Shown here: one piece after another, positions 1 through 49,470 of the stretch
Layout of the letters: each line of letters opens with the position of its first letter
Numbering within the stretch: position 1 is the stretch's first letter
IMG/VR virus record: IMGVR_UViG_3300044949_001703
Coordinates: 1 to 49,470 of that record
Reading direction: 5' to 3' (one strand)
DNA from: a virus
Length of the DNA stretch: 49,470 nt
Position numbers and translations under genes: made by a program
Notes under the pieces: model-generated
Database searches by the model: none
The model's input: only the letters and a program-made list of their open reading frames with translations
Told to the model about the DNA's origin: nothing

Positions 1-438
1 CAGAGCAACACTAAACTCTGGAATATGGTCAGGAATAGCCTTATTGATAATCTTATCACCAGCACGAGTTTTCAAATCCTTGTCAATAATACAATGGATA
101 AGTTCCTCGTATTCAGAATAATGCTCAATAAAACTATTCACAGCAGAGATAGCATCATGCCCAGTAATCTTTCGACTTTTTAGAGCATCCAGCAGATCAA
201 AGAAATTTTTGTACTCATTCTTTCTAGCCACAAGATGATTCTTCTTTTTCAAATTATCGCTGGTTACATTATATTGCCACAACGGATGATAAGTATAAAG
301 TAAAATATTTTTAGCGAAAGATGCTGCGGCACTGTTATGTCCGCAATAATCCAAAATAATTCCTTCCTTATCTTTAGTGCTGCTTGTAGCACGAAGATCA
401 CGAACCATTCCCATAACATAATCAAAATCGTGAATCAT
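1..438 (-). CDS. ATP-dependent DNA ligase, T4 gp30-like (C-terminal part outside window)
   Basis: Nick-sealing ligase for phage replication and repair. Read from ATG at 438 leftwards with no stop before the window edge, giving 146 N-terminal residues. The stretch around SRKITGHDAI, the following DLKTRAG and INKAIPDHIPE track the N-terminal domain of T4 DNA ligase (TRKLTGNAAIEE, DLECGAS, NKVWPGLIPEQ, from memory). The catalytic lysine motif lies beyond the edge and cannot be checked. An AGGAG Shine-Dalgarno precedes the ATG and a sigma70-type promoter lies just upstream. Confidence 0.8.
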   Translation of the reverse strand, partial: MIHDFDYVMGMVRDLRATSSTKDKEGIILDYCGHNSAAASFAKNILLYTYHPLWQYNVTSDNLKKKNHLVARKNEYKNFFDLLDALKSRKITGHDAISAVNSFIEHYSEYEELIHCIIDKDLKTRAGDKIINKAIPDHIPEFSVAL

Positions 439-465
439 TACAAATAGTCTCCTGTGTGTATCGCC

Positions 466-494
466 ATTCTACACTACGATTATCGACTTGTCAA
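466..494 (-). promoter_or_regulatory. sigma70-type promoter of the ligase gene
   Basis: TTGACA (489-494), 17-bp spacer containing TCGATA, TAGAAT (466-471). The TGA stop of the upstream HNH gene (491-493) lies inside the -35 box. Confidence 0.75.
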
Positions 495-931
495 GCAACC
501 CTACTTGAATCTTTCTGTCTGGACAACAGATTATTCAAAGAATCGACAACACCATTTATTAATACTGGTAATTCATCAGCACTAATATCGCTTCTTAATA
601 AGAGATAATTAAAAGCATTTAAAACTCCTTGAATATTATCTCCTAATTGACCAATACCAGTATTGCACTTATCACAAGCCCAGCCTCTAAACTTTTTAGT
701 TTTTTTACAGTGATCTAATCTTTCGCTATTTTTTTCTGAAAATAATTTATGACAACATTCACAGTTATTTGGAACTGGTGGTGCTTTTTTTCTTATCTTA
801 TATCTTATCTTAGTTTCTTTTTTAACACAACTTTTACATCTACTATCCAGACGATCTTTGTGTCCTCTATGTTTAGAAAAGGATTTACTATTTTTTCTTT
901 TACCACAATAAACACAAATTTTTCTACTCAT
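491..931 (-). CDS. recombination endonuclease VII-like HNH protein
   Basis: 146 aa. The core has CxxC pairs (CVYC, CKSC, CECC) and ends in LDHCKKTKKFRGWACDKCN followed by GQLGDN, which matches the endonuclease VII family signature (LDHDH-T-KFRGWLC-CN--LG--GDN). In place of the usual second acidic/His pair it has DHCKK, so activity should be tested. In T4 this fold resolves branched DNA before packaging; free-standing relatives act as homing endonucleases. It sits between the tmRNA and the ligase promoter, and its stop codon is embedded in that promoter. Confidence 0.8.
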   Translation of the reverse strand: MSRKICVYCGKRKNSKSFSKHRGHKDRLDSRCKSCVKKETKIRYKIRKKAPPVPNNCECCHKLFSEKNSERLDHCKKTKKFRGWACDKCNTGIGQLGDNIQGVLNAFNYLLLRSDISADELPVLINGVVDSLNNLLSRQKDSSRVA

Positions 932-933
932 AT

Positions 934-1287
934 TGGACGAGTCGGGAGTCGAACCCGAGTCTTAGCATAATTAAAATTATATCTTCTACAAGTTTATTAT
1001 GTTCATAAGTTTTATGAAAGATTAAAGAACAAACAACATTCATCTTTCCGTACCAACTAATCTCAGGCTAGAACCCGTTGGCTATTCTAGCAGCCGAAGG
1101 ATTTTACATCAATCTTTTGAACGCTACCTTCATCGCTTTCTAAGATTGTTGCTGTTATTTAATTAAGCAGCAAGGGCTAACTGAGTTTCGCCAGTTAAAG
1201 CGTTTGGTCTGCTTTTAAGGAGGCCAACAGACCAACCTCCACTTGCTAATATAATTCTCCTTATGTAATCGAAACCATTTCTCGCCC
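934..1287 (-). ncRNA. ssrA: transfer-messenger RNA (tmRNA)
   Basis: The 5' end GGGCGAG (1287-1281) pairs with CTCGTCC at the 3' end, leaving discriminator A at 934 with CCA not encoded. The 3' part has a T arm around GGGTTCGACTCCC and the 5' part the ATGGTTTCGA signature. An H-type pseudoknot (GGAGG/CCTCC interleaved with GGTCTG/CAGACC) precedes a tag reading frame that ends QLALAA-stop. With resume codon GGC the tag would be A-GETQLALAA. Length 354 nt is normal for tmRNA. Rescues stalled ribosomes and marks the products for proteolysis. Confidence 0.92.
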
Positions 1288-1481
1288 TATTTTTCAGAAC
1301 CTTCTTCAAGTTGATCAAACATTTTATTCAATTCAGATTCCCTAATTGCAATAATACTAGACCCACATTGTTTGAAATACATTTCTTCAACGTGTTCCAT
1401 AGTATAAAATTGAAATACGTTCAAACCAACACTCAAAGCAAAACCAATAATCAAAACAATATCCAAATATAAATTTCTCAT
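1287..1481 (-). CDS. small membrane protein
   Basis: 64 aa, hypothetical. One hydrophobic helix at about residues 6-26, then a charged C-terminal tail with a single Cys. The ATG at 1481 has AGGAG 6 nt upstream; a longer reading would run back into the tRNA and is rejected. The stop codon shares one base with the tmRNA 5' end, so the two are probably co-transcribed. Confidence 0.65.
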   Translation of the reverse strand: MRNLYLDIVLIIGFALSVGLNVFQFYTMEHVEEMYFKQCGSSIIAIRESELNKMFDQLEEGSEK

Positions 1482-1499
1482 AATAATCTCCTGGGTTAA

Positions 1500-1573
1500 T
1501 AGGGCGTGTTGGAGTCGAACCAACCTTTTGAATACCTTATAAGAGTATGTGCAACTACCGGCTGCAACGCCCC
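1500..1573 (-). tRNA. tRNA-Ile (anticodon UAU), slightly atypical D arm
   Basis: Acceptor GGGGCGT/ACGCCCT with a G-U first pair, T arm GTTGG-TTCGACT-CCAAC, anticodon stem ATACT/GGTAT with loop CTTATAA, giving anticodon UAU (codon AUA). The D arm pairs GCAG/TTGC, with one linker base to the acceptor and two to the anticodon stem. A UAU tRNA would serve the AUA codons abundant in this AT-rich genome. Confidence 0.75.
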
Positions 1574-1577
1574 ATAA

Positions 1578-1736
1578 TTATTGTTGTTCTAATTCCTTCA
1601 GTTTTTTTTCAAGAACCTCTATCTCTTTATAATACTTGAGACAAGACTTGCAGAAATCCGAAGAAATATAATCTCGTATGTCTGCAATTTTATCCTTTAG
1701 GTTTCTTATTTCGTTTTCTTTTTGGTTTAGATTCAT
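1578..1736 (-). CDS. small coiled-coil protein with CxxC
   Basis: 52 aa, unknown function. Charged helix throughout (heptad-like NLKDKIADIRDYI, then EIEVLEKKLKELEQQ) with FCKSCLKYY in the middle, a possible metal or disulfide pair. ATG at 1736 lies inside the 3' end of the upstream gene and has GGAG 8 nt before it. Confidence 0.6.
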   Translation of the reverse strand: MNLNQKENEIRNLKDKIADIRDYISSDFCKSCLKYYKEIEVLEKKLKELEQQ

Positions 1737-2064
1737 TTTTATTCTCCGTCCAGAAAATCATGGTATTCTCTTTATCACTCCATGCACACTGAACCAAGTC
1801 TTTAGCAGCGAGTCTTGCTAAACCAATATTATGAATCCATACACAAGTTTGTTCAAAAATTTCACCATTCGCATTTTCATCTAGCATCGGCCTATTTTCT
1901 TCATCAAATCCAAGACAATTCTCTTTCACAAGATTAATCATTTGACGAATAGAAATATACTCATTAAGATCATCATCATAAGTATCACAAATATTTTTGG
2001 CCGCACAGACCCTCATTTCTTCTGCATAACCTTCTAAATTAGTAATAGCATAAACTTCGCTCAT
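1690..2064 (-). CDS. hypothetical protein
   Basis: 124 aa. Not recognised. Mostly acidic and alpha-helical in appearance with a basic C-terminal tail (KPKRKRNKKPKG) that might bind nucleic acid. ATG at 2064 is preceded by GGAG at good spacing; an in-frame TTG further up is less likely. It starts 12 nt after the stop of the upstream gene. Confidence 0.65.
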   Translation of the reverse strand: MSEVYAITNLEGYAEEMRVCAAKNICDTYDDDLNEYISIRQMINLVKENCLGFDEENRPMLDENANGEIFEQTCVWIHNIGLARLAAKDLVQCAWSDKENTMIFWTENKNESKPKRKRNKKPKG

Positions 2065-2076
2065 GATATACTCCAA

Positions 2077-2349
2077 TTAGATATATTTCTTTACACCAGA
2101 ACCAGACTGACTATCATTAATATGGTCAATTGTATCTTGCATATTATGTTCTCCCCTGGAAAGCCACCGATTATCCTCATATAGTGCTGTGATCATTTGT
2201 GGAATCCAGTGCTGATAAGCAATATCATATTCTTGTGGAAAATACTCTTTTAAAATACGCTCAATATGAAACAGACTATTAGAAATAGAATCTCTATGGT
2301 CAACTAGTTTATTTAATTGATATTTTTGATCATTGGTTAATTGTGTCAT
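2077..2349 (-). CDS. hypothetical protein
   Basis: 90 aa, not recognised. Predicted soluble and helical. Its ATG overlaps the TGA of the upstream zinc-ribbon gene (ATGA), indicating translational coupling. Confidence 0.65.
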   Translation of the reverse strand: MTQLTNDQKYQLNKLVDHRDSISNSLFHIERILKEYFPQEYDIAYQHWIPQMITALYEDNRWLSRGEHNMQDTIDHINDSQSGSGVKKYI

Positions 2350-2750
2350 ACCACTTCTCTAGGTTTCAGTTTGAGCAACTTGTGTTTAGTTTTCCAAACT
2401 TTAGTCTCTTGATTCTGAATGTCTCCACCCATATAAATATGGCAGAAGCCTTGGTATTTGTCAAGTCCATAAGCAAGGATTCCATTATCATCAATACTCT
2501 CGACAAGAAATCGTCCACGATAACCCATAGGGATAAACTCTCCCTTGCTAACGTAGTATGGGCCACCAGCAACTTTGATCTTATCTCCCTTAACAAGATC
2601 ACGCCAGTTAATGTCACGAATAATCTTGGTATTCTTTTTCTCTTTGCTTTGACACTTGAAAATAAAAGGGGTATTGCATTGTGGACACATAAAAGCCCTT
2701 GGGCCGGTCAAGTGTCCACACTTATCGCAAGTTTTCTTACCCTTTGGCAT
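2346..2750 (-). CDS. zinc-ribbon protein with beta-rich C-terminal domain
   Basis: 134 aa. N-terminal ribbon CDKCG...CPQC (residues 8-11 and 22-25), then a beta-rich part (VKGDKIKVAGGPYYV, GYRGRFLVESI) resembling small SH3-like folds seen in phage proteins. Function unknown. First gene of an operon, with AGGAG 8 nt before the ATG. Confidence 0.7.
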   Translation of the reverse strand: MPKGKKTCDKCGHLTGPRAFMCPQCNTPFIFKCQSKEKKNTKIIRDINWRDLVKGDKIKVAGGPYYVSKGEFIPMGYRGRFLVESIDDNGILAYGLDKYQGFCHIYMGGDIQNQETKVWKTKHKLLKLKPREVV

Positions 2751-2784
2751 TTTCGTTCTCCTGTGTTGTAGTTGTGATGCTCTA

Positions 2785-2812
2785 AGTATACCAGACTAAT
2801 CGGCACTGTCAA
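2785..2812 (-). promoter_or_regulatory. sigma70-type promoter with CCGAT box
   Basis: TTGACA (2807-2812), 16-bp spacer starting GTGCCGATTA, TATACT (2785-2790). Drives the zinc-ribbon operon. Confidence 0.8.
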
Positions 2813-2861
2813 GCATGATTCTTTAGTGGATTTTTAGATTTTTTCACTAAATTAGATACGA

Positions 2862-3179
2862 TCACCTTGAATATCTACGACAACAAAACCATCGACCATT
2901 TTTACCCTGAGCATATCCAATATCAACAGTAATCATACCACTATTAGCAAAGCAACAATTATTATAGGCTTGTTGTGGAGTTGATCCACTGCCGCAACCT
3001 TCATATCCACTATTGCCACCAAAATGACCCACAATATTTCGTGATGCCATTGTTTCTGCTACTCCTTGTGCTGTGCTATTATTGATAGAGTAATTAGTAG
3101 TATAACTATAATTTCTAGGTTTAGCATCGCACACGTTCATTAGACCACAAATAGCCACGAATAAAATCATCTTCTTCAT
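2862..3179 (-). CDS. secreted Cys-rich small protein
   Basis: 105 aa. N-terminal signal peptide MKKMILFVAICGLMNVCDA. The mature part has an AQGVAETMASRNIVGHFGG segment, a Gly-rich YEGCGSGSTP, then NNCCFANSG and a C-terminal WFCCRRY. This layout reminds me of small secreted proteins of planctomycete genomes (recollection, not searched). A strong GGAGG precedes the ATG. Probably exported to the periplasm or cell surface. Confidence 0.7.
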   Translation of the reverse strand: MKKMILFVAICGLMNVCDAKPRNYSYTTNYSINNSTAQGVAETMASRNIVGHFGGNSGYEGCGSGSTPQQAYNNCCFANSGMITVDIGYAQGKNGRWFCCRRYSR

Positions 3180-3181
3180 AA

Positions 3182-3415
3182 TTAATCCTCCTTGATTAAA
3201 TCTTTGTCAGGGATAATTTTCAAACTACCCTTAGAATAATGACAAAAATAACTACTATGAATTTTGCGTTTAATTAGGTGATCAATTTCATCAAAAATTT
3301 CAGTATAAACATTAATTCTGTAACGATTATCAAACACATTAATAATCTTTGTCATCCAATAATGTTTAGGTTTTTCAACCTGTTTAAACAAAAGACTTTC
3401 AATTTCAAGATCCAT
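3182..3415 (-). CDS. hypothetical protein
   Basis: 77 aa, not recognised. Basic and aromatic. Its start overlaps the upstream gene by 11 nt, so the two are co-translated. Confidence 0.6.
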   Translation of the reverse strand: MDLEIESLLFKQVEKPKHYWMTKIINVFDNRYRINVYTEIFDEIDHLIKRKIHSSYFCHYSKGSLKIIPDKDLIKED

Positions 3416-3617
3416 TATTGCTAATCTCCGGTTTTTGATAAGTATCTACTGCAAGAGAGATTTTCTGGTCTGCTGGTGTTTGAATAAAATCTGTAGGATA
3501 ATAGTCTAGTGTTTCCCAATCCCATACCTCAACCCTTTCTTGCCAAGGAAAACTACCAGGATTTTTAACATCATTTGCTCTTTCATGCAAATAATTATAC
3601 AAATCTAGCCAAGTCAT
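3405..3617 (-). CDS. hypothetical protein
   Basis: 70 aa, not recognised. Trp/Tyr-rich N-terminal half. AAGGAA lies upstream of the ATG; the promoter lies 50 bp further up, inside the leader of a divergent HNH gene. Confidence 0.6.
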   Translation of the reverse strand: MTWLDLYNYLHERANDVKNPGSFPWQERVEVWDWETLDYYPTDFIQTPADQKISLAVDTYQKPEISNNGS

Positions 3618-3664
3618 ATTTTGGTATTCCTTTTAAAAAGTCTCATGTCTGCTCTGATTGGTGT

Positions 3665-3693
3665 ATTATACGTTGTAAGAGTATCTGTGTCAA
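3665..3693 (-). promoter_or_regulatory. sigma70-type promoter
   Basis: TTGACA (3688-3693), 17-bp spacer, TATAAT (3665-3670). It lacks the CCGATA box. It sits immediately upstream of the divergent HNH gene. Confidence 0.75.
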
Positions 3694-3704
3694 TGGGGGA
3701 TATA

Positions 3705-4235
3705 ATGAAGAAAAAATGTAGTGCCTGTGGAAAAAGTAAAACACTAGAATGTTTTCATATTAAAAAAGATAGTAGTTTCGGTAGAAATCATAAGTGTAAA
3801 GATTGTAGAAAAATATCTTCTCATAAATATTATTTAGAAAATAAAGATAGGTTGAATAAACAACATAAAGAATATAATTATAGTCATAGGCAACAACAGG
3901 CTAAAATTTTTAGAGATAAATATAACTCAGATACAGAATTTAAAATCAAACACACTCTTAGACGCAGATTGCGTCATGCAATTAAAGGTACAATTAAAAA
4001 GAAATCTGTTCATGAATTATTGGGTTGTGATATAGATTTTTTTAGAGAATACATAGAAAAACAATTTTTAAAAGGTATGAATTGGAAAAATCATGGCAAA
4101 TGGCATATAGATCATATTAAGCCTTGTGATAGTTTTGATTTATCTGATATAGAACAACAAAAAAAATGCTTCCATTATTCTAATCTCCAGCCTTTATGGG
4201 CTAAAGATAATTTAAAAAAATCAAATATTATCTAG
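3705..4235 (+). CDS. HNH homing-type endonuclease
   Basis: 176 aa. N-terminal CSACGKSKTLECF...CKDCR zinc knuckle, a basic linker, and an HNH motif at WHIDHIKPCDSFDL...FHYSNLQPLWAKDNLKKSN. The only plus-strand gene of the left arm. ATG at 3705 follows GGGGGA; longer in-frame starts would run through the divergent promoter. The inverted orientation between two minus-strand genes suggests insertion of a free-standing mobile endonuclease. Confidence 0.8.
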   Translation: MKKKCSACGKSKTLECFHIKKDSSFGRNHKCKDCRKISSHKYYLENKDRLNKQHKEYNYSHRQQQAKIFRDKYNSDTEFKIKHTLRRRLRHAIKGTIKKKSVHELLGCDIDFFREYIEKQFLKGMNWKNHGKWHIDHIKPCDSFDLSDIEQQKKCFHYSNLQPLWAKDNLKKSNII

Positions 4236-4446
4236 CACGACGATTAGCCCTATCAAGAATACGAATAGTTTGTGTAGCATTACTAGGAACCATAACAAGG
4301 GATGGAGCAGTTTTATGGTTCCAGTCCATAAAACCCACAGCACGACTCTCTACACTACAAGATTTACAAAGAATCTGGCGACCAGTTTCAACAAGAAACT
4401 CATAGCGATCAAAATCAATCTGATTTTTGCAGTAAATACAGTTCAT
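4228..4446 (-). CDS. DksA/TraR-like C4 zinc-finger protein
   Basis: 72 aa. CIYC at residues 3-6 and CKSC at 27-30 with a basic/aromatic loop between them, as in the short DksA/TraR-type zinc fingers of phages. Family members bind RNA polymerase through its secondary channel; whether this short form does is inference. Convergent with the HNH gene, overlapping 8 nt at the 3' ends. Confidence 0.55.
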   Translation of the reverse strand: MNCIYCKNQIDFDRYEFLVETGRQILCKSCSVESRAVGFMDWNHKTAPSLVMVPSNATQTIRILDRANRRAR

Positions 4447-4465
4447 GGTTGTCTCCGTTTGTCGG

Positions 4466-4493
4466 ATTATACCATAACCATCGGCACTGTCAA
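4466..4493 (-). promoter_or_regulatory. sigma70-type promoter with CCGAT box
   Basis: TTGACA (4488-4493), 16-bp spacer with GTGCCGAT, TATAAT (4466-4471). Lies within the 3' end of the deaminase gene and drives the zinc-finger gene. Confidence 0.8.
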
Positions 4494-4925
4494 CCCTTCT
4501 ACTTGAGTCTGATTGCCAATACTATCACTAAAATTGCCATTATCCAGACTGTAGTAGATATTAGATAATCCTACAGCATTTAATAGTTTATCACAATTAA
4601 CACAAGGCTTGCTTCCTAAGATAAGTCCTTGTCTATTAATACGAAGCACACATACTGTCCAATTAGCATTAATGGTATTATACATATCCAGCAGTTTAGA
4701 AATAAGATGAGATTCAGCATGGATGAATGGATATTCTTTATATTTTGGTAAATTAAATTGTTCGCCTATTCTATAAGCCCGTGCATGAGTTTTAATCGGA
4801 TTATTTTGGGTGAAACAAATCATTTTGTTGCCATCAAAGGCAGCAGCATAATGATAACAACGAATAAGAGGATTAGGGTTCCAATTTGCATAGGCTTTAC
4901 GAATCGTTTTGTTTAGTATCTTCAT
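4467..4925 (-). CDS. cytidine/dCMP deaminase-like protein
   Basis: 152 aa. Zinc site HAE (69-71) and PCxxC (107-111), in the order and spacing of the cytidine/deoxycytidylate deaminase superfamily. Probably makes dUMP for dTMP synthesis, which fits a ThyX gene 2 kb downstream, but the exact substrate is not shown. ATG 4925 overlaps the previous gene by 29 nt and has no clear Shine-Dalgarno, so the start is tentative. The 3' end contains the next promoter. Confidence 0.7.
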   Translation of the reverse strand: MKILNKTIRKAYANWNPNPLIRCYHYAAAFDGNKMICFTQNNPIKTHARAYRIGEQFNLPKYKEYPFIHAESHLISKLLDMYNTINANWTVCVLRINRQGLILGSKPCVNCDKLLNAVGLSNIYYSLDNGNFSDSIGNQTQVEGLTVPMVMV

Positions 4926-5067
4926 CTTTTTTAACCAAAATTCTAGCACCCTCAATAGTTGTGATTAATTCGTGATCATCCTCTATAGATTTTAGTGGTA
5001 ATCTATGAGGTTCCTTTTGAGAAGATATAAAATCAGTAAGTTTAATTCGTTTGGGTTCCTTGGTCAT
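4897..5067 (-). CDS. hypothetical protein
   Basis: 56 aa, charged, not recognised. AAGGAAG precedes the ATG at 5067. Overlaps the genes on both sides. Confidence 0.55.
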   Translation of the reverse strand: MTKEPKRIKLTDFISSQKEPHRLPLKSIEDDHELITTIEGARILVKKDEDTKQNDS

Positions 5068-5476
5068 TTTTTCTTCCTTGGTTATGGTATTCAAGACCTC
5101 TTTTCAAGAAATGTTCCTCATACTTAGTGAAACCAAAATGCTTTTTAGCAAACTCTAAAACTGTTTCTGGCTTAAAACAAGAACAAGAATAAACATCCAA
5201 ACTAATAAAATGAACAGCCTCAATAGCATGAATTTGAATTCCACTCTCAATTAAACCAACCCATCCACTCACACCGTACTTATCTGCATAAATTTCACGA
5301 CCATGATCAGTAGGCCCATGAATAACAATTGGTGGAGTCATACGAGTCATACCAATCTCATCAACAAGACGCTCTAAAAATCTATAGACTAATTCAAGAT
5401 TATCTGCGGTTCCTTCCGCAGTATCATACATATCAAGAAAATAACTATATCCGAAAGGCTTAATTTCTTCGCTCAT
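5042..5476 (-). CDS. S-adenosylmethionine decarboxylase-like protein
   Basis: 144 aa. IESGIQIHAIEAVHFISLDVY (residues 76-96) matches the prokaryotic AdoMet decarboxylase core (ESHISIHT...DVFTC): Glu77-Ser78 is the expected self-cleavage site forming the pyruvoyl group, His83 and Cys98 the expected processing and catalytic residues. Known enzymes supply aminopropyl groups for spermidine. The second His/Ser of the motif is altered (GIQ for HIS), so activity is likely but not certain. GAGGA precedes the ATG. Confidence 0.75.
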   Translation of the reverse strand: MSEEIKPFGYSYFLDMYDTAEGTADNLELVYRFLERLVDEIGMTRMTPPIVIHGPTDHGREIYADKYGVSGWVGLIESGIQIHAIEAVHFISLDVYSCSCFKPETVLEFAKKHFGFTKYEEHFLKRGLEYHNQGRKNDQGTQTN

Positions 5477-5486
5477 TTTTAATCCT

Positions 5487-5630
5487 CTAGTGTGCTAAAA
5501 TATATAAACCGATATTAGAAAAAGCATAACCACAATAGGCATAAAACATGCCATAATGGCCGGCCCTAAATTGTTCAATCGCAACATAAGCATAAATTAG
5601 ACCAGTTAAAATTATCAATGGTTTACTCAT
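5487..5630 (-). CDS. small membrane protein
   Basis: 47 aa. Two short hydrophobic stretches (residues 4-18 and 28-45) separated by EQFRAGHYG. The start overlaps the 3' end of the UV endonuclease gene by 4 nt (ATGA-type junction). Function unknown. Confidence 0.6.
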   Translation of the reverse strand: MSKPLIILTGLIYAYVAIEQFRAGHYGMFYAYCGYAFSNIGLYILAH

Positions 5631-6541
5631 GTTGTAACTCCTTTACAAATTTCTTCAAATCTTTCTATTGCATAGTCTTTGGCTTTTAGTTCCATGTCAA
5701 CATCAAAATCTAATCCATAAGTATTAAATGGATTTTCTGCATAATCAGCATGAGCACGGGGATTATTTCCTGACTTACTTTCGCTGTAATGAAAAAGAGG
5801 TTTGTGTCCATGCCAAGTATCATGACAAGCCTTAATTGCTGTTTCTTCATCTAGTCTATCTGGATGACATTTGTGATGCAGATAATCGAAAGTGATTGGA
5901 ATATTTGTATTAGCATGAAAATAGGTGATCAACTCAAATACACTCCAGCAATTAAGTTTATCATCATTTTCAATAACAAGTCGAGCCTTGCAGTTATCAT
6001 CTAGTCTATTAAAATTACGCTTAAATCTTTCAATAATTTCCATGTGGGTGCCATTCTTATTATGAACGTGCATATTCATGGGGGCATAATAATTTGCCGG
6101 AAGTCCAATTCTGTCAAAGAAACTGCTGTAGAAGTTGAGTTCTGTGATTGTTTTATCAATTGCTTTCTCGTTGTTTGATGCCAATACATTAAATTCACTT
6201 GGATGACAAGTGACACGAACATTAGTAGAGGCGATAGTTTGTGCAATATTATCAAACTCATCTTGAATACTATCATAATTAGGTAAATCTTCTAAACTCA
6301 CATTGGCTTCGTCATAAGTGATAAGAGGAAAAATATCGCTACTAACCCTGTAGCAATAATTATTATCTGCACAAAACTGAATCGTCGCATTAGTAACTTC
6401 CAAATTATTAAGTATTCTATCTCCGAGAGTTGATAACGCTTCTTCTCTTGAGAGTGTAGAAAATCTTTTAAATGTCATGGTCTGATGTTTCAGACCTTGT
6501 TCTTTTAATTTCAGACTGATACAGCACAAACCGTAACGCAT
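5627..6541 (-). CDS. uvsE: UV damage endonuclease (UVDE/UvsE family)
   Basis: 304 aa, full family length. N-terminal RYGLCCISL, then the RILNNL...YRVSSDIFPLITY block, TCHPSEF, MNMHVHNKNG, LVIENDD and a final FHYSES/HADY: the TIM-barrel metal ligands of UVDE are all represented. Nicks 5' of UV photoproducts in a light-independent repair path. ATG 6541 has AGGAG 5 nt upstream, so the longer reading frame is rejected. The promoter lies 20 bp upstream. Confidence 0.9.
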   Translation of the reverse strand: MRYGLCCISLKLKEQGLKHQTMTFKRFSTLSREEALSTLGDRILNNLEVTNATIQFCADNNYCYRVSSDIFPLITYDEANVSLEDLPNYDSIQDEFDNIAQTIASTNVRVTCHPSEFNVLASNNEKAIDKTITELNFYSSFFDRIGLPANYYAPMNMHVHNKNGTHMEIIERFKRNFNRLDDNCKARLVIENDDKLNCWSVFELITYFHANTNIPITFDYLHHKCHPDRLDEETAIKACHDTWHGHKPLFHYSESKSGNNPRAHADYAENPFNTYGLDFDVDMELKAKDYAIERFEEICKGVTT

Positions 6542-6558
6542 AGAATCTCCTTGACGGC

Positions 6559-6586
6559 ATCTTACCATATTATCGGCAGTTGTCAA
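6559..6586 (-). promoter_or_regulatory. sigma70-type promoter with CCGATA box
   Basis: TTGACA (6581-6586), 16-bp spacer ACTGCCGATAATATGG, TAAGAT (6559-6564). Confidence 0.8.
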
Positions 6587-6594
6587 CACAGAAT

Positions 6595-6786
6595 TTAGGC
6601 TTGTGTTGGATAAGCAATTACTGAATGAATTTTAACTATTTCATGATCCATACCAAAAGTATCTTCAAATGCTTTTCGTGCATGAGATGAGGATTCTGCT
6701 TTTACTGATTCAGAAATTAATATATGTTGTTTAGTGTCATCAAACTTATTATAAACTTGAGCAGTTATCAGATATTCTAATTCCAT
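6595..6786 (-). CDS. hypothetical protein
   Basis: 63 aa, not recognised. Beta-alpha-beta pattern typical of small phage proteins. Overlaps the end of thyX by 10 nt. Confidence 0.6.
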   Translation of the reverse strand: MELEYLITAQVYNKFDDTKQHILISESVKAESSSHARKAFEDTFGMDHEIVKIHSVIAYPTQA

Positions 6787-7415
6787 CCTAAAGCCTCACT
6801 AGTAATAGGCAGTTGTTCTTTAAATATTTCTTTTGTTTCATTCGCTAAAATCATATGTTCTTTTTGTGTTCCATTAGATGATCGTAATTGTATCCAATGA
6901 ATAAAAGAACGGACTGAACCACTCATATAAATTCTGGTCGGTGTTGCTAGTGGTAAAACAAATCTAGCACACTCTTTAGCAATACCATCTGCAATTAAAC
7001 CATCATATATTTCTTTACCTCTTTTGAAGTAGTCTAAAATATGGTATGTCCATAATTGTTTAGTCGCATCATCAATATCATCAATACTATTTTGTCTATT
7101 TTTAGTATCCTGACGCCTTAACTCAAACATAGGAATATCTTGTGCTAGAAGCGTAGCGTCAGCATATCTTTGACTAAATTCTTGGAAGGTAAAACTTCTG
7201 TGTCGTAAAATTTGAGCAGCAATTCCCCTAGTTGTATTTATTTCAATAGTTAAAAACGCTTGCTCAAAGACCGAGAAATGTTGATGGTCTATACAATACT
7301 TTATTAATTTAGCATAGTTTTCATTATTTTGTCCTGCTGGATTTGATACTCTAGCACAATAGGATATAAGTTGTTCTGCATTTGGAGTAATTGAAATTAA
7401 TTTTACTAAATTCAT
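6777..7415 (-). CDS. thyX: flavin-dependent thymidylate synthase ThyX
   Basis: 212 aa. The family signature RHRxxSxQExSxRY is present as RHRSFTFQEFSQRY (71-84), and the C-terminal RSFIHWIQLRSSNGTQKE block gives further FAD/dUMP ligands. Methylates dUMP to dTMP with methylene-tetrahydrofolate and FAD. The start overlaps the stop of the upstream HNH gene (ATGA), which may have been inserted between this gene and its former upstream neighbour. Confidence 0.95.
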   Translation of the reverse strand: MNLVKLISITPNAEQLISYCARVSNPAGQNNENYAKLIKYCIDHQHFSVFEQAFLTIEINTTRGIAAQILRHRSFTFQEFSQRYADATLLAQDIPMFELRRQDTKNRQNSIDDIDDATKQLWTYHILDYFKRGKEIYDGLIADGIAKECARFVLPLATPTRIYMSGSVRSFIHWIQLRSSNGTQKEHMILANETKEIFKEQLPITSEALGWN

Positions 7416-8011
7416 AATAATGAGTTTCTATATTGTATGAGGTCGTGTATCCATTCTAAAAAATCATCTTGAGACATATCTCTTTTAGCCTTATTGCAAA
7501 TCTCACAGCAAGTTATTGTATTTTGTTTTGAATAGCCTTTATTTGAATCAATTCTATCTAATCCATTATATGTAAAAGAACCATTTCTTGTTCTTGTTCC
7601 TACTTTGGTTTTAATTGTAGTCCTAGGTTTTCTACCACAATAATAACAGTTCTTTTGTGTAAGTTCCAAAAATTCTTTTTTAGTGAATTCAAATTCTATA
7701 TTTTTCTTTTGGCTTCTATAAATATAGTTTTTATAACAACAATGTTTGGCAGATTCTCCGTGTGGTTTAGAGTTTCTTATACTAGTTTGTCGTGGTAAAA
7801 TATTTTTACGAAATTCATTCAATAAACAACCACAACTTTGTGTGTGTCTTAAATTACTAATTCTAAGAATTTTTTCTTTACCGCAGTCACATTTCACTTT
7901 CCAATAACTTTCTCTCCTGTCTTTCCAAAAATTTTTAATTCCTTCAAAAGCAATAACTGTTAATCTACCAAATTTTTGACCTATTAAATTTTTTGATGGT
8001 TTATTTTTCAT
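7412..8011 (-). CDS. HNH endonuclease, homing type
   Basis: 199 aa. N-terminal GQKFGRLTVI...CDCGKEKILRISNLRHTQSCGC DNA-binding module common in phage HNH proteins, then CYYCGRKP, YNGLDRIDSNKGY and NTITCCEICNKAKRDMS forming the HNH fold with two Cys pairs. ATG 8011 has GGAG 5 nt upstream. Likely a free-standing homing endonuclease lodged between thyX and the next operon. Confidence 0.85.
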   Translation of the reverse strand: MKNKPSKNLIGQKFGRLTVIAFEGIKNFWKDRRESYWKVKCDCGKEKILRISNLRHTQSCGCLLNEFRKNILPRQTSIRNSKPHGESAKHCCYKNYIYRSQKKNIEFEFTKKEFLELTQKNCYYCGRKPRTTIKTKVGTRTRNGSFTYNGLDRIDSNKGYSKQNTITCCEICNKAKRDMSQDDFLEWIHDLIQYRNSLL

Positions 8012-8082
8012 ATAGTCTCCATTATTATTGGTAATAATTATTATTACACCAATGTTAATAGAAATTCTGTATGAATAATTCC

Positions 8083-8346
8083 TCAACCTGTGGCATAATT
8101 ACTCATCTCTATATGTTCTGTTGATTCTGCTTCTTTTTGTTTCGTTTGTGTTTGATGATCCAACCACTTATTATCTGTTATATGATTATAAATATCCCAA
8201 GCAAGTTTACTAACACTTTTACTAACTCCACTAGCCTGTGGATCATCTAATTTAGCCCAATAATAACTAGTAATATCACCATCTTTATCCTTGATGGTTT
8301 CATAACCCTTTTCTTTAGCCCATTTTTTTATTTCTGACCAAAGCAT
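8083..8346 (-). CDS. hypothetical protein
   Basis: 87 aa, not recognised. The N-terminus WSEIKKWAKEKGYETIKDKDGDITSYYW looks like a compact helical fold followed by a polar tail. ATG 8346 with AGGAG 5 nt upstream. Confidence 0.65.
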   Translation of the reverse strand: MLWSEIKKWAKEKGYETIKDKDGDITSYYWAKLDDPQASGVSKSVSKLAWDIYNHITDNKWLDHQTQTKQKEAESTEHIEMSNYATG

Positions 8347-8354
8347 AATTTCTC

Positions 8355-8618
8355 CTAGCAACTCATATTACCAGACTTTGCTGGTTTGTCAACACTAGTA
8401 GTAAATTTACTATCAGGTAAATCATACCTTTTCCACGCTTCTTTATGTTGTAACCCAATTATTTCTATCCTTTGTTGTTTGATCATATCTTTTTGATAAA
8501 CTATCAAATCATATAATTCTATAATAAGTTTGGCGGCGTTGTCGTCCTGACAACTTTTTATAATTTCTTGTATATTATCTATACAACTATACTTTAGTGG
8601 TTCTGTTTCTTTAGTCAT
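8355..8618 (-). CDS. hypothetical protein
   Basis: 87 aa, helical, with a possible coiled coil around residues 35-60. Not recognised. Overlaps the glycosyltransferase gene by 8 nt. Confidence 0.6.
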   Translation of the reverse strand: MTKETEPLKYSCIDNIQEIIKSCQDDNAAKLIIELYDLIVYQKDMIKQQRIEIIGLQHKEAWKRYDLPDSKFTTSVDKPAKSGNMSC

Positions 8619-9297
8619 CTTTTATATTATCCCAATTACCATTATAATCATTCCATTTAATATTCATTATTTGTTCTGATGCTATATAGAAATATGGATT
8701 CACGAATCCTCTAATCTTATCAGATTTTGTGGTACTACCAGAATCAGAGTGATGTTTGCAGTTTAAATTTTCTATAGTAAAAGTTTGCCATTGTTTCTGA
8801 TTCATTCGTTTGAAGTAATCGGTATCTAAAAAATAGAATGGAAAACATAGCCAATCCCATTCTCCAACATCTGCAAGCATATCTGTTTTATAAGCACAAA
8901 AAAGATCATCATTCATTCGTTTTGTTGATGATAAATTATTATAATTGATAAAACCAATTTTATTAGTATTATCAGAAAATAATTGTGTAGCACAATCAAT
9001 GAGCATTAAATCTCCATAATCAGTCAATACCTCACAATCATTGTGCATAAAACTTATAAAATCAAGTTGTTTATCTAGTGCGATTTTTCTCATTAAATTG
9101 AATGTTTGAGCGGTATTTAGTGGAACAGGGGGTTTTAGAATATGGAATGTATTATTTTTACTAGTAAATTTAGATAATGAACCATCATTACTATTGTCTA
9201 TAACAATAGTTTTATGTAGTATATTTTTAACACTATTTATTGCAATAGATGTTAAATCAATTCTGTTGACATGAGGTATAAAATGTAAATAATTCAT
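8611..9297 (-). CDS. glycosyltransferase family 2-like protein
   Basis: 228 aa. IVIDNSNDGSL early in the protein and FISFMHNDCEVL in the middle match the GT-A nucleotide-sugar fold (the HNDCE position corresponds to the DxD-like metal site). The C-terminal half has aromatic acceptor-site residues. Could glucosylate phage DNA, virion or host surface glycans; substrate unknown. The start ATG at 9297 lies in the 3' end of the upstream gene without an obvious Shine-Dalgarno; an in-frame TTG at 9303 is an alternative. Confidence 0.7.
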   Translation of the reverse strand: MNYLHFIPHVNRIDLTSIAINSVKNILHKTIVIDNSNDGSLSKFTSKNNTFHILKPPVPLNTAQTFNLMRKIALDKQLDFISFMHNDCEVLTDYGDLMLIDCATQLFSDNTNKIGFINYNNLSSTKRMNDDLFCAYKTDMLADVGEWDWLCFPFYFLDTDYFKRMNQKQWQTFTIENLNCKHHSDSGSTTKSDKIRGFVNPYFYIASEQIMNIKWNDYNGNWDNIKDD

Positions 9298-9592
9298 TAT
9301 CAATATTTATAGTATTTAATTCATAAAATTTAAGAGCAATCACAATACCCAATTCATCTCTCACTAAGATAGTATCATGATAACTAAATGTGATCTCTTG
9401 ATCTAGTTTAATTTTTTTATTTCCGAATAGCAAATAATCTTCTTCAATATAAAAGACTTTATATGAGTTAACAAATCCAAACCCTCTTGATTGATTGTCC
9501 GCAGTTACTAGTCGTGTGGAAAATAAATCAATACAATTTATTCTACATTTTACTAAATTCCAGTAGTCTTTGAACTTATATAAGAAATCCAT
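9257..9592 (-). CDS. hypothetical protein
   Basis: 111 aa, beta-rich, not recognised. The ATG shares one base with the TAA of the upstream gene (TAATG). Sits in an operon with the glycosyltransferase. Confidence 0.6.
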   Translation of the reverse strand: MDFLYKFKDYWNLVKCRINCIDLFSTRLVTADNQSRGFGFVNSYKVFYIEEDYLLFGNKKIKLDQEITFSYHDTILVRDELGIVIALKFYELNTINIDNELFTFYTSCQQN

Positions 9593-9768
9593 TATTTCTG
9601 TAATTGTTCCATAGCATTATATTTATCTCTATGAAGCCATCCAGCAGCAAATCCTGAGAGATAAACGTCTTTCATAATATGAATAGAAGTTTTATTTTGG
9701 TTTACATATTGGATATTTCTCTCAATCCATTCATGGAAACTCTTTTCTTCATCGCTCATATCATCCAT
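9592..9768 (-). CDS. small hypothetical protein
   Basis: 58 aa. Charged N-terminus (MDDMSDEEKSFHEWIE), then VYLSGFAAGWLHRDKYNAMEQLQK, a motif seen in small phage proteins of unknown role. Junctions are one-base overlaps on both sides. Confidence 0.6.
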   Translation of the reverse strand: MDDMSDEEKSFHEWIERNIQYVNQNKTSIHIMKDVYLSGFAAGWLHRDKYNAMEQLQK

Positions 9769-10388
9769 TATTTTTTAACCTTTGCTATATTATATTTCTT
9801 AAATATTTTATTTATACCAGCAATTACGAGTGGATCAGTCATATTGATCAGTTCAGTATCATCATTATCTGTGATGTATGCTTGAATTTCATCGTTCAAA
9901 ACATCTTTACAATATCCTTTATCTAGAATATATTTATTAGTTTGTTTAAGTTTAGACTTATTCTTGTGTAAGAATTCATCTATTTCTTGTCTATATTCTA
10001 TATTAGAAGCATACAAAGCATGAGATAGTTCATGTCTTAATATGCTATTATTTTGAGCACCTATAATATAGAAATGATCATTACGGTATCTCAATAAGTC
10101 TAATAGTCTATTTTCTTCTGGTGTTAATGGATCAAATAGTCCTTCTTTAAAAGGAATTAATACTTTACTGGGAAAATTAAATCCTACCCAATGAACATGA
10201 TAAGAGTTTGAGCCATAGGTTTCAGAATACCAATGTCTCAATTGACCAACAGTAAAAATATGATTACGAAATTTAGGGTTAGCACTTTCATAATGTTCTT
10301 GAAAACGCATGAAAGTTAATCCAAGTTCTTCCTGAGTATCTGCCCAAACCCACACACTATTATAAGGTTGTTTTTTAATATTTAACAC
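9768..10388 (-). CDS. putative zinc metallopeptidase (HExxH)
   Basis: 206 aa. ILRHELSHALY (117-126) supplies HExxH (His119-Glu120...His123) within a hydrophobic helix, as in gluzincin-type peptidases. A Glu in NIEYRQEID or DEIQAY could be the third ligand. No signal peptide. The start codon is GTG, sharing one base with the TAG of the upstream gene. Substrate unknown. Confidence 0.55.
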   Translation of the reverse strand: MLNIKKQPYNSVWVWADTQEELGLTFMRFQEHYESANPKFRNHIFTVGQLRHWYSETYGSNSYHVHWVGFNFPSKVLIPFKEGLFDPLTPEENRLLDLLRYRNDHFYIIGAQNNSILRHELSHALYASNIEYRQEIDEFLHKNKSKLKQTNKYILDKGYCKDVLNDEIQAYITDNDDTELINMTDPLVIAGINKIFKKYNIAKVKK

Positions 10389-10501
10389 TATTCTACCTCA
10401 TAAAGTTCAGGAAATAAATCAAGATATAAATCTCCAAATGGCACTCGTATACCATCATTAATTTCTAAACCCAAAATAGGAGATTGTTCATGCTCTATCA
10501 T
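10388..10501 (-). CDS. very small acidic protein
   Basis: 37 aa. Acidic and aliphatic, no recognisable motif. Supported by a one-base overlap with the downstream GTG start and a 14-nt overlap with the upstream gene. Confidence 0.5.
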   Translation of the reverse strand: MIEHEQSPILGLEINDGIRVPFGDLYLDLFPELYEVE

Positions 10502-10700
10502 GTTTCATCCTTAAAATATCAATAACAATACCAGCAGCATAAGGAATAGTTTTATCGCTCATAAAACAATCTGTCAAAGCGTAATCTATATTAGTTGAAT
10601 TTTTATAATCATTAAATTCATCGTGCCATTCAGGATATTCGCTATTGATATAGTAATTGATTTGTTGCACAAATCCGTATACGTCTTGAATTGGTTTCAT
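10488..10700 (-). CDS. hypothetical protein
   Basis: 70 aa, acidic, not recognised. Overlaps the next membrane-protein gene by 4 nt. Confidence 0.6.
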   Translation of the reverse strand: MKPIQDVYGFVQQINYYINSEYPEWHDEFNDYKNSTNIDYALTDCFMSDKTIPYAAGIVIDILRMKHDRA

Positions 10701-10945
10701 TTATGTCTTTTCCGTTTAATATTTTTATGAAGTCTGTCAATGTATCTTTGTTCATAAAATTTTTGATTGGTTTGTTTTTGATTATCTAGTTTATGACTTT
10801 TCTTTTTTTTAATTTTTAATTTAATAGATTTATAACCATAAAAAGCCATAACAAATGGAAGTGATACAATTATTATTACGGCAAATACTCCAAATAAACA
10901 AAATATATTGTATAAAATTGTAAAGATATAGTTGGTATTTAACAT
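10697..10945 (-). CDS. membrane protein with basic cytoplasmic tail (copy A)
   Basis: 82 aa. One long hydrophobic segment (about 8-38), then YGYKSIKLKIKKKK and a basic tail ending YIDRLHKNIKRKRHK. A paralogue lies at 13988-14242 with the same YGYK-hinge and YIDxLHKxxK tail. Role unknown. Confidence 0.65.
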   Translation of the reverse strand: MLNTNYIFTILYNIFCLFGVFAVIIIVSLPFVMAFYGYKSIKLKIKKKKSHKLDNQKQTNQKFYEQRYIDRLHKNIKRKRHK

Positions 10946-10946
10946 A

Positions 10947-11117
10947 CTAGTCCTTCATATTAAAAGCAATATCAAGGGTGCGTGAAATAACAAGTTCACT
11001 AAACTCTGCTAAAAACTTATTCATGTCATCTTTCTTAATGACAATTTCATCATTATTTTGACCAAAAAAATACTTCTCAATGAGATGCTGTGCGGCTTTT
11101 TTAGTTGTTGTGTTCAT
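10947..11117 (-). CDS. small hypothetical protein
   Basis: 56 aa. Mixed charge, possible helix-turn-helix in the middle. GGAG lies 7 nt before the ATG and a strong promoter immediately upstream. Confidence 0.65.
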   Translation of the reverse strand: MNTTTKKAAQHLIEKYFFGQNNDEIVIKKDDMNKFLAEFSELVISRTLDIAFNMKD

Positions 11118-11141
11118 AAAATTTCTCCAATTGTTGCTATG

Positions 11142-11169
11142 AGTATAGCATCTTTATCGGCGTTGTCAA
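11142..11169 (-). promoter_or_regulatory. sigma70-type promoter with CCGATA box
   Basis: TTGACA (11164-11169), 16-bp spacer ACGCCGATAAAGATGC, TATACT (11142-11147). The stop codon of the upstream gene (11166-11168) is inside the -35 box. Confidence 0.8.
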
Positions 11170-11393
11170 GATTGAACTTGAGTTTCGTTTAAATCTACTA
11201 CTATTTCAGCACCATCTAACACCCAAATATCCCAAGTATCATGAGGATCACTTCCTGGTAATTGTTTACGTTTAATATTAAATTTTACATCAAAGATACC
11301 ACTAATTTTTTGCTCACGATGTAGAAAATAAATGATAGAGTTTTTAATATCATCAACACTCATTTCTACTCTAGTTTGATTTTTTTGTTTCAT
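11166..11393 (-). CDS. hypothetical protein
   Basis: 75 aa, not recognised. Beta-rich centre (FDVKFNIKRKQL, WDIWVLDGAEIVVDL). Overlaps its upstream neighbour by 23 nt. Confidence 0.6.
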   Translation of the reverse strand: MKQKNQTRVEMSVDDIKNSIIYFLHREQKISGIFDVKFNIKRKQLPGSDPHDTWDIWVLDGAEIVVDLNETQVQS

Positions 11394-11583
11394 GATTTTC
11401 CTTTAGGTACTCTACAATCATTCCACCAGCCTCATTAACATTACAACCACCATGATCATACTGAAATCTCATTATATTAAATATAGTATCTTTTTGTTCT
11501 GGAGACAACTTTCCTTGTCCCAAATCAAAATACTCATATTCAATATAGTCGGCCACACTTTCTGCGAACTCACTAAATGTCAT
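11371..11583 (-). CDS. hypothetical protein
   Basis: 70 aa, acidic and helical, not recognised. ATGA junction with the gene upstream. Confidence 0.6.
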   Translation of the reverse strand: MTFSEFAESVADYIEYEYFDLGQGKLSPEQKDTIFNIMRFQYDHGGCNVNEAGGMIVEYLKENHETKKSN

Positions 11584-11747
11584 ACAAATAACCTATCCCC
11601 TAGTAATTCTTTAATTATTTGATTGATATTCATGCCATTGATAATAACTTCTTTTTCTTTGCTCCACTCTCCAGTGTCCATATATTTCATAGCATTATTA
11701 AAACACCAACTAATAGCAAACTTTTGTTCTTCTGAGAGATTATTCAT
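11580..11747 (-). CDS. small hypothetical protein
   Basis: 55 aa. Helical N-terminus LSEEQKFAISWCFNNAMKYM, no recognised motif. Both junctions are 4-nt ATGA overlaps. Confidence 0.6.
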   Translation of the reverse strand: MNNLSEEQKFAISWCFNNAMKYMDTGEWSKEKEVIINGMNINQIIKELLGDRLFV

Positions 11748-12028
11748 AGATATTCTGTTCCATCAAGAGGGTCTTGATCATACGGATAATTAAATGGCCC
11801 TAATACTTTCCTTCTTTTCTCTTTAATAAAGTTTAAAACCTCAGTGAAACAACCCTCACAAAGATCAATATTATATCGTGTACCATCATCTTTAGAACCA
11901 TAACCCCAGCAACTTTCAAGGGTTGCATAATCTGGCCCAACATCAGTATAATTAGTGGTGCTTTTTCCACAAGCATCACAATGAACATCATCAACTACTT
12001 TTGTAGTCTTTGTTTTCCAAGTTCTCAT
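11744..12028 (-). CDS. zinc-binding small protein
   Basis: 94 aa. CDACGKS (residues 17-23) and LCEGCF (about 57-62) form a CxxC pair of pairs. Function unknown. ATG 12028 overlaps the TGA of the upstream membrane-protein gene. Confidence 0.6.
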   Translation of the reverse strand: MRTWKTKTTKVVDDVHCDACGKSTTNYTDVGPDYATLESCWGYGSKDDGTRYNIDLCEGCFTEVLNFIKEKRRKVLGPFNYPYDQDPLDGTEYL

Positions 12029-12243
12029 TTTAAAATACTCATAAAACAACCCAAACTAATAACAAACATCAATCCTAAATTAACTAGTGCTATAGTTATA
12101 GCCCAGTATGTGTCGCCTTTGTAATTGAGTTCTAAAAAATCTACTATTTTAGATAGTATTACTAGTGTTAGTATTGAACTTAATACAGATACTAAGCAAG
12201 CCAATCCGATACTCAGTGCTAGTTTACCTATAAAATATAACAT
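12025..12243 (-). CDS. two-helix membrane protein
   Basis: 72 aa. Hydrophobic helices at about 3-33 and 47-71 linked by NYKGDTYW. Function unknown. Confidence 0.6.
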   Translation of the reverse strand: MLYFIGKLALSIGLACLVSVLSSILTLVILSKIVDFLELNYKGDTYWAITIALVNLGLMFVISLGCFMSILK

Positions 12244-12246
12244 AGT

Positions 12247-12438
12247 CTACCAGTGCCTTATCACATTTGCTATAATAAATCCACAAGTTATAAAATTGAT
12301 CAGTATAATACTTAGTTTAATAGTAAATGCCGTCCATGCTTCATATTGGGTGAGTATCGGAATATCTGGAGCATCATAATCGTCCTTACCAACTCTATGA
12401 TCTATTGCTCTTGCGAGTATTAATAGTTTACGATTCAT
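12247..12438 (-). CDS. small membrane protein
   Basis: 63 aa. Charged N-terminal half, one hydrophobic helix at about 37-60 ending ANVIRHW. Start overlaps the upstream gene by 11 nt. Confidence 0.55.
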   Translation of the reverse strand: MNRKLLILARAIDHRVGKDDYDAPDIPILTQYEAWTAFTIKLSIILINFITCGFIIANVIRHW

Positions 12439-12862
12439 TTCTACAACTATCACAAAGAGTAGTTATCCATCCTCCTTTATTAACTTTCCCAGCATTTCCA
12501 CACTTTTCACAAACTTTGTAAGAATATTCTTCTGCCATACTAACAATGCCATCTACATAATCATCGCCACCACTAAAATAGAGTCGCAATCCACCATACT
12601 TTTCCTTAACTTGATCAAATTTTACAGGGACATATTCTAGTTCCTCTTTAATTCTTTCTGGTTGATCAGCCAAGATTTTTTTTCTTTCCTCAATATTCTT
12701 TTCATGTTGAGATATACGCCAACAAACAGACGATAACAATTCATACCAACCATTTCCTATCTCGCACCCCCAAAACATACATGATTCCATTCGGCTTTTA
12801 GTCCTATTGGAAAATAGATCGGGATATTTCTGAAACAGTTGGTCTTGAAGTTCTTGATCCAT
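12428..12862 (-). CDS. conserved phage protein with C-terminal zinc ribbon
   Basis: 144 aa. Has the recurring phage layout FWGCEIGNGWYELL ... VKEKYGGLRLYFSGGDD ... AEEYSYKVCEKCGNAG ... GWITTLCDSC. The four C-terminal Cys should bind zinc. The family is widespread in phages of many hosts, but I know no function for it. Abuts the next gene with one base between the ATG and its stop. Confidence 0.7.
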   Translation of the reverse strand: MDQELQDQLFQKYPDLFSNRTKSRMESCMFWGCEIGNGWYELLSSVCWRISQHEKNIEERKKILADQPERIKEELEYVPVKFDQVKEKYGGLRLYFSGGDDYVDGIVSMAEEYSYKVCEKCGNAGKVNKGGWITTLCDSCRNES

Positions 12863-13582
12863 TTAGCACCATATATCCTGTCGGATAGTAATAAGTTTAA
12901 TCATCATATCAGTATCTTCTTGATGATATTTTGTTTCTAGTTCATCAATCTTATTGAAAGTTTCGACTCTATTGTGTTCGTCATACAAAGAGTGTGGGTC
13001 AAGTCGATTGGGGCGAGTTTCTTTCCACCACAAATACAACTCCTTAATAGCCATCGCTGAAAGTGCTTGTGGAGTTGGTTTGTTGTAGTCAGGATCATCC
13101 TTATTTATACCATAGTCAGCACCAAAAGTCAAGTTAATAGCCCAATCAAGATGGTCTAATCCTGCCTGTTTACAGCGACCATTTTTAAACTTGTAGTCTC
13201 TGTCCTTATAAACCTTCATGGTGTGAGAGATTTCAGTCTCAACATAATCGACCAGTTCATTAAAAAGACCGTGAAGAATTTTAGTATCAAACTCATAATA
13301 CTGACCGGGTTCTAGTCCAGTCTTAATAGTATGGGTCTTATCTATCCAACGATTTCGTACATAAACTTCCACATTATGATAAACATCATACGGAAAATAA
13401 ACAATATCTTGCAAAGTTTTCAGTCCATTTTCGGCCATATAATATCTGACAGGATGTTTTTGTTTAGCATCTTCGTGCCAAGCATCCCATTCTTCCCAGC
13501 CCAAAGCAAACGGCTTTTTACTGCCACGAATAATATCGGCAACTTTAGAACAATTCCAACGATTCAATCTGCTACGATACAT
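12863..13582 (-). CDS. conserved phage protein
   Basis: 239 aa. N-terminal YRSRLNRWNCSKVADIIRGSKKP and following WEEWDAWHEDAK..HPVRYYMAENGL, DIVYFPYDV and LEPGQYYEFDTKILHGLFNELVDYVE are segments I recall from a conserved family of unknown function in large phages. ATG 13582 is chosen because the family begins MYRSRLNRWN; it overlaps the upstream gene by 11 nt. Confidence 0.65.
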   Translation of the reverse strand: MYRSRLNRWNCSKVADIIRGSKKPFALGWEEWDAWHEDAKQKHPVRYYMAENGLKTLQDIVYFPYDVYHNVEVYVRNRWIDKTHTIKTGLEPGQYYEFDTKILHGLFNELVDYVETEISHTMKVYKDRDYKFKNGRCKQAGLDHLDWAINLTFGADYGINKDDPDYNKPTPQALSAMAIKELYLWWKETRPNRLDPHSLYDEHNRVETFNKIDELETKYHQEDTDMMIKLITIRQDIWC

Positions 13583-13991
13583 CTTTTTCACTCACCATTT
13601 TTCCATCACGAACCGCATAAATCTTTGCGTTACCACCATGTCTGATATATTCTCGTCCACCATCAATCATGTTTCCATTATCGAAACTTTTATAATCATG
13701 GTGAGATTGAGAATATTGAAGATCGCCATCACTATCTTCTACCATGCCGAATGTGAATTCCTCTACACCATCAGCATTAAAAATAACGTATGATCCATCT
13801 TCGTAATTAACAGCAATACCAAAATATCTATTATTAAATTCTGGATGCGGAGTTTCTCTATAAAAAATATCTACTGGACGATCACTTATACTAAAATCTG
13901 TGGTACAAACATAACTAATAGGAACACCATCTTTATCAGAATAGTGCTTGATAACTTTATCAGTATTTGTAATTGGAAAATGCTTAATCAT
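13572..13991 (-). CDS. hypothetical protein
   Basis: 139 aa, acidic, beta-rich with repeated D/G turns (YFGIAVNYEDGSYVIFNADG). Not recognised. Overlaps the basic-tail membrane protein gene by 4 nt. Confidence 0.6.
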   Translation of the reverse strand: MIKHFPITNTDKVIKHYSDKDGVPISYVCTTDFSISDRPVDIFYRETPHPEFNNRYFGIAVNYEDGSYVIFNADGVEEFTFGMVEDSDGDLQYSQSHHDYKSFDNGNMIDGGREYIRHGGNAKIYAVRDGKMVSEKDVS

Positions 13992-14242
13992 TTTTTAATC
14001 TTTACTTTTTTATGTAGACCGTCAATATATTTATTTTCTTGACGTTTTTGTTGTTTCTTTAGTTGTTTAAGATATTTATTTTTCTTGCTAAGTTTGATAT
14101 GAATAGTTTTATATCCATAACGACTCATAAAAAATACTATAGCAATTAACAATACGCTCATAATGGCCGCATTAGTAACGACCATATAAAAGACGTATAT
14201 AAAATCTTGATAAATTGTGGCTCCTCTATCTGGATATTGCAT
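13988..14242 (-). CDS. membrane protein with basic cytoplasmic tail (copy B)
   Basis: 84 aa. Hydrophobic segment at about 15-40, then RYGYKTIHIKLSKK and a tail ending YIDGLHKKVKIKK. Paralogue of the gene at 10697-10945. Confidence 0.65.
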   Translation of the reverse strand: MQYPDRGATIYQDFIYVFYMVVTNAAIMSVLLIAIVFFMSRYGYKTIHIKLSKKNKYLKQLKKQQKRQENKYIDGLHKKVKIKK

Positions 14243-14247
14243 AAAAT

Positions 14248-14466
14248 TTATATTCTATTAACCTTTCTCGCAGGATCACGCCTTTTAGGTTTATTATAAT
14301 GGGTAATACGAACTGTTTGTTCAAAAGTATATGGGTACATATTATTAATCCTCATTTCTGGAATTAAATAAGGATCAGACGGAGGCTTAGTTTCAGAATA
14401 TCCAAAACTTTCCACAAACCAACCAATACTACCTAAAGTATTTTTAATCCAGTTATACTCACCCAT
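14248..14466 (-). CDS. hypothetical protein
   Basis: 72 aa, not recognised. The first ATG (14466) overlaps the stop of the upstream gene by 8 nt. Basic C-terminus (KPKRRDPARKVNRI). Confidence 0.55.
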   Translation of the reverse strand: MGEYNWIKNTLGSIGWFVESFGYSETKPPSDPYLIPEMRINNMYPYTFEQTVRITHYNKPKRRDPARKVNRI

Positions 14467-14941
14467 ACTGTGTCCATTTCCTTTCGGTAATAACATCCTT
14501 AAACTTTTTTCCAGCAGGAGTCAGTTGCACCATACCATCCACACAAAAGATACAACCATCTTTATCGCCAGGATTATCGTACCTATCACCACCTTCTTCA
14601 TCATAACTATCAAAATATAGACTAAGTTTAGTTTTCTTGTTAAAAGCAGTTTTAAGATTGGCTATGAGTTTTTCATATTGATCAAAAACATCTTCCACAA
14701 TCTGTTCTTCACTCAATTCAAGTCGAATAGTAGGCTTAGATTCGTCATCAAGCACAGCATCATATAGAGATTCCATCATTTGATCATTATCGCTCCATGA
14801 CAACCATCGACCAATATTTCCCCAACCAATATTACCGAAATATTTGGCCTGTTCAATAGCCTTGATTTCAACTGGACAGATTTTCTTCAAGTCCTTATAT
14901 TCAATAACAAAACTTCCAACAGCAAAACTACCCATTCCCAT
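14459..14941 (-). CDS. hypothetical protein
   Basis: 160 aa, acidic and soluble, not recognised. Contains LSLYFDSYDEEGGDRYDNPGDKDGCIFCVDGM, a possible D/G-rich metal-binding loop. First gene after a strong promoter. Confidence 0.65.
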   Translation of the reverse strand: MGMGSFAVGSFVIEYKDLKKICPVEIKAIEQAKYFGNIGWGNIGRWLSWSDNDQMMESLYDAVLDDESKPTIRLELSEEQIVEDVFDQYEKLIANLKTAFNKKTKLSLYFDSYDEEGGDRYDNPGDKDGCIFCVDGMVQLTPAGKKFKDVITERKWTQYG

Positions 14942-14970
14942 AATTTATTTTCTCCAATGGTGACTCTGCC

Positions 14971-14998
14971 AGTATACCATACTATCGGCAGTTGTCAA
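14971..14998 (-). promoter_or_regulatory. sigma70-type promoter with CCGATA box
   Basis: TTGACA (14993-14998), 16-bp spacer ACTGCCGATAGTATGG, TATACT (14971-14976). Best match to the window consensus. Confidence 0.85.
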
Positions 14999-15013
14999 CA
15001 GCACCTTTAAAGA

Positions 15014-15718
15014 TTATTTGGTGCTACGAGGATGACCTTTTGGTAATAAATCATTATCCTGTTTGTAGTTAGGATTAGATGGGCGACCATTTCTTAATAG
15101 ATATAAAAATGCGTTAACTCTTGCCATTGCCCAACCATCTCTGCTCATATTAGGAGCATGACTTGTGCTAAATGCTCCTGCTCCCCTTCTATATACAGCC
15201 TTTAACATACCAAGAGTAGCCTTACTTCCTTTATCTTTTTTATTATGTTCTGTGACTAATGCTTGTAGTCTTTTGGTTAAACTAGCATCAAAACTTATAT
15301 TTCCTTTATCGTCCTTGGCACTATCTGGTTTATTTTTCTTTGATCCTTTTTTCTGATCCTTTTTAGGAGCAGGAGTTTTTCTTGGATCATTTGGGCCGGG
15401 CTTTCCGTATTGAACTGCTTTAGTATTTAGTTTAGATAAATATTCTTCATGATTTTTACCCGGCATGAAAACATTTTTACCATCCTTAGTTTTAACACTA
15501 TGTATATTTTCTAACCCCATTTCTTTGGCTCGTTTCATAGCCTCACCGGGATTATCGAATGTGTCTTTAGAAAGTTCTTTGCTAGTTCCAGAACTATTAT
15601 TACAATATTGGCGACAACTAAAGCCACCCACTTGATTTGGTTTGCCACAATTACAATAACTCATATCCTTAGCGGATATATAGTTCTTAATTGCTTCTAG
15701 ATATTTATTTGTATACAT
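15014..15718 (-). CDS. conserved phage protein with basic linker and C-terminal RRGAGAF domain
   Basis: 234 aa. N-terminal Cys-containing segment (YCNCGKPNQVGGFSC), a Lys/Pro/Asp-rich linker, and a C-terminal block YRRGAGAFSTSHAPNMSRDGWAMARVNAFL...YKQDNDLLPKGHP. I recall this block as a conserved domain of unknown function (possibly DUF5824) in large-phage proteins, sometimes at the end of structural proteins. Start at ATG 15718. Confidence 0.6.
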   Translation of the reverse strand: MYTNKYLEAIKNYISAKDMSYCNCGKPNQVGGFSCRQYCNNSSGTSKELSKDTFDNPGEAMKRAKEMGLENIHSVKTKDGKNVFMPGKNHEEYLSKLNTKAVQYGKPGPNDPRKTPAPKKDQKKGSKKNKPDSAKDDKGNISFDASLTKRLQALVTEHNKKDKGSKATLGMLKAVYRRGAGAFSTSHAPNMSRDGWAMARVNAFLYLLRNGRPSNPNYKQDNDLLPKGHPRSTK

Positions 15719-15748
15719 AAGTGTCCTCACACCATAATATACACCAAA

Positions 15749-15934
15749 TTAATTCTTTAAAAAACTGTTAATAAAATCGGCCAACCCCTTTAATTCATCC
15801 TTAGTAAATCTCATCTTCATCCAATCCCAAGAAATACTATTACTAATCGTTAGATTAACAATACTTCCAAACTTCTCAAGATCAAAAGTAAAAATATCAA
15901 CCTTATGAGTATCTTTCTGAATAATGTCGTTCAT
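15749..15934 (-). CDS. small protein with DELKGLADFI tail (copy A)
   Basis: 61 aa, unknown. C-terminal FTKDELKGLADFINSFL is shared with the gene at 16993-17187 (VEELKGLADFIYKTI), so the two are paralogues. ATGA junction with its upstream neighbour. Confidence 0.6.
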   Translation of the reverse strand: MNDIIQKDTHKVDIFTFDLEKFGSIVNLTISNSISWDWMKMRFTKDELKGLADFINSFLKN

Positions 15935-16056
15935 TTTGTAACCTCAATGCACCATTTATTTCCACGAAGTTCTGCCACAACACTCATATTCAACTTAACA
16001 AGTTCACTAACGATTTCGGCCAATCTTTGAGTTTCATTAAGATAAAGATAAATCAT
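15931..16056 (-). CDS. small hypothetical protein
   Basis: 41 aa. Amphipathic helix then a beta hairpin (SVVAELRGNKWCIEVTK). Supported by 4-nt ATGA overlaps on both sides. Confidence 0.55.
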   Translation of the reverse strand: MIYLYLNETQRLAEIVSELVKLNMSVVAELRGNKWCIEVTK

Positions 16057-16211
16057 TTAGATTCCCCTATTGCATCATCAATATACCAGTCATATTCACC
16101 ATCTCTAGCAAATGCTTCCAAATCCTCACTCAGACTATCAATAGCCAATGTTGCATCTTCGCTATTAGCATCCTCAATTTCTGGAAAATCGAATACCACA
16201 AAAACTTTCAT
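16053..16211 (-). CDS. small acidic protein
   Basis: 52 aa, strongly acidic: KVFVVFDFPEIEDANSEDATLAI then an acidic C-terminal half. Ferredoxin-like beta-alpha-beta start. ATGA overlaps on both sides. Confidence 0.6.
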   Translation of the reverse strand: MKVFVVFDFPEIEDANSEDATLAIDSLSEDLEAFARDGEYDWYIDDAIGESK

Positions 16212-16381
16212 TGTGTATTCTCCACAAAACTATTATCAAAACTCTGAAAAAGACCATCAACATCATCGGTAGTCCAAGGATAGTTAGGACTATTGTTTTC
16301 GTAATGCTTCAAATGCTCACTCAAACATTCTAGAGCATCCAAAATCATTGTCATGTCGTGTTTTTCAATATAGTAGTTCAT
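16208..16381 (-). CDS. small hypothetical protein
   Basis: 57 aa, acidic, helical in its first half. Not recognised. ATGA overlaps on both sides. Confidence 0.6.
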   Translation of the reverse strand: MNYYIEKHDMTMILDALECLSEHLKHYENNSPNYPWTTDDVDGLFQSFDNSFVENTQ

Positions 16382-16530
16382 TTTTCCTCCACAGAAAGAA
16401 TGTGACAGTTATTGGGATAAGCATTTTCACACTGTTCAATAGCGTGTTCTTTATCGTCTGCCATACAGTAGAAAGCGTAAACTTCGTGATGATTTTTGGG
16501 CCAATAGTATTTTACAAGATACTGTTTCAT
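16378..16530 (-). CDS. small hypothetical protein
   Basis: 50 aa. Aromatic N-terminus (MKQYLVKYYWPKNHHEVYAFYCM), then a helix. ATG 16530 follows AGGAG, and a longer frame upstream would cover the promoter. First gene of a run of five ATGA-coupled small ORFs. Confidence 0.65.
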   Translation of the reverse strand: MKQYLVKYYWPKNHHEVYAFYCMADDKEHAIEQCENAYPNNCHILSVEEK

Positions 16531-16551
16531 ATTATCTCCTGCGTTGGTGCT

Positions 16552-16580
16552 AGTATATAACACTTATCGGCAGTTGTCAA
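16552..16580 (-). promoter_or_regulatory. sigma70-type promoter with CCGATA box
   Basis: TTGACA (16575-16580), 17-bp spacer with ACTGCCGATA, TATACT (16552-16557). Confidence 0.8.
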
Positions 16581-16589
16581 CAGCGACAT

Positions 16590-16679
16590 TTAGAATAAAT
16601 CGCCATATCCATTAACATAATCGCTAACTCTAACACTAACCATATAAATGCCAATAAATAAAAATACTAGAGCAATCAT
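16590..16679 (-). CDS. single-helix micro membrane protein
   Basis: 29 aa: MIALVFLFIGIYMVSVRV hydrophobic helix plus a short polar end. The ATGA overlap with the gene upstream is the main support. Confidence 0.45.
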   Translation of the reverse strand: MIALVFLFIGIYMVSVRVSDYVNGYGDLF

Positions 16680-16996
16680 TTCTTAGCCTTTTTCTGTGAT
16701 AACCTTGTTTCGCTCTTTCTTGACTGAGGGGCTTTAGGAATCTTTTCCCACTTTTTATCCACAATTTCTTCACCAGTATGGTAATCAATAACTGGCTTAT
16801 TACAAGACTCTATCATTTTAGAGAGAACATTCTTTAAACCCTCAAGATCATCACTAATAGGATAAGTTGGATTTTCAGATATATTCACAATATCCCCATT
16901 CTCATCAGTATAAACTGAATGAACTCCATAACTAATATCAATATCCCCAAGAGGAATTTTAGTTACACATTTAACAACTCTATAACTCCAACTCAT
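16676..16996 (-). CDS. hypothetical protein
   Basis: 106 aa. N-terminal SWSYRVVKC, YGVHSVYTDENGDI and DDLEGLKNVLSKMIESCNKPV form a conserved-looking small domain found in phages and bacteria, function unknown. Basic C-terminal tail. ATGA junctions. Confidence 0.65.
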   Translation of the reverse strand: MSWSYRVVKCVTKIPLGDIDISYGVHSVYTDENGDIVNISENPTYPISDDLEGLKNVLSKMIESCNKPVIDYHTGEEIVDKKWEKIPKAPQSRKSETRLSQKKAKK

Positions 16997-17187
16997 TTCT
17001 TTTCCCCAATAGTCTTATATATAAAATCGGCCAAACCTTTTAATTCTTCTACACTACAACCAGATTCTACATCGCTATCATTTTGGTTATCAACAACAGA
17101 AAAATAAAATTCTCCAGAAGTAAACTTAGTAATAAGAATATTTATTCGTTTGTTTTTATCCAAATGATATTGTTCAGTTTTAAGCAT
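16993..17187 (-). CDS. small protein with EELKGLADFI tail (copy B)
   Basis: 64 aa, paralogue of 15749-15934 (shared C-terminal ELKGLADFI). Beta-rich N-terminal part. Its ATG shares a base with a TAA upstream. Confidence 0.6.
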   Translation of the reverse strand: MLKTEQYHLDKNKRINILITKFTSGEFYFSVVDNQNDSDVESGCSVEELKGLADFIYKTIGEKK

Positions 17188-17249
17188 TATTTTATCGTTT
17201 TGTGGGCCAGATGCCCATTCTGATCTGATTGTTTTGATTGTTTGCCCAT
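17187..17249 (-). CDS. putative micro-ORF
   Basis: 20 aa, polar. GGGAAG lies just before the ATG and the stop overlaps the next start by one base, as elsewhere in this operon. No other support. Confidence 0.3.
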   Translation of the reverse strand: MGKQSKQSDQNGHLAHKTIK

Positions 17250-17256
17250 TACTTCC

Positions 17257-17433
17257 CTATTTACCATAATTAAAGAATTGATTATTAGTTTTTAGGGGAT
17301 TGATTTGTCGCAAACGATTCAAAATAACGGTCAAATTTCTTGCTTCTGGAATGATTTTTTCATGTAGAGTATCACCCACAACCCTTTTCAAGAGGGCGAT
17401 TTCTTTATCGGTCAACAATACATTCCTATACAT
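17257..17433 (-). CDS. small hypothetical protein
   Basis: 58 aa. Basic, helical: LLTDKEIALLKRVVGDTLHEKIIPEARNLTVILNRLRQ. Not recognised. Lies 45 bp downstream of a good promoter. Confidence 0.65.
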   Translation of the reverse strand: MYRNVLLTDKEIALLKRVVGDTLHEKIIPEARNLTVILNRLRQINPLKTNNQFFNYGK

Positions 17434-17477
17434 AATTCACTATACCTATTAAGAAAAATACCCTTACTACCAATACC

Positions 17478-17506
17478 AGTATACAGGACGAAACCATTGT
17501 TGTCAA
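17478..17506 (-). promoter_or_regulatory. sigma70-type promoter, CCGATA upstream of -35
   Basis: TTGACA (17501-17506), 17-bp spacer, TATACT (17478-17483). Here CCGATA lies just upstream of the -35 box (about 17513-17518) instead of in the spacer. Confidence 0.7.
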
Positions 17507-17620
17507 CTGGGTTTATCGGCCATTTCCTATACTGGTCTTTAATCGTTTTTTACCACGGGCATATGCAATAAGTTAAAATTGTCCGATTTAAATGGCAAAG
17601 TACATATGAAAACCATTAAA

Positions 17621-17794
17621 TTACCGTGAATTATTGATATTCTCAGATTGATCAGAGGTAAAAACTGTGGTATTTGTATAGGGTTCCAGATAGTATTTGA
17701 CTAAATATTTGGTAGAAGCCATAGTAAATACTGTGACAATAGCAACAAGTATCAATGATTTAATAAAAGGCTCGTGAAATTCATTAATTTTCAT
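17621..17794 (-). CDS. small membrane protein
   Basis: 57 aa. One transmembrane helix at about 11-30, then a polar Asn/Thr/Ser-rich tail. GAGGA precedes ATG 17794. Overlaps its upstream neighbour by 11 nt. Confidence 0.6.
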   Translation of the reverse strand: MKINEFHEPFIKSLILVAIVTVFTMASTKYLVKYYLEPYTNTTVFTSDQSENINNSR

Positions 17795-17915
17795 AATCGT
17801 CCTCATTTTCTATAAAATCCGATAAATATAGTAAAAATAACGAATAGATAATTATGCAGGAAGAAAGTATGTGTGGCCCATAGTATTCTAAAAGACCAAG
17901 GGGGTTATCGTTCAT
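17784..17915 (-). CDS. small membrane protein
   Basis: 43 aa. Hydrophobic helix at about 16-33 and an acidic C-terminus. No clear Shine-Dalgarno; relies on an ATGA-type overlap with the upstream ORF. Confidence 0.5.
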   Translation of the reverse strand: MNDNPLGLLEYYGPHILSSCIIIYSLFLLYLSDFIENEDDYEN

Positions 17916-18061
17916 TGTTTTTTCTTGTGTGGTGGAAAGAAGTAGTCCATAACAGTTTTACAAATTCCACAAGTTCTATTTTTCTTTTTCTTCTCGTTGC
18001 TATTATAGTTGCAAGTTTTCTTTTGGCTCTTGATTTTCTTTGACACTTTTTTCTTAGTCAT
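17912..18061 (-). CDS. small very basic protein with CxxC
   Basis: 49 aa, Lys-rich (14 Lys in the first 32 residues), with C17 and RTCGICKTV. Likely binds nucleic acid, perhaps with zinc. Overlaps both neighbours. Confidence 0.55.
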   Translation of the reverse strand: MTKKKVSKKIKSQKKTCNYNSNEKKKKNRTCGICKTVMDYFFPPHKKKQ

Positions 18062-18209
18062 CTAATATTACTCCACCATAATCACTATCATAATTTTTTC
18101 TAATAGGTTTTTTAACTTTCTCAATAACTATTTTTGTGGGACATAAAAAATCCATGAGCAAAGCAAATATTCCTATAAATGATAAAACTCCTACTGCATA
18201 AATAAACAT
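18054..18209 (-). CDS. small membrane protein
   Basis: 51 aa from ATG 18209: hydrophobic helix FIYAVGVLSFIGIFALLMDFL and a charged tail. Earlier in-frame ATGs (18233 and further) fall inside an S repeat, so the inner start is preferred, with weak GCGAGA upstream. Confidence 0.5.
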   Translation of the reverse strand: MFIYAVGVLSFIGIFALLMDFLCPTKIVIEKVKKPIRKNYDSDYGGVILDD

Positions 18210-18212
18210 GAA

Positions 18213-18450
18213 AATCTCGCTGACTGCAACCATACAAACCAAATCTGAAAGATGGAGTGGGACAACCCAACCTTCCTTTTATGGTATCTCAAAAGGTAAC
18301 AGGACCAACCAGACTATTTATTAATTGACCATCATATCTCGCTGACTACAACCAAAAAAACCAATCCTAAATAATAGGGTGATACAAAATTATACCCTAA
18401 ATCTCGCTGACTATCGCCAAGACCGCAATCAGATTATATTAGATGGTACA
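18213..18450 (-). repeat. three tandem S elements
   Basis: Three degenerate copies (about 18213-18265, 18335-18387, 18401-18450) downstream of tRNA-Ser. On the minus strand each has TTGT-C-C at its start, a hairpin region, and ends with GGYTGYAGTCAGCGAGA (third copy diverged). G-U pairs in GTTG/CAGC are only possible in minus-strand RNA, so the element is probably transcribed leftwards. No gene was found in this stretch. Confidence 0.6.
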
Positions 18451-18451
18451 A

Positions 18452-18537
18452 CGGAAAGAGAGGGATTCGAACCCCCGGAGGTTATTAGCCTCGTCGGTTT
18501 AGTAAACCGGTGCATTAGACCACTCTGCCATCTTTCC
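18452..18537 (-). tRNA. tRNA-Ser (anticodon ACU)
   Basis: Class II tRNA with acceptor GGAAAGA/TCTTTCC, long variable arm (GAGG/CCTC pairing), T arm GGGGGTTCGAATCCCTC and discriminator G. Anticodon loop TTACTAA gives ACU, reading AGU (and AGC if A34 is deaminated to inosine). The usual bacterial anticodon is GCU; A34 is unusual. Confidence 0.85.
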
Positions 18538-18540
18538 AAA

Positions 18541-18568
18541 AATAAACCCCCAAGATTTCTCAAGGGGG
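18541..18568 (-). terminator. intrinsic terminator
   Basis: Minus-strand hairpin CCCCCTTGAG-AAAT-CTTGGGGG followed by TTTATTTTT. It lies between the secreted-protein gene and tRNA-Ser and ends the upstream transcript. Confidence 0.7.
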
Positions 18569-18629
18569 CTTATCTTTATGACCTACATTAGACAAGTCTT
18601 AATGACCCTTCCTTTGTCAATCATATTAT

Positions 18630-18845
18630 TCAGCGAGTCCTTGTTACTGTGCGACTATTGCAACGACAACTATTTGTGCAACCCGTAACAACTCGACGAG
18701 GAAGTTTAACGGTTTCTCTTACAACAGTCTTTGTAACACTAACTGTTTTTCGTGGCAGGGAGCAAATACCATTAGCACAATCACCACCAAAAGATAGTGA
18801 AGCCATACCAAAAACAATCATAAGAGCCACAATCAAATTCTTCAT
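18630..18845 (-). CDS. small secreted basic Cys-containing protein
   Basis: 71 aa. Signal peptide MKNLIVALMIVFGMASLSFG, mature part with CANGIC, a Val/Thr/Arg-rich middle and GCTNSCRC near the C-terminus. Probably exported; role unknown. Confidence 0.65.
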   Translation of the reverse strand: MKNLIVALMIVFGMASLSFGGDCANGICSLPRKTVSVTKTVVRETVKLPRRVVTGCTNSCRCNSRTVTRTR

Positions 18846-18943
18846 AATAAATCTCCGGAAGTTAAAAATAAACTGTCAAATCCTTTTGACTACTAACTTA
18901 TAGTAATGGAAATTGGCTAACTGGCAACATCCATTTCTATTAA

Positions 18944-19015
18944 CTGCTCGACTAGGATTCGAACCTAGAACCTACGCATTAACAGTGCGCCGCACTACCG
19001 TTGTGCTATCGAGCA
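18944..19015 (-). tRNA. tRNA-Asn (anticodon GUU)
   Basis: Acceptor TGCTCGA/TCGAGCA, D arm with GG, anticodon stem GCGCA/TGCGT with loop CTGTTAA, T arm CTAGG-TTCGAAT-CCTAG, discriminator G. Confidence 0.92.
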
Positions 19016-19269
19016 TCATTTTCTAATTCTTCTATAATAGGCGCATAAAAAGACTTTTCTAACAGGGACTCTAAATACTCCTGACTATCTATGATATTGT
19101 ATTCTAAAGTTGGTTTATTATTTGGCAACTGTGGCAAAATAATTTCACCATCAACATAATCTTTGTACTTATTGTAGTCCCGATAATCATTGGTGATAGG
19201 AGCTTGGGAGACTAATAGTACAGAAGATATGGTTAGTGGTACTAACATAAAAAAAATGATGGTTGACAA
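19006..19269 (-). CDS. small secreted or membrane-anchored protein
   Basis: 87 aa from TTG 19269 or 80 aa from ATG 19248. N-terminal hydrophobic segment FFMLVPLTISSVLLVSQAP looks like a signal peptide; the rest is acidic and soluble. The stop codon lies 10 nt inside the tRNA-Asn gene. Confidence 0.5.
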   Translation of the reverse strand: MSTIIFFMLVPLTISSVLLVSQAPITNDYRDYNKYKDYVDGEIILPQLPNNKPTLEYNIIDSQEYLESLLEKSFYAPIIEELENDAR

Positions 19270-19459
19270 ACTAAAACTACAGGTTATATATTATGCAGAG
19301 GCGGGGTAATAATACTTATATATACAAACTCCTCTTTCTTTCTAGTTAATCTTACTAAGACCATGAACAAAACCTAGTGTGATACTCGCAACGAACATTA
19401 GGGATAAGATAATAAAACTCCTTTAGAAATTACATTTGACAGACCCACCCGACTGCACC
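19270..19459 (-). other. leader region without a clear gene
   Basis: Transcribed from the promoter at 19460-19488. It holds two Shine-Dalgarno-like boxes (AAGGAG and GAGGAG) and an 18-codon ATG frame (MFVASITLGFVHGLSKIN) that resembles a micro membrane peptide, but the spacing to the AAGGAG is too long for confidence. Nothing else seen. Confidence 0.3.
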
Positions 19460-19488
19460 ATTATACCTTATCGGCACAGTGGATGCAA
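19460..19488 (-). promoter_or_regulatory. sigma70-type promoter with CCGATA box
   Basis: TTGCAT (19483-19488), 17-bp spacer containing GTGCCGATAAGG, TATAAT (19460-19465). Confidence 0.65.
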
Positions 19489-19519
19489 ACCCTTGAGGGA
19501 CAAGGGGTTAGATATCATA

Positions 19520-19699
19520 CTAGAATTCGTTACGCGGCGGGAAATCTTTTACTGAATACAATTCCACAGTCTCATTATAATCAAGACCCAAATATTGGCT
19601 TAATTCTGTATCCACAAGAGTATCCCAGTATTCTTTAGGATCAGTTCCATGCTCGCTATTATAAGTAATCTTAAGTGTTACATAGGATGTTTTTAACAT
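19520..19699 (-). CDS. small hypothetical protein
   Basis: 59 aa. Acidic; SYVTLKITYNSEHGTDPKEYWDTLVDTELSQYLGLDYNETVEL suggests a small alpha/beta fold. TAATG junction with its upstream gene. Confidence 0.6.
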   Translation of the reverse strand: MLKTSYVTLKITYNSEHGTDPKEYWDTLVDTELSQYLGLDYNETVELYSVKDFPPRNEF

Positions 19700-19863
19700 T
19701 ACTTTTCTCCCCTATCAATTCTATCCAGAAAAATATTCGCCGTTCTAATATAAGCCTTCATACTCTCCAGATAAGTATCCTTATGGGTATCAACATAGTA
19801 CTGGGCTTGAATTCCAATTTTATCGGCCACATAAATTAATGCTTCACTATTAGTCATACTCAT
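19699..19863 (-). CDS. small hypothetical protein
   Basis: 54 aa, helical, not recognised. GGAG precedes ATG 19863. Confidence 0.6.
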   Translation of the reverse strand: MSMTNSEALIYVADKIGIQAQYYVDTHKDTYLESMKAYIRTANIFLDRIDRGEK

Positions 19864-19895
19864 ATTAAACTCCTCTCTGCTTAATAGACTATTAC

Positions 19896-19950
19896 TTTTG
19901 GCTGACTATCAGCAACGTCAGCAAATCCGAAGGATTAGGTAATACAGATA
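19896..19950 (-). repeat. S element (copy 4)
   Basis: Minus strand: CCTAATCC-TTC-GGATTTG hairpin followed by GCTGATAGTCAGC hairpin. Lies in the leader of the small-gene pair at 19520-19863. Confidence 0.65.
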
Positions 19951-19999
19951 AGGGTGGGAAAATAAATGGACTGACAATAATATCAATCTCATTCTTATC

Positions 20000-20027
20000 C
20001 TAAACCCTTACACAGCAACCACTTACG
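20000..20027 (-). repeat. half R element
   Basis: A single degenerate arm pair (CTAAACCCTTAC ... CTTACG) without a GC core, close to the full R1 copy. Confidence 0.4.
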
Positions 20028-20092
20028 CTCATTGTATCGTCTAGCCACCAGGGTTGCAATCAAGGTTTTTGAGATTGTTTGACAAAAACTAA

Positions 20093-20174
20093 ACGTAACC
20101 CCTTGGTACTAAATAACTTACAAGAATTGGGGCGGCCCGCCGGGTCGTAAGTGCTGCCGTAGCAACGACTTACG
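20093..20174 (-). repeat. R element copy 1
   Basis: Divergent left arm, GC core GGGGCGGCCCGCC, and a good right hairpin TCGTAAGTGCT/AGCAACGACTTACGA. Immediately downstream of the DUF932 gene end. Confidence 0.6.
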
Positions 20175-20202
20175 ATTACCGGTTTTGGGCCTACTTATAA
20201 TT

Positions 20203-21153
20203 TCAGATCGCGTTGGCAAACTCCATAGCCTTGGTGAGAGCCTTGATATTATCGTTGGCGTTCAAACCGAACCACAGAGAATCGAGCCGATTATCCTCGG
20301 TGCGACCCTTTGCATAGTTCAGATACTCATTGAACCCATTATAAGCAGCCCACCATGTACCACGCACACCCGTTGCCGATTGCTTCGGCCCTTCGATGCG
20401 AGTGAGAATATCGTCCATAATATTACGGGTACGAGTCTTGATATCATCATCAGCCGTACCCTCAATGTCGAGCATGGTTTTAACATATCGACGAACATCA
20501 CCCTGATTAAAATTCTTGCTAGCAAGGAAACGGAACTGATCCGCTGTAGCCTCAAACTCCGCATTAATATTGTCCATAATATCACGCACATTTTCCAGAT
20601 TGGTCTTGCTGGAACGTGTGTGACGAATACGGATCAACTTGCTACCACTACCCTTGCTATGAGCCATAGCCATAGTGTTAGCACAAACCACGCGAATCGG
20701 AGTGTATCCAACGCGAATGGCAGTTGTACCATCGTGGCTATTACTCAGCAGGATAAACTTGCAAACCTCATCACCACGCACAATCTCGCTATTGTCACGG
20801 TTGAGTTGAGCAAGCACCCAAACCTTTTGTCCGAAATGCAAAGAACCAGCAGTATGCAATACACACTCGCCAGCGTCGATAAAAGGCTGGAACCAGTCGA
20901 AAGCGTCAACATTCTGGAGCGGCGTATAACGCGGCCCCACAACGCCCAGAATACTACCATCATTTTTGCGATATGTGGCTCGGGCATCCACTGGTTCACC
21001 GTCACCAGTAAACAAATCCTTCAAACCAACTTCCCAATCCAGACCAGCGGCAGTAATTGCCTCCGAAACAGTGGGAGCCTCGTCCAGTTGATTCCCGAGT
21101 CCGTGCCAAGGAGTCTCACCAACAAACATCATTTGTTCAACAGCATGAGCCAT
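20203..21153 (-). CDS. DUF932 family phage/plasmid-like protein
   Basis: 316 aa. Starts MAHAVEQMMFVGETPWHGLG, then LDWEVGLKDL, the ILLSNSHDGTTAIRVGYTPIRVVCANTM block and C-terminal WWAAYNGFNEYLNY, which together identify the DUF932 (TIGR03299-type) family. Found in many large phages and plasmids; role unknown, suspected in replication or DNA metabolism. More GC-rich than its neighbours. ATG 21153 has AAGGGA upstream. Confidence 0.85.
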   Translation of the reverse strand: MAHAVEQMMFVGETPWHGLGNQLDEAPTVSEAITAAGLDWEVGLKDLFTGDGEPVDARATYRKNDGSILGVVGPRYTPLQNVDAFDWFQPFIDAGECVLHTAGSLHFGQKVWVLAQLNRDNSEIVRGDEVCKFILLSNSHDGTTAIRVGYTPIRVVCANTMAMAHSKGSGSKLIRIRHTRSSKTNLENVRDIMDNINAEFEATADQFRFLASKNFNQGDVRRYVKTMLDIEGTADDDIKTRTRNIMDDILTRIEGPKQSATGVRGTWWAAYNGFNEYLNYAKGRTEDNRLDSLWFGLNANDNIKALTKAMEFANAI

Positions 21154-21196
21154 TATCGTCCCTTTCGTGTTACTTGTTCTTCGTTCCGATGCTCTG

Positions 21197-21225
21197 ATTC
21201 TACAGTATGATATCGGCAAAGTCAA
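21197..21225 (-). promoter_or_regulatory. sigma70-type promoter with CCGATA box
   Basis: TTGACT (21220-21225), 17-bp spacer TTGCCGATATCATACTG, TAGAAT (21197-21202). Confidence 0.8.
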
Positions 21226-21254
21226 GCGGAAAGTTTGAGAAAAAAATACTTTTC

Positions 21255-21333
21255 CTAACTCGTTGTGGCATAAGGAGTTACGATGAGCGGGGCCGCCAGC
21301 CTCTCCCTAAGTGCTTACAGGCTATAGATTTAG
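21255..21333 (-). repeat. R element copy 2
   Basis: Two arm pairs around GGGGCCGCCAGCC. The stop codon of the phosphoribosyltransferase gene (21322-21324) lies inside its right hairpin, so it forms the 3' end of that mRNA. Confidence 0.7.
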
Positions 21334-21801
21334 AAGAGGTATGCCAAGATCACGCTGGCAAAGTTTAGATCCGGCCTCATCATCCTTGTATGCTGTTTCG
21401 TGAGGCAGATAACAATAAACTCCCATACAAATTGCTCGGGAATATTCTTTCTTAATTTTATTCTTAATATCTTTAATTGTACTGCCAGAGCAAATTAGAT
21501 CATCCACAATAACGTATCTAAAAGGAGCAACACCTTCTACCATATGCTCACTATAACACTTCTCACCCTTACGCACCAAAACAATATTTTTATTGAGCAA
21601 TTCTGCAATCTGTGGAACCACCATCATGCCACTAGCACCACAACAGGCTATGCTATCAAAACTATCACTAATTTTACGCAGATCACAAACGGCCCTAATA
21701 ATAATCTTATTTCGAACCTTGTGATTCAAAACATGGCAAGTGTGGCTAGCAGCCTGGATATACTTGCCTTCTTCGGTGCGATTAACGTTTGTAGTAATCA
21801 T
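21322..21801 (-). CDS. phosphoribosyltransferase-like protein
   Basis: 159 aa. VIVDDLICSGSTIKD (97-111) is the PRPP-binding loop of type I phosphoribosyltransferases; ACCGASGMMVVP and VLVRKGEKC fit the preceding fold elements. Probably salvages a nucleobase or makes an NAD precursor; substrate not shown. ATG 21801 is chosen because longer forms read into the tRNA. Confidence 0.75.
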   Translation of the reverse strand: MITTNVNRTEEGKYIQAASHTCHVLNHKVRNKIIIRAVCDLRKISDSFDSIACCGASGMMVVPQIAELLNKNIVLVRKGEKCYSEHMVEGVAPFRYVIVDDLICSGSTIKDIKNKIKKEYSRAICMGVYCYLPHETAYKDDEAGSKLCQRDLGIPLLNL

Positions 21802-21804
21802 AAA

Positions 21805-21893
21805 AACGGATGGTTGGATTCGAACCAACTAAAGAGAAGAATAAGAAAGGATGATTCCTTATGATAGATTGCTGTCCCACCAGCAGCATCCGT
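21805..21893 (-). tRNA. unusual tRNA, anticodon probably CAU
   Basis: Acceptor ACGGATG/CATCCGT (7 bp), T arm GTTGG-TTCGAAT-CCAAC, D arm GCTG/CAGC. The anticodon loop ATCATAA gives CAU (Met or Ile2), but its stem has a mismatch and the variable region is about 24 nt and pyrimidine-rich without clear pairing. Either a degenerate tRNA or a decorated one. Confidence 0.55.
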
Positions 21894-21906
21894 TCAGAAG
21901 AGAAGG

Positions 21907-22092
21907 CTAATCGTCAATTTCCTCAGTTAGATTGTGGTAATAGTTTTCCCAGTCCGAGTGGCTAACAGTTTCCTCATCATACTCATCATATTCCTCATCG
22001 CATGAGTACAAGTCATCACAGTCTCTAGCAAGGCTATCGTAATCAAAAGTATCGCTATCGTCACCGTAATAATCTTCGTTATCATATCTCAT
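21907..22092 (-). CDS. small very acidic protein
   Basis: 61 aa with about 40% Asp/Glu and many Tyr, two Cys. AAAGG precedes ATG 22092. A similar but longer acidic protein lies at 29337-29600. Possibly a DNA mimic, though nothing proves it. Confidence 0.6.
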   Translation of the reverse strand: MRYDNEDYYGDDSDTFDYDSLARDCDDLYSCDEEYDEYDEETVSHSDWENYYHNLTEEIDD

Positions 22093-22113
22093 AAGCCTTT
22101 CTCCTTTTCTACC

Positions 22114-22142
22114 ACTATACACCAAACCGGTCAAACTGTCAA
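22114..22142 (-). promoter_or_regulatory. sigma70-type promoter abutting tRNA-Lys
   Basis: TTGACA (22137-22142), 17-bp spacer, TATAGT (22114-22119). The -35 box begins at the base after the tRNA-Lys 3' end. Confidence 0.7.
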
Positions 22143-22215
22143 TGGGCCATGAAGGACTCGAACCTTCAACCTACAACTTAAAAGGATGCTGCTCTGCCAA
22201 TTGAGCTAATGGCCC
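22143..22215 (-). tRNA. tRNA-Lys (anticodon UUU)
   Basis: Acceptor GGGCCAT/ATGGCCC, D arm GCTC-AATTGGCA-GAGC, anticodon loop CTTTTAA, T arm GAAGG-TTCGAGT-CCTTC, discriminator A. Confidence 0.92.
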
Positions 22216-22225
22216 GTTTTCTACC

Positions 22226-22253
22226 ATTATACACTATGCTATCGGCTTGTCAA
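22226..22253 (-). promoter_or_regulatory. promoter of tRNA-Lys with CCGATA box
   Basis: TTGACA (22248-22253), 16-bp spacer AGCCGATAGCATAGTG, TATAAT (22226-22231). Confidence 0.8.
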
Positions 22254-22268
22254 CCCCAAAAACTTTAG

Positions 22269-22340
22269 TGACCCCACAGGGAATCGAACCCTGATTTTAT
22301 CCGTGAAAGGGATACGTACTAGCCGTTATACGATGGGGCC
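22269..22340 (-). tRNA. tRNA-Glu (anticodon UUC)
   Basis: Acceptor GGCCCCA/TGGGGTC, anticodon stem TATCC/GGATA with loop CTTTCAC, T arm CAGGG-TTCGATT-CCCTG, discriminator A. Confidence 0.92.
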
Positions 22341-22370
22341 ACACTCGCAACTCAAACGTCAGCCTCCGAA

Positions 22371-22441
22371 TTCCGAGGCTAGGATTCGAACCCAGACAAA
22401 GAGATCCAAAGTCTCCAGTGCTACCGTTACACCACCTCGGA
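22371..22441 (-). tRNA. tRNA-Gln (anticodon UUG)
   Basis: Acceptor TCCGAGG/CCTCGGA, anticodon stem GGAGA/TCTCT with loop CTTTGGA, T arm CTGGG-TTCGAAT-CCTAG, discriminator A. Confidence 0.92.
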
Positions 22442-22442
22442 G

Positions 22443-22515
22443 GGCCGATGGAGGGAATCGAACCCCCGACAGGTTGTTTACAAAACAACTACTCTACCAA
22501 CTGAGTTACATCGGC
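22443..22515 (-). tRNA. tRNA-Thr (anticodon UGU)
   Basis: Acceptor GCCGATG/CATCGGC, anticodon stem GTTGT/ACAAC with loop TTTGTAA, T arm GGGGG-TTCGATT-CCCTC. The discriminator is C, unusual for tRNA-Thr. Confidence 0.9.
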
Positions 22516-22524
22516 AATCTACAT

Positions 22525-22553
22525 ATCATAATCACGACGCCAACTCTTGTCAA
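22525..22553 (-). promoter_or_regulatory. promoter of the Thr-Gln-Glu tRNA cluster
   Basis: TTGACA (22548-22553), 17-bp spacer, TATGAT (22525-22530); no CCGATA. The TGA stop of the upstream gene (22550-22552) is inside the -35 box. Confidence 0.75.
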
Positions 22554-22903
22554 CGGCGGATCGGGTACGTTCCCGCTTGGGTCGGTTGTCCATTACCGTG
22601 TCCCGATGCTCCCTGTGACCCGTTGCCAGTTCCCAGCGTTGCTTGACCTTGATTTTCACGTTTTCGTATTTGCGGCGGCTTGTCATACCATAACCCATCG
22701 TTGTGAAGATACCACGTTTTATTATTATTAGGATCGTATGCTACTTGATACATGAAGTATTGTAGCGGTTGAGCCTGTTTTCTTTCAAGTCTAAACGTAT
22801 CCACTATCTCGGGATGAGAATCAGTATAATGCTTCATCTCTCCCCAAACTAACACTACCAATCCCAGTAGTGCTACGATTAGTTGTACCACAGTCTGTTT
22901 CAC
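22550..22903 (-). CDS. membrane-anchored protein with Gly/Gln-rich tail
   Basis: 117 aa from GTG 22903 with GGGAG upstream. Hydrophobic N-terminal anchor (residues 4-21), soluble middle with YDPNNNKTWYLHNDGLWYDK, then a low-complexity GQATLGTGNGSQGASGHGNGQ tail. Function unknown. A CCGATA box and TATAAA lie upstream (22917-22945) but the -35 is poor. Confidence 0.6.
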   Translation of the reverse strand: MKQTVVQLIVALLGLVVLVWGEMKHYTDSHPEIVDTFRLERKQAQPLQYFMYQVAYDPNNNKTWYLHNDGLWYDKPPQIRKRENQGQATLGTGNGSQGASGHGNGQPTQAGTYPIRR

Positions 22904-22961
22904 TTGTCAACTCCCTTTATACACCATTTATCGGCCATTCTCTAGCGAACCTTTAGTTTTT

Positions 22962-23041
22962 CTAAGTCCTTGCGCAGTAAGGCTTTACGTCGAGCCGGGC
23001 AGCCCGCCGCTCCCTAAGTGCTTACGCACAAAGGGTTTACG
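22962..23041 (-). repeat. R element copy 3
   Basis: Arms CTAAGTCCTTGCGC/GTAAGGCTTTACG and CTAAGTGCTTACGC/AAAGGGTTTACGG around CGGGCAGCCCG. Just downstream of the gene ending at 23050. Confidence 0.75.
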
Positions 23042-23049
23042 GCTAGTGA

Positions 23050-23286
23050 TTACATATCCTCTAGATTCCAACCAGCAGCATCTAATACCGCTGTACTTTT
23101 GAATACGCAAGTGTGACCATCAGCAGTTATATAATCCCTAAAACCACGCTCATCTATATAGAAATATTCGTCAATAGTATCATTATCATTTAATTCCCAC
23201 ACACTTTGTTGTGCAGCCTCGAAAGGATTCTTGTCGCTTGCAAAAATCATTTCTAGTGAACCACTCTTTACATAAAACTTAGCCAT
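23050..23286 (-). CDS. hypothetical protein
   Basis: 78 aa. AKFYVKSGSLEMIFASDKNPFEAAQQSVWEL, then VDERGFRD-type strand and LDAAGWNLEDM; a small alpha/beta fold, not recognised. Start overlaps the stop of the upstream zinc-ribbon ORF by 8 nt. Confidence 0.65.
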   Translation of the reverse strand: MAKFYVKSGSLEMIFASDKNPFEAAQQSVWELNDNDTIDEYFYIDERGFRDYITADGHTCVFKSTAVLDAAGWNLEDM

Positions 23287-23446
23287 TGTTAATCTCCGTG
23301 TGCATATATTTCATATCACAACCACATTCTTCACAAACGGGAGTACCATTATCTTGATACCAGTTAGGATTTATATTAACTTCATCCTCACAATCTGGAC
23401 ACTCCCATACCGCTCTAACTTTCCTATTATCAATAATATCCCACAT
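23279..23446 (-). CDS. small zinc-ribbon protein
   Basis: 55 aa. CPDCEDEVNIN ... PVCEECGCDM gives two CxxC pairs, a typical zinc ribbon. Role unknown. Confidence 0.65.
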   Translation of the reverse strand: MWDIIDNRKVRAVWECPDCEDEVNINPNWYQDNGTPVCEECGCDMKYMHTEINNG

Positions 23447-23456
23447 AATTTATTCC

Positions 23457-24161
23457 TTAGTGAGCAGGAAATAACACGTTAGCCAAACCCTTGACGCACA
23501 TATCACAACTAATACTATCCTTAGTACCAGTGCAAGTAATAACAGACCGACCACGACGAATCTCGGGACAAGTTACAAACTTTGTACCGTTCAGCACAAC
23601 CAGTTTCGGCAACGCTTTACGCCAAGCCTCGGCCTTGACTTTGCTCTTGGGTCGCTTGGGTGCAATCTTCATGTCACTATCACACCATGCAAACTTTTTG
23701 AAACCTTGGGCGAGAGCCTCACCCATATCATTATCATCATGCACACTAGCATATACGTTCATATACTTTTCCAGGCTAACAAGTCGGGAATCATAAATAT
23801 GAGTATAAAACCACATATCGGGCAGACTATCACCATCGTCAAGAATACTCTCACAAGCCCACGTTACATTAGCAACATAGTCAAGGTCAAGTTCGCCATT
23901 GAGAAACCAGTCGCCACGCTCATGCCAGCGAATAGACTTTTCTCGTCGCTTGGCTTCCAGAATCATAGCACGGATTTTATTCTTCTCAGTGATAACATTA
24001 GCGAAACCAGCAACACGAGCATTTTTATACTGATTCTCGGTGGCTTCCGCATAGCAACCATTGTTTAGATAGTCACAGTCACTCGGGCAAGTATCGCCAA
24101 CTGGACGCGAAACCACAATGCAACCCTTACCCAACTTGTCATTACCGTCAGCAGTTTTCAT
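23457..24161 (-). CDS. GP88-family phage protein
   Basis: 234 aa. N-terminal KLGKGCIVVSRPVGDTCPSDCDYLNNGCYAEATENQY with its four Cys, RWHERGDWFLNG and the C-terminal CPEIRRGRSVITCTGTKDSISCDMCVKG match the phage gene product 88 family as I recall it. Cys clusters at both ends suggest a metal or Fe-S site. Biochemical role unknown. Confidence 0.75.
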   Translation of the reverse strand: MKTADGNDKLGKGCIVVSRPVGDTCPSDCDYLNNGCYAEATENQYKNARVAGFANVITEKNKIRAMILEAKRREKSIRWHERGDWFLNGELDLDYVANVTWACESILDDGDSLPDMWFYTHIYDSRLVSLEKYMNVYASVHDDNDMGEALAQGFKKFAWCDSDMKIAPKRPKSKVKAEAWRKALPKLVVLNGTKFVTCPEIRRGRSVITCTGTKDSISCDMCVKGLANVLFPAH

Positions 24162-24183
24162 GATTGTCTCCCTGTGTCTACTG

Positions 24184-24212
24184 ATTCTACACTATAGTAT
24201 CGGCACAGTCAA
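24184..24212 (-). promoter_or_regulatory. sigma70-type promoter with CCGATA box
   Basis: TTGACT (24207-24212), 17-bp spacer GTGCCGATACTATAGTG, TAGAAT (24184-24189). Confidence 0.8.
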
Positions 24213-24237
24213 GGCAAAAACTTTCATAAAAATTACT

Positions 24238-24320
24238 CGTCATAAAGTGTTGATACACAAGGACTTACGATTCGCGGGGCCGCAGGTCTCGACGTAAGTG
24301 ATTACTGTATAAGGACTTAG
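24238..24320 (-). repeat. R element copy 4
   Basis: Arms degenerate, core CGGGGCCGCAGG, right hairpin GACGTAAGTGATTAC/GTATAAGGACTTAG. Its edge touches the 3' end of tRNA-Asp (24321). Confidence 0.6.
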
Positions 24321-24394
24321 CGAGAGTGACGGGACTCGAACCCGCAACCTCCAGCGTGACAGGCTGGCGATCTAACCAATTGATCTACACTCCC
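24321..24394 (-). tRNA. tRNA-Asp (anticodon GUC)
   Basis: Acceptor GGGAGTG/CACTCTC, anticodon stem CCAGC/GCTGG with loop CTGTCAC, T arm GCGGG-TTCGAGT-CCCGT, discriminator G. Confidence 0.92.
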
Positions 24395-24400
24395 AAAAAA

Positions 24401-24472
24401 TAGCCCCAAGAGGAATCGAACCTCTAATAATTGCTTAGAAGGCAACTGTTATATCCATTTAACTATGGGGCC
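24401..24472 (-). tRNA. tRNA-Arg (anticodon UCU)
   Basis: Acceptor GGCCCCA with 3' strand TGGGGCT, anticodon loop CTTCTAA (UCU), T arm AGAGG-TTCGATT-CCTCT, discriminator A. Reads AGA, frequent in this genome. Confidence 0.9.
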
Positions 24473-24513
24473 AAAAAACCGATAGCCGCCAGTTTGCACC
24501 AGCGGTCTATCGG
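24473..24513 (-). terminator. strong intrinsic terminator
   Basis: Minus-strand hairpin CCGATAGACCGC/GCGGCTATCGG (11 pairs with one bulge) followed by TTTTTT. Ends the transcript of the gene at 24536-24790 directly before tRNA-Arg. Confidence 0.85.
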
Positions 24514-24535
24514 AATTATAACATATAGATTATAT

Positions 24536-24790
24536 TCAGGCAACTGCTTCGGCTTCGGCTTCCACCTTACCATTGTGAGCATCACCGGCCTGCTTCGCAG
24601 TCACACCAGTAACACGGGCACGCCACACCTTGTAACCCTGCTCACTAAAAGCCTTGACCTCTCCAGCCTTGACATTCGCGTGAACATCGCTAGGCAGAGC
24701 ATCGGTCAGACAAGACGAGATCGAATCGACAACAGCATCACGATCCAGTTCATCAGCAACCACATCAACCACAAACGAAAACTTCTTCAT
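24536..24790 (-). CDS. hypothetical protein
   Basis: 84 aa. KKFSFVVDVVADELDRDAVVDSISSCLTDALPSDVHANVKAGEVKAF suggests a small alpha/beta domain; acidic Ala/Glu tail. ATG 24790 with AAAGGG upstream. GC-rich codons, perhaps highly expressed. Confidence 0.65.
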   Translation of the reverse strand: MKKFSFVVDVVADELDRDAVVDSISSCLTDALPSDVHANVKAGEVKAFSEQGYKVWRARVTGVTAKQAGDAHNGKVEAEAEAVA

Positions 24791-24835
24791 ATCAGACCCT
24801 TTCAAGTTAGTGTTAGTCTCAACCATCATGCTATC

Positions 24836-24863
24836 ATTCTACACTCTGTATCGTCATTGTCAA
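24836..24863 (-). promoter_or_regulatory. sigma70-type promoter with ACGATA box
   Basis: TTGACA (24858-24863), 16-bp spacer ATGACGATACAGAGTG, TAGAAT (24836-24841). Confidence 0.8.
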
Positions 24864-24893
24864 CACCACTACATGAATTATTCTTTGCTTTGT

Positions 24894-24974
24894 GTAAGTG
24901 CTTGTGGCATAAGGAGTTACGTTTTGCCGGCCCGCCAGCCAAGTCCCAAGTTCTTTGGTAGCAAGGCTTTAGGT
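24894..24974 (-). repeat. R element copy 5
   Basis: Arms GTAAGTGCTTGTGGC/ATAAGGAGTTACG and CCCAAGTTCTTTGG/GCAAGGCTTTAGG around CCGGCCCGCC. Abuts the stop of the bL12-like gene. Confidence 0.65.
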
Positions 24975-25345
24975 CAAGAGAGATATCCCTCACAACCCAA
25001 ATCGGCCAGATCACGCAGCAGATTCTCAGCCGCCTCGGGAGTCTTGAGAGTGATGCTCTGCTTGATACCGTTTTTGGCAGGAACAAACCTATCACCCTTC
25101 CAGCCACCCACCAACACATCCGTCCAATCCTTGCTCTCTTTCAAACCCCATCCCGTGTGAAGTCTGATAGCCTTGATACAGTGAATCCGGTTATCAAGAG
25201 TCATACCGTTAGTGATGGTAACGGTGCAACGCTGGTTCACACCCAACGCAACTTCAAGAGCGTTCACAATTTTTTCGTAAATATCAGCATTGGATCGCAG
25301 AGCAAGATCAAGAGCCTCACGAACACTCAGTTGCAGATTGATCAT
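24974..25345 (-). CDS. ribosomal protein bL12 C-terminal-domain-like protein
   Basis: 123 aa. Residues 53-75 (RIHCIKAIRLHTGWGLKESKDW) and 95-122 (KQSITLKTPEAAENLLRDLADLGCEGY) align by eye with the bL12 C-terminal domain (KINVIKAVRAATGLGLKEAKDLV ... AEALKKALEEAGAEV), the part that recruits translation factors. An unrelated helical N-terminal domain replaces the ribosome-binding half. May interact with translational GTPases; inference. ATG 25345 follows AAAGGG. Confidence 0.65.
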   Translation of the reverse strand: MINLQLSVREALDLALRSNADIYEKIVNALEVALGVNQRCTVTITNGMTLDNRIHCIKAIRLHTGWGLKESKDWTDVLVGGWKGDRFVPAKNGIKQSITLKTPEAAENLLRDLADLGCEGYLS

Positions 25346-25347
25346 AT

Positions 25348-25755
25348 TCAAACCCTTTCTTCCAAAATATAAACTTGTTTGCTGTTAGTCAGTAAAGTAG
25401 CGTACTCGCTATCATCCCAAACGAATTCGTTGCAGTCACTTTCTCGTCGCCAGTGCGGATCACGAATAGGATTATAGTATAACTTTTCTAGGTTGTCAAC
25501 CCCTATTTCGTTATTAATCATAACCTCGTCACACTTTACCCATCCACTCACATCATGCACACCAGCCTCGTATACCTGTTTAGCCTTATTTATCTTATTC
25601 ACCAATCGGCACTTAATCATTTCCAACTGATAATATGCCGGATCATAATAATAAACATCTAACTTCTCACTGCCACACATGGCCTTTACTTGCCAGTGCA
25701 TATAGTTAGAACCAGCACCAAGATGAAATCGTATTTCGTAGTGTGTGCGTTTCAT
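25348..25755 (-). CDS. hypothetical protein
   Basis: 135 aa. Begins KRTHYEIRFHLGAGSNYMHWQVK and contains Cys/Asp pairs and many aromatic residues; not recognised. Upstream partner of the bL12-like gene. Confidence 0.65.
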   Translation of the reverse strand: MKRTHYEIRFHLGAGSNYMHWQVKAMCGSEKLDVYYYDPAYYQLEMIKCRLVNKINKAKQVYEAGVHDVSGWVKCDEVMINNEIGVDNLEKLYYNPIRDPHWRRESDCNEFVWDDSEYATLLTNSKQVYILEERV

Positions 25756-25761
25756 ATTCGT

Positions 25762-25790
25762 ACTATACCTTATCGACCAATGGTTGTCAA
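25762..25790 (-). promoter_or_regulatory. sigma70-type promoter with TCGATA box
   Basis: TTGACA (25785-25790), 17-bp spacer ACCATTGGTCGATAAGG, TATAGT (25762-25767). Confidence 0.75.
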
Positions 25791-25792
25791 TA

Positions 25793-25992
25793 CTTTAAAA
25801 ATACCCACACTGGCCTACGTCCAGTAGCGTTTTAGACTTCCACCGCCTATAGGGTATATTTTCGCTGACTACAGCCACTCTAGCCAAATCCGAAGGATTA
25901 GGAGAAACAAGGTTGGCTTCCGCCATACTCGACCAACATTTCAGATAGCCTCTTTTGATATCATTGTGGCTATCCCCAAACCTTGCTTCCTA
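25793..25992 (-). ncRNA. candidate small RNA ending in an S element
   Basis: A promoter (25993-26020) fires into about 190 nt with no good gene before the next promoter. The transcript would contain a hairpin-rich part and an S element (25861-25911). A 43-codon ATG frame (start MAEANLVSPNPSDLARVA) crosses the S element but lacks a Shine-Dalgarno; it is noted as an alternative. Confidence 0.35.
25861..25911 (-). repeat. S element (copy 5)
   Basis: Minus strand: hairpin CCTAATCC-TTC-GGATTTGG, then GGCTGTAGTCAGCGAAAA. Confidence 0.7.
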
Positions 25993-26020
25993 AGCATATC
26001 AGTATTATCGGGATAGTCAA
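25993..26020 (-). promoter_or_regulatory. sigma70-type promoter with CCGATA box
   Basis: TTGACT (26015-26020), 16-bp spacer ATCCCGATAATACTGA, TATGCT (25993-25998). Confidence 0.6.
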
Positions 26021-26047
26021 GAGGATTCTTTAAAAAAAATTACTCAT

Positions 26048-26129
26048 CGTAAGTTGTTTAGCAGTCAGGGTTTACGACTCGGCGGGCTGCCCCGCTTGCC
26101 CTAAGTCCTTGTGGGATCAGGAGTTACCG
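26048..26129 (-). repeat. R element copy 6
   Basis: Arms CGTAAGTTGTTTAGC/CAGGGTTTACG and CTAAGTCCTTGTGGG/TCAGGAGTTACCG around GCGGGCTGCCCCGC. The stop codon of the next gene (26117-26119) is in the right hairpin. Confidence 0.7.
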
Positions 26130-26290
26130 AGCACTAATTGTACATACTTATCAACAAGTTCGCTTACAGCAATCTCATGAGTAGAGATTAACTCTTTGGT
26201 CTTACTCACGTTATGCTTATTAACAGCACTCATACGAGAGTTAAAAAAGTTAATAATATAAACCATAGCCTTTTCACGATCTTCATTCAT
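26117..26290 (-). CDS. small hypothetical protein
   Basis: 57 aa, helical (REKAMVYIINFFNSRMSAV...STHEIAVSELVDKYVQLVL), not recognised. ATGA-type overlap with the upstream gene; 3' end inside an R element. Confidence 0.6.
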   Translation of the reverse strand: MNEDREKAMVYIINFFNSRMSAVNKHNVSKTKELISTHEIAVSELVDKYVQLVLGNS

Positions 26291-26538
26291 GATGGATAAT
26301 CCTTTGGATAAGTAGATGGTGGTAGTTCTGGCCTTTGCATTCCCTCAACACACGGCGTCCACCAAGGAACATCCATGCGGTCAACAACCCCAAATGCTTC
26401 CGAACACAAAACCAAATGTGGGCTTACAGGATCATTTGGCTCATAATGATAAACTCCACGCCACACACCAATATGTTCGCCATAATAATAGATTTCCTGC
26501 CCATCAGTTGGCTGTTGCTCAAAAAAACTAATCCACAT
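26287..26538 (-). CDS. DUF551-like small protein
   Basis: 83 aa. MWISFFEQQPTDGQEIYYYGEHIGVWRGVY resembles the phage family that begins W-SV-ERLPEDG. C-terminal Pro-rich tail. Start overlaps the upstream gene. Confidence 0.5.
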   Translation of the reverse strand: MWISFFEQQPTDGQEIYYYGEHIGVWRGVYHYEPNDPVSPHLVLCSEAFGVVDRMDVPWWTPCVEGMQRPELPPSTYPKDYPS

Positions 26539-26716
26539 TATTATATCTCTTATATAGAAGGAATAGTCCAACCACCAAAATTAAACCATACAATACACTT
26601 GGCTCTGGCACAATACTAATGCCGTCTGGTGATATTAACACAAACGGTGGTAATTGCAATAGGGGTGGCTCATATTTAAACCATGGTTCCCAATCTATAT
26701 CGGGCAATTTATTCAT
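26528..26716 (-). CDS. small protein with PEP-CTERM-like C-terminal anchor
   Basis: 62 aa. Ends with VPEPS (36-40), a 15-residue hydrophobic stretch (VLYGLILVVGLFLLY) and a basic KRY cluster, the three parts of a PEP-CTERM sorting signal. No N-terminal signal peptide is visible from ATG 26716, which is atypical; an upstream start (26752) adds FLCQ but still no classic signal. Cells with exosortase cleave and anchor such proteins. Confidence 0.55.
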   Translation of the reverse strand: MNKLPDIDWEPWFKYEPPLLQLPPFVLISPDGISIVPEPSVLYGLILVVGLFLLYKRYNNVD

Positions 26717-26723
26717 TAAATCT

Positions 26724-26930
26724 CTACCAACTTTCTGGCATAGGAATATCATTAAGATTCATATAATAGATAACATCATATTTCTGAGGATAAGTCCAAG
26801 GATTAGAATTGTCCGACCAATAAGAACTGGTTAAACTTTGTTGCCAATACAACAATAGTGGATAACTACAACCCTTAACAGCACACAAATACGGCCCATC
26901 AGTTACAGGATTACCATAATTCCATTTCAT
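26724..26930 (-). CDS. DUF551-like small protein
   Basis: 68 aa. GNPVTDGPYLCAVKG at the start and YDVIYYMNLNDIPMPESW at the end fit the small phage family with a closing MPLP/MPE motif. ATG 26930 overlaps the previous gene by one base. Confidence 0.5.
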   Translation of the reverse strand: MKWNYGNPVTDGPYLCAVKGCSYPLLLYWQQSLTSSYWSDNSNPWTYPQKYDVIYYMNLNDIPMPESW

Positions 26931-27154
26931 TATTTTACCCTTGTAATAATCAAACATTCCGTACCACTATCACCATCACTATATTTCACACTCTCATGAG
27001 GCCCATAATACCAAGCGTCATTCTTGGAAAAATTAAACACAACCTCTTCAGTTTTCAGACCGGTATCATTATACCCACCCTCATAACCAAGAGTAAGAAC
27101 CCGCATATCGGCTGGATAATTCTTCAACTGCTCAATCAGTTCGTTAACGGTCAT
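26930..27154 (-). CDS. conserved small protein (MTVNELIEQLKNYP type)
   Basis: 74 aa. TVNELIEQLKNYPADMRVLTLGYEGGYNDTGLKTEEVVF is a recurrent small phage and bacterial family of unknown function. ATGA overlap with the next ORF. Confidence 0.65.
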   Translation of the reverse strand: MTVNELIEQLKNYPADMRVLTLGYEGGYNDTGLKTEEVVFNFSKNDAWYYGPHESVKYSDGDSGTECLIITRVK

Positions 27155-27267
27155 TTCTTCTCCTTACATTCATTCTCTCTAACTCGATTATCACCAGAGT
27201 CAGATCGTGCAGGACAACGCCTGTCATGAAAATCGTTAATCCATCGGCCACATTTCTTGCACTTCAT
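27151..27267 (-). CDS. very small zinc-binding protein
   Basis: 38 aa. MKCKKCGRWIND..RRCPARSD with four Cys in total. Directly downstream of a promoter and coupled to the next gene (ATGA). Confidence 0.5.
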   Translation of the reverse strand: MKCKKCGRWINDFHDRRCPARSDSGDNRVRENECKEKK

Positions 27268-27274
27268 ATGTTCC

Positions 27275-27302
27275 ATTATACCATTCTTTATCGTCAAGTC
27301 AA
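27275..27302 (-). promoter_or_regulatory. sigma70-type promoter with ACGATA box
   Basis: TTGACT (27297-27302), 16-bp spacer TGACGATAAAGAATGG, TATAAT (27275-27280). Confidence 0.75.
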
Positions 27303-27306
27303 TAAG

Positions 27307-27830
27307 AAAAAACCAGCGGAATCTTTTACGCCCCGATTCCTATAACCCACACCTATTACTTTCAAAGTGTGGAAACCGCCCACGGAAATCCTTCCTAGGC
27401 ATAGTTCATGACTCATGCCGTCTGGCTCTTGGAACGGTTACTGGTTGTATTTTTATGGGTGTCACCTATTTCTACTCCTGCTTTCGCAGTTTCGGAGGCC
27501 ACATGGAAGGATCGTCACCGGTAACTCCTCTTCACTCTGTTGTGCTTTGCCTCGTCATACGGATAACCGTCACCCATAAAGTATTGGTCGTGGTGAGGAC
27601 GCGATCCCCCATAGACTGGCACTACTATACAGCGTATAAGCCCGCTGTCAACCCCGGCGATTGCCTCGCTGAACGAGAGGTTTATCGTAATGGCTTATCC
27701 CAATCTAGTCCGGCTTGACCCACGAAAGTTTGTATTGTAGGACCGATTGTAGCAGACGTTTCCTAGGACATCAACTACCGTTTTTACCGGCTGCTCGGCC
27801 CGACACAACCAACAAGCGTTTGCTTGTTCT
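27307..27830 (-). ncRNA. large structured non-coding RNA
   Basis: About 520 nt, GC-rich against an AT-rich background, with no plausible ORF on the transcribed strand. A consensus promoter (27837-27864) starts it and a terminator hairpin GGAATC/GATTCC (27318-27340) plus TTTTTT (27307-27312) ends it. Many hairpins are visible on the minus strand: AACAAGC-AAAC-GCTTGTT, CTCG/CGAG, ACGG-TTAT-CCGT, CTGC-GAAA-GCAG (GNRA loop), GGCAT/ATGCC, CCACAC/GTGTGG. Size, structure and tRNA-rich phage context recall GOLLD and ROOL RNAs, but I could not match a consensus. Confidence 0.8.
27624..27651 (-). promoter_or_regulatory. possible internal promoter inside the large ncRNA
   Basis: TTGACA (27646-27651), 16-bp spacer, TATAGT (27624-27629). 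Could start a shorter 310-nt RNA, or be fortuitous. Confidence 0.35.
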
Positions 27831-27836
27831 TTCATC

Positions 27837-27864
27837 ATTATACACTCTGTTATCGGCTTGTCAA
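27837..27864 (-). promoter_or_regulatory. promoter of the large ncRNA, with CCGATA box
   Basis: TTGACA (27859-27864), 16-bp spacer AGCCGATAACAGAGTG, TATAAT (27837-27842). The TGA stop of the upstream gene (27861-27863) is inside the -35 box. Confidence 0.85.
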
Positions 27865-28346
27865 GAGGCTTCTACCTCATCATCAGCAAAAAAGTTATCC
27901 ATATCAAACTCATTCCACAAAGCAACAGGAATCATATCCTTGCTTTTATATTCAATATAGTTATCCGCACCATTGTCCCAAATACCACAAAAAGCCATAC
28001 CCGGCTCAAAATAACTTGCCTTTACATAGTATCCCAACTCTACGAGTTTTTCGTACAAACCAACAGGAGGAGCCCAAGCACTATCAAACGTGCTACTAAC
28101 CTGATTTCCAACCCTAGTAGCCCTCAAGCCATGGTACTCTTCCCGCTCTGTACCAATATCGGCACCAATATCCCACTTGGTTCCCCAGTTATTCACACAA
28201 AAATCATACCAACCCTCACCAATATCTTCGGGCATAGGCAAGAACTCATTACAAGTTTTACCAGCATTGTAGGCTTGCTCAAAACGATCCACCATAGACG
28301 GATCAGAATGTTCAACGGTCAGATTATTCAAGCACCAGTTAGGCAT
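27861..28346 (-). CDS. Api92-like ferredoxin-fold phage protein
   Basis: 161 aa. MPNWCLNNLTVEH...F and the later WYDFCVNNWGTKWDIGA, FDSAWAPPVGLYEKL match the Api92-like/DUF1281 family typical of phages and mobile elements. Function unknown. Promoter immediately upstream. Confidence 0.8.
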   Translation of the reverse strand: MPNWCLNNLTVEHSDPSMVDRFEQAYNAGKTCNEFLPMPEDIGEGWYDFCVNNWGTKWDIGADIGTEREEYHGLRATRVGNQVSSTFDSAWAPPVGLYEKLVELGYYVKASYFEPGMAFCGIWDNGADNYIEYKSKDMIPVALWNEFDMDNFFADDEVEAS

Positions 28347-28365
28347 TGTGTTCTCCTTTGTGTCG

Positions 28366-28393
28366 ATTGTACCTTATTCTTATCGGCTGTCAA
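28366..28393 (-). promoter_or_regulatory. sigma70-type promoter with CCGATA box
   Basis: TTGACA (28388-28393), 16-bp spacer GCCGATAAGAATAAGG, TACAAT (28366-28371). The stop of the upstream ORF (28390-28392) lies in the -35. Confidence 0.8.
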
Positions 28394-28545
28394 CCCCTAA
28401 TTCTTTCAATCCAAATATAATTTCCAAACTTCTCTTGTGCTTTCTTCATAGCATCATATTCACTCATTGCGACAACATATCCAGCAAACCTATTACTAGA
28501 AAACACACGCCAGGTATAACCAGAATAGCAGTAAGCATTAGTCAT
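28390..28545 (-). CDS. small hypothetical protein
   Basis: 51 aa. Aromatic: YCYSGYTWRVFSSNRFAGYVVAMSEYDAMKKAQEKFGNYIWIERI, a beta-alpha-beta pattern. Own promoter upstream. Confidence 0.65.
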   Translation of the reverse strand: MTNAYCYSGYTWRVFSSNRFAGYVVAMSEYDAMKKAQEKFGNYIWIERIRG

Positions 28546-28563
28546 AACTCCTCCGTTTGCTTG

Positions 28564-28591
28564 ATTCTATAGTGTAGAATCGGCATGTCAA
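28564..28591 (-). promoter_or_regulatory. sigma70-type promoter with CCGATT box
   Basis: TTGACA (28586-28591), 16-bp spacer TGCCGATTCTACACTA, TAGAAT (28564-28569). Confidence 0.8.
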
Positions 28592-28619
28592 GCCATAATC
28601 TTGAAAAAATATTTGTGGT

Positions 28620-28699
28620 CGTAAACCTTTATGTGGTAAGCACTTACGTCAAATCGGGCCGCCGGCCTCGCCCTAAGTCCTTGGCTGGCAAAGACTTAG
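28620..28699 (-). repeat. R element copy 7
   Basis: Arms CGTAAACCTTTATG/GTAAGCACTTACG and CTAAGTCCTTGGC/CAAAGACTTAG around CGGGCCGCCGGCC. Downstream of the gene ending at 28714. Confidence 0.7.
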
Positions 28700-28713
28700 A
28701 GCGACTGCCACGA

Positions 28714-29121
28714 TCAGCAGAGAAACGATGCCAATCCCGTCTTAAACGCTACCCCACCAAGGAGGGGGCGACGCACATTCGTGGTACGTTCAGCGTAAAA
28801 GTTGCGAATCTTACCATCGGGAGTTTGTGCAGTTACAAGGTGAGTAGTACGCTGAAAGTTATCATCATACCTACGATAGCGACTTTGGCTATTCAGTCGG
28901 CGGATACTTTCATCCGACAACCGATGAACTTCCAGCACCCTTGCCATGTAACGCTCAGGCTCACCATGCAATGGCTGATGGTATACAAAATTGTAAACAC
29001 CACCAACCCTAGCATTCGTCAGACTATCATGCACACCAGCATAAACGTGGAAAGCGGCAAAAGCCAGAATACCACAAGTCACAACCGCAAAAACACTACC
29101 AACAATAAACGCATCGTTCAT
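28714..29121 (-). CDS. membrane-anchored protein
   Basis: 135 aa. N-terminal helix (5-28) then a soluble domain GGVYNFVYHQPLHGEPERYMARVLEVHRL...RYDDNFQRTTHLVTAQTPDGKIRNFYAERTTNVRRP. The beta-rich soluble part, with RV-EVHRL and TPDGKIRNFY, looks like a small SH3-like or WYL-like fold. Function unknown. Confidence 0.65.
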   Translation of the reverse strand: MNDAFIVGSVFAVVTCGILAFAAFHVYAGVHDSLTNARVGGVYNFVYHQPLHGEPERYMARVLEVHRLSDESIRRLNSQSRYRRYDDNFQRTTHLVTAQTPDGKIRNFYAERTTNVRRPLLGGVAFKTGLASFLC

Positions 29122-29156
29122 AAAAACCTTTCTGTTAGTTAACCCTTAATACGCTT

Positions 29157-29185
29157 AGTCTACACTACTAATCGACACTTGTCAA
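29157..29185 (-). promoter_or_regulatory. sigma70-type promoter with TCGATT box
   Basis: TTGACA (29180-29185), 17-bp spacer AGTGTCGATTAGTAGTG, TAGACT (29157-29162). A TGA stop (29182-29184) is inside the -35. Confidence 0.75.
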
Positions 29186-29337
29186 GATACGACTTCAGGA
29201 ATAATTTCCGTTTCCCACCACAATTGCTCATATTCAGACCGAAGCCGACTGACTTCAGAATACGGCTGACTAATATCCTCCACAGCATCCAAATAAGCCT
29301 TATAAGCCGCTTCTAATCGCTGACTATAACTTTCCAT
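29182..29337 (-). CDS. small coiled-coil protein
   Basis: 51 aa, acidic helix (MESYSQRLEAAYKAYLDAVEDI...EVSRLRSEYEQLWWETE). TAATG junction with the acidic protein gene. Confidence 0.6.
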   Translation of the reverse strand: MESYSQRLEAAYKAYLDAVEDISQPYSEVSRLRSEYEQLWWETEIIPEVVS

Positions 29338-29600
29338 TAGTAATCCTCCCCGTAGTCGCCAAAATAACCGTAATCCTCATCGGTTCCCCAGCCTGCTGAC
29401 TCCATCGCGGAATCATGGTCGCCATCCATACTATCATCATACGAATCATCATCGGCCTCATCGTTATAATCTTCGTAGTCCATGCTCTCACCATAGAAAT
29501 CGTTGTAATCATCGTAGTTAGACGCATCAACATCATCGGCGTAGTTCATATCGTCCTCGTAGGCGTTATCGGGATCGAACAAGGGATCGGGGTGACTCAT
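29337..29600 (-). CDS. very acidic repetitive protein
   Basis: 87 aa, roughly half Asp/Glu, with Tyr/Asn/Gly in irregular D-Y repeats and almost no Lys or Arg. Resembles the shorter acidic protein at 21907-22092. DNA-mimic or metal-binding roles are possible but unproven. Confidence 0.65.
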   Translation of the reverse strand: MSHPDPLFDPDNAYEDDMNYADDVDASNYDDYNDFYGESMDYEDYNDEADDDSYDDSMDGDHDSAMESAGWGTDEDYGYFGDYGEDY

Positions 29601-29612
29601 GACTTTTCCTTT

Positions 29613-29789
29613 TTAGTGGGTGTACCAGAAGATACCGTTATCGTCAACCATCGGCTCAGGATACATTTCATCGAAAGTACCCGTAACGTCAGCAAACTCC
29701 AGAGGGTGAACGTCGTTCTCGTCAATCGGCTCGACCATACCATCGTCCCGCATGCAGGCCAGAATATCGTTGATTTCATCAAGGCTCAT
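29613..29789 (-). CDS. small acidic protein
   Basis: 58 aa: MSLDEINDILACMRDDGMVEPIDENDVHPLEFADVTGTFDEMYPEPMVDDNGIFWYTH. Helical start, acidic throughout, not recognised. First gene after a promoter. Confidence 0.65.
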   Translation of the reverse strand: MSLDEINDILACMRDDGMVEPIDENDVHPLEFADVTGTFDEMYPEPMVDDNGIFWYTH

Positions 29790-29818
29790 CTTCGTTTCTC
29801 CGTTGGGGTGATACGCTT

Positions 29819-29846
29819 AGGATACCATAATTATCGGCCAACGCAA
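29819..29846 (-). promoter_or_regulatory. promoter with CCGATA box, weak -35
   Basis: TTGCGT (29841-29846), 16-bp spacer TGGCCGATAATTATGG, TATCCT (29819-29824). An AT tract with TTTGGCATGGAA lies upstream. Confidence 0.6.
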
Positions 29847-29930
29847 GCAAAATCTTTGGATTTTTTGAAAAATAATTCCATGCCAAACCACAAAAATTTT
29901 TGCGGCACGCGGTTTGCGTCAAGAGTCGTT

Positions 29931-30010
29931 GTAAGTCGTTATCCAGTAAGGAGTTACGACGAGCCGGGCAGCCCCGCTTTCCCTAAGTACTTACGGGGTA
30001 AGGCTTTACG
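29931..30010 (-). repeat. R element copy 8
   Basis: Clear copy: GTAAGTCGTTATC/GTAAGGAGTTACG, core CCGGGCAGCCCCG, CTAAGTACTTACG/GTAAGGCTTTACG. The TGA of the next ORF is the TCA just after it. Confidence 0.8.
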
Positions 30011-30094
30011 TCAACTATTCACAATCCATGCAGTTATACATCCGATCACAAATGTACAAAAGAACACTACATAGTCAAACATCGTCGCGTTCAT
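30011..30094 (-). CDS. single-helix micro membrane protein
   Basis: 27 aa: MNATMFDYVVFFCTFVIGCITAWIVNS, nearly all transmembrane. Overlaps the upstream ORF by 20 nt; ends at an R element. Confidence 0.45.
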   Translation of the reverse strand: MNATMFDYVVFFCTFVIGCITAWIVNS

Positions 30095-30194
30095 TTTCCG
30101 ATTCCTTGGGAAAAACTAAATCACTCAAGGCATAACACGCTGTTACACCCACGATAATACCAAAAACTAAACTATAAGGCTCGAACAAATCCAT
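30075..30194 (-). CDS. small membrane protein
   Basis: 39 aa. Hydrophobic helix (8-25) then an acidic tail. No firm function. Confidence 0.5.
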   Translation of the reverse strand: MDLFEPYSLVFGIIVGVTACYALSDLVFPKESENERDDV

Positions 30195-30211
30195 CCGTGG
30201 ACTCCTTTTTA

Positions 30212-30400
30212 TTATTCAGCCCGAACAAAAACTTCCTTATTACCCTTAATATTCTCCCGGCAAACAGTAACAAGCCAATTACGGCCACTACCATCCTCGG
30301 GACGAATACCATTAATCAGCCCCTTAAACTCACCCACAGTCACAACCTTACGCTTCGCCATCATCTCACAGAGCCACGAATAAGAATAAACCTTAACCAT
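30212..30400 (-). CDS. small hypothetical protein
   Basis: 62 aa, basic. KVYSYSWLCEMMAKRKVVTVGEFKGLINGIRPEDGSGRNWLVTVC could be a compact nucleic-acid-binding fold. GGAG before the ATG. Confidence 0.6.
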   Translation of the reverse strand: MVKVYSYSWLCEMMAKRKVVTVGEFKGLINGIRPEDGSGRNWLVTVCRENIKGNKEVFVRAE

Positions 30401-30427
30401 TTTTTAAAATCTCCTTAAAAGTGTTAA

Positions 30428-30739
30428 TCAACCCTGAACAACCATAGCATCCATAAACGGATATTCTTTACCGTTAATCTTAACATACCAAGTAAAATCC
30501 CGCTGGTAAACTCTCACCGGACTATACTGATTAATTCTATCCTTCGTGGTCACAGTCTGCCAACCCCCACTATTAAGGGTATACGTACCATTACTATTAA
30601 TCTTTACCACATAGGTATTATGCAACTTAATTGCCACAGTATTATCATGTAGAATTTCAGCGTAGGTATTATTGCCAATCTTTCGACTATCCTTGTTACG
30701 CTTGCCACGAACCATACTAACCGCTTCGGCGTGAGTCAT
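30428..30739 (-). CDS. conserved phage protein of unknown function
   Basis: 103 aa. RKIGNNTYAEILHDNTVAIKLHNTYVVKINSNGTYTLNSGGWQTVTTKDRINQY is a common beta-rich phage family (GNNTY...SGGW-T-TTK-RIN). Role unknown. Confidence 0.75.
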   Translation of the reverse strand: MTHAEAVSMVRGKRNKDSRKIGNNTYAEILHDNTVAIKLHNTYVVKINSNGTYTLNSGGWQTVTTKDRINQYSPVRVYQRDFTWYVKINGKEYPFMDAMVVQG

Positions 30740-30763
30740 TTTCTTCTCCCTAGTGTTATCGGT

Positions 30764-30791
30764 ATTCTACAGGCCAAACTTTAAAAGTCAA
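30764..30791 (-). promoter_or_regulatory. sigma70-type promoter, CCGATA downstream of -10
   Basis: TTGACT (30786-30791), 16-bp spacer, TAGAAT (30764-30769). CCGATA (30757-30762) lies downstream of the -10. Confidence 0.7.
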
Positions 30792-30796
30792 ACGCT

Positions 30797-30846
30797 TTTC
30801 GCTGACTACAGCCACACCAGCCAAACCCGAAGGGTTAGGTGGGACA
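30797..30846 (-). repeat. S element (copy 6, best copy)
   Basis: Minus strand, directly after the stop codon of the next gene: hairpin CCTAACCC-TTC-GGGTTTGG, then GGCTGTAGTCAGCGAAAA with a GCTG-TAGT-CAGC hairpin. Confidence 0.75.
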
Positions 30847-30847
30847 A

Positions 30848-31045
30848 TCAATCCCAACCGTTAGCCTTGTATGATTCGCTGAACACTTGAACAGTGTGGA
30901 TTACTTCTGACCTACGTTCCTCAAAATGCTTCCACACTTTCCAAGCGTTATCCCGGTACTGTAGATAGGTGGCGGTCCAAAGATTTTCAACATCGTTTCG
31001 CGTTTTGCAATCGTTCAGGCTTTCCAGAATCAACATCTCGTTCAT
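30848..31045 (-). CDS. hypothetical protein
   Basis: 65 aa, helical (LNDCKTRNDVENLWTATYLQYRDNAWKVWKHFEERRSEV), not recognised. Very strong GGAGG 5 nt before the ATG; an S element follows the stop at once. Confidence 0.65.
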   Translation of the reverse strand: MNEMLILESLNDCKTRNDVENLWTATYLQYRDNAWKVWKHFEERRSEVIHTVQVFSESYKANGWD

Positions 31046-31072
31046 CGTTTCCTCCGTTGTGATTATATCGGC

Positions 31073-31100
31073 ATTATACAGACTGATCTTTAGGTTGCAA
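31073..31100 (-). promoter_or_regulatory. sigma70-type promoter, CCGATA downstream of -10
   Basis: TTGCAA (31095-31100), 16-bp spacer, TATAAT (31073-31078), then GCCGATA (31066-31072). Confidence 0.7.
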
Positions 31101-31152
31101 GCGAAATTTTCAAATATAATTTCATGCCAAACGAAAAAATATTTTTTGTGCT

Positions 31153-31231
31153 CTAAGTCTTTATGGCATAAGGAGTTACATCAAATTTGCCAGCCCCGTT
31201 GATCGTAAGTCCTTACGCAGCAAGGATTTAC
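31153..31231 (-). repeat. R element copy 9
   Basis: CTAAGTCTTTATGGC/ATAAGGAGTTACA, core GCCAGCCCCG, CGTAAGTCCTTACGC/GCAAGGATTTACAACG. Confidence 0.75.
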
Positions 31232-31257
31232 AACGAGTGATTTATAGTGTACGGATG

Positions 31258-31581
31258 TCACCCCTCCGAAAAGGGGGAGACTTCCTCACCACAAGCAAGG
31301 ATAGCAGCATATTGTGAGGCAAGAGCGTCAACACGTTCACGCGAACCGGGTTTGCCAACCTTCACGATCATACGATCCTCACCCCCCACCATGCGGGGGT
31401 CAACTTTTTCCTTCTTCTTCTTTCCGATATTTCGTAACGCCTTACGATTGAACTTCAAAACCTTCTCACTATGGATGGGGCCATATACCCCCTCAGCGAG
31501 GGAGGGTTGGTGAACGATTGCGATACCCTCAAAATGAGCGAGGATACCACGACGAAATTCATTCAGGATTTCAGATTTCAT
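31258..31581 (-). CDS. hypothetical protein
   Basis: 107 aa. Basic middle (KFNRKALRNIGKKKKEKVDPRMVGGEDRM), helical start (KSEILNEFRRGILAHFEGIAIVH). Not recognised. The coding sequence holds three C-rich/G-rich hairpins, the last containing the stop codon. Confidence 0.65.
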   Translation of the reverse strand: MKSEILNEFRRGILAHFEGIAIVHQPSLAEGVYGPIHSEKVLKFNRKALRNIGKKKKEKVDPRMVGGEDRMIVKVGKPGSRERVDALASQYAAILACGEEVSPFSEG

Positions 31582-31658
31582 TTGTTTATTCCTTGTGATT
31601 GATTGAACGTATGGATTGTAGCAAACTCAAAGTACCCGTGTCAAGGCCAGTCTATAGG

Positions 31659-31889
31659 TTAGATGGCCTCTCCATCGTCAAAGCCCGGAATATAGTCGGG
31701 AAGATCATTGTATTCTTCCATCGTCATGGCATTATCTTCCAACGCCTTTACCATAGCCTCATCTTCCACCACACCACACCATTCCTTGCAATCCATGCAA
31801 ATCCCAATTCGATCACTACCCTCACCAGTCTCAAAACCACAAGCAGCACCACAGCAGTCAGAAATCAGATCGTAATTCAGATTTTCCAT
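31659..31889 (-). CDS. SDCC/zinc-ribbon small protein (family copy 1)
   Basis: 76 aa. LISDCCGAACGFE...CMDCKEWCG and a C-terminal DYIPGFDDGEA. Two shorter paralogues lie at 32568-32723 and 33585-33740. Likely zinc-binding. AAAGGATA leader before the ATG. Confidence 0.7.
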   Translation of the reverse strand: MENLNYDLISDCCGAACGFETGEGSDRIGICMDCKEWCGVVEDEAMVKALEDNAMTMEEYNDLPDYIPGFDDGEAI

Positions 31890-31933
31890 TTTTATATCCT
31901 TTTTGGTTTCTTTCTCTTTCTCTTTATATCGAC

Positions 31934-31961
31934 ATTATACAGACCAAAATTGAGTTTTCAA
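31934..31961 (-). promoter_or_regulatory. sigma70-type promoter, TCGATA downstream of -10
   Basis: TTGAAA (31956-31961), 16-bp spacer, TATAAT (31934-31939), then GTCGATA. Confidence 0.65.
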
Positions 31962-32103
31962 GCAAAATCCTGAAATTTTTATGTCAAGAGATTTTGACAA
32001 AACTTTTGGTAATTTTCGTCTGGTTCGGCACGCGGTTTGCTATGGCAAATATCATGCCAAACGAAAAATATTTTACGGCATGGTATGTGCGTCATGAGTG
32101 ATT

Positions 32104-32183
32104 GTAAGTCGTTACACAGCAAGGGTTTGCGTCAAACGGGGCAGCCCCGCGACTCCTAAGTCCTTACGCCGTAAGGGTTTACG
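32104..32183 (-). repeat. R element copy 10 (best copy)
   Basis: GTAAGTCGTTACAC/GCAAGGGTTTGCG, core CGGGGCAGCCCCG, CTAAGTCCTTACGCC/GTAAGGGTTTACG. Arms are imperfect inverted repeats and the core is a perfect GC palindrome with one central base. Confidence 0.85.
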
Positions 32184-32222
32184 TCAAGTCGTTGTACAGT
32201 AGTGTACAGGCGTACACCCCCA

Positions 32223-32369
32223 CTACAGTGGGGATGCACAAGCGTACACTGAGCCGAATGGCACGTTATGCTGATTAGCATATACTGACCGAGCATCCAT
32301 CCAATCCTTAGCAAGTACCATGCCAAGATAGAAATCATTATCTGCACTATAGATATAGTATGTTTTCAT
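32223..32369 (-). CDS. small duplicated protein (copy 1)
   Basis: 48 aa: MKTYYIYSADNDFYLGMVLAKDWMDARSVYANQHNVPFGSVYACASPL. Near-identical to the gene at 33947-34093 (6 differences). Unknown function. The stop codon is inside a CCCCAC/GTGGGG hairpin; a purine-rich leader precedes the ATG. Confidence 0.7.
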   Translation of the reverse strand: MKTYYIYSADNDFYLGMVLAKDWMDARSVYANQHNVPFGSVYACASPL

Positions 32370-32542
32370 TTGTTTCTCTCTTTCTCTCTAATAACCCTAG
32401 TGGTCATGCCATTTGGATGATGGGTGATTATAAAGTATTCTTCCTCTTTCTTTCGGAACTCCTCAACTTTAAACGGTGGACGATTTTTCCAATATTCTTG
32501 AGCCTTGATTCTGGACTCATGCTTATGATAATCGAACTTCAT
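32366..32542 (-). CDS. small basic/charged protein
   Basis: 58 aa: highly charged helix HESRIKAQEYWKNRPPFKVEEFRKKEEEYFIITHHPNGMTTRVIREKERNK. ATGA coupling with the next gene. The leader is GA-rich. Confidence 0.6.
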   Translation of the reverse strand: MKFDYHKHESRIKAQEYWKNRPPFKVEEFRKKEEEYFIITHHPNGMTTRVIREKERNK

Positions 32543-32567
32543 TTTTTTCTCTCTTTCTCTTTCTTTC

Positions 32568-32723
32568 TTAGAACTCACCATCATCGTAACCGGGAATATA
32601 GTCGGATTCCATCGAATCGTCAACCACAATTTCACAATGCTCACCACAACATGAGCAGATCATATGATCCACATTACTCTCAACATTACAACAATCCGAA
32701 ACGTAAAAAACCATCTTTTCCAT
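32568..32723 (-). CDS. SDCC/zinc-ribbon small protein (family copy 2)
   Basis: 51 aa: VFYVSDCCNVES...MICSCCGEHCEIVV...SDYIPGYDDGE. Paralogue of 31659-31889 and 33585-33740. GA-rich leader upstream of ATG 32723. Confidence 0.7.
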   Translation of the reverse strand: MEKMVFYVSDCCNVESNVDHMICSCCGEHCEIVVDDSMESDYIPGYDDGEF

Positions 32724-32748
32724 CTTTCTAACTCTCTTTCTTTCTAAC

Positions 32749-32776
32749 ATTATACCAAATATTTTTTAATTTTCAA
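32749..32776 (-). promoter_or_regulatory. sigma70-type promoter
   Basis: TTGAAA (32771-32776), 16-bp A/T spacer, TATAAT (32749-32754). The -35 directly follows a GGGGG hairpin arm and contains the TGA of the upstream gene (32773-32775). Confidence 0.65.
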
Positions 32777-32922
32777 CCCCCATTATTGGGGGACTCAGCC
32801 TTTTTCTTTTCGGCTTGTTCTTTTCTCCATTGTTGAACCCACGCAACGTAACGATCAACGTCACCATCGCGGTTATCCTTAGAGTAATCGTATCCATCGT
32901 CAGAACCGTAAAACTTTTTCAT
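32773..32922 (-). CDS. small hypothetical protein
   Basis: 49 aa: MKKFYGSDDGYDYSKDNRDGDVDRYVAWVQQWRKEQAEKKKAESPNNGG. The last codons are made by a CCCCC-AATAAT-GGGGG hairpin. Charged and soluble, unknown role. Confidence 0.6.
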   Translation of the reverse strand: MKKFYGSDDGYDYSKDNRDGDVDRYVAWVQQWRKEQAEKKKAESPNNGG

Positions 32923-33159
32923 TTTCAACTCTCTCTTTCTTATGCCTATATATAGTGCAGGTTCTGTGCCAAAGTCGGAAATATTTTTTGATGATTTTCC
33001 TCGGGAAAAACGCTATGATATTTTTTGTGCCTAGAGATTGAGCGTAGCATTTTGCAACAGTGTGTAGCATTTTGCGTTAGTGATTTTGGCCGTGTCTCAC
33101 ACATAGTGTAGCATTTTGCAACACCCCCCATTAGAACGTATGCCTAATAAATAGGCCAT
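32923..33159 (-). promoter_or_regulatory. intergenic control region with three direct repeats
   Basis: No gene. It holds a promoter-like TTGGCA-16 bp-TATAGG (32945-32972) whose TGGCAC...TGCA also resembles a sigma54 site, and three direct repeats GTAGCATTTTGC(AACA) at 33044-33059, 33064-33075 and 33108-33123. The repeats could be operator or iteron sites. Confidence 0.45.
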
Positions 33160-33240
33160 CGTAAGTGCTTATGCCGTAAGGGTTTACGTCAAATCGGCCT
33201 GCCCTTTTAGCCCTAAGTGCTTATCCCATAAGGGTTTATG
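33160..33240 (-). repeat. R element copy 11
   Basis: CGTAAGTGCTTATGCC/GTAAGGGTTTACG, core CGGCCTGCCC, CTAAGTGCTTATCCC/ATAAGGGTTTATGG. Confidence 0.75.
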
Positions 33241-33276
33241 GCTAGCGACCCTTACTGTACAAATGTACCACACCCC

Positions 33277-33513
33277 CTATCGGGTAGTGATCACTCGTAC
33301 ATGGTCAACCATGTCACCTACGCTAGCGTGAACCCAATCGTAGAAAGATTCAAGATCAGTAGGATTCACATTATCCCACACCCTACGCATCACATCCTTG
33401 GACGAATACACCCAACGGATTTTCTTTTCATCATGGAACCGAAACAGATTCACTTGCACATTCCACCCCTTTGAGGGATTGCTAAAAGCCACATTCTTAA
33501 GGATCGTTTTCAT
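33277..33513 (-). CDS. hypothetical protein
   Basis: 78 aa: MKTILKNVAFSNPSKGWNVQVNLFRFHDEKKIRWVYSSKDVMRRVWDNVNPTDLESFYDW. Not recognised. TAG stop within an ACCC-GATA-GGGG hairpin; GA-rich leader. Confidence 0.65.
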   Translation of the reverse strand: MKTILKNVAFSNPSKGWNVQVNLFRFHDEKKIRWVYSSKDVMRRVWDNVNPTDLESFYDWVHASVGDMVDHVRVITTR

Positions 33514-33538
33514 TCTATTCTCTCTTTCTCTTTCCAAT

Positions 33539-33566
33539 ATTCTACCAAAATTTTTACGATTCACAA
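33539..33566 (-). promoter_or_regulatory. probable sigma70-type promoter
   Basis: TTGTGA (33561-33566), 16-bp A/T-rich spacer ending TTTTGG, TAGAAT (33539-33544). -35 follows a GGGGG arm, like the promoter at 32749-32776. Confidence 0.55.
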
Positions 33567-33584
33567 CCCCCACAATGAGGGAGG

Positions 33585-33740
33585 CTAGCAAGCCTCACCA
33601 TCATCATAACCGGGAATATAATCATTTTCGTAAACTTCTGTGATAATCTCACAGTGTTCACCACAAGCAGAACACACTTCGTGATCCTGATCACTCTCAA
33701 CATTGCAACAATCCGAAACGAAAAAAACCATCTCTCTCAT
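33585..33740 (-). CDS. SDCC/zinc-ribbon small protein (family copy 3)
   Basis: 51 aa: VFFVSDCCNVESDQDHEVCSACGEHCEIITEV...NDYIPGYDDGEAC. Closest to copy 2. GAGAGAAAG leader before the ATG. Confidence 0.7.
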   Translation of the reverse strand: MREMVFFVSDCCNVESDQDHEVCSACGEHCEIITEVYENDYIPGYDDGEAC

Positions 33741-33771
33741 AACTTTCTCTCTCTTTCTTTCTTATGCTTTC

Positions 33772-33799
33772 ATTATACCATACTTATCGACAATTGCAA
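33772..33799 (-). promoter_or_regulatory. sigma70-type promoter with TCGATA box
   Basis: TTGCAA (33794-33799), 16-bp spacer TTGTCGATAAGTATGG, TATAAT (33772-33777). Confidence 0.7.
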
Positions 33800-33861
33800 G
33801 AGAAATCTTTGGCTTTTTTAAAATATAATTTCATGCCAAATGAAAGAAAAAATAACTATCT

Positions 33862-33941
33862 GTAAGTCCTTATGCTGTAAGGCTTTACGTCAAAAATGGC
33901 AGCCCGATTTGTCGTAACTCCTTACGCGGTAAGGCTTTACG
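33862..33941 (-). repeat. R element copy 12
   Basis: GTAAGTCCTTATGC/GTAAGGCTTTACG, core TGGCAGCCCGA, CGTAACTCCTTACGC/GTAAGGCTTTACG. Confidence 0.8.
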
Positions 33942-33946
33942 TCAAC

Positions 33947-34093
33947 CTATAGAAGTGATGCACAAGCGTACACCGAGCCAAATGGCACGCTATGCTGATT
34001 AGCGTATACTGAACGGGCATCCACCCAATCCTTGGCAAGTACCATGCCCAAGTAGAAATCATTTTCCGCATTGTAAATATAGTAGGTCTTCAT
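33947..34093 (-). CDS. small duplicated protein (copy 2)
   Basis: 48 aa, almost identical to 32223-32369, including the DNA sequence around LAKDW and NQH; each copy is followed by an R element. A recent duplication. Confidence 0.7.
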   Translation of the reverse strand: MKTYYIYNAENDFYLGMVLAKDWVDARSVYANQHSVPFGSVYACASLL

Positions 34094-34245
34094 CGATATA
34101 CCTTTCCTACAATCTTTAGGTTAGAAATGTTTAGACCAGTTTCGCTACTAATCATTCGTACAGCAGCAGCATAGCAATCGGCAAACCATGTGCCAACGTA
34201 TTCCATCTTGCCAAAGTCAGAAACGCTATAAGCGTAGAATTTCAT
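34090..34245 (-). CDS. small hypothetical protein
   Basis: 51 aa: MKFYAYSVSDFGKMEYVGTWFADCYAAAVRMISSETGLNISNLKIVGKVYR. Similar overall plan to the duplicated 48-aa protein (aromatic strand, then helix). ATGA coupling. Confidence 0.6.
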   Translation of the reverse strand: MKFYAYSVSDFGKMEYVGTWFADCYAAAVRMISSETGLNISNLKIVGKVYR

Positions 34246-34460
34246 CACGAAACTCCCATGTAGGAAGCGTTCTCAACGCAGTAATCGTAGAACATATCGT
34301 TTAGAACACGTTCACAGTTAGACTCGGTGAGCATCTTAGACTCATTGATAGAGTCACACTCAGCATAGAAACGCTGGGTTGAAACCTCATAAACAATCGT
34401 GCAAGCGTAAGCCTCACTACCCCAAACCCTAGCCTTAAGATCAACAAACTTCTTCAACAT
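34245..34460 (-). CDS. hypothetical protein
   Basis: 71 aa: LKARVWGSEAYACTIVYEVSTQRFYAECDSINESKMLTESNCERVLNDMFYDYC. Small alpha/beta fold, unknown. ATG 34460 preceded by a GA-rich leader. Confidence 0.6.
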   Translation of the reverse strand: MLKKFVDLKARVWGSEAYACTIVYEVSTQRFYAECDSINESKMLTESNCERVLNDMFYDYCVENASYMGVS

Positions 34461-34491
34461 CTCTTTCCTTCTTTCTTTCTCTTGTGCTTTC

Positions 34492-34519
34492 ATTATACCA
34501 TATTTATCGGCTACGTCAA
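34492..34519 (-). promoter_or_regulatory. sigma70-type promoter with CCGATA box
   Basis: TTGACG (34514-34519), 16-bp spacer TAGCCGATAAATATGG, TATAAT (34492-34497). Confidence 0.8.
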
Positions 34520-34581
34520 TAGGCTTTCTTGAAAAATTCTAAAAATAATTCTGTGCCAAATCACTAAAAATATTACTCATC

Positions 34582-34660
34582 CTAAACCCTTGTGATATAA
34601 CGAGTTACGTCAAATCGGCCCACTCCACTCGTCATAACTCCTTATGCGATAATGATTTAG
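34582..34660 (-). repeat. R element copy 13
   Basis: CTAAACCCTTGTG/ATAACGAGTTACG, core CGGCCCACTCC, CATAACTCCTTATGCG/ATAATGATTTAG. The most degenerate copy, nearest the strand switch. Confidence 0.6.
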
Positions 34661-34776
34661 GGGGTTTTTCTATTTTTGTTAATATAGGCAGAGTTTTATC
34701 AAAAAAGCCGGGGTGGTCCACACACAATCCAACCATCATAAAATAATTGGCCAGTTTAATAGCCAGTAATAACTAT

Positions 34777-34810
34777 AAAAAAAAGAGCAAGCACCCAATG
34801 ATGCCTGCTC
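34777..34810 (-). terminator. intrinsic terminator
   Basis: Minus-strand hairpin GAGCAGGCA/TGCTTGCTC followed by eight T. Ends the transcript of the secreted-protein gene at 34839-35144. Confidence 0.85.
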
Positions 34811-34838
34811 CTTAATTTCAAGATTCTTTTATCTTGAT

Positions 34839-35144
34839 TTAGTAGTTGTATCCAACCCACGGCTGATACTCATATCCATAATTTATAGCTGGATAATATG
34901 TGTATGCTAGTGGCACATATGTCACATTATTTTCCACCACAGTTACCAACCGCCTCTGCTGCACCATTACTGGTTGATAAACAACATACGGAACAGGTTG
35001 AGTTGGAAATGGTTGAATTAATGGTACGCTAATTGCTGTACCAACAACCACAGGCACACTACTAATATAATGAGTTTTGGTCCAACACGGACCAGCACCC
35101 ATACAAAATACCATTATTAAACTAACTATTAATGCTTTGATCAT
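34839..35144 (-). CDS. small secreted protein, Pro/Val/Tyr-rich
   Basis: 101 aa. Signal peptide MIKALIVSLIMVFCMGAG, then PCW and a low-complexity P/V/Y-rich part (PFPTQPVPYVVYQPVMVQQRR ... YYPAINYGYEYQPWVGYNY). Probably exported; function unknown. Overlaps the HTH gene by 4 nt. Confidence 0.65.
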   Translation of the reverse strand: MIKALIVSLIMVFCMGAGPCWTKTHYISSVPVVVGTAISVPLIQPFPTQPVPYVVYQPVMVQQRRLVTVVENNVTYVPLAYTYYPAINYGYEYQPWVGYNY

Positions 35145-35350
35145 GATTGAGAATTCTCAGCAATCTTCTTGCGTCTGCCCCTTGGCTTCACAACACCCAA
35201 TTTACGACGCTGACGCCGTATCATACCATAAGTAATAGTTTCACCAGTCATCTCACTGAGTTTACTGGCCAATTCCCCATCACTCAAAACACTAAGATTA
35301 TCCCTAACAAAGCTCAATTCTGCATCACTCCACTTTTTATATGAACCCAT
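35141..35350 (-). CDS. SANT/Myb-like HTH DNA-binding protein
   Basis: 69 aa. WSDAELSFVRDNLSVLSDGELASKLSEMTGETITYGMIRRQRRKLGVVKPRGRRKK: acidic start helix, a recognition helix YGMIRRQRRKLG and a basic tail. First minus-strand gene at the early/late divergence, so a regulator of one or both directions is plausible (inference). AAGGGA precedes ATG 35350. Confidence 0.6.
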   Translation of the reverse strand: MGSYKKWSDAELSFVRDNLSVLSDGELASKLSEMTGETITYGMIRRQRRKLGVVKPRGRRKKIAENSQS

Positions 35351-35365
35351 AAATATTTCCCTTTT

Positions 35366-35405
35366 TTGACAAAATGTGTACAAAACATACTATATGGTAT
35401 AAGTT
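35366..35405 (+). promoter_or_regulatory. head of the late operon: sigma70-type promoter and TATAAGTT box
   Basis: TTGACA (35366-35371), 16-bp spacer, TACTAT (35388-35393) on the plus strand. A TATAAGTT box (35398-35405) follows and recurs before the portal gene, suggesting a late-promoter element. Confidence 0.6.
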
Positions 35406-35431
35406 TGTTCATTTTATGCAAGGAGACAACC

Positions 35432-35572
35432 GTGAATATTGACCCTATTATCCCAAGCGTATTGCATGTTGTAGCTAATAGTGATGTTAATATTAGCGAA
35501 GATCTACTAGCTGAACAAACCAAATCCATAGGTCAGCTCATAGAAGAAAATGATGAAAAAGAAAGCGATTGA
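35432..35572 (+). CDS. small hypothetical protein
   Basis: 46 aa from GTG 35432 with AAGGAG 8 nt upstream. Acidic, helical. Overlaps the sigma-like gene by 23 nt. Confidence 0.55.
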   Translation: MNIDPIIPSVLHVVANSDVNISEDLLAEQTKSIGQLIEENDEKESD

Positions 35573-36167
35573 TGAAAGCGAACTATTAAAAGTTATCGAT
35601 ATTATAAGCAAGAAATTAGCATACAAATTTAAATTTGGATATCATGAAATAGAGGATATGAAGCAACAGATTAGCATCTTTGCTCTGGAAGGTCTTCAAA
35701 ATTATGATCACAAAAGGCCCCTTGAGAATTTCTTGTGGACCCACGTTAGAAATCGACTTTTTAATTACAAACGAGACAACTATCAAAGGCCCGACAAACC
35801 CTGCTTAAGTTGTCCACTATACGATCCCCACTTGGCTAAAAGCTATAGTGGTTGTAGTAAATATAATGATAAAAATGATTGTTCAGAATATGTTCACTGG
35901 CACTCTAGAAATAGCACCAAAAAGAATCTGATGCACCTAAGCACCATAGACGAATTAAAAGATTATGGATCAGCATTTACCACTCAAGAGGATAGTTTAT
36001 TTTCTCAAATTAGCAATGGAGAGATAGTAAATAAGATAGAGGAAAATCTAAACGGCGAAAACCGAATAACATATCTAAAACTTAAAAATGGTGGTAAAGT
36101 TAGCAAGAGCGATAGTGAAAAACTAATAGCTCATATTAAAAATATACTAGAGGACAACGATGGGTAA
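35550..36167 (+). CDS. late sigma factor-like protein (gp55-type)
   Basis: 205 aa. Residues 31-78 (EIEDMKQQISIFALEGLQNYDHKRPLENFLWTHVRNRLFNYKRDNY) match sigma70 region 2 (EDL-QE-FL-AL-KYDP----F-NWL--IVRNRL-DY-R). A Cys-rich insert (CLSCP...GCSKY...DCSEY) follows. Its place at the head of the late module and TATAAGTT/TATAAATA boxes downstream point to a T4 gp55-like role. Confidence 0.65.
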   Translation: MMKKKAIDESELLKVIDIISKKLAYKFKFGYHEIEDMKQQISIFALEGLQNYDHKRPLENFLWTHVRNRLFNYKRDNYQRPDKPCLSCPLYDPHLAKSYSGCSKYNDKNDCSEYVHWHSRNSTKKNLMHLSTIDELKDYGSAFTTQEDSLFSQISNGEIVNKIEENLNGENRITYLKLKNGGKVSKSDSEKLIAHIKNILEDNDG

Positions 36168-36972
36168 AAAGCGCGGACAACTAAGTTTAGACGAGGAGAA
36201 GTTTATAACAGATAGTATAGGATCATTGTCTGCTGAACAAATAGCCTCAGCATTAAATAGAAATGTGGATCCTATAAATCGATATATCGATGAGCAGCAA
36301 TTGTATAGTTTGCACGACAAGAGCGAGAATGAAATATTAAAAAGAAAACTACATAGTAAAACTTTCTGGAATGAGATTGTGCGGCAATTTGATGAGGATA
36401 GTGGCGAACTAGAATATTTTGAGGATACGTGGGTTGGCCTAATTAAACAATTCAGAGAGGACGTTTTACCAGCCGAAGAATTACAAATCAAACAATTTAT
36501 TACAATAGATATTCTTATTAATCGTAGCATGAAAGAGCGCAAGCGTCATATTAGCGAAACGGAAAAACTACAAAAATTAGTGGATAAAGAATATGAAAAA
36601 AGTGAAAGTGATCGTGATATCCCAAAACTGGCCAACCTGGAAACTCAATTAAGTTTTGCAAGAAATAGTATTGCTAGTTATACCAACGAGTATACTAAAC
36701 TATTAAATGAGCAGCAAAAGATTAGCAAAGATTTAAAAGCGACCAGAGAGCAAAGAATCAAGCGTATTGAAGATGGTAAAAGTAGTTGGGTGGGTTTGAT
36801 TCGCATGCTAGAGGACGAGGACATTAGAGAAAAAGAGGGGCGAGAAATGGAGATATTGGCCATGGCCACAGAAAAGGCCAAACAAAACCTTTACGAATAT
36901 CATCAATATGCTGATCATAAAGTTGATAGTCCCATACTAAATAGCACTAGTGCTTTTAAAGAAGATAATTAA
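36160..36972 (+). CDS. putative small terminase subunit (HTH plus coiled coil)
   Basis: 270 aa. N-terminal HTH-like LSLDEEKFITDSIGSLSAEQIASALNRNVDPINRYI, then long charged helices (about 115-200) for oligomerisation. Position three genes before the large terminase and the domain plan suggest DNA recognition for packaging. No specific family recognised. Overlaps its neighbours at both ends. Confidence 0.45.
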   Translation: MGKKRGQLSLDEEKFITDSIGSLSAEQIASALNRNVDPINRYIDEQQLYSLHDKSENEILKRKLHSKTFWNEIVRQFDEDSGELEYFEDTWVGLIKQFREDVLPAEELQIKQFITIDILINRSMKERKRHISETEKLQKLVDKEYEKSESDRDIPKLANLETQLSFARNSIASYTNEYTKLLNEQQKISKDLKATREQRIKRIEDGKSSWVGLIRMLEDEDIREKEGREMEILAMATEKAKQNLYEYHQYADHKVDSPILNSTSAFKEDN

Positions 36973-37244
36973 TGCGTAATTATAATGATCCACAATATAA
37001 AAAATGGAGACAACATATAAAGTCACGAGATAAATATACCTGTCAATGGCCAGGATGCAACTCCAAACTTAAAATTCATGCTCATCATATTAATAAGTGG
37101 GCCGATTTCCCCGGTTTAAGATATAACATTAATAACGGCATCTCCCTTTGCAAAATTCATCATGATCTTATAAAGGATAATGAGGAAAATTATTGTGGAT
37201 TTTTTAGCCAATTGATATTAAATAAACTAAAAGGCAAAACATGA
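36972..37244 (+). CDS. HNH endonuclease, packaging-associated
   Basis: 90 aa. RDKYTCQWPGC...LKIHAHHINKWADFPGLRYNINNGISLCKIHHDLI is a complete HNH motif with two CxxC-type zinc positions. Such small HNH nucleases beside terminase genes take part in DNA packaging cleavage in several phages. Confidence 0.8.
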   Translation: MRNYNDPQYKKWRQHIKSRDKYTCQWPGCNSKLKIHAHHINKWADFPGLRYNINNGISLCKIHHDLIKDNEENYCGFFSQLILNKLKGKT

Positions 37245-37723
37245 CCAAAGATCCTTTTACAGTCATTATAGATACCAGAGAACAAATGCCATGGGAATTT
37301 GGATTGCATACCACATCCAAAAAGAAATTAGATACTGGAGACTATAGCATAGAGGGACTAGAAAATATTTTGGCCATAGAACGAAAAAAGAGTGTTAGTG
37401 AGATTGCTAATAATATAACAGAGAGTCGATTCAAAGATGTGCTCAATCGACTTGGCCAAATACCGCACAGTTTTATGCTATTAGAATTTGATATTGATGA
37501 TGTTTATAGTTTTCCTGTGGGCAGCGACGTGCCTAAAAAATTATGGGATAAACTAAAAATTAGTGGTAATTATATTATGAAATATCTGGTTCAGTCTCAA
37601 CTCAATCACAATATTCATATCTTGTTTTGTGGTAGTGCAGAAACAGCAGAAAGAGTGGCCGTGGGCATTATGAAAAGAATATACGAGAAATATGGAAACC
37701 AAAATAGTCAAGAAAAAATTTGA
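37241..37723 (+). CDS. ERCC4-type nuclease
   Basis: 160 aa. IDTREQMPWEF (10-20), KKLDTGDYSIEG and LAIERKKSVSEIA give the ERCC4 catalytic set (DTREQ, GDY, ERK). Structure-specific nuclease, perhaps resolving branched DNA before packaging. ATGA coupling with the HNH gene. Confidence 0.85.
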   Translation: MTKDPFTVIIDTREQMPWEFGLHTTSKKKLDTGDYSIEGLENILAIERKKSVSEIANNITESRFKDVLNRLGQIPHSFMLLEFDIDDVYSFPVGSDVPKKLWDKLKISGNYIMKYLVQSQLNHNIHILFCGSAETAERVAVGIMKRIYEKYGNQNSQEKI

Positions 37724-39719
37724 TGATGCGTGGTTGGGCCTAGGAGATCTAAACGATCTCGTGGTGAATCACAATCCAATGATAGGACGAGACAAGGATG
37801 ATATAGAAAATCCTGATCTGCATCTATTGCGTTTGTTTCGTAATCCAAAGTATTTTGGTAGCACATGCAAATTAATGTTTGGTATAGAACTTCATCCTAT
37901 ACAAATATCTATATTACAAGAATTTTGGAACACATCATTTCCCATGTTCATTGCTAGTCGTGGTTTTGGTAAAAGTTTTTTAATGGCACTGTATTGTATA
38001 CTAAAGTGTGTTTTTGTTCCTGGTACTAAAATTGTGGTAGTGGGAGCCGCTTTTCGACAGAGTAAAATCATATTTGAGTATATGGAAACAATATGGCGTA
38101 ATAGTCCCATATTACGAAGTATCTTTACAGGTAACGATGATGGTCCGCGTCGAGATGTTGATCGTTGTACCATGAGATTGGGCGAGAGTTGGACAGTTGC
38201 TATTCCTATGGGTGATGGTAGTAAGATCAGAGGTTTAAGAGCACATATCATCATCGCTGACGAGTTCGCATCAATATCTCCTGACATTTATGAAACTGTA
38301 GTATCAGGGTTCGCTGCTGTTAGTGCTAGTCCTATTCAAAACGTTAAAGAAGAAGCTAAAAAAGCAGCTATGAAAGATGCTGGATTATGGAATGATGAAT
38401 TAGAAGCAGTACAAATTAAAAAAGGGAATCAGGCAATTATATCTGGTACAGCAGATTATAGTTTTAAACATTTTGCTCAGTATTGGAAAAGATATAAGGC
38501 TATTATCAATAGTAAGGGTGATAAAACCAAACTGGAAGAAATCTTTAAGGGCGAAGTACCGGATAGTTTTAATTGGAAAGATTATAGTATTGTTAGAATT
38601 CCATATGAATTAATTCCAAAGGGCTTTATGGATGATAAGCAAGTATCAAGAGCCAAAGCAACAATACATACTGGTATTTATAATATGGAATATGCGGCTT
38701 GTTTTACAGAAGATAGCGATGGTTTTTTTAGAAGATCACTCATTGAAAGCTGTGTTGCCAACGATACTAGACCAATTATTATTGATGGATCTCCAGTAGT
38801 ATTTGATGTTAGCACTAAAGGAAATCCTAATCTTCAATATGTTTACGGTATCGACCCAGCATCTGAAAAAGATAATTTTAGTATAATAGTTATTGAATTG
38901 CATCCAACACATAATAGAGTAGTTTATTGTTGGACAACCAATAGAAATAATTTTAAAGATAGGCAAAAGACTGGTTTAGTTAATGAGCACGACTTCTACG
39001 GATTCTGTGCTAGAAAAATTCGTAATCTCATGAAGATATTTCCTTGTGTCAGAATTGGTATGGATGCTCAGGGTGGTGGAGTTGCTATTGAAGAAGCATT
39101 ACATGATCCAAGTAAAATAGAAGATGTTGAACAATTAATATGGCCAGCTATTGGTGATAAGCCCAAGGACACAGATGATCAACAGGGCTTGCATATTTTA
39201 GAACTAGTTCAGTTTGCACGAGCCGATTGGACAGCTCAGGCTAATCATGGCTTAAGAAAAGATTTAGAAGATAAAGTTTTATTATTTCCAAGATTCGATC
39301 AACTTAGTTTAGCATTGGCTTTAGATAAAGACGGTAAAGATATTTTAGATTCTAACCTTGATAATTTATATGATAATGAAAGTGAATGTTTATTAGAGAT
39401 AGAAGAATTAAAAAATGAATTAACTACTATAGTTATGACTCAAACTAGCACTGGCCCAAATGCTAGAGATAGGTGGGATACTCCGGAAATTAAATTACCA
39501 AATGGTAAAAAGGGTAAACTAAGAAAAGATCGATATAGTGCTTTAATTATTGCTAATATGTTAGCTAGACAATTGAATAGATCTTTAACCCCTTTTACTT
39601 ATGATGTTATTGGAATTAATGCTAAAGATGCTGTTGATCATAATGGTCAAATGTATAAAGGGCCGAATTGGTTTATTGGCAACGGAAACGATAATATCTA
39701 TATGGGTATTTACCGTTAA
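37692..39719 (+). CDS. terminase large subunit
   Basis: 675 aa. ATPase domain with Walker A-like SRGFGKS (89-95) and Walker B IIIADE (186-191); nuclease domain with YGIDPASEKDNFSIIV and RIGMDAQGGGV providing metal-binding Asp. Cuts concatemers and powers DNA packaging through the portal. ATG 37692 overlaps the ERCC4 gene by 32 nt. Confidence 0.9.
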   Translation: METKIVKKKFDDAWLGLGDLNDLVVNHNPMIGRDKDDIENPDLHLLRLFRNPKYFGSTCKLMFGIELHPIQISILQEFWNTSFPMFIASRGFGKSFLMALYCILKCVFVPGTKIVVVGAAFRQSKIIFEYMETIWRNSPILRSIFTGNDDGPRRDVDRCTMRLGESWTVAIPMGDGSKIRGLRAHIIIADEFASISPDIYETVVSGFAAVSASPIQNVKEEAKKAAMKDAGLWNDELEAVQIKKGNQAIISGTADYSFKHFAQYWKRYKAIINSKGDKTKLEEIFKGEVPDSFNWKDYSIVRIPYELIPKGFMDDKQVSRAKATIHTGIYNMEYAACFTEDSDGFFRRSLIESCVANDTRPIIIDGSPVVFDVSTKGNPNLQYVYGIDPASEKDNFSIIVIELHPTHNRVVYCWTTNRNNFKDRQKTGLVNEHDFYGFCARKIRNLMKIFPCVRIGMDAQGGGVAIEEALHDPSKIEDVEQLIWPAIGDKPKDTDDQQGLHILELVQFARADWTAQANHGLRKDLEDKVLLFPRFDQLSLALALDKDGKDILDSNLDNLYDNESECLLEIEELKNELTTIVMTQTSTGPNARDRWDTPEIKLPNGKKGKLRKDRYSALIIANMLARQLNRSLTPFTYDVIGINAKDAVDHNGQMYKGPNWFIGNGNDNIYMGIYR

Positions 39720-39726
39720 TTGTGTA

Positions 39727-39734
39727 TATAAGTT
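39727..39734 (+). promoter_or_regulatory. putative late promoter box TATAAGTT
   Basis: Same octamer as at 35398-35405, 34 bp before the portal ATG. Preceded by TGTGTA. Late-promoter role is inferred from the gp55-like gene. Confidence 0.4.
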
Positions 39735-39767
39735 ATAATTCCATCATAATCATATTACAATACTATT

Positions 39768-41978
39768 ATGCCAAGAAAAAAAGATCAAGAAAATAAAAAT
39801 ATTCCTGATGCTACTCAGGATCAGCCTCTGAATGCTTATGTTACATGGGAGGATGGTAATTTAGCCGATAAACGTGAAGCTTTAGCAGAGGCTAGCAAAG
39901 GTTTGGATGAATTTGGTCTTGTTAATAAAACCGTAGCCAATAATAGCCGTTATCGTCTCGATTTTTCTAATCTTGATGGTCTTACATCTGGACGTCCTGG
40001 ATTAACTCGTGCAGATTATGATTATTTTCGTCCAGAAGAAAGTGTGCCAACACACATTCGTGGCATTTTAAGTAAAGCAGACGCTATTTATAATCGTGTT
40101 GGTTTAGTAAAAAATGTAATTGATCTTATGGGTGATTTTGCTAGTCAGGGCATTAGACTTGTTCATCCAAATAAACGTATTGAAAGATTTTATAGAAATT
40201 GGTTTGAAAAAATTAAAGGTGAAGAAAGAAGTGAAAGATTTCTTAATAATCTGTATAGAGTAGGTAATGTTGTCATAAATCGTCAAACAGCTAAAATCAG
40301 TTTAAAAGTTACAGATAATCTTTACAAGAGTGTGGCATCTCCAGATTTAATCGTTAATAGCGATGATCTTAAGGTGGAAAAAAGAGAAATTCCATGGAGA
40401 TATACTTTTATTGATCCAGTATGTATTGAGATTGTAGGAGGTGCATTATCATCATTTGTTGGAGATAAATCCTACGCTATTGTTTTACCTCCTATTTTAC
40501 GTAAAACTATTAATAGTCCTAAGAGCGAAGCAGAAAAGAAAATCGTTGAACAATTACCACCAGCTATTATTGAGGCAGCAAGACAGAAAAAAGCATATAT
40601 GCTGGACACAGATAAAACTTTAGTTTTCCATTATAAAAAAGACGATTGGAAGAGCTGGGCATATCCAATGATCTATGCTATTATGGATGATATTAATATT
40701 GTAGAAAAACTTAAACTTGCTGACGTTACTGCTCTTGATGGTGCTATTAACAATATTCGTATTTTTAAACTTGGTAGTTTAGAGCACAAAATTGCACCAA
40801 CAGCATCTGCGGCAACCAAACTAAGTAATATTCTTGGTAATAATGTTGGTGGTGGTACAATGGATCTTATTTGGGGTCCAGACATTGAATTAATTGAGAG
40901 TAAAACTAGTGTTCATCAATTCTTGGGAGAAGGTAAATATATACCACACTTAAATGCTATTTATGCTGGTCTAGGTATTCCACCAACACTAACAGGAACA
41001 TTTGGCGGTGGTGGTACTACTAATAATTTTATTAGTCTAAAAACACTAACTCAAAGATTAGAGTATGGACGTAAAACACTAATGGCATTCTGGAAACAAG
41101 AAATTGCTTTAGTTCAAAAAGCTATGGGTTTCCGTTACCCAGCTAAAATTGAATTTGATAAAATGGATCTTAGTAATGAAGACGCTGAAAAAGCATTATT
41201 AATTCAATTAGCAGATCGTAATATTATTAGTGATGAACTTATCCAAAGAATGTTTGGTGTTGATCCTGATATTGAAAAAGCCAGAATTAATAGAGAATCT
41301 TCAGAAAGAGATAGTAATCGTATGACTAAAAAGGCTGGACCTTATCATGATGCTAATTTTGATAAGAGCTTGAAAAAGATTGCTCTACAACTTGGCATAG
41401 CAGCGCCAAGTCAAGTAGGCTTAGAACTAGAACCCAAAAAGAGAAATGAACTTAATCTACTTGAAATGAAAGCACAATTTCCAGCAGCTCCTAAAGCTGG
41501 TGGTTTCGGTAGTTCTCCACAGGATACAAATCAACCAACAGGAGTATCAGGACAAGGTAGGCCAAAAAATGTTAAAGATACTCAAAAAAGAAAAACGAAA
41601 AAGTTTAGCCCACAAACTGGTGCCTCGTTAAATATTTGGGCTATAGAATCTCAAGATAAAATTTCTGATATAATGAACCCTCAATTATTAGAATTTTATA
41701 ATAAAAAAAATATGAGAAGCTTATCCAGTAGTGAATATGATGAAGCAGAAGATGTCAAAACTAAGATCCTATTATCATTAGAGCCTTTTGAAGAAGTAAC
41801 GGAAGAGTTAGTTTTGTCTAAACTCAATACTTTAAATAGTATTGATATTAATCATGATTTTATAAATTATAAAAATTTTATTAAACTAATTAATAATGAA
41901 ATAAATAGGTCATTAACCTCCGAAGAAATTAAATATACAAAAGCTTATTTGTATAAAACGGTGTATATTCCCGAATAA
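39768..41978 (+). CDS. portal protein
   Basis: 736 aa. Large portal with VKNVIDLMGDFASQGIRLVHPNKRIERFYRNWF, the YRVGNVVINRQTA strand, and IYAGLGIPPTLTGTFGG, in the usual place between terminase and protease. Forms the dodecameric DNA channel of the head. The C-terminal 150 residues after a basic Pro/Gln-rich linker are an added helical domain. Confidence 0.8.
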   Translation: MPRKKDQENKNIPDATQDQPLNAYVTWEDGNLADKREALAEASKGLDEFGLVNKTVANNSRYRLDFSNLDGLTSGRPGLTRADYDYFRPEESVPTHIRGILSKADAIYNRVGLVKNVIDLMGDFASQGIRLVHPNKRIERFYRNWFEKIKGEERSERFLNNLYRVGNVVINRQTAKISLKVTDNLYKSVASPDLIVNSDDLKVEKREIPWRYTFIDPVCIEIVGGALSSFVGDKSYAIVLPPILRKTINSPKSEAEKKIVEQLPPAIIEAARQKKAYMLDTDKTLVFHYKKDDWKSWAYPMIYAIMDDINIVEKLKLADVTALDGAINNIRIFKLGSLEHKIAPTASAATKLSNILGNNVGGGTMDLIWGPDIELIESKTSVHQFLGEGKYIPHLNAIYAGLGIPPTLTGTFGGGGTTNNFISLKTLTQRLEYGRKTLMAFWKQEIALVQKAMGFRYPAKIEFDKMDLSNEDAEKALLIQLADRNIISDELIQRMFGVDPDIEKARINRESSERDSNRMTKKAGPYHDANFDKSLKKIALQLGIAAPSQVGLELEPKKRNELNLLEMKAQFPAAPKAGGFGSSPQDTNQPTGVSGQGRPKNVKDTQKRKTKKFSPQTGASLNIWAIESQDKISDIMNPQLLEFYNKKNMRSLSSSEYDEAEDVKTKILLSLEPFEEVTEELVLSKLNTLNSIDINHDFINYKNFIKLINNEINRSLTSEEIKYTKAYLYKTVYIPE

Positions 41979-41997
41979 CACTTTAAGAAGGCAAATT

Positions 41998-43530
41998 ATG
42001 GAAATTTATCCACAAGAAATTGAAGATGGTCTATCACAAGCCCTATCTGCAAAAGCTTCTATAGTTTATGCTTCACAATTAGTCCAATCACCAGTCCCCA
42101 AATCTCGTAATTCAAAAATTAATATCAAAGCGCTTGCTGGTATTGATGACAAAGATTTGTATTATACACAATCAATCCTTGTCACAAGTTCTTGGAATAA
42201 AAATGATGATATATTTGATAAAGCAGAAGTTTGGGCAGCTAGGAATACTCCAGAAGATAAACCCACAAATTTAGAACACGATGAATCCACAATAGTTGGT
42301 CATATTACATCTAATTGGCCAATCATGCCAAATGGAAATATTATCGACGAAAATACCCCTGTTGAAGATCTACCAGAAAAATTTCATATTTTAACAGGCT
42401 CAGTAATTTATACTGGTTTTACAGACCCTGATCTCAAATCCAGAACCGCACAACTAATTAACGAGATACAGTCTGGTAATAAGTATGTAAGTATGGAATG
42501 TTTTTTTAGTGGATTTGATTATGGATTAATTGATAAAACAACTGCACAATATAAAATTTTACCAAGAAATTCTGAAACAGCATTTTTAACTAAACATTTA
42601 AGAGCATATGGTGGTCTTGGTGAACATCAAAATTATAAAATTGGTCGAGTATTAAGAAATATAACATTTTCTGGAAAGGGGTTTGTAAGCAAGCCAGCTA
42701 ATCCAGATAGCGTTATATTTACTAAAGATAATATTAATTTTGATAAACAAGTACTCAGTATCGAACTTAATAAAGAAAAAAATGAGTCTTTTTCACAAGT
42801 AGGTGTATTTTCAAATCAAGCCAATTTAAAGGAGAACATAATGAGTGTAGAGACTGACAATCAAGAAGTAGCTGCTATCACAGAAAAAGAAGGCATGAAT
42901 ATGCTATATCCAGGAGCAACTCCTCCAGACGCGCAAATCGCTGAAATGCACGAAGAAGAACTTAAGAAAAAGGTAGAAGATCTTCAAAAGAAAAAAGAAG
43001 AACTTGATATGCAGGAAGCTATGCTTCAAAAGAAAAATGAAGAAATGGCTATGCAAGAGACCATGCTTCAAAAGAAAAATGAAGAAATGGCTAAAATGCA
43101 GACCGAACTTAATAACGTTTATGCTGCTCTAGAAACAAAAAAGAAAGAGCTTGCTGAAACAATGAAAAAAGAAAAGAAAATGAAAAGAGTCGCCACACTA
43201 GTTGAGAGTGGTGTAGATTCAGAGGTTGTTAACAATGTGATCGACACACTAGAAAATGTTGATGACGCATCTTTTGATGCTATCACAACACTAGTTGCTG
43301 CGGTTAAACCAGTCAAGGTAGCAGAAGTTAAGACTAATACTAATTTAGAAACAGAAGATAGTCAACACCCACTCGCTACAATTTCTGATGCTCTTGAAAC
43401 AGCAGAAGTTGAAAAAGACATTGATCTTAGTGTTGGTAGTGAAACAGAAATTGAATCACACAACACAAGAGCTGCCTTAGTTGATTTCGTTTATAGTAGA
43501 CTAGGTAAAAAACTTAATAAGGGAGAATGA
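41998..43530 (+). CDS. prohead protease fused to scaffolding protein
   Basis: 510 aa. Protease part (about 1-250) with NLEHDESTIVGHI (His94), YVSMECFFSGFDYG (Ser165) and ISGKGFVSKPANP-like TFSGKGFVSKPANPDSVI, matching the herpes/T4-type prohead protease fold. Residues 282-510 are an acidic coiled-coil scaffold. Assembles and then matures the capsid. Confidence 0.8.
   Translation: MEIYPQEIEDGLSQALSAKASIVYASQLVQSPVPKSRNSKINIKALAGIDDKDLYYTQSILVTSSWNKNDDIFDKAEVWAARNTPEDKPTNLEHDESTIVGHITSNWPIMPNGNIIDENTPVEDLPEKFHILTGSVIYTGFTDPDLKSRTAQLINEIQSGNKYVSMECFFSGFDYGLIDKTTAQYKILPRNSETAFLTKHLRAYGGLGEHQNYKIGRVLRNITFSGKGFVSKPANPDSVIFTKDNINFDKQVLSIELNKEKNESFSQVGVFSNQANLKENIMSVETDNQEVAAITEKEGMNMLYPGATPPDAQIAEMHEEELKKKVEDLQKKKEELDMQEAMLQKKNEEMAMQETMLQKKNEEMAKMQTELNNVYAALETKKKELAETMKKEKKMKRVATLVESGVDSEVVNNVIDTLENVDDASFDAITTLVAAVKPVKVAEVKTNTNLETEDSQHPLATISDALETAEVEKDIDLSVGSETEIESHNTRAALVDFVYSRLGKKLNKGE
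42841..43530 (+). CDS. nested scaffolding protein (internal in-frame start)
   Basis: 229 aa. ATG 42841 has AAGGAG 6 nt upstream inside the protease gene and starts exactly at the scaffold domain. The repeated MQE-MLQKKNEEMA heptads form a coiled coil. This mirrors lambda C/Nu3, where the scaffold is made separately from an internal start. Confidence 0.65.
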   Translation: MSVETDNQEVAAITEKEGMNMLYPGATPPDAQIAEMHEEELKKKVEDLQKKKEELDMQEAMLQKKNEEMAMQETMLQKKNEEMAKMQTELNNVYAALETKKKELAETMKKEKKMKRVATLVESGVDSEVVNNVIDTLENVDDASFDAITTLVAAVKPVKVAEVKTNTNLETEDSQHPLATISDALETAEVEKDIDLSVGSETEIESHNTRAALVDFVYSRLGKKLNKGE

Positions 43531-43532
43531 AC

Positions 43533-44003
43533 ATGGCTTTAAAAGCAGATCGCGTTGAAACATTCACAGATATTTCATTTTTTATGGGTACAACCGCTAC
43601 TCGCGGTGGTATCGTAGTATTTAGCACAAGTGGCTCAGGCGTAAGTATGGATGATGCTAGGGCTGTTGTTGCTTATCCAAGCACAACTTCATCTGGCACC
43701 AATCCAGGTGGTCTATTGCTAAATGATGTTGTTAACTATGATCTAACTAGACAACACATCAATTGGCACAAAGACGAGGTTCAGGTTGGTAGTAAGGTAA
43801 CTCTACTACGTAGAGGTCAAGTTACTACTAACAATATCACTGGAACTCCAACTGCTGGTAATCCTGCATATTACGACGCTACTGGTAACCTAACAGCTAC
43901 CGCTAGTGGTCAATTTGTGGGTGGTGCTTTCGTTCCAGTAGGCACCTTCTTGAGCGCCAAAGATGCTGACGGTTATGCAAAAGTAGACATTAATATCAGA
44001 TAA
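43533..44003 (+). CDS. capsid decoration protein
   Basis: 156 aa. Beta-rich, Gly/Thr/Ser-rich, with TPTAGNPAYYDATGNLT, the plan of head decoration proteins that lie between scaffold and major capsid genes. GGGAG upstream favours the second ATG (43533) over 43527. Confidence 0.65.
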   Translation: MALKADRVETFTDISFFMGTTATRGGIVVFSTSGSGVSMDDARAVVAYPSTTSSGTNPGGLLLNDVVNYDLTRQHINWHKDEVQVGSKVTLLRRGQVTTNNITGTPTAGNPAYYDATGNLTATASGQFVGGAFVPVGTFLSAKDADGYAKVDINIR

Positions 44004-44020
44004 TCATAAGGGAGAAAAAT

Positions 44021-45025
44021 ATGACCAATAATAGATTTGAAGCAACTCCAGAATTAACAGATCTTCTTGTTCGTTCTGGTTCAGTAAATAAAGAAGAAGC
44101 AATGGCTGCAAACCATGAGTTTGCTAAGGCTCTAGAGCTTCCTCTTCGTAAGGGCGTATTGAATGGCGATATTCTAGATGACATTTTCGAGCCAATCCAA
44201 CTGGCTCAAAGTGCTACTCCAGAATTTCCACTTGATTTCGTTGCTCCTGGCACCGAAAAAGACTTTGTGGCCTATACCATTCCAAACCATGGTTATATTC
44301 CACAACGTCATGTTGAAGGCGATTACGTCATGGTTCCAACCTATGACATTGGCGCTAGTATCGATTATCTTCTAAAGTATGCTCGCGATGCCCGTTGGGA
44401 CGTTGTTGGTCGTGCTATGGAAGTTCTCGAAGCACAATTCGTCAAGAAGATGAACGATGACGGCTGGAATACACTACTAGCCGCTGGCGTTGACCGCAAC
44501 ATCATTGTTTATGACAACGATGCCACACAAGGTCAATTCACCAAGCGTCTTGTAAGTCTAATGAAGACCGTTATGCGTCGTAACGGTGGTGGTAACTCTG
44601 CTAGTCAGAATCGTGGTATGCTAACTGATCTTTATGTCTCTCCAGAGGCTATGGAAGATATCCGTAACTGGGGTCTAGATCAGGTAGACGAAATCACTCG
44701 TCGTGAGATCTATGTTGCTGCTGATGGTACACTCAATCGTGTATTTGGCATCAATCTACATGATCGCGATGAACTTGGTGTTGGTCAGCAATATCAAACC
44801 TTCTACACAAACACCCTATCTGGTGCTCTACCATCAGGCAAGGAAGAAATTGTGGTCGGTCTTGATCTTCGCAGACGCGATTCTTTCATTATGCCAATTC
44901 GTCAAGAAGTACAAATCTTCGAGGACGATACTCTTCATCGTCAGAAGAGAGCAGGTTTCTATGGTTGGGCTGAACAGGGCTTCGCTGTTCTCGATAACCG
45001 TAGAGTACTACTCGGCAGTATCTGA
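44021..45025 (+). CDS. major capsid protein
   Basis: 334 aa. Position after protease, scaffold and decoration genes, and content (N-terminal helix, MVPTYDIGASIDYLLKYARDARWDVVGRAME, C-terminal FYGWAEQGFAVLDNRRVLLGSI) fit the HK97 fold. Third positions are richer in C and G than those of neighbours, as expected for the most expressed late gene. Strong GGGAG; terminator follows. Confidence 0.85.
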   Translation: MTNNRFEATPELTDLLVRSGSVNKEEAMAANHEFAKALELPLRKGVLNGDILDDIFEPIQLAQSATPEFPLDFVAPGTEKDFVAYTIPNHGYIPQRHVEGDYVMVPTYDIGASIDYLLKYARDARWDVVGRAMEVLEAQFVKKMNDDGWNTLLAAGVDRNIIVYDNDATQGQFTKRLVSLMKTVMRRNGGGNSASQNRGMLTDLYVSPEAMEDIRNWGLDQVDEITRREIYVAADGTLNRVFGINLHDRDELGVGQQYQTFYTNTLSGALPSGKEEIVVGLDLRRRDSFIMPIRQEVQIFEDDTLHRQKRAGFYGWAEQGFAVLDNRRVLLGSI

Positions 45026-45056
45026 TAGTGATCTACAAAGCATGTTAAACCAAAAG

Positions 45057-45084
45057 AGGCTGGCCCTAGTGGCCGGCCTTTTTT
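45057..45084 (+). terminator. intrinsic terminator after the major capsid gene
   Basis: Hairpin AGGCTGGCC-CTAGT-GGCCGGCCT followed by TTTTTT. Limits capsid readthrough into neck genes. Confidence 0.9.
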
Positions 45085-45096
45085 GTTAGGTGTATG

Positions 45097-45104
45097 TATA
45101 AATA
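45097..45104 (+). promoter_or_regulatory. putative late promoter box TATAAATA
   Basis: Perfect match to the T4-type late octamer, placed directly after the terminator and 21 bp before the next ATG. Fits restart of transcription by the gp55-like factor. Confidence 0.55.
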
Positions 45105-45124
45105 TACAATCTGGAGATTAATTT

Positions 45125-45655
45125 ATGGCATGGCAAGACACAATGACTACTATGACCCGTGTGCTAATTAATGATTTGGGTGCCACCCCAACATATAGTG
45201 ATAGTAGATTACAGCAACTAATATTAGTAGCAGCAAGATATGTTGAACAAGATGTTAAATTTGATATAGATTATATTATTAATTTTACTACATCTGGTTT
45301 AAGTCCTGATCCTACTGATACTAATACTCTTGATGATGCATTTACTAATCTTGTAGTTTTAAAAGCATCTTGTATTGCTGATGAAAGCACATTTAGAACG
45401 AAAGCTGTTAATGAAGGTATTAGAACGTCCTTAGCATCAGCTAATTTAGCTATACAAGGTAATCTAAGAGGTTATCAAGTATTGCTGGAAGAAGGCCCAT
45501 GCTCACTCTACAATAGAATGAGAATGGAATATCAAACAGGTAATACATCTGTTGTTAGAGCTGTCCTTGGTCCATTCGTTGGGAATAACTTTGATCCTAG
45601 ATATTTATTACGTGGCGCATTTAGAAGCACATCCACAAATGACATTTATTCATAG
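45125..45655 (+). CDS. head-tail connector/neck protein
   Basis: 176 aa. Helical N-terminus (TMTRVLINDLGATPTYSDSRLQQLILVAARYVEQDV) and order right after the capsid gene suggest an adaptor that binds the portal. Family assignment by context only. Confidence 0.6.
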   Translation: MAWQDTMTTMTRVLINDLGATPTYSDSRLQQLILVAARYVEQDVKFDIDYIINFTTSGLSPDPTDTNTLDDAFTNLVVLKASCIADESTFRTKAVNEGIRTSLASANLAIQGNLRGYQVLLEEGPCSLYNRMRMEYQTGNTSVVRAVLGPFVGNNFDPRYLLRGAFRSTSTNDIYS

Positions 45656-45666
45656 GATTATTATTT

Positions 45667-46176
45667 ATGGTAGATTTTAATGCATTAAGATTAGCATATA
45701 ATGCTCAAATAGATACTATGCTTGCTGATGAAGGATTATCTAGTGAGTGTAAATTAAATTATGGAGTTACGAAACGAGATTTGTGTCCAAATTGTATTTA
45801 TGATGTTAATCTTAAAAAATCGGCAGGTAAATACAAAACAGGTGGTCCTATTTCCTTCTCTTTAGGAATGTTGTGTCCATATTGTAATGGTGTTGGTTAT
45901 TATGGCGAAGAAACCACAGAAACTATTTATCTGACAATTATTTGGGATTATAAAAAATGGATAAATACACCAGATAATATTCAAAATCCTGTTGGTTTTA
46001 TTCAAGCCATTGGTAAAAAATCTCATTTATCTTCTATTAGAAAAGCTAAAGAGATGACCATTGTTTATCCTTCTGTGAATAACCATTATCCTAAATTTGA
46101 ACTATATGCAGAACCTACTCCTTGTGGATTAGGCGATAATAATTATATAATATCCATGTGGACAAAAAAGCAGTGA
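45667..46176 (+). CDS. neck protein with zinc-type Cys pairs
   Basis: 169 aa. LCPNCIYD and LCPYCNGVGYYG form a DnaJ-like CxxC...CxxCxGxG pair. Beta-rich rest. In other phages proteins with this zinc site act in head closure. Assigned by context. Confidence 0.55.
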   Translation: MVDFNALRLAYNAQIDTMLADEGLSSECKLNYGVTKRDLCPNCIYDVNLKKSAGKYKTGGPISFSLGMLCPYCNGVGYYGEETTETIYLTIIWDYKKWINTPDNIQNPVGFIQAIGKKSHLSSIRKAKEMTIVYPSVNNHYPKFELYAEPTPCGLGDNNYIISMWTKKQ

Positions 46177-46185
46177 TTAAATATT

Positions 46186-46824
46186 ATGGAACTTAATTTA
46201 AAACTCATCGCAAATAATCAAAGTATTGGTAAAGACATATTGATTGCATTATTGCCCGACATTATAGACTATATGAACAATGTAATAAAATATATTAAAA
46301 TTAATTTACCCGAAGTTGTGCGTAATGCTATAGTTTCAACACCCGAATACCAGTCTTTGGTTGGTGGACAATTACAATTTGAATTAGGTATTCCTGATGT
46401 TAATCAAAAAATTAGTGGTTTATTAAATATTTGGATGAATAATATCGTTTATGAGTATCAAATACCAAGGATTGCTAATAATAAAATAATAGGTAATTTT
46501 AGTGTTGGTATGATTAGAGTAGATTTTGATGATGTTATTTATTCAGAATATGCTACTATAAGAGATGTTAAAGGATATTCTTTACCGTGGTTAGAATGGT
46601 TATTAATGGATGGAAATACAATTTTAGTACCAGCTCATGAAGTTCTATTCGGACCTAGTTCTTACTCTAGAACTGGTAATGCTATCATGAGAAAAAATAA
46701 AAATAGAAACTGGAAAGTTCCAGCCCAGTATGCTGGTACATTAAATGATAATTGGATAACACGAGCATTAGATTCTGCAGAATCAGACATTCAGGATATT
46801 CTTAATAGAGCGAGTCAAATATGA
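46186..46824 (+). CDS. tail completion/neck protein
   Basis: 212 aa. C-terminal GPSSYSRTGNAIMRKNKNRNWKVPAQYAGTLNDNWITRALD resembles neck proteins of large phages (W-VP--FAGT--DNWITRA). The stop overlaps the next start (ATGA). Confidence 0.6.
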   Translation: MELNLKLIANNQSIGKDILIALLPDIIDYMNNVIKYIKINLPEVVRNAIVSTPEYQSLVGGQLQFELGIPDVNQKISGLLNIWMNNIVYEYQIPRIANNKIIGNFSVGMIRVDFDDVIYSEYATIRDVKGYSLPWLEWLLMDGNTILVPAHEVLFGPSSYSRTGNAIMRKNKNRNWKVPAQYAGTLNDNWITRALDSAESDIQDILNRASQI

Positions 46825-47783
46825 GTATATGTAATTATTTAACAACATTTAAAGCTGTTAATAGTATTTCAGATGATTTATTATTAAATATTATTGAATC
46901 TAATTTTAAAATGTATCTGGACTGGTCTTTTTTAAATATTGGGGCTTGGTTCAATGCCCAGATAGCCTACAGTGGTTCCATATATGGTCCGGATAACCCA
47001 TATTCCAAATTGCTTCTTGTAGAAGATGATAGTTTTACTAGTGGTCAGGTATGGCAGGGTATTCGTAAAGATTGGGTGTGGGAGAGTGGGGTTTCTTATA
47101 ATGGTAATAGCCCAATACAAATTAGCGGGGTTTATATTAATAATAATTTTAATGCATATGCTAGTGGTAATTTAACCATTGATTATCCGCTGGGAAGAGT
47201 TATTTTTGACAACCCCATAGCCACGAACTCTACTGTTAAAGCTAATTATAGTTATAGATATGTGCAAACTTATAGAGCTAGTGATAGTCCATGGTTTAAT
47301 ATTATACAATTTGCATCTATGGAGACTAATAATGCTGACATTACACAAACTGATGATGGAAATTGGTCAATTGGTGGTAATCATAGGGTACAATTACCAG
47401 CTATTGTGATAGAATCAATACCACGAGCACGACAAAGACCTTATGAAATTGGGTCAAATGCTTTAATAATTGATCAAGCTTTATCATTTCGTATATTAGC
47501 AGAAAATAAAAATGATAGAAATAAATTATTAGATATTATAAGATCTCAACAAGATGCTACAATAGCATTATTTGATACTAATAAAATAGCACAAGATAAT
47601 TTGTTCCCATTAGATGCTAATGGAGATCTTATTGTTAATCCTTTGATGTACCCTGATTTATTATGTAACTATTTATGGAGAAAATGTTGGATAAAAAATG
47701 TGGATTTTATTGAAATCGACTCTATCAACCACAACTTTCATCAAGGCGAAGCTAGAGTCACGCTTGAGATTATTTCTGTATAA
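46821..47783 (+). CDS. neck or tail-terminator protein
   Basis: 320 aa. Beta-rich with YPLGRVIFDNPI and long ADITQTDDGNWSIGGNHRVQLPAIVIESIPR...RPYEIGSN region, common in head-tail joining proteins. Exact role unknown; placed by synteny before the tail tube. Confidence 0.5.
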   Translation: MSICNYLTTFKAVNSISDDLLLNIIESNFKMYLDWSFLNIGAWFNAQIAYSGSIYGPDNPYSKLLLVEDDSFTSGQVWQGIRKDWVWESGVSYNGNSPIQISGVYINNNFNAYASGNLTIDYPLGRVIFDNPIATNSTVKANYSYRYVQTYRASDSPWFNIIQFASMETNNADITQTDDGNWSIGGNHRVQLPAIVIESIPRARQRPYEIGSNALIIDQALSFRILAENKNDRNKLLDIIRSQQDATIALFDTNKIAQDNLFPLDANGDLIVNPLMYPDLLCNYLWRKCWIKNVDFIEIDSINHNFHQGEARVTLEIISV

Positions 47784-47861
47784 TTAAAGGTTTTTGTGTA
47801 TCTATTAGTAAGACATATTCTTATATCCTTACCATACAACAATCTGTAGTGGAGAATAATT

Positions 47862-48992
47862 ATGGCCAATAATCGTATTTATTATGCAATTCAACAAGTA
47901 AGCTTGGGCAGTGGTTTAAGTACTGCTGGTCAACCAGGAAGCGGTATCACTGGATCACCAGTAGCCGTCCACGGTTTACAGAGTGTTGGTATCACAACTA
48001 ATTTTAATCTTGAGCAAATTTATGAGATGGGTCAACTATCCCTCTATCAGAACTTTGAAAATGTACCTGATATTGAGGTTACTCTTAATAAAGTTCTCGA
48101 TGGTTATCCATTGCTTTATGTGCTAGCCACAGAAAGAGGCACAGGCCTACAATCTGGTTTAATAGCAACTAGTGCCGATCTTGCTGGTCGTGCTAATACC
48201 CGTACAGATCTTCAATTAGCTATTTATCCAGATAATCAGGTTAGTGCTAAGAATGGTTCACTAGCTGTTGTTAGTTGCAGTGGTATGTATGTGAGTTCAG
48301 TAAGTTACACATTCCCAGTCGATGGTAACTTTACAGAAGATGTTACTCTTGTTGGTAATGATAAGATTTGGAGCACAACAGCTATTACTGGATCCTTTAC
48401 TAATAATAATGATAGTCCAGCCGCTGTGCAAGGTGTTAATCGTAGACAACATCTCACAATGGGTAATTGCAGACTTCCAAAACAAATTCCAGGCATTTCT
48501 TCAAGTGGTACTAATGATCTAATTAGTGGCACTAGTGGTTATGCTGTTCACTTCCAAAATATCTCAGTAAGCTGCAACATGGGCCGCGAGAGTATATTTG
48601 AATTAGGTACAAGACAACCATATTATCGCTATATCAACTTCCCAGTTGAAGTTACTAGTGAGTTTGAAGTTATGTCAGTAAGTGGCGAGTGGGTAAATGC
48701 AACAGCAAAGGGTTACTATACTGGTACAGAAAGCAGCCCAACAGTTGCCAATGACTCCACACCAGCATGCAATAATAGATTTAATCTTCAAAATGAGACT
48801 ATTTTCCTCGAAACTTGCGAAGGCACAAGAATTGGTTTAGGTCAGAAAAATAAACTTACCAGTGTTAACTATACTGGTGGTGATACTGGTGGTGGTAATG
48901 TTACAATGACATATAGCTACCAAAACTTCAATGACTTCTCAGTTGCTCATAGTGGAGGTCTCTACTATAGTACTTTAACAGCTGGTGTTTGA
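47862..48992 (+). CDS. major tail tube protein
   Basis: 376 aa. Beta-rich and Gly/Ser/Thr-rich, with ITTNFNLEQIYEMGQLSLYQNFENVPDIEVTLNKVLDGYP and the repeated SVSYTFPVDGNFTEDVTLVGNDK motif of tube proteins. Near-optimal codons like the capsid gene. No sheath gene is visible in this window, so contractile or not cannot be decided. Confidence 0.7.
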   Translation: MANNRIYYAIQQVSLGSGLSTAGQPGSGITGSPVAVHGLQSVGITTNFNLEQIYEMGQLSLYQNFENVPDIEVTLNKVLDGYPLLYVLATERGTGLQSGLIATSADLAGRANTRTDLQLAIYPDNQVSAKNGSLAVVSCSGMYVSSVSYTFPVDGNFTEDVTLVGNDKIWSTTAITGSFTNNNDSPAAVQGVNRRQHLTMGNCRLPKQIPGISSSGTNDLISGTSGYAVHFQNISVSCNMGRESIFELGTRQPYYRYINFPVEVTSEFEVMSVSGEWVNATAKGYYTGTESSPTVANDSTPACNNRFNLQNETIFLETCEGTRIGLGQKNKLTSVNYTGGDTGGGNVTMTYSYQNFNDFSVAHSGGLYYSTLTAGV

Positions 48993-49032
48993 TAGTTAAT
49001 TAAATTTCAGAAATTGGATATTGACCTGGATT

Positions 49033-49470
49033 ATGGATAGCAAGATACTTCATTTATATTTATCTCGTATATTATCTGGATTTTATATATTTATATATAA
49101 TGATACCAAATATAAATTGGTATATCCAGATATTTCTTTAAAATATAATGCTGAATTATATGCTGATTTAGAATATGAAACAAATAAATATAATGAATGG
49201 ATAAAGGATGAAGAAATAGTATCATATTTAGTGGATTTTGGACAGTGGAGTTGGAATGGTGACGATATTTTGAAAAAAATGGAAAAAGAAATAGACGATT
49301 ATAAAATACAAATTTATAATAATTTTCTTAATCCGCAAAAAATTCGTCAATTGAAACAAACTATAGAAAATATCAGACAAAAATATAATAAATACTATAG
49401 TATTAGACATTCTATGGATCATCTAACTATCCAAGGATATTCTCAAATCTTAAAAAATCAATTTATATTA
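49033..49470 (+). CDS. tail-region protein, cut by the window edge
   Basis: 146 residues from ATG 49033 with no stop before the edge. Helical and charged, MDSKILHLYLSRILSGFYIFIYNDTKYKLVYPDI then LKKMEKEIDDYKIQIYNNFLNPQKIRQLKQTIENIRQKYN. Position after the tube gene suggests a tail assembly chaperone, but no motif confirms it. Confidence 0.5.
   Translation, partial: MDSKILHLYLSRILSGFYIFIYNDTKYKLVYPDISLKYNAELYADLEYETNKYNEWIKDEEIVSYLVDFGQWSWNGDDILKKMEKEIDDYKIQIYNNFLNPQKIRQLKQTIENIRQKYNKYYSIRHSMDHLTIQGYSQILKNQFIL

Follow-up and report, generated by a model that had tools for sequence, protein, structure and literature searches.

A four-box palindromic repeat upstream of early-type promoters in an environmental phage is a probable composite operator

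The window, by which we mean the whole 49,470-nucleotide stretch of viral DNA analysed, carries a repeated palindromic element between its genes, which raises the question of whether each copy works as an RNA hairpin or as a DNA site. The original prediction had listed 13 copies of a repeat of ~80 bp, each forming two hairpins, and all 13 were found, with starts 1-5 bp off those listed (Table 1). Every copy is 77 bp long, counted from the first T of box 1, and the box starts lie at 0, +15, +52 and +67 in 13/13 copies (spacing of 15, 37 and 15 bp). The count of four boxes per copy was correct, and the proposed box TAAG-NN-YTTA gave way to the better form TAA-NNNN-TTA; some boxes are degenerate, for example in copy 20096. 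A profile of all 13 recovered 12 of them in one orientation, and copy 24243 scored higher when reversed. A 201-bp stretch around one copy retrieved other copies with E values down to 7e-20, and matrix scores in relatives had a median of 77 bits, whereas 80 shuffled loci scored no higher than -27, the matrix having been refined on the same loci and the set read on both strands. Because of these E values and the score gap between real and shuffled loci, the repeat is not due to chance. The profile search of the window placed no copy in the late module, as had been claimed, and the claimed absence left of 20 kb held apart from a weak partial copy at 19998-20035. Rfam gave no match to the window's elements at the gathering threshold or at E ≤ 1.

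Table 1. Element copies, promoters and marker gene in the window. Each element is given the strand on which the genes, and the promoter that it would serve, are read; distances run from the element to the -35 box or promoter.
Feature	Position	Strand	Remarks
Element copy 1	20096..20172	-	Boxes 0/15/52/67; best promoters 9/12 at 36 and 109 bp
Element copy 2, upstream of DUF932 gene promoter	21256..21332	-	-35 at 30 bp; site compared in relatives
Element copy 3	22963..23039	-	No promoter of at least 9/12 within ~140 bp
Element copy 4, immediately past tRNA-Asp gene	24243..24319	-	-35 at 30 bp; weakest copy, better reversed
Element copy 5	24895..24971	-	-35 at 31 bp
Element copy 6	26050..26126	-	-35 at 29 bp
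Element copy 7	28622..28698	-	-35 at 30 bp
Element copy 8	29932..30008	-	Top score against 13-copy profile; no promoter of at least 9/12 within ~140 bp
Element copy 9	31154..31230	-	-35 at 53 bp
Element copy 10	32105..32181	-	Promoter 11/12 at 143 bp
Element copy 11	33162..33238	-	No promoter of at least 9/12 within ~140 bp
Element copy 12	33863..33939	-	-35 at 63 bp
Element copy 13, array's first in transcription direction	34583..34659	-	-35 at 63 bp; GC centre degenerate
DUF932 gene promoter, TTGACT-CCGATA-TAGAAT	21197..21225	-	30 bp from copy 2
Promoter, 11/12 match	28564..28591	-	30 bp from copy 7
Promoter, 11/12 match	24836..24863	-	31 bp from copy 5
Promoter, 11/12 match	34492..34519	-	63 bp from copy 13
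DUF932 / TIGR03299 protein gene, which copy 2 would serve	20203..21153	-	Marker gene for finding relatives; ATG at 21153 picked by eye, listed ORF extends to 21225

Megablast found no named relative of the window among 50,697 phage records. The best DUF932 relative was 44% identical, and its 22-kb end gave one partial weak match only (E 0.001). Related environmental phages yielded 531 distinct element copies, with rigid spacing in nearly all of them. The profile had 830 non-overlapping matches in 170 of the 205 sequences searched; near full-length matches numbered 766, of which 688 satisfied the four-box fit, and the merging of identical copies left 531. The distance from box 1 to box 2 was 15 bp in 530 of these and that from box 3 to box 4 was 15 bp in 525, and the middle distance, from box 2 to box 3, was 38 bp in 479 copies and 37 bp in 43. 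The 46 loci selected solely by protein held 231 copies, of which 225 were spaced 15/38/15 and six 15/38/14. The elements of the window, like those of three long records, were confined to one block of 14-19 kb. Flank tests covered 498 copies (33 of the 531 lay too close to a locus end). The pair-statistic, covariation, polarity and signature tests on relatives were restricted to the 78-bp class, with the 38-bp middle spacing, so that the 13 window copies, with their 37-bp middle, fall outside these tests. As a possible clue to the host, a subtilase of these phages starts ..ESLENRKLLS, which is reminiscent of planctomycete secreted proteins; an NCBIfam search gave no support for such a planctomycete-type start.

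An RNA element would consist of 3'-end hairpins, two in tandem or one long, that end, process or protect the transcript, and it is favoured by a consensus half (TTGNCGTAAGTCCTTA-N5-TAAGGACTTACGNCAA) that is able to fold and by copies that come after stop codons and after the 3' end of a tRNA. The related phages, however, held no compensatory changes for the two-hairpin form. In 60 diverse copies, a subset of 173 non-redundant promoter-oriented copies, 72.9% of the cells of the two-hairpin pairing were paired compared with 74.3% after shuffling, a level as high being reached in 500 of 500 shuffles, and double changes in the stems occurred in 18 cells, fewer than the 31.1 expected by chance. RNAalifold predicted no consensus structure for the 60 copies. 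Among 309 copies, oriented by a rough gene-direction rule, most variable stem pairs were at or below independence (0.31 vs 0.44 for pair 3-21 and 0.41 vs 0.49 for pair 4-20), with flanking pairs, -1/25, 46/84 and 52/78 among them, in small excess, and the 173 copies repeated this trend. Real copies folded no better than column shuffles (mean energy -26.7 vs -27.5); half 2 and the whole element folded worse, and half 1 alone slightly better (-7.79 vs -7.42, sd 0.18). We reject the two RNA hairpins on the evidence of covariation, folding and RNAalifold, and the RNA-processing role once suggested for the repeat is left without support.

The single long hairpin is favoured by some covariation at 20/57, at 21/56 and at the centre. 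In the 173 copies, some mirror pairs covary, with values of 0.71 vs 0.55 expected at 21/56, 0.82 vs 0.71 at 20/57 and 0.65 vs 0.58 at 36/41. Although these few inner pairs covary, the long hairpin lacked support over its full length in the 60 copies, where 75.9% were paired vs 75.5% (138 of 500 shuffles as high) and the covariation score of 0.083 vs 0.074 was reached by 44 of 500 shuffles. We read the inner-box mirror covariation as two half-sites changing together, which a cruciform or a long hairpin may also give. Such changes are compatible with an operator, because a two-fold symmetric binding site would yield them too. That no U-tract follows the copies was borne out: a pattern search found 10 terminator-like sites in 19.8-35.5 kb, compared with 11.7 expected by chance, and none overlapped a copy, so that by this pattern a terminator is rejected for the window copies. 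An RNA element also leaves the helical phasing described below unexplained, and we regard it as very unlikely.

We investigated the relation of the element to promoters. In the window, the claim that every copy precedes a minus-strand promoter held for 8 of the 13 copies (matches of at least 9/12 at 29-31, 53 or 63 bp). It failed for copies 22963, 29932 and 33162, which had no such match within ~140 bp, copy 32105 had a promoter at 143 bp, and copy 20096 had just 9/12 matches, at 36 and 109 bp; five of the 13 are without an in-phase promoter. In the relatives, a strong sigma-70-type promoter follows the element: of 495 strict promoters in 80 loci, 236 had an element within 200 bp upstream, compared with ~3% by chance, and 60 of the 231 protein-selected copies had no 10/12 promoter within 75 bp. 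The distance from the element to the -35 box peaked near 20, 30, 41, 52 and 63 bp, and 189 non-redundant distances gave a helical period of 10.7 bp, with an nR2 of 77 vs a jitter-null maximum of 11.6. The phasing was also found in the protein-selected loci alone (nR2 40 vs null 14.7) and in the pattern-selected loci alone (35 vs 12.6). The sequence of the element itself predicted the side of the promoter in 261 of 290 held-out copies, the set being restricted to copies flanked on a single side by a promoter at 10-75 bp. With loci taken as genomes and related phages not fully independent, a locus-specific signature had z values of 11.8 in the inner box cores and 10.0 in the GC centre, compared with 2.5 in the linkers.

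These results bear on another reading, that of a BIME-like insulator, transcriptional or topological, which would separate neighbouring units and be occupied by a general architectural protein. The element's location between transcription units, its GC-rich palindromic centre and its dyad-like layout would fit such an insulator, which nevertheless needs neither helical phase to the -35 box, nor polarity, nor a sequence specificity that switches between lineages; we give it a very low probability.

The same genes in sister phages carry another element in place of the four-box one, consisting of two TGCCAAAATGGCA palindromes around a GC-rich spacer (TGCC class). This different operator class occupies the place of copy 2 in the DUF932 promoter region of the sister phages. 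Genes were compared by class in the DUF932 loci, with 39 comparison loci chosen by DUF932 identity, 38 with TAAG elements and one (L180) without; within 10 kb of the DUF932 gene, none tracked the operator class.

Each copy is therefore quite probably a composite operator, that is, an upstream regulatory DNA site, and not an RNA structure, as judged from sequence. The rigidity, the phasing, the polarity, the lack of two-hairpin covariation and the replacement by another operator class are all established at that level, and among the roles originally suggested, rigid spacing, helical phasing, polarity, the genome-specific signature and operator swapping point to binding sites for a phage protein. 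We infer protein binding, polymerase contact and a block that acts as one regulon. A sequence-specific protein, from phage or host, would fill all four TAA-NNNN-TTA boxes together with the GC-rich centre and form with the element one rigid assembly ~80 bp long. Lying immediately upstream of an early-type sigma-70 promoter, the assembly would be polar to it and keep to one helix face. Contact with RNA polymerase (alpha-CTD or sigma) across the short A/T-rich linker would be most likely, because the distances hold the element on one helix face. The 12-18 sites for small accessory genes in the 14-19 kb block would thereby come under one control, and binding specificity would switch between lineages. 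We slightly favour strong early promoters being shut off or held, as phi29 p4 reportedly does, over classical activation, because the core promoters come close to consensus whether or not an element is present; among promoters pre-selected as good by pattern, the mean -35 match was 5.49/6 with an element and 5.69 without.

Candidates for the binding protein were searched for. The helix-turn-helix (HTH) gene at 35141-35383, which may be the one named in the original prediction, was unrecognised by Pfam and NCBIfam, and its protein is unlikely to set specificity because a phage of the other operator class has a version with 74% identity over 72 residues. Searches for HTH_3 and HTH_17 gave no match in 20 records, the HU/IHF search matched in just one of 20, and the p4-family search matched in none of 20, the controls also being without a match. 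Pfam and PHROGs, run on 121 of the 198 proteins called in a TGCC-class record, showed no convincing binder among the 25 most frequent families listed, nor did a gene comparison among four phage records. An L12-like gene seemed class-linked between G002 and G015 (72% and 36%) but was rejected, being present in 6 of 7 TGCC loci with a median of 69%.

The arrays might instead be gene-swapping cassettes in which each half is a core-type site of a tyrosine recombinase. In assemblies of planctomycetes and Treponema, a closely similar palindrome (TAANTCCTTA-N5-TAAGGANTTA) is flanked by a tRNA gene on one side and a tyrosine integrase gene on the other, the integrase neighbour being recognised by PF00589 at L208 and by sequence reading at L205, L240, L243 and L245. 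Inverted arms around a variable centre of 5-7 bp suit a core site (444-copy consensus, bacterial sites), and L205, L208, L210 and L245, from two planctomycete assemblies, continue CGACAAG like the phage consensus. However, the L205 integrase fragment was unrecognised by Pfam, and any palindrome with 10-bp arms is expected, by our estimate, to match somewhere in 257 billion bases. Inside the phages, neither linkers nor integrase search gave positive evidence for the recombination points once proposed: linker identity was 0.306 within a locus vs 0.295 between loci, although recombining sites need matching overlaps, and no tyrosine integrase exceeded the PF00589 cut-off in 24 virus records, which are fragments. 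The one weak match lay inside an ORF judged by eye not to be an integrase. Site-specific recombination also leaves the 10.7-bp phasing and the polarity unexplained, and we hold it to be highly improbable.

Returning to the composite operator, we tentatively propose, at somewhat less than even chances, that a lineage of large environmental phages runs its whole accessory block by phased operators and that sisters exchanged the whole set (four-box TAAG vs two-palindrome TGCC) with genes and core promoters kept, in a heteroimmunity-like switch; the binder would belong to an unrecognised family, its specificity possibly derived from tyrosine-integrase core sites. Palindromic repeats between phage genes are easily taken for hairpins, and several hundred copies provide a sharp test, in which the helical phase to the promoter proved conserved and the two-hairpin pairing did not. 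This offers a sequence-only route to phage operators that needs no cultured host. The swap at the same genes makes it possible to study, in lineages that only metagenomes have revealed, how specificity changes across an entire set of binding sites, and it predicts that the regulator is recoverable by pull-down with either operator class.

Several known systems resemble the element in part. The PeSL cassettes of T4-type phages are reportedly promoter-early stem-loops, a description attributed to Arbiol 2010 and Comeau 2014. They too are a repeated unit at the boundaries of a small-gene block, beside strong sigma-70-like early promoters. A title cited by PMC4503421 calls them promoter-terminator motifs. 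The elements here differ in having no terminator-like pattern and no two-hairpin covariation and in their helically phased relation to the promoter. Operators of the phi29 p4 type place a site on a fixed helix face upstream of a promoter, as the elements here do (10.7-bp period). According to PMC11476376, p4 is a phage regulator whose binding upstream of RNA polymerase stabilises the enzyme at the promoter, and the title of its reference 30 gives activation and repression at two promoters via the same p4 residues; phi29 has four p4 sites between two promoters, whereas here 12-18 elements run across a block. The stoperators of Cluster A mycobacteriophages, as PMC6550527 and PMC9283540 describe them, are short asymmetric 13-bp sites spread across the genome; like the present elements they have many copies per genome, mostly in one orientation to transcription, and a motif that shifts between genomes, but the elements here are 77-78 bp long, with four boxes and a GC centre, lie in one block and are phased to promoters. 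The extended start-associated sequences (ESAS) of Cluster K mycobacteriophages (PMC3203893) have 17-bp arms and a variable spacer of 4-13 bp and lie beside a 13-bp sequence at translation starts. They share with the element imperfect inverted repeats, many copies and a place upstream of some of the phage's genes; the element differs in that its spacing is nearly invariant and its anchor is the promoter.

The thirteen repeat copies that the original prediction placed in the window, a virus record of 49,470 bases, were confirmed, all with an identical box layout. Each copy of this element, in which four TAA-NNNN-TTA boxes surround a GC-rich centre, is 77 bp long, lies within 20.1-34.7 kb and has box starts at 0, +15, +52 and +67. 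The genes adjoining the copies read on the minus strand, and profile scoring gave 12 of the 13 a single common orientation. A promoter (at least 9 of 12 matches) was found near eight of the 13, at 29, 30, 30, 30, 31, 53, 63 and 63 bp.

A search of viral contigs with a half-element pattern matched at least 118 stretches; independently of this pattern, further loci were collected through relatives of the DUF932 protein. A profile built from the 13 window copies was run on 205 sequences, counting the window itself and seven of its pieces, and gave 830 non-overlapping matches in 170 of them; 766 were near full length, 688 of these passed the box fit, and 531 were distinct copies. The 15-bp box spacing was found in the first pair of 530 and the second pair of 525 of the 531, and the middle spacing was 38 bp in 479, 37 bp (the form found in the window) in 43, and 34, 36, 39 or 40 bp in nine. 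At loci selected by protein only, 225 of 231 copies were spaced 15/38/15 and the remaining six 15/38/14. All 18 matches in the long related virus record G002 (243,821 bases) were confined to 197.5-216.5 kb, while G014 (186,542 bases) contained about 15 copies at 77.2-94.1 kb and G012 (153,585 bases) 12-13 copies at 90.4-104.0 kb.

An element lay within 200 bp upstream of 236 of 495 strict promoters (80 loci), against about 3% by chance. Within 160 bp, 392 element-promoter pairs reached 10 or more of 12 promoter matches; 229 of these were non-redundant, and 189 of the 229 lay at 10-75 bp. These 189 distances peaked at 20, 30-31, 41-42, 51-52 and 62-64 bp, with a best period of 10.7 bp (nR2 77, compared with a maximum of 11.6 among 2,000 jittered sets), and 154 of them were no more than 2 bp out of phase, where 47% would be expected. 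Phasing was seen separately in protein-selected loci (period 10.4, 75 distances) and pattern-selected loci (10.8, 108 distances). The element's own sequence shows polarity: with similar copies left out of its training, a matrix named the promoter side correctly for 261 of 290 copies.

The simplest reading is that a protein assembled on the element would touch RNA polymerase across a short A/T-rich linker; such direct contact predicts both phase dependence and polarity. Among promoters chosen by a pattern favouring good ones (404 with and 400 without the element), the -35 match was 5.49/6 with the element and 5.69/6 without, and the -10 match 5.08 and 4.99, respectively. Because core promoters are near consensus in either case, we lean slightly towards repression or holding of the promoters. 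Many promoters, in the block and in relatives, also have a CGATA motif between -35 and -10, whether or not they carry the element.

The GC centre (z 10.0) and the inner box cores (z 11.8) were more alike within a locus than between loci (300 label shuffles), and the outer cores (z 3.0) and TAA/TTA (z 2.9) were weakly shared. The linkers were barely more alike within a locus (z 2.5), indicating that recent duplication is not the main cause of this signature. From these sequence patterns we infer a recognising partner. Searches of the phage records, which are fragments, for common regulator families and tyrosine integrase gave no binder candidate. One lead to the binder may be a similar palindrome, TAANTCCTTA-N5-TAAGGANTTA or close to it, from planctomycete and Treponema assemblies (L205, L208, L240, L243 and L245), where it is flanked by a tRNA gene on one side and a tyrosine integrase-like gene on the other. 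One of these integrases was confirmed by Pfam and four were identified by eye, one of the four being unrecognised by Pfam.

The original prediction had read each copy as a double hairpin. The consensus half can fold, yet related copies showed no stem covariation. In 309 copies less than 80% identical, variable stem pairs were mostly at or below the independent-column expectation; some flanking pairs, for example -1/25, 46/84 and 52/78, showed a small excess. Two-hairpin pairing in 173 promoter-oriented copies was 0.408 for half 1 (0.432 expected) and 0.385 for half 2 (0.441 expected); in 60 of these copies, 72.9% of stem cells were paired versus 74.3% in shuffles, and double changes were below the shuffle count. 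For the same 60 copies RNAalifold predicted zero pairs. The mean folding energy of the whole element was -26.7 versus -27.5 (sd 0.27) in column shuffles, half 1 alone folding slightly better than shuffles and half 2 worse. On missing covariation, RNAalifold and folding energy together, we reject two tandem RNA hairpins.

For a possible cruciform or single long hairpin, in which the two outer boxes (1 and 4) and the two inner boxes (2 and 3) would pair, the evidence points partly the other way. The covariation score of this form is high, being equalled in 44 of 500 shuffles, and is greater than for slid versions. Joint changes were seen at the mirror pairs 21/56 (0.71 versus 0.55 expected), 20/57 (0.82 versus 0.71) and 36/41 (0.65 versus 0.58). 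Average pairing, however, is neutral, at 0.446 versus 0.446 in the 173 copies and 75.9% versus 75.5% in the 60 (as high in 138 of 500 shuffles). The mirror-pair columns also hold much of the locus-specific signature, which would be expected of a symmetric site whose two halves track a single protein. We consider it probable that the element is a DNA operator and not an RNA structure, with confidence put slightly lower on account of the mirror-pair covariation.

The TAAG element had no match in the sister phages L162, L165, L168, L169, L176, L178 and L179. In these seven it is replaced at promoters by a TGCC-class operator, a TGCCAAAATGGCA palindrome present twice round a GC-rich spacer; all 50 of the spacings shorter than 60 bp measured 29 bp. 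With L156 added (eight loci), a TGCCAAAATGGCA arm lay upstream of 43 promoters, seven at 13-17, 33 at 23-26 and three at 45-52 bp; the best period was 9.6 in this small set, which includes related members. Loci for gene comparison were chosen by DUF932, and 38 of the 39 comparison loci carried TAAG elements. Three genes besides DUF932 were present in all seven TGCC-class loci and all 39 comparison loci (table). Upstream of the DUF932 gene in 32 sequences, 20 had the TAAG element, seven the TGCC element and five neither. Further variants, perhaps additional operator classes, were seen in the upstream regions of L061, L163, L195, L199, L202 and L204: elements reduced to a half, boxes spaced differently, or another GC-rich palindrome.

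PeSL cassettes, stoperators, phi29 p4 sites and ESAS are functional relatives of the element, but none matches on all tested features. A literature search recognised no paper describing it, which does not establish its absence from print.

Table. Features of the window and of a related record
Feature	Coordinates	Strand	Remarks
Phosphoribosyltransferase-like gene	21322-21828		7/7 TGCC and 39/39 comparison loci
Gene, no name given	23050-23286		7/7 TGCC and 39/39 comparison loci
GP88-like gene	23457-24161		7/7 TGCC and 39/39 comparison loci
Second repeat, ..GCTGACTA..CAAATCCGAAGGATTAGG..	19896-19947, 25859-25910, 30796-30847	plus (sequence)	third copy slightly different
Sigma-70 region 2-like gene	35550-36167	opposite to array	adjoins array; E 9.7e-5, just below Pfam cut-off
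Phage tmRNA gene (tag GETQLALAA) with nine tRNA genes	934-1287, 1499-1574, 18451-24473
Gene with partial ribosomal L7/L12 C-terminal match	24974-25351		below curated cut-offs
Repeated pyrimidine tracts, e.g. CTCTCTTTCTCTTTC	31399-33761	plus
Subtilisin-like protease gene	L264:16611-18218	minus	adjoins array in G002; start ..ESLENRKLLS

A loose pattern for the second repeat matched upstream of 42 promoters in the window and its relatives. The L264 protease has relatives in 17 of 24 records, and we take its start to be reminiscent of planctomycete secreted proteins; NCBIfam confirmed no host-specific domain in it. Six of the window's nine tRNA genes lie inside the element block, and the pyrimidine tracts correspond to purine-rich leaders close to minus-strand gene starts.

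Follow-up and report, generated by a model that had tools for sequence, protein, structure and literature searches.

Several known RNA systems offer points of comparison for the locus described here. GOLLD is a structured RNA found near tRNAs, and its variable linker sometimes holds tRNAs itself (PMC12286853). ROOL occurs in phages and prophages near tRNA islands, contains pseudoknots, measures ~500-600 nt in total and has intertwined 5' and 3' regions. Phage tRNA operons use one promoter for several successive RNAs that are stable and folded, and the T4 tRNA cluster also includes the stable RNAs C and D, which are of unknown function. ToxI and pseudo-ToxI RNAs consist of consecutive folded units, which are pseudoknots, and of single-stranded joints between them; the ToxI units are short repeats that are alike. 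Phages escape type III toxins by means of pseudo-ToxI RNA units, as phage TE does against ToxN, and in one case such units were gained by recombination (PMC5086642).

The DNA analysed here (the window) comprises 49,470 nt of the IMG/VR virus record IMGVR_UViG_3300044949_001703. Its minus strand, which is also the strand of the surrounding genes, carries a non-coding RNA of ~520 nt bounded by a promoter (27864-27837) and a T6 run (27312-27307). The initial annotation had proposed a single structured RNA at this place. A non-coding RNA unit is indeed what we find, but sequence comparison resolves it into a chain of domains on AAUACAA linkers, A-B-C-D, each of which is closed independently, and not into one ornate RNA: the four modules fold separately and are added, dropped, duplicated or swapped in relatives. 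The features of the unit are the following:

27837..27864, minus strand: sigma-70 promoter TTGACA-16-TATAAT of the array (12/12 consensus; sequence and position kept in relatives)
27740..27830, minus strand: module A, an optional 5' module of about 95 nt (nhmmer, 19 distinct homologues in 36 loci; z -2.4), its start placed from the promoter position
27730..27736, minus strand: linker AATACAA between A and B (sequence)
27588..27725, minus strand: module B, pseudoknotted core domain closed by P1 (84 distinct homologues; covariation)
27636..27698, minus strand: pseudoknot helix P4 of B, 27698-27693 (AUAAGC) with 27641-27636 (GCUUAU) (covariation)
27452..27580, minus strand: module C in the exchangeable B-D slot, closed by UUUAUGGGUG/CACCCAUAAA and holding a GAAA-capped hairpin (occurs alone elsewhere)
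27445..27451, minus strand: linker AATACAA before D (sequence)
27313..27444, minus strand: module D, multi-branched core, two of whose arms are exchangeable (76 distinct homologues)
27307..27312, minus strand: T6 run abutting the D closing helix, a probable facultative terminator (sequence; 22/83 homologues T-rich)
27275..27302, minus strand: promoter TTGACT-16-TATAAT, distinct from that of the array and belonging to the next gene (26930-27154), which marks the end of the RNA unit

The promoter agrees with the consensus at all 12 positions on the minus strand, as had been claimed, and in relatives an identical promoter with a fixed short leader stands directly 5' of the first module. The same promoter type precedes the tRNA-Lys gene (22253-22225). 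An internal TTGACA-TATAGT at 27651 was rejected as a chance match, since it lies inside the conserved helices of B and is lost in many homologues. At the 3' end, the hairpin GGAATC..GATTCC is followed by GCTGG and the T6 run. The hairpin and T6 run read initially as a terminator are thus present, and termination at T6 is plausible in the window; however, a strict terminator scan gave no call for the 3' end of the RNA, and a terminator is not a family trait, as homologous D ends have a T-rich tail in only 22 of 83 cases.

The absence of an ORF on the RNA strand was confirmed. Within 27309-27836 the minus strand holds no ORF of >=50 aa (the only ORFs there are antisense, on the plus strand), and no frame stays open across the homologues, the best reaching 14/76 for B and 22/74 for D. 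Protein coding on either strand was therefore rejected, and no conserved protein coding was found among the B and D homologues. The composition also differs from that of the neighbouring DNA, as first noticed: GC content is 0.46-0.52 over most of the region (200-nt windows), against about 0.36-0.43 beside it.

Taken over its full length, the RNA has no striking folding energy (z = -1.54). The structural claim is founded on covariation, which was found among the relatives of both B and D. In B, the closing helix P1 (27725-27720 with 27593-27588) is followed by a short P2 and a long P3 that encloses P5, P6 and the pseudoknot P4, and P7 precedes the closure of P1. Counted on 76 distinct sequences, 96.6% of the cells of B are paired, with 21/37 pairs changed on both sides, a level reached by 0/500 shuffles, and sliding the partner by 1-3 columns lowered pairing to 34-40%. 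For the P4 pseudoknot, 99.8% of cells are paired, and one of its pairs is C-G in 46 sequences and G-C in 30. In module D, the closing helix CCAGU/GCUGG (27444-27440 with 27317-27313) encloses another helix, from which one variable arm extends, then the other variable arm and finally a hairpin on the 3' side; here 99.6% of cells are paired and 7/17 pairs have changed on both sides, again with 0/500 shuffles as high. The closing helix of C also shows compensatory changes (AUGGGUG/CACCCAU versus AUGGGCG/CGCCCAU). The GNRA-capped CTGC-GAAA-GCAG that had drawn attention to the region sits in this module (about 27489-27478), and it is kept with changed pairs in relatives of C (AUGC-GAUA-GCAU; CCACU-GAUG-AGUGG).

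Compensatory changes in B, accompanied by G-U pairs on one strand, also bear on whether the locus acts as RNA at all. A DNA-level element, such as an origin or a packaging or recombination site, would be in keeping with a non-coding, mosaic sequence that has many inverted repeats and one copy per genome, but it is made highly improbable by this one-sided pattern of pairing, by the promoter with its fixed leader and by the tRNAs that lie within the same units. Judged on the sequences, the locus is very probably a non-coding transcription unit with one sigma-70-type promoter, independent modules and unstructured AAUACAA linkers. The single sequence makes a moderate case for this, and the comparison with relatives makes it a strong one.

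The relatives were collected by several routes. A neighbouring protein served as the first bait and led to 80 IMG/VR loci, about 35 of them with a matching RNA, while two pattern scans derived from the RNA, and hence free of protein bias, returned 66 stretches (D loop) and 55 stretches (B end). Iterated nhmmer gave 84 distinct B modules (123 loci), 76 D (119 loci), 19 A (36 loci) and 6 C (9 loci), and 96 distinct related arrays were recovered from IMG/VR. A tie to the neighbouring 161-aa gene was rejected as a bait effect, this gene being nearby in only 9/64 loci found by RNA pattern, and no other neighbour gene was tied to the array.

The carriers include members of the terminase clade of the window phage, whose terminase has 24% identity to those of cultured phages, and their records reach 244 kb. 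Carrying phage records of 75-244 kb have one array each, and a tandem B was seen once. The carrier phages are large and, according to our reading of the sample types and of a MAG from Lake Lanier, live in freshwater. A search of 50,697 phage records revealed no array, and cultured phages gave no match to the window RNA, to a B-D pair or to twelve further modules. Cellular homologues were rejected: the 19 pattern hits in 85,000 genomes were all due to chance except L196, a MAG contig that shares 99.9% identity with a phage contig over 3.9 kb and, by this resemblance, is a mis-binned phage contig. The window phage has a tmRNA (934-1287, minus strand; tag GETQLALAA) and nine tRNAs (Ile, Ser, Asn, Lys, Glu, Gln, Thr, Asp and Arg).

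In most arrays B (or E) and D form the usual backbone in a fixed order. Some arrays have module E in the place of B; since the B covariance model (R1) finds it at about 1e-11, E is a divergent B. Each of B and D is also found without the other, and the smallest B+D core measures about 230 nt (L085). In 28 arrays the slot between B and D has no module in it, the two neighbours sharing one linker. All other arrays place one or two modules there, drawn from a set of at least 11 that are unrelated to each other, measure 56-150 nt and are each closed by a helix; tRNA-like modules are among them (L009, L141, L127), and in one case the slot holds an ORF (L023). Some arrays have further modules 5' of B or 3' of D, tRNA-Gly stands 5 nt before B in L147 and tRNA-Gln 7 nt after D in L146, and L021 has six modules in one string. 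Module C is also found without B or D: in L205, which lies on the L037 contig, it has its own promoter and U-run end, and in L203 it follows a tRNA-like gene. Overall, the modules fall into at least 15 families, each closed by a terminal helix, and are 57-160 nt long.

The linkers mark the boundaries of these modules. Arrays contain AATACAA at a density of 3.93 per kb, against 0.117 per kb elsewhere, a 33-fold enrichment. Cuts at the linkers of 55 arrays cost a mean of 2.2 kcal/mol, as opposed to 15.2 for random cuts, in a calculation that covers nested secondary structure only; within this scope, the array is unlike ROOL with its intertwined 5' and 3' regions. The linkers are mostly unpaired (0.74), but other A-rich heptamers are nearly as much so (0.71), so that this point is neutral. 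AAUACAA corresponds to no known processing site.

Other elements were observed in the window and in related phages. An intergenic repeat of ~87 nt, perhaps terminator-, REP- or MITE-like, is dispersed in 10 copies over 21256-33949 of the window (e.g., 22963-23049, 29932-30018 and 33863-33949) and is composed of two imperfect palindromes (CGTAAGTCCTTACGCAGTAAGGGTTTACG type) around a GC-rich GCCGGGCAGCCCG stretch; similar elements flank arrays in related phages. A 52-nt intergenic element (5'-TTGTTTCTCCTAATCCTTCGGATTTGGCTAGAGTGGCTGTAGTCAGCGAAAA) with two hairpins has five minus-strand copies (18214, 18336, 19896, 25859 and 30796), and a relative of it lies directly behind the stand-alone C of L205. 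A Pistol ribozyme (Rfam RF02679, 57.6 bits) was found in L045 at 11038-11100 on the plus strand. A tRNA-like RNA of about 98 nt, scoring 30-33 bits as tRNA, is present in L147, L045, L132 and L135; its acceptor, D and T arms are normal, and an unusual elaborated region takes the place of the anticodon arm. The window also contains overlapping open frames of about 340 aa each on opposite strands (20185-21210, plus; 20203-21225, minus) and, at 24974-25351 on the minus strand, a gene whose 125-aa product weakly matches the C-terminal domain of ribosomal protein L7/L12 (24.1 bits, cut-off 25.9) and is possibly a phage-encoded bL12-like protein.

Similarity among B modules is uncorrelated with that of the adjacent D modules (Mantel r 0.064, p 0.125; 59 loci with both), whereas the two sides of B, which served as a control, correlate with r 0.81. 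Among 18 pairs with B >=95% identical, D falls below 70% in 12. Within D, the second arm (Y-arm) shows no correlation with the 3' core (r -0.04), and that of the first arm is moderate (0.38). The lack of correlation between B and D and between the arm and core of D implies exchange at the level of modules and again inside D. Taken jointly with the anatomy described above, it is very likely that modules and arms have been exchanged by recombination between related phages. Assembly chimaeras are an unlikely source of this mosaicism, because typical assembly words are longer than the joints, and because the arrays recur independently, identical ones coming from four metagenomes (L002-L005) and the L014 array being present also in an independent MAG (L196); single cases may nevertheless be chimaeric.

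The initial annotation had left the choice between a divergent member of GOLLD or ROOL and a new class. Our analysis supports the latter. The Rfam models of GOLLD and ROOL gave no match in the region (E<=10), in 17 loci (E<=1), in 5 (E<=3) or in 12 (gathering cut-off), and no other Rfam family matches the region, the only low-E match, bxd_6 on the opposite strand (E 0.065), having been rejected as an insect family far below its cut-off. Membership in either family was therefore not borne out in the region or in the relatives scanned. The array shares with GOLLD its phage origin, structured character and proximity to tRNAs, as well as a variable region able to hold tRNAs (PMC12286853); the B-slot-D layout with tRNA-like modules is analogous, though the 3' module D differs from the 3' domain of GOLLD. 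It differs from GOLLD in its short, separately closed modules on AAUACAA, in the free exchange of B and D, in a much smaller core and in the lack of a covariance-model match. With ROOL it has in common the occurrence in phages and prophages near tRNA islands, the pseudoknots and the total length, but again there is no covariance-model match.

The near-constant pairing of B (or E) with D suggests that these two work together and not as independent decoys. It favours a two-domain core, which makes a homo-oligomeric scaffold like that of GOLLD or ROOL the main rival explanation; B and D would form a conserved shell or an assembly, and the middle module would be cargo or an interior domain. The fixed order of B/E and D in most arrays, a variable slot with tRNA-like modules that parallels the GOLLD linker with its tRNAs (PMC12286853) and the phage origin beside tRNAs all speak for such a scaffold. 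We nevertheless consider it unlikely, as neither the window nor the relatives scanned match GOLLD or ROOL in sequence or structure, the B+D core is much smaller (down to about 230 nt in L085), the evolution of B is independent of that of D, and B without D, D without B and C alone all occur.

The proximity to tRNA genes noted at the outset is real, and several relatives carry tRNAs or tRNA-like modules inside the array. As in phage tRNA operons, one promoter precedes several stable folded RNAs, and the locus could be a processed stable-RNA operon whose unusual tRNAs or tRNA mimics serve phage translation and not defence. Apart from the real tRNAs, some modules of the relatives score as tRNA, several of them weakly (28.7-37.8 bits). 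The order of helices in B resembles a cloverleaf, a T-loop-like UGCGAAU/UGCGAUU occurs in a subset of B, CCA follows within <=2 nt of P1 in 43/76 B, and the phage also encodes a tmRNA and nine tRNAs. However, neither the CCA nor the T-loop is universal, the window modules A, B, C and D do not score as tRNA or as any other Rfam family, and among the loci scanned A, B, C, D and the other non-tRNA-like modules match no Rfam family. Most modules (M1-M7, C and D) lack tRNA features and belong to no described family, and swapping extends even inside modules. Similarity to rRNA, prompted by short look-alikes of 23S helix 89, was rejected because nhmmer and blastn gave nothing significant; modules A, B and D had no significant nhmmer match to the 16S, 23S and 5S of an E. 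coli rrn operon. Overall, we find a tRNA-type operon rather unlikely.

The preferred reading is that of an array of RNA modules acting as decoys. Like ToxI and pseudo-ToxI, it has folded units, pseudoknots among them, in a row with single-stranded joints, but its modules measure 57-160 nt, in contrast to the short ToxI repeats, and are mutually unlike. The decoy reading is suggested by the exchange of many unlike, compact, self-closed RNAs between constant linkers and behind a constant promoter, by the tRNA-like nature of some modules and by the precedent of phages that overcome an RNA-regulated toxin by gaining antitoxin-like RNA units (PMC5086642). The array would be transcribed by the host polymerase into a polycistronic RNA resembling that of a tRNA operon, and its modules would be released by cleavage of the linkers or would act while joined. 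Each module may then bind a host RNA-binding factor in trans as a decoy or mimic, with a defence nuclease or toxin and a tRNA-processing or translation factor as candidate targets. A changing repertoire of modules would mirror changing host targets, much as in the gain of pseudo-ToxI by phage TE. No toxin gene (ToxN/CptN/TenpN) was recognised beside the array, and nothing local points to defence, since the neighbours have no PADLOC match and no Pfam match above cut-off and none is tied to the array.

As a best explanation overall, the modular array combined with decoy action is put forward tentatively, as possible rather than probable. Taken separately, it is somewhat doubtful that the modules act in trans and serve as decoys for RNA-binding factors of the host, and doubtful that the locus is an RNA-cassette system in which closed domains, each directed against a particular host factor, and arms within them are gained and swapped by recombination at linkers and junctions that are short and conserved. 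Arrays running into a small ORF would also fit a role as a 5' leader or RNA stabiliser, whose folded modules protect or regulate downstream messages: in L031, L012, L036 and L151 the last linker runs into a ribosome-binding site and an ORF. Such a role is quite unlikely, as a T-run and then a new promoter come next in the window and in other arrays, the downstream genes vary, and a generic stabiliser would need neither a covarying pseudoknot nor tRNAs within the array.

In the open literature searched, no description of such an RNA was found, and we know of no RNA class made of swappable closed domains. We would therefore regard the RNA family as categorically new, with a predicted biochemical role, although a reader may prefer to see in it a variant of the large phage RNAs. 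At one phage locus and within one architecture, it brings together at least 15 undescribed families of structured RNA domains, and it makes domain shuffling in non-coding RNA directly visible. If B and D form a scaffold, the array would be a natural chassis for the insertion of RNA cargo; if the modules are decoys, it would be an equivalent, made of RNA, of the anti-defence islands of phages, and one from which specific inhibitors of RNA-binding proteins of bacteria would be obtainable.
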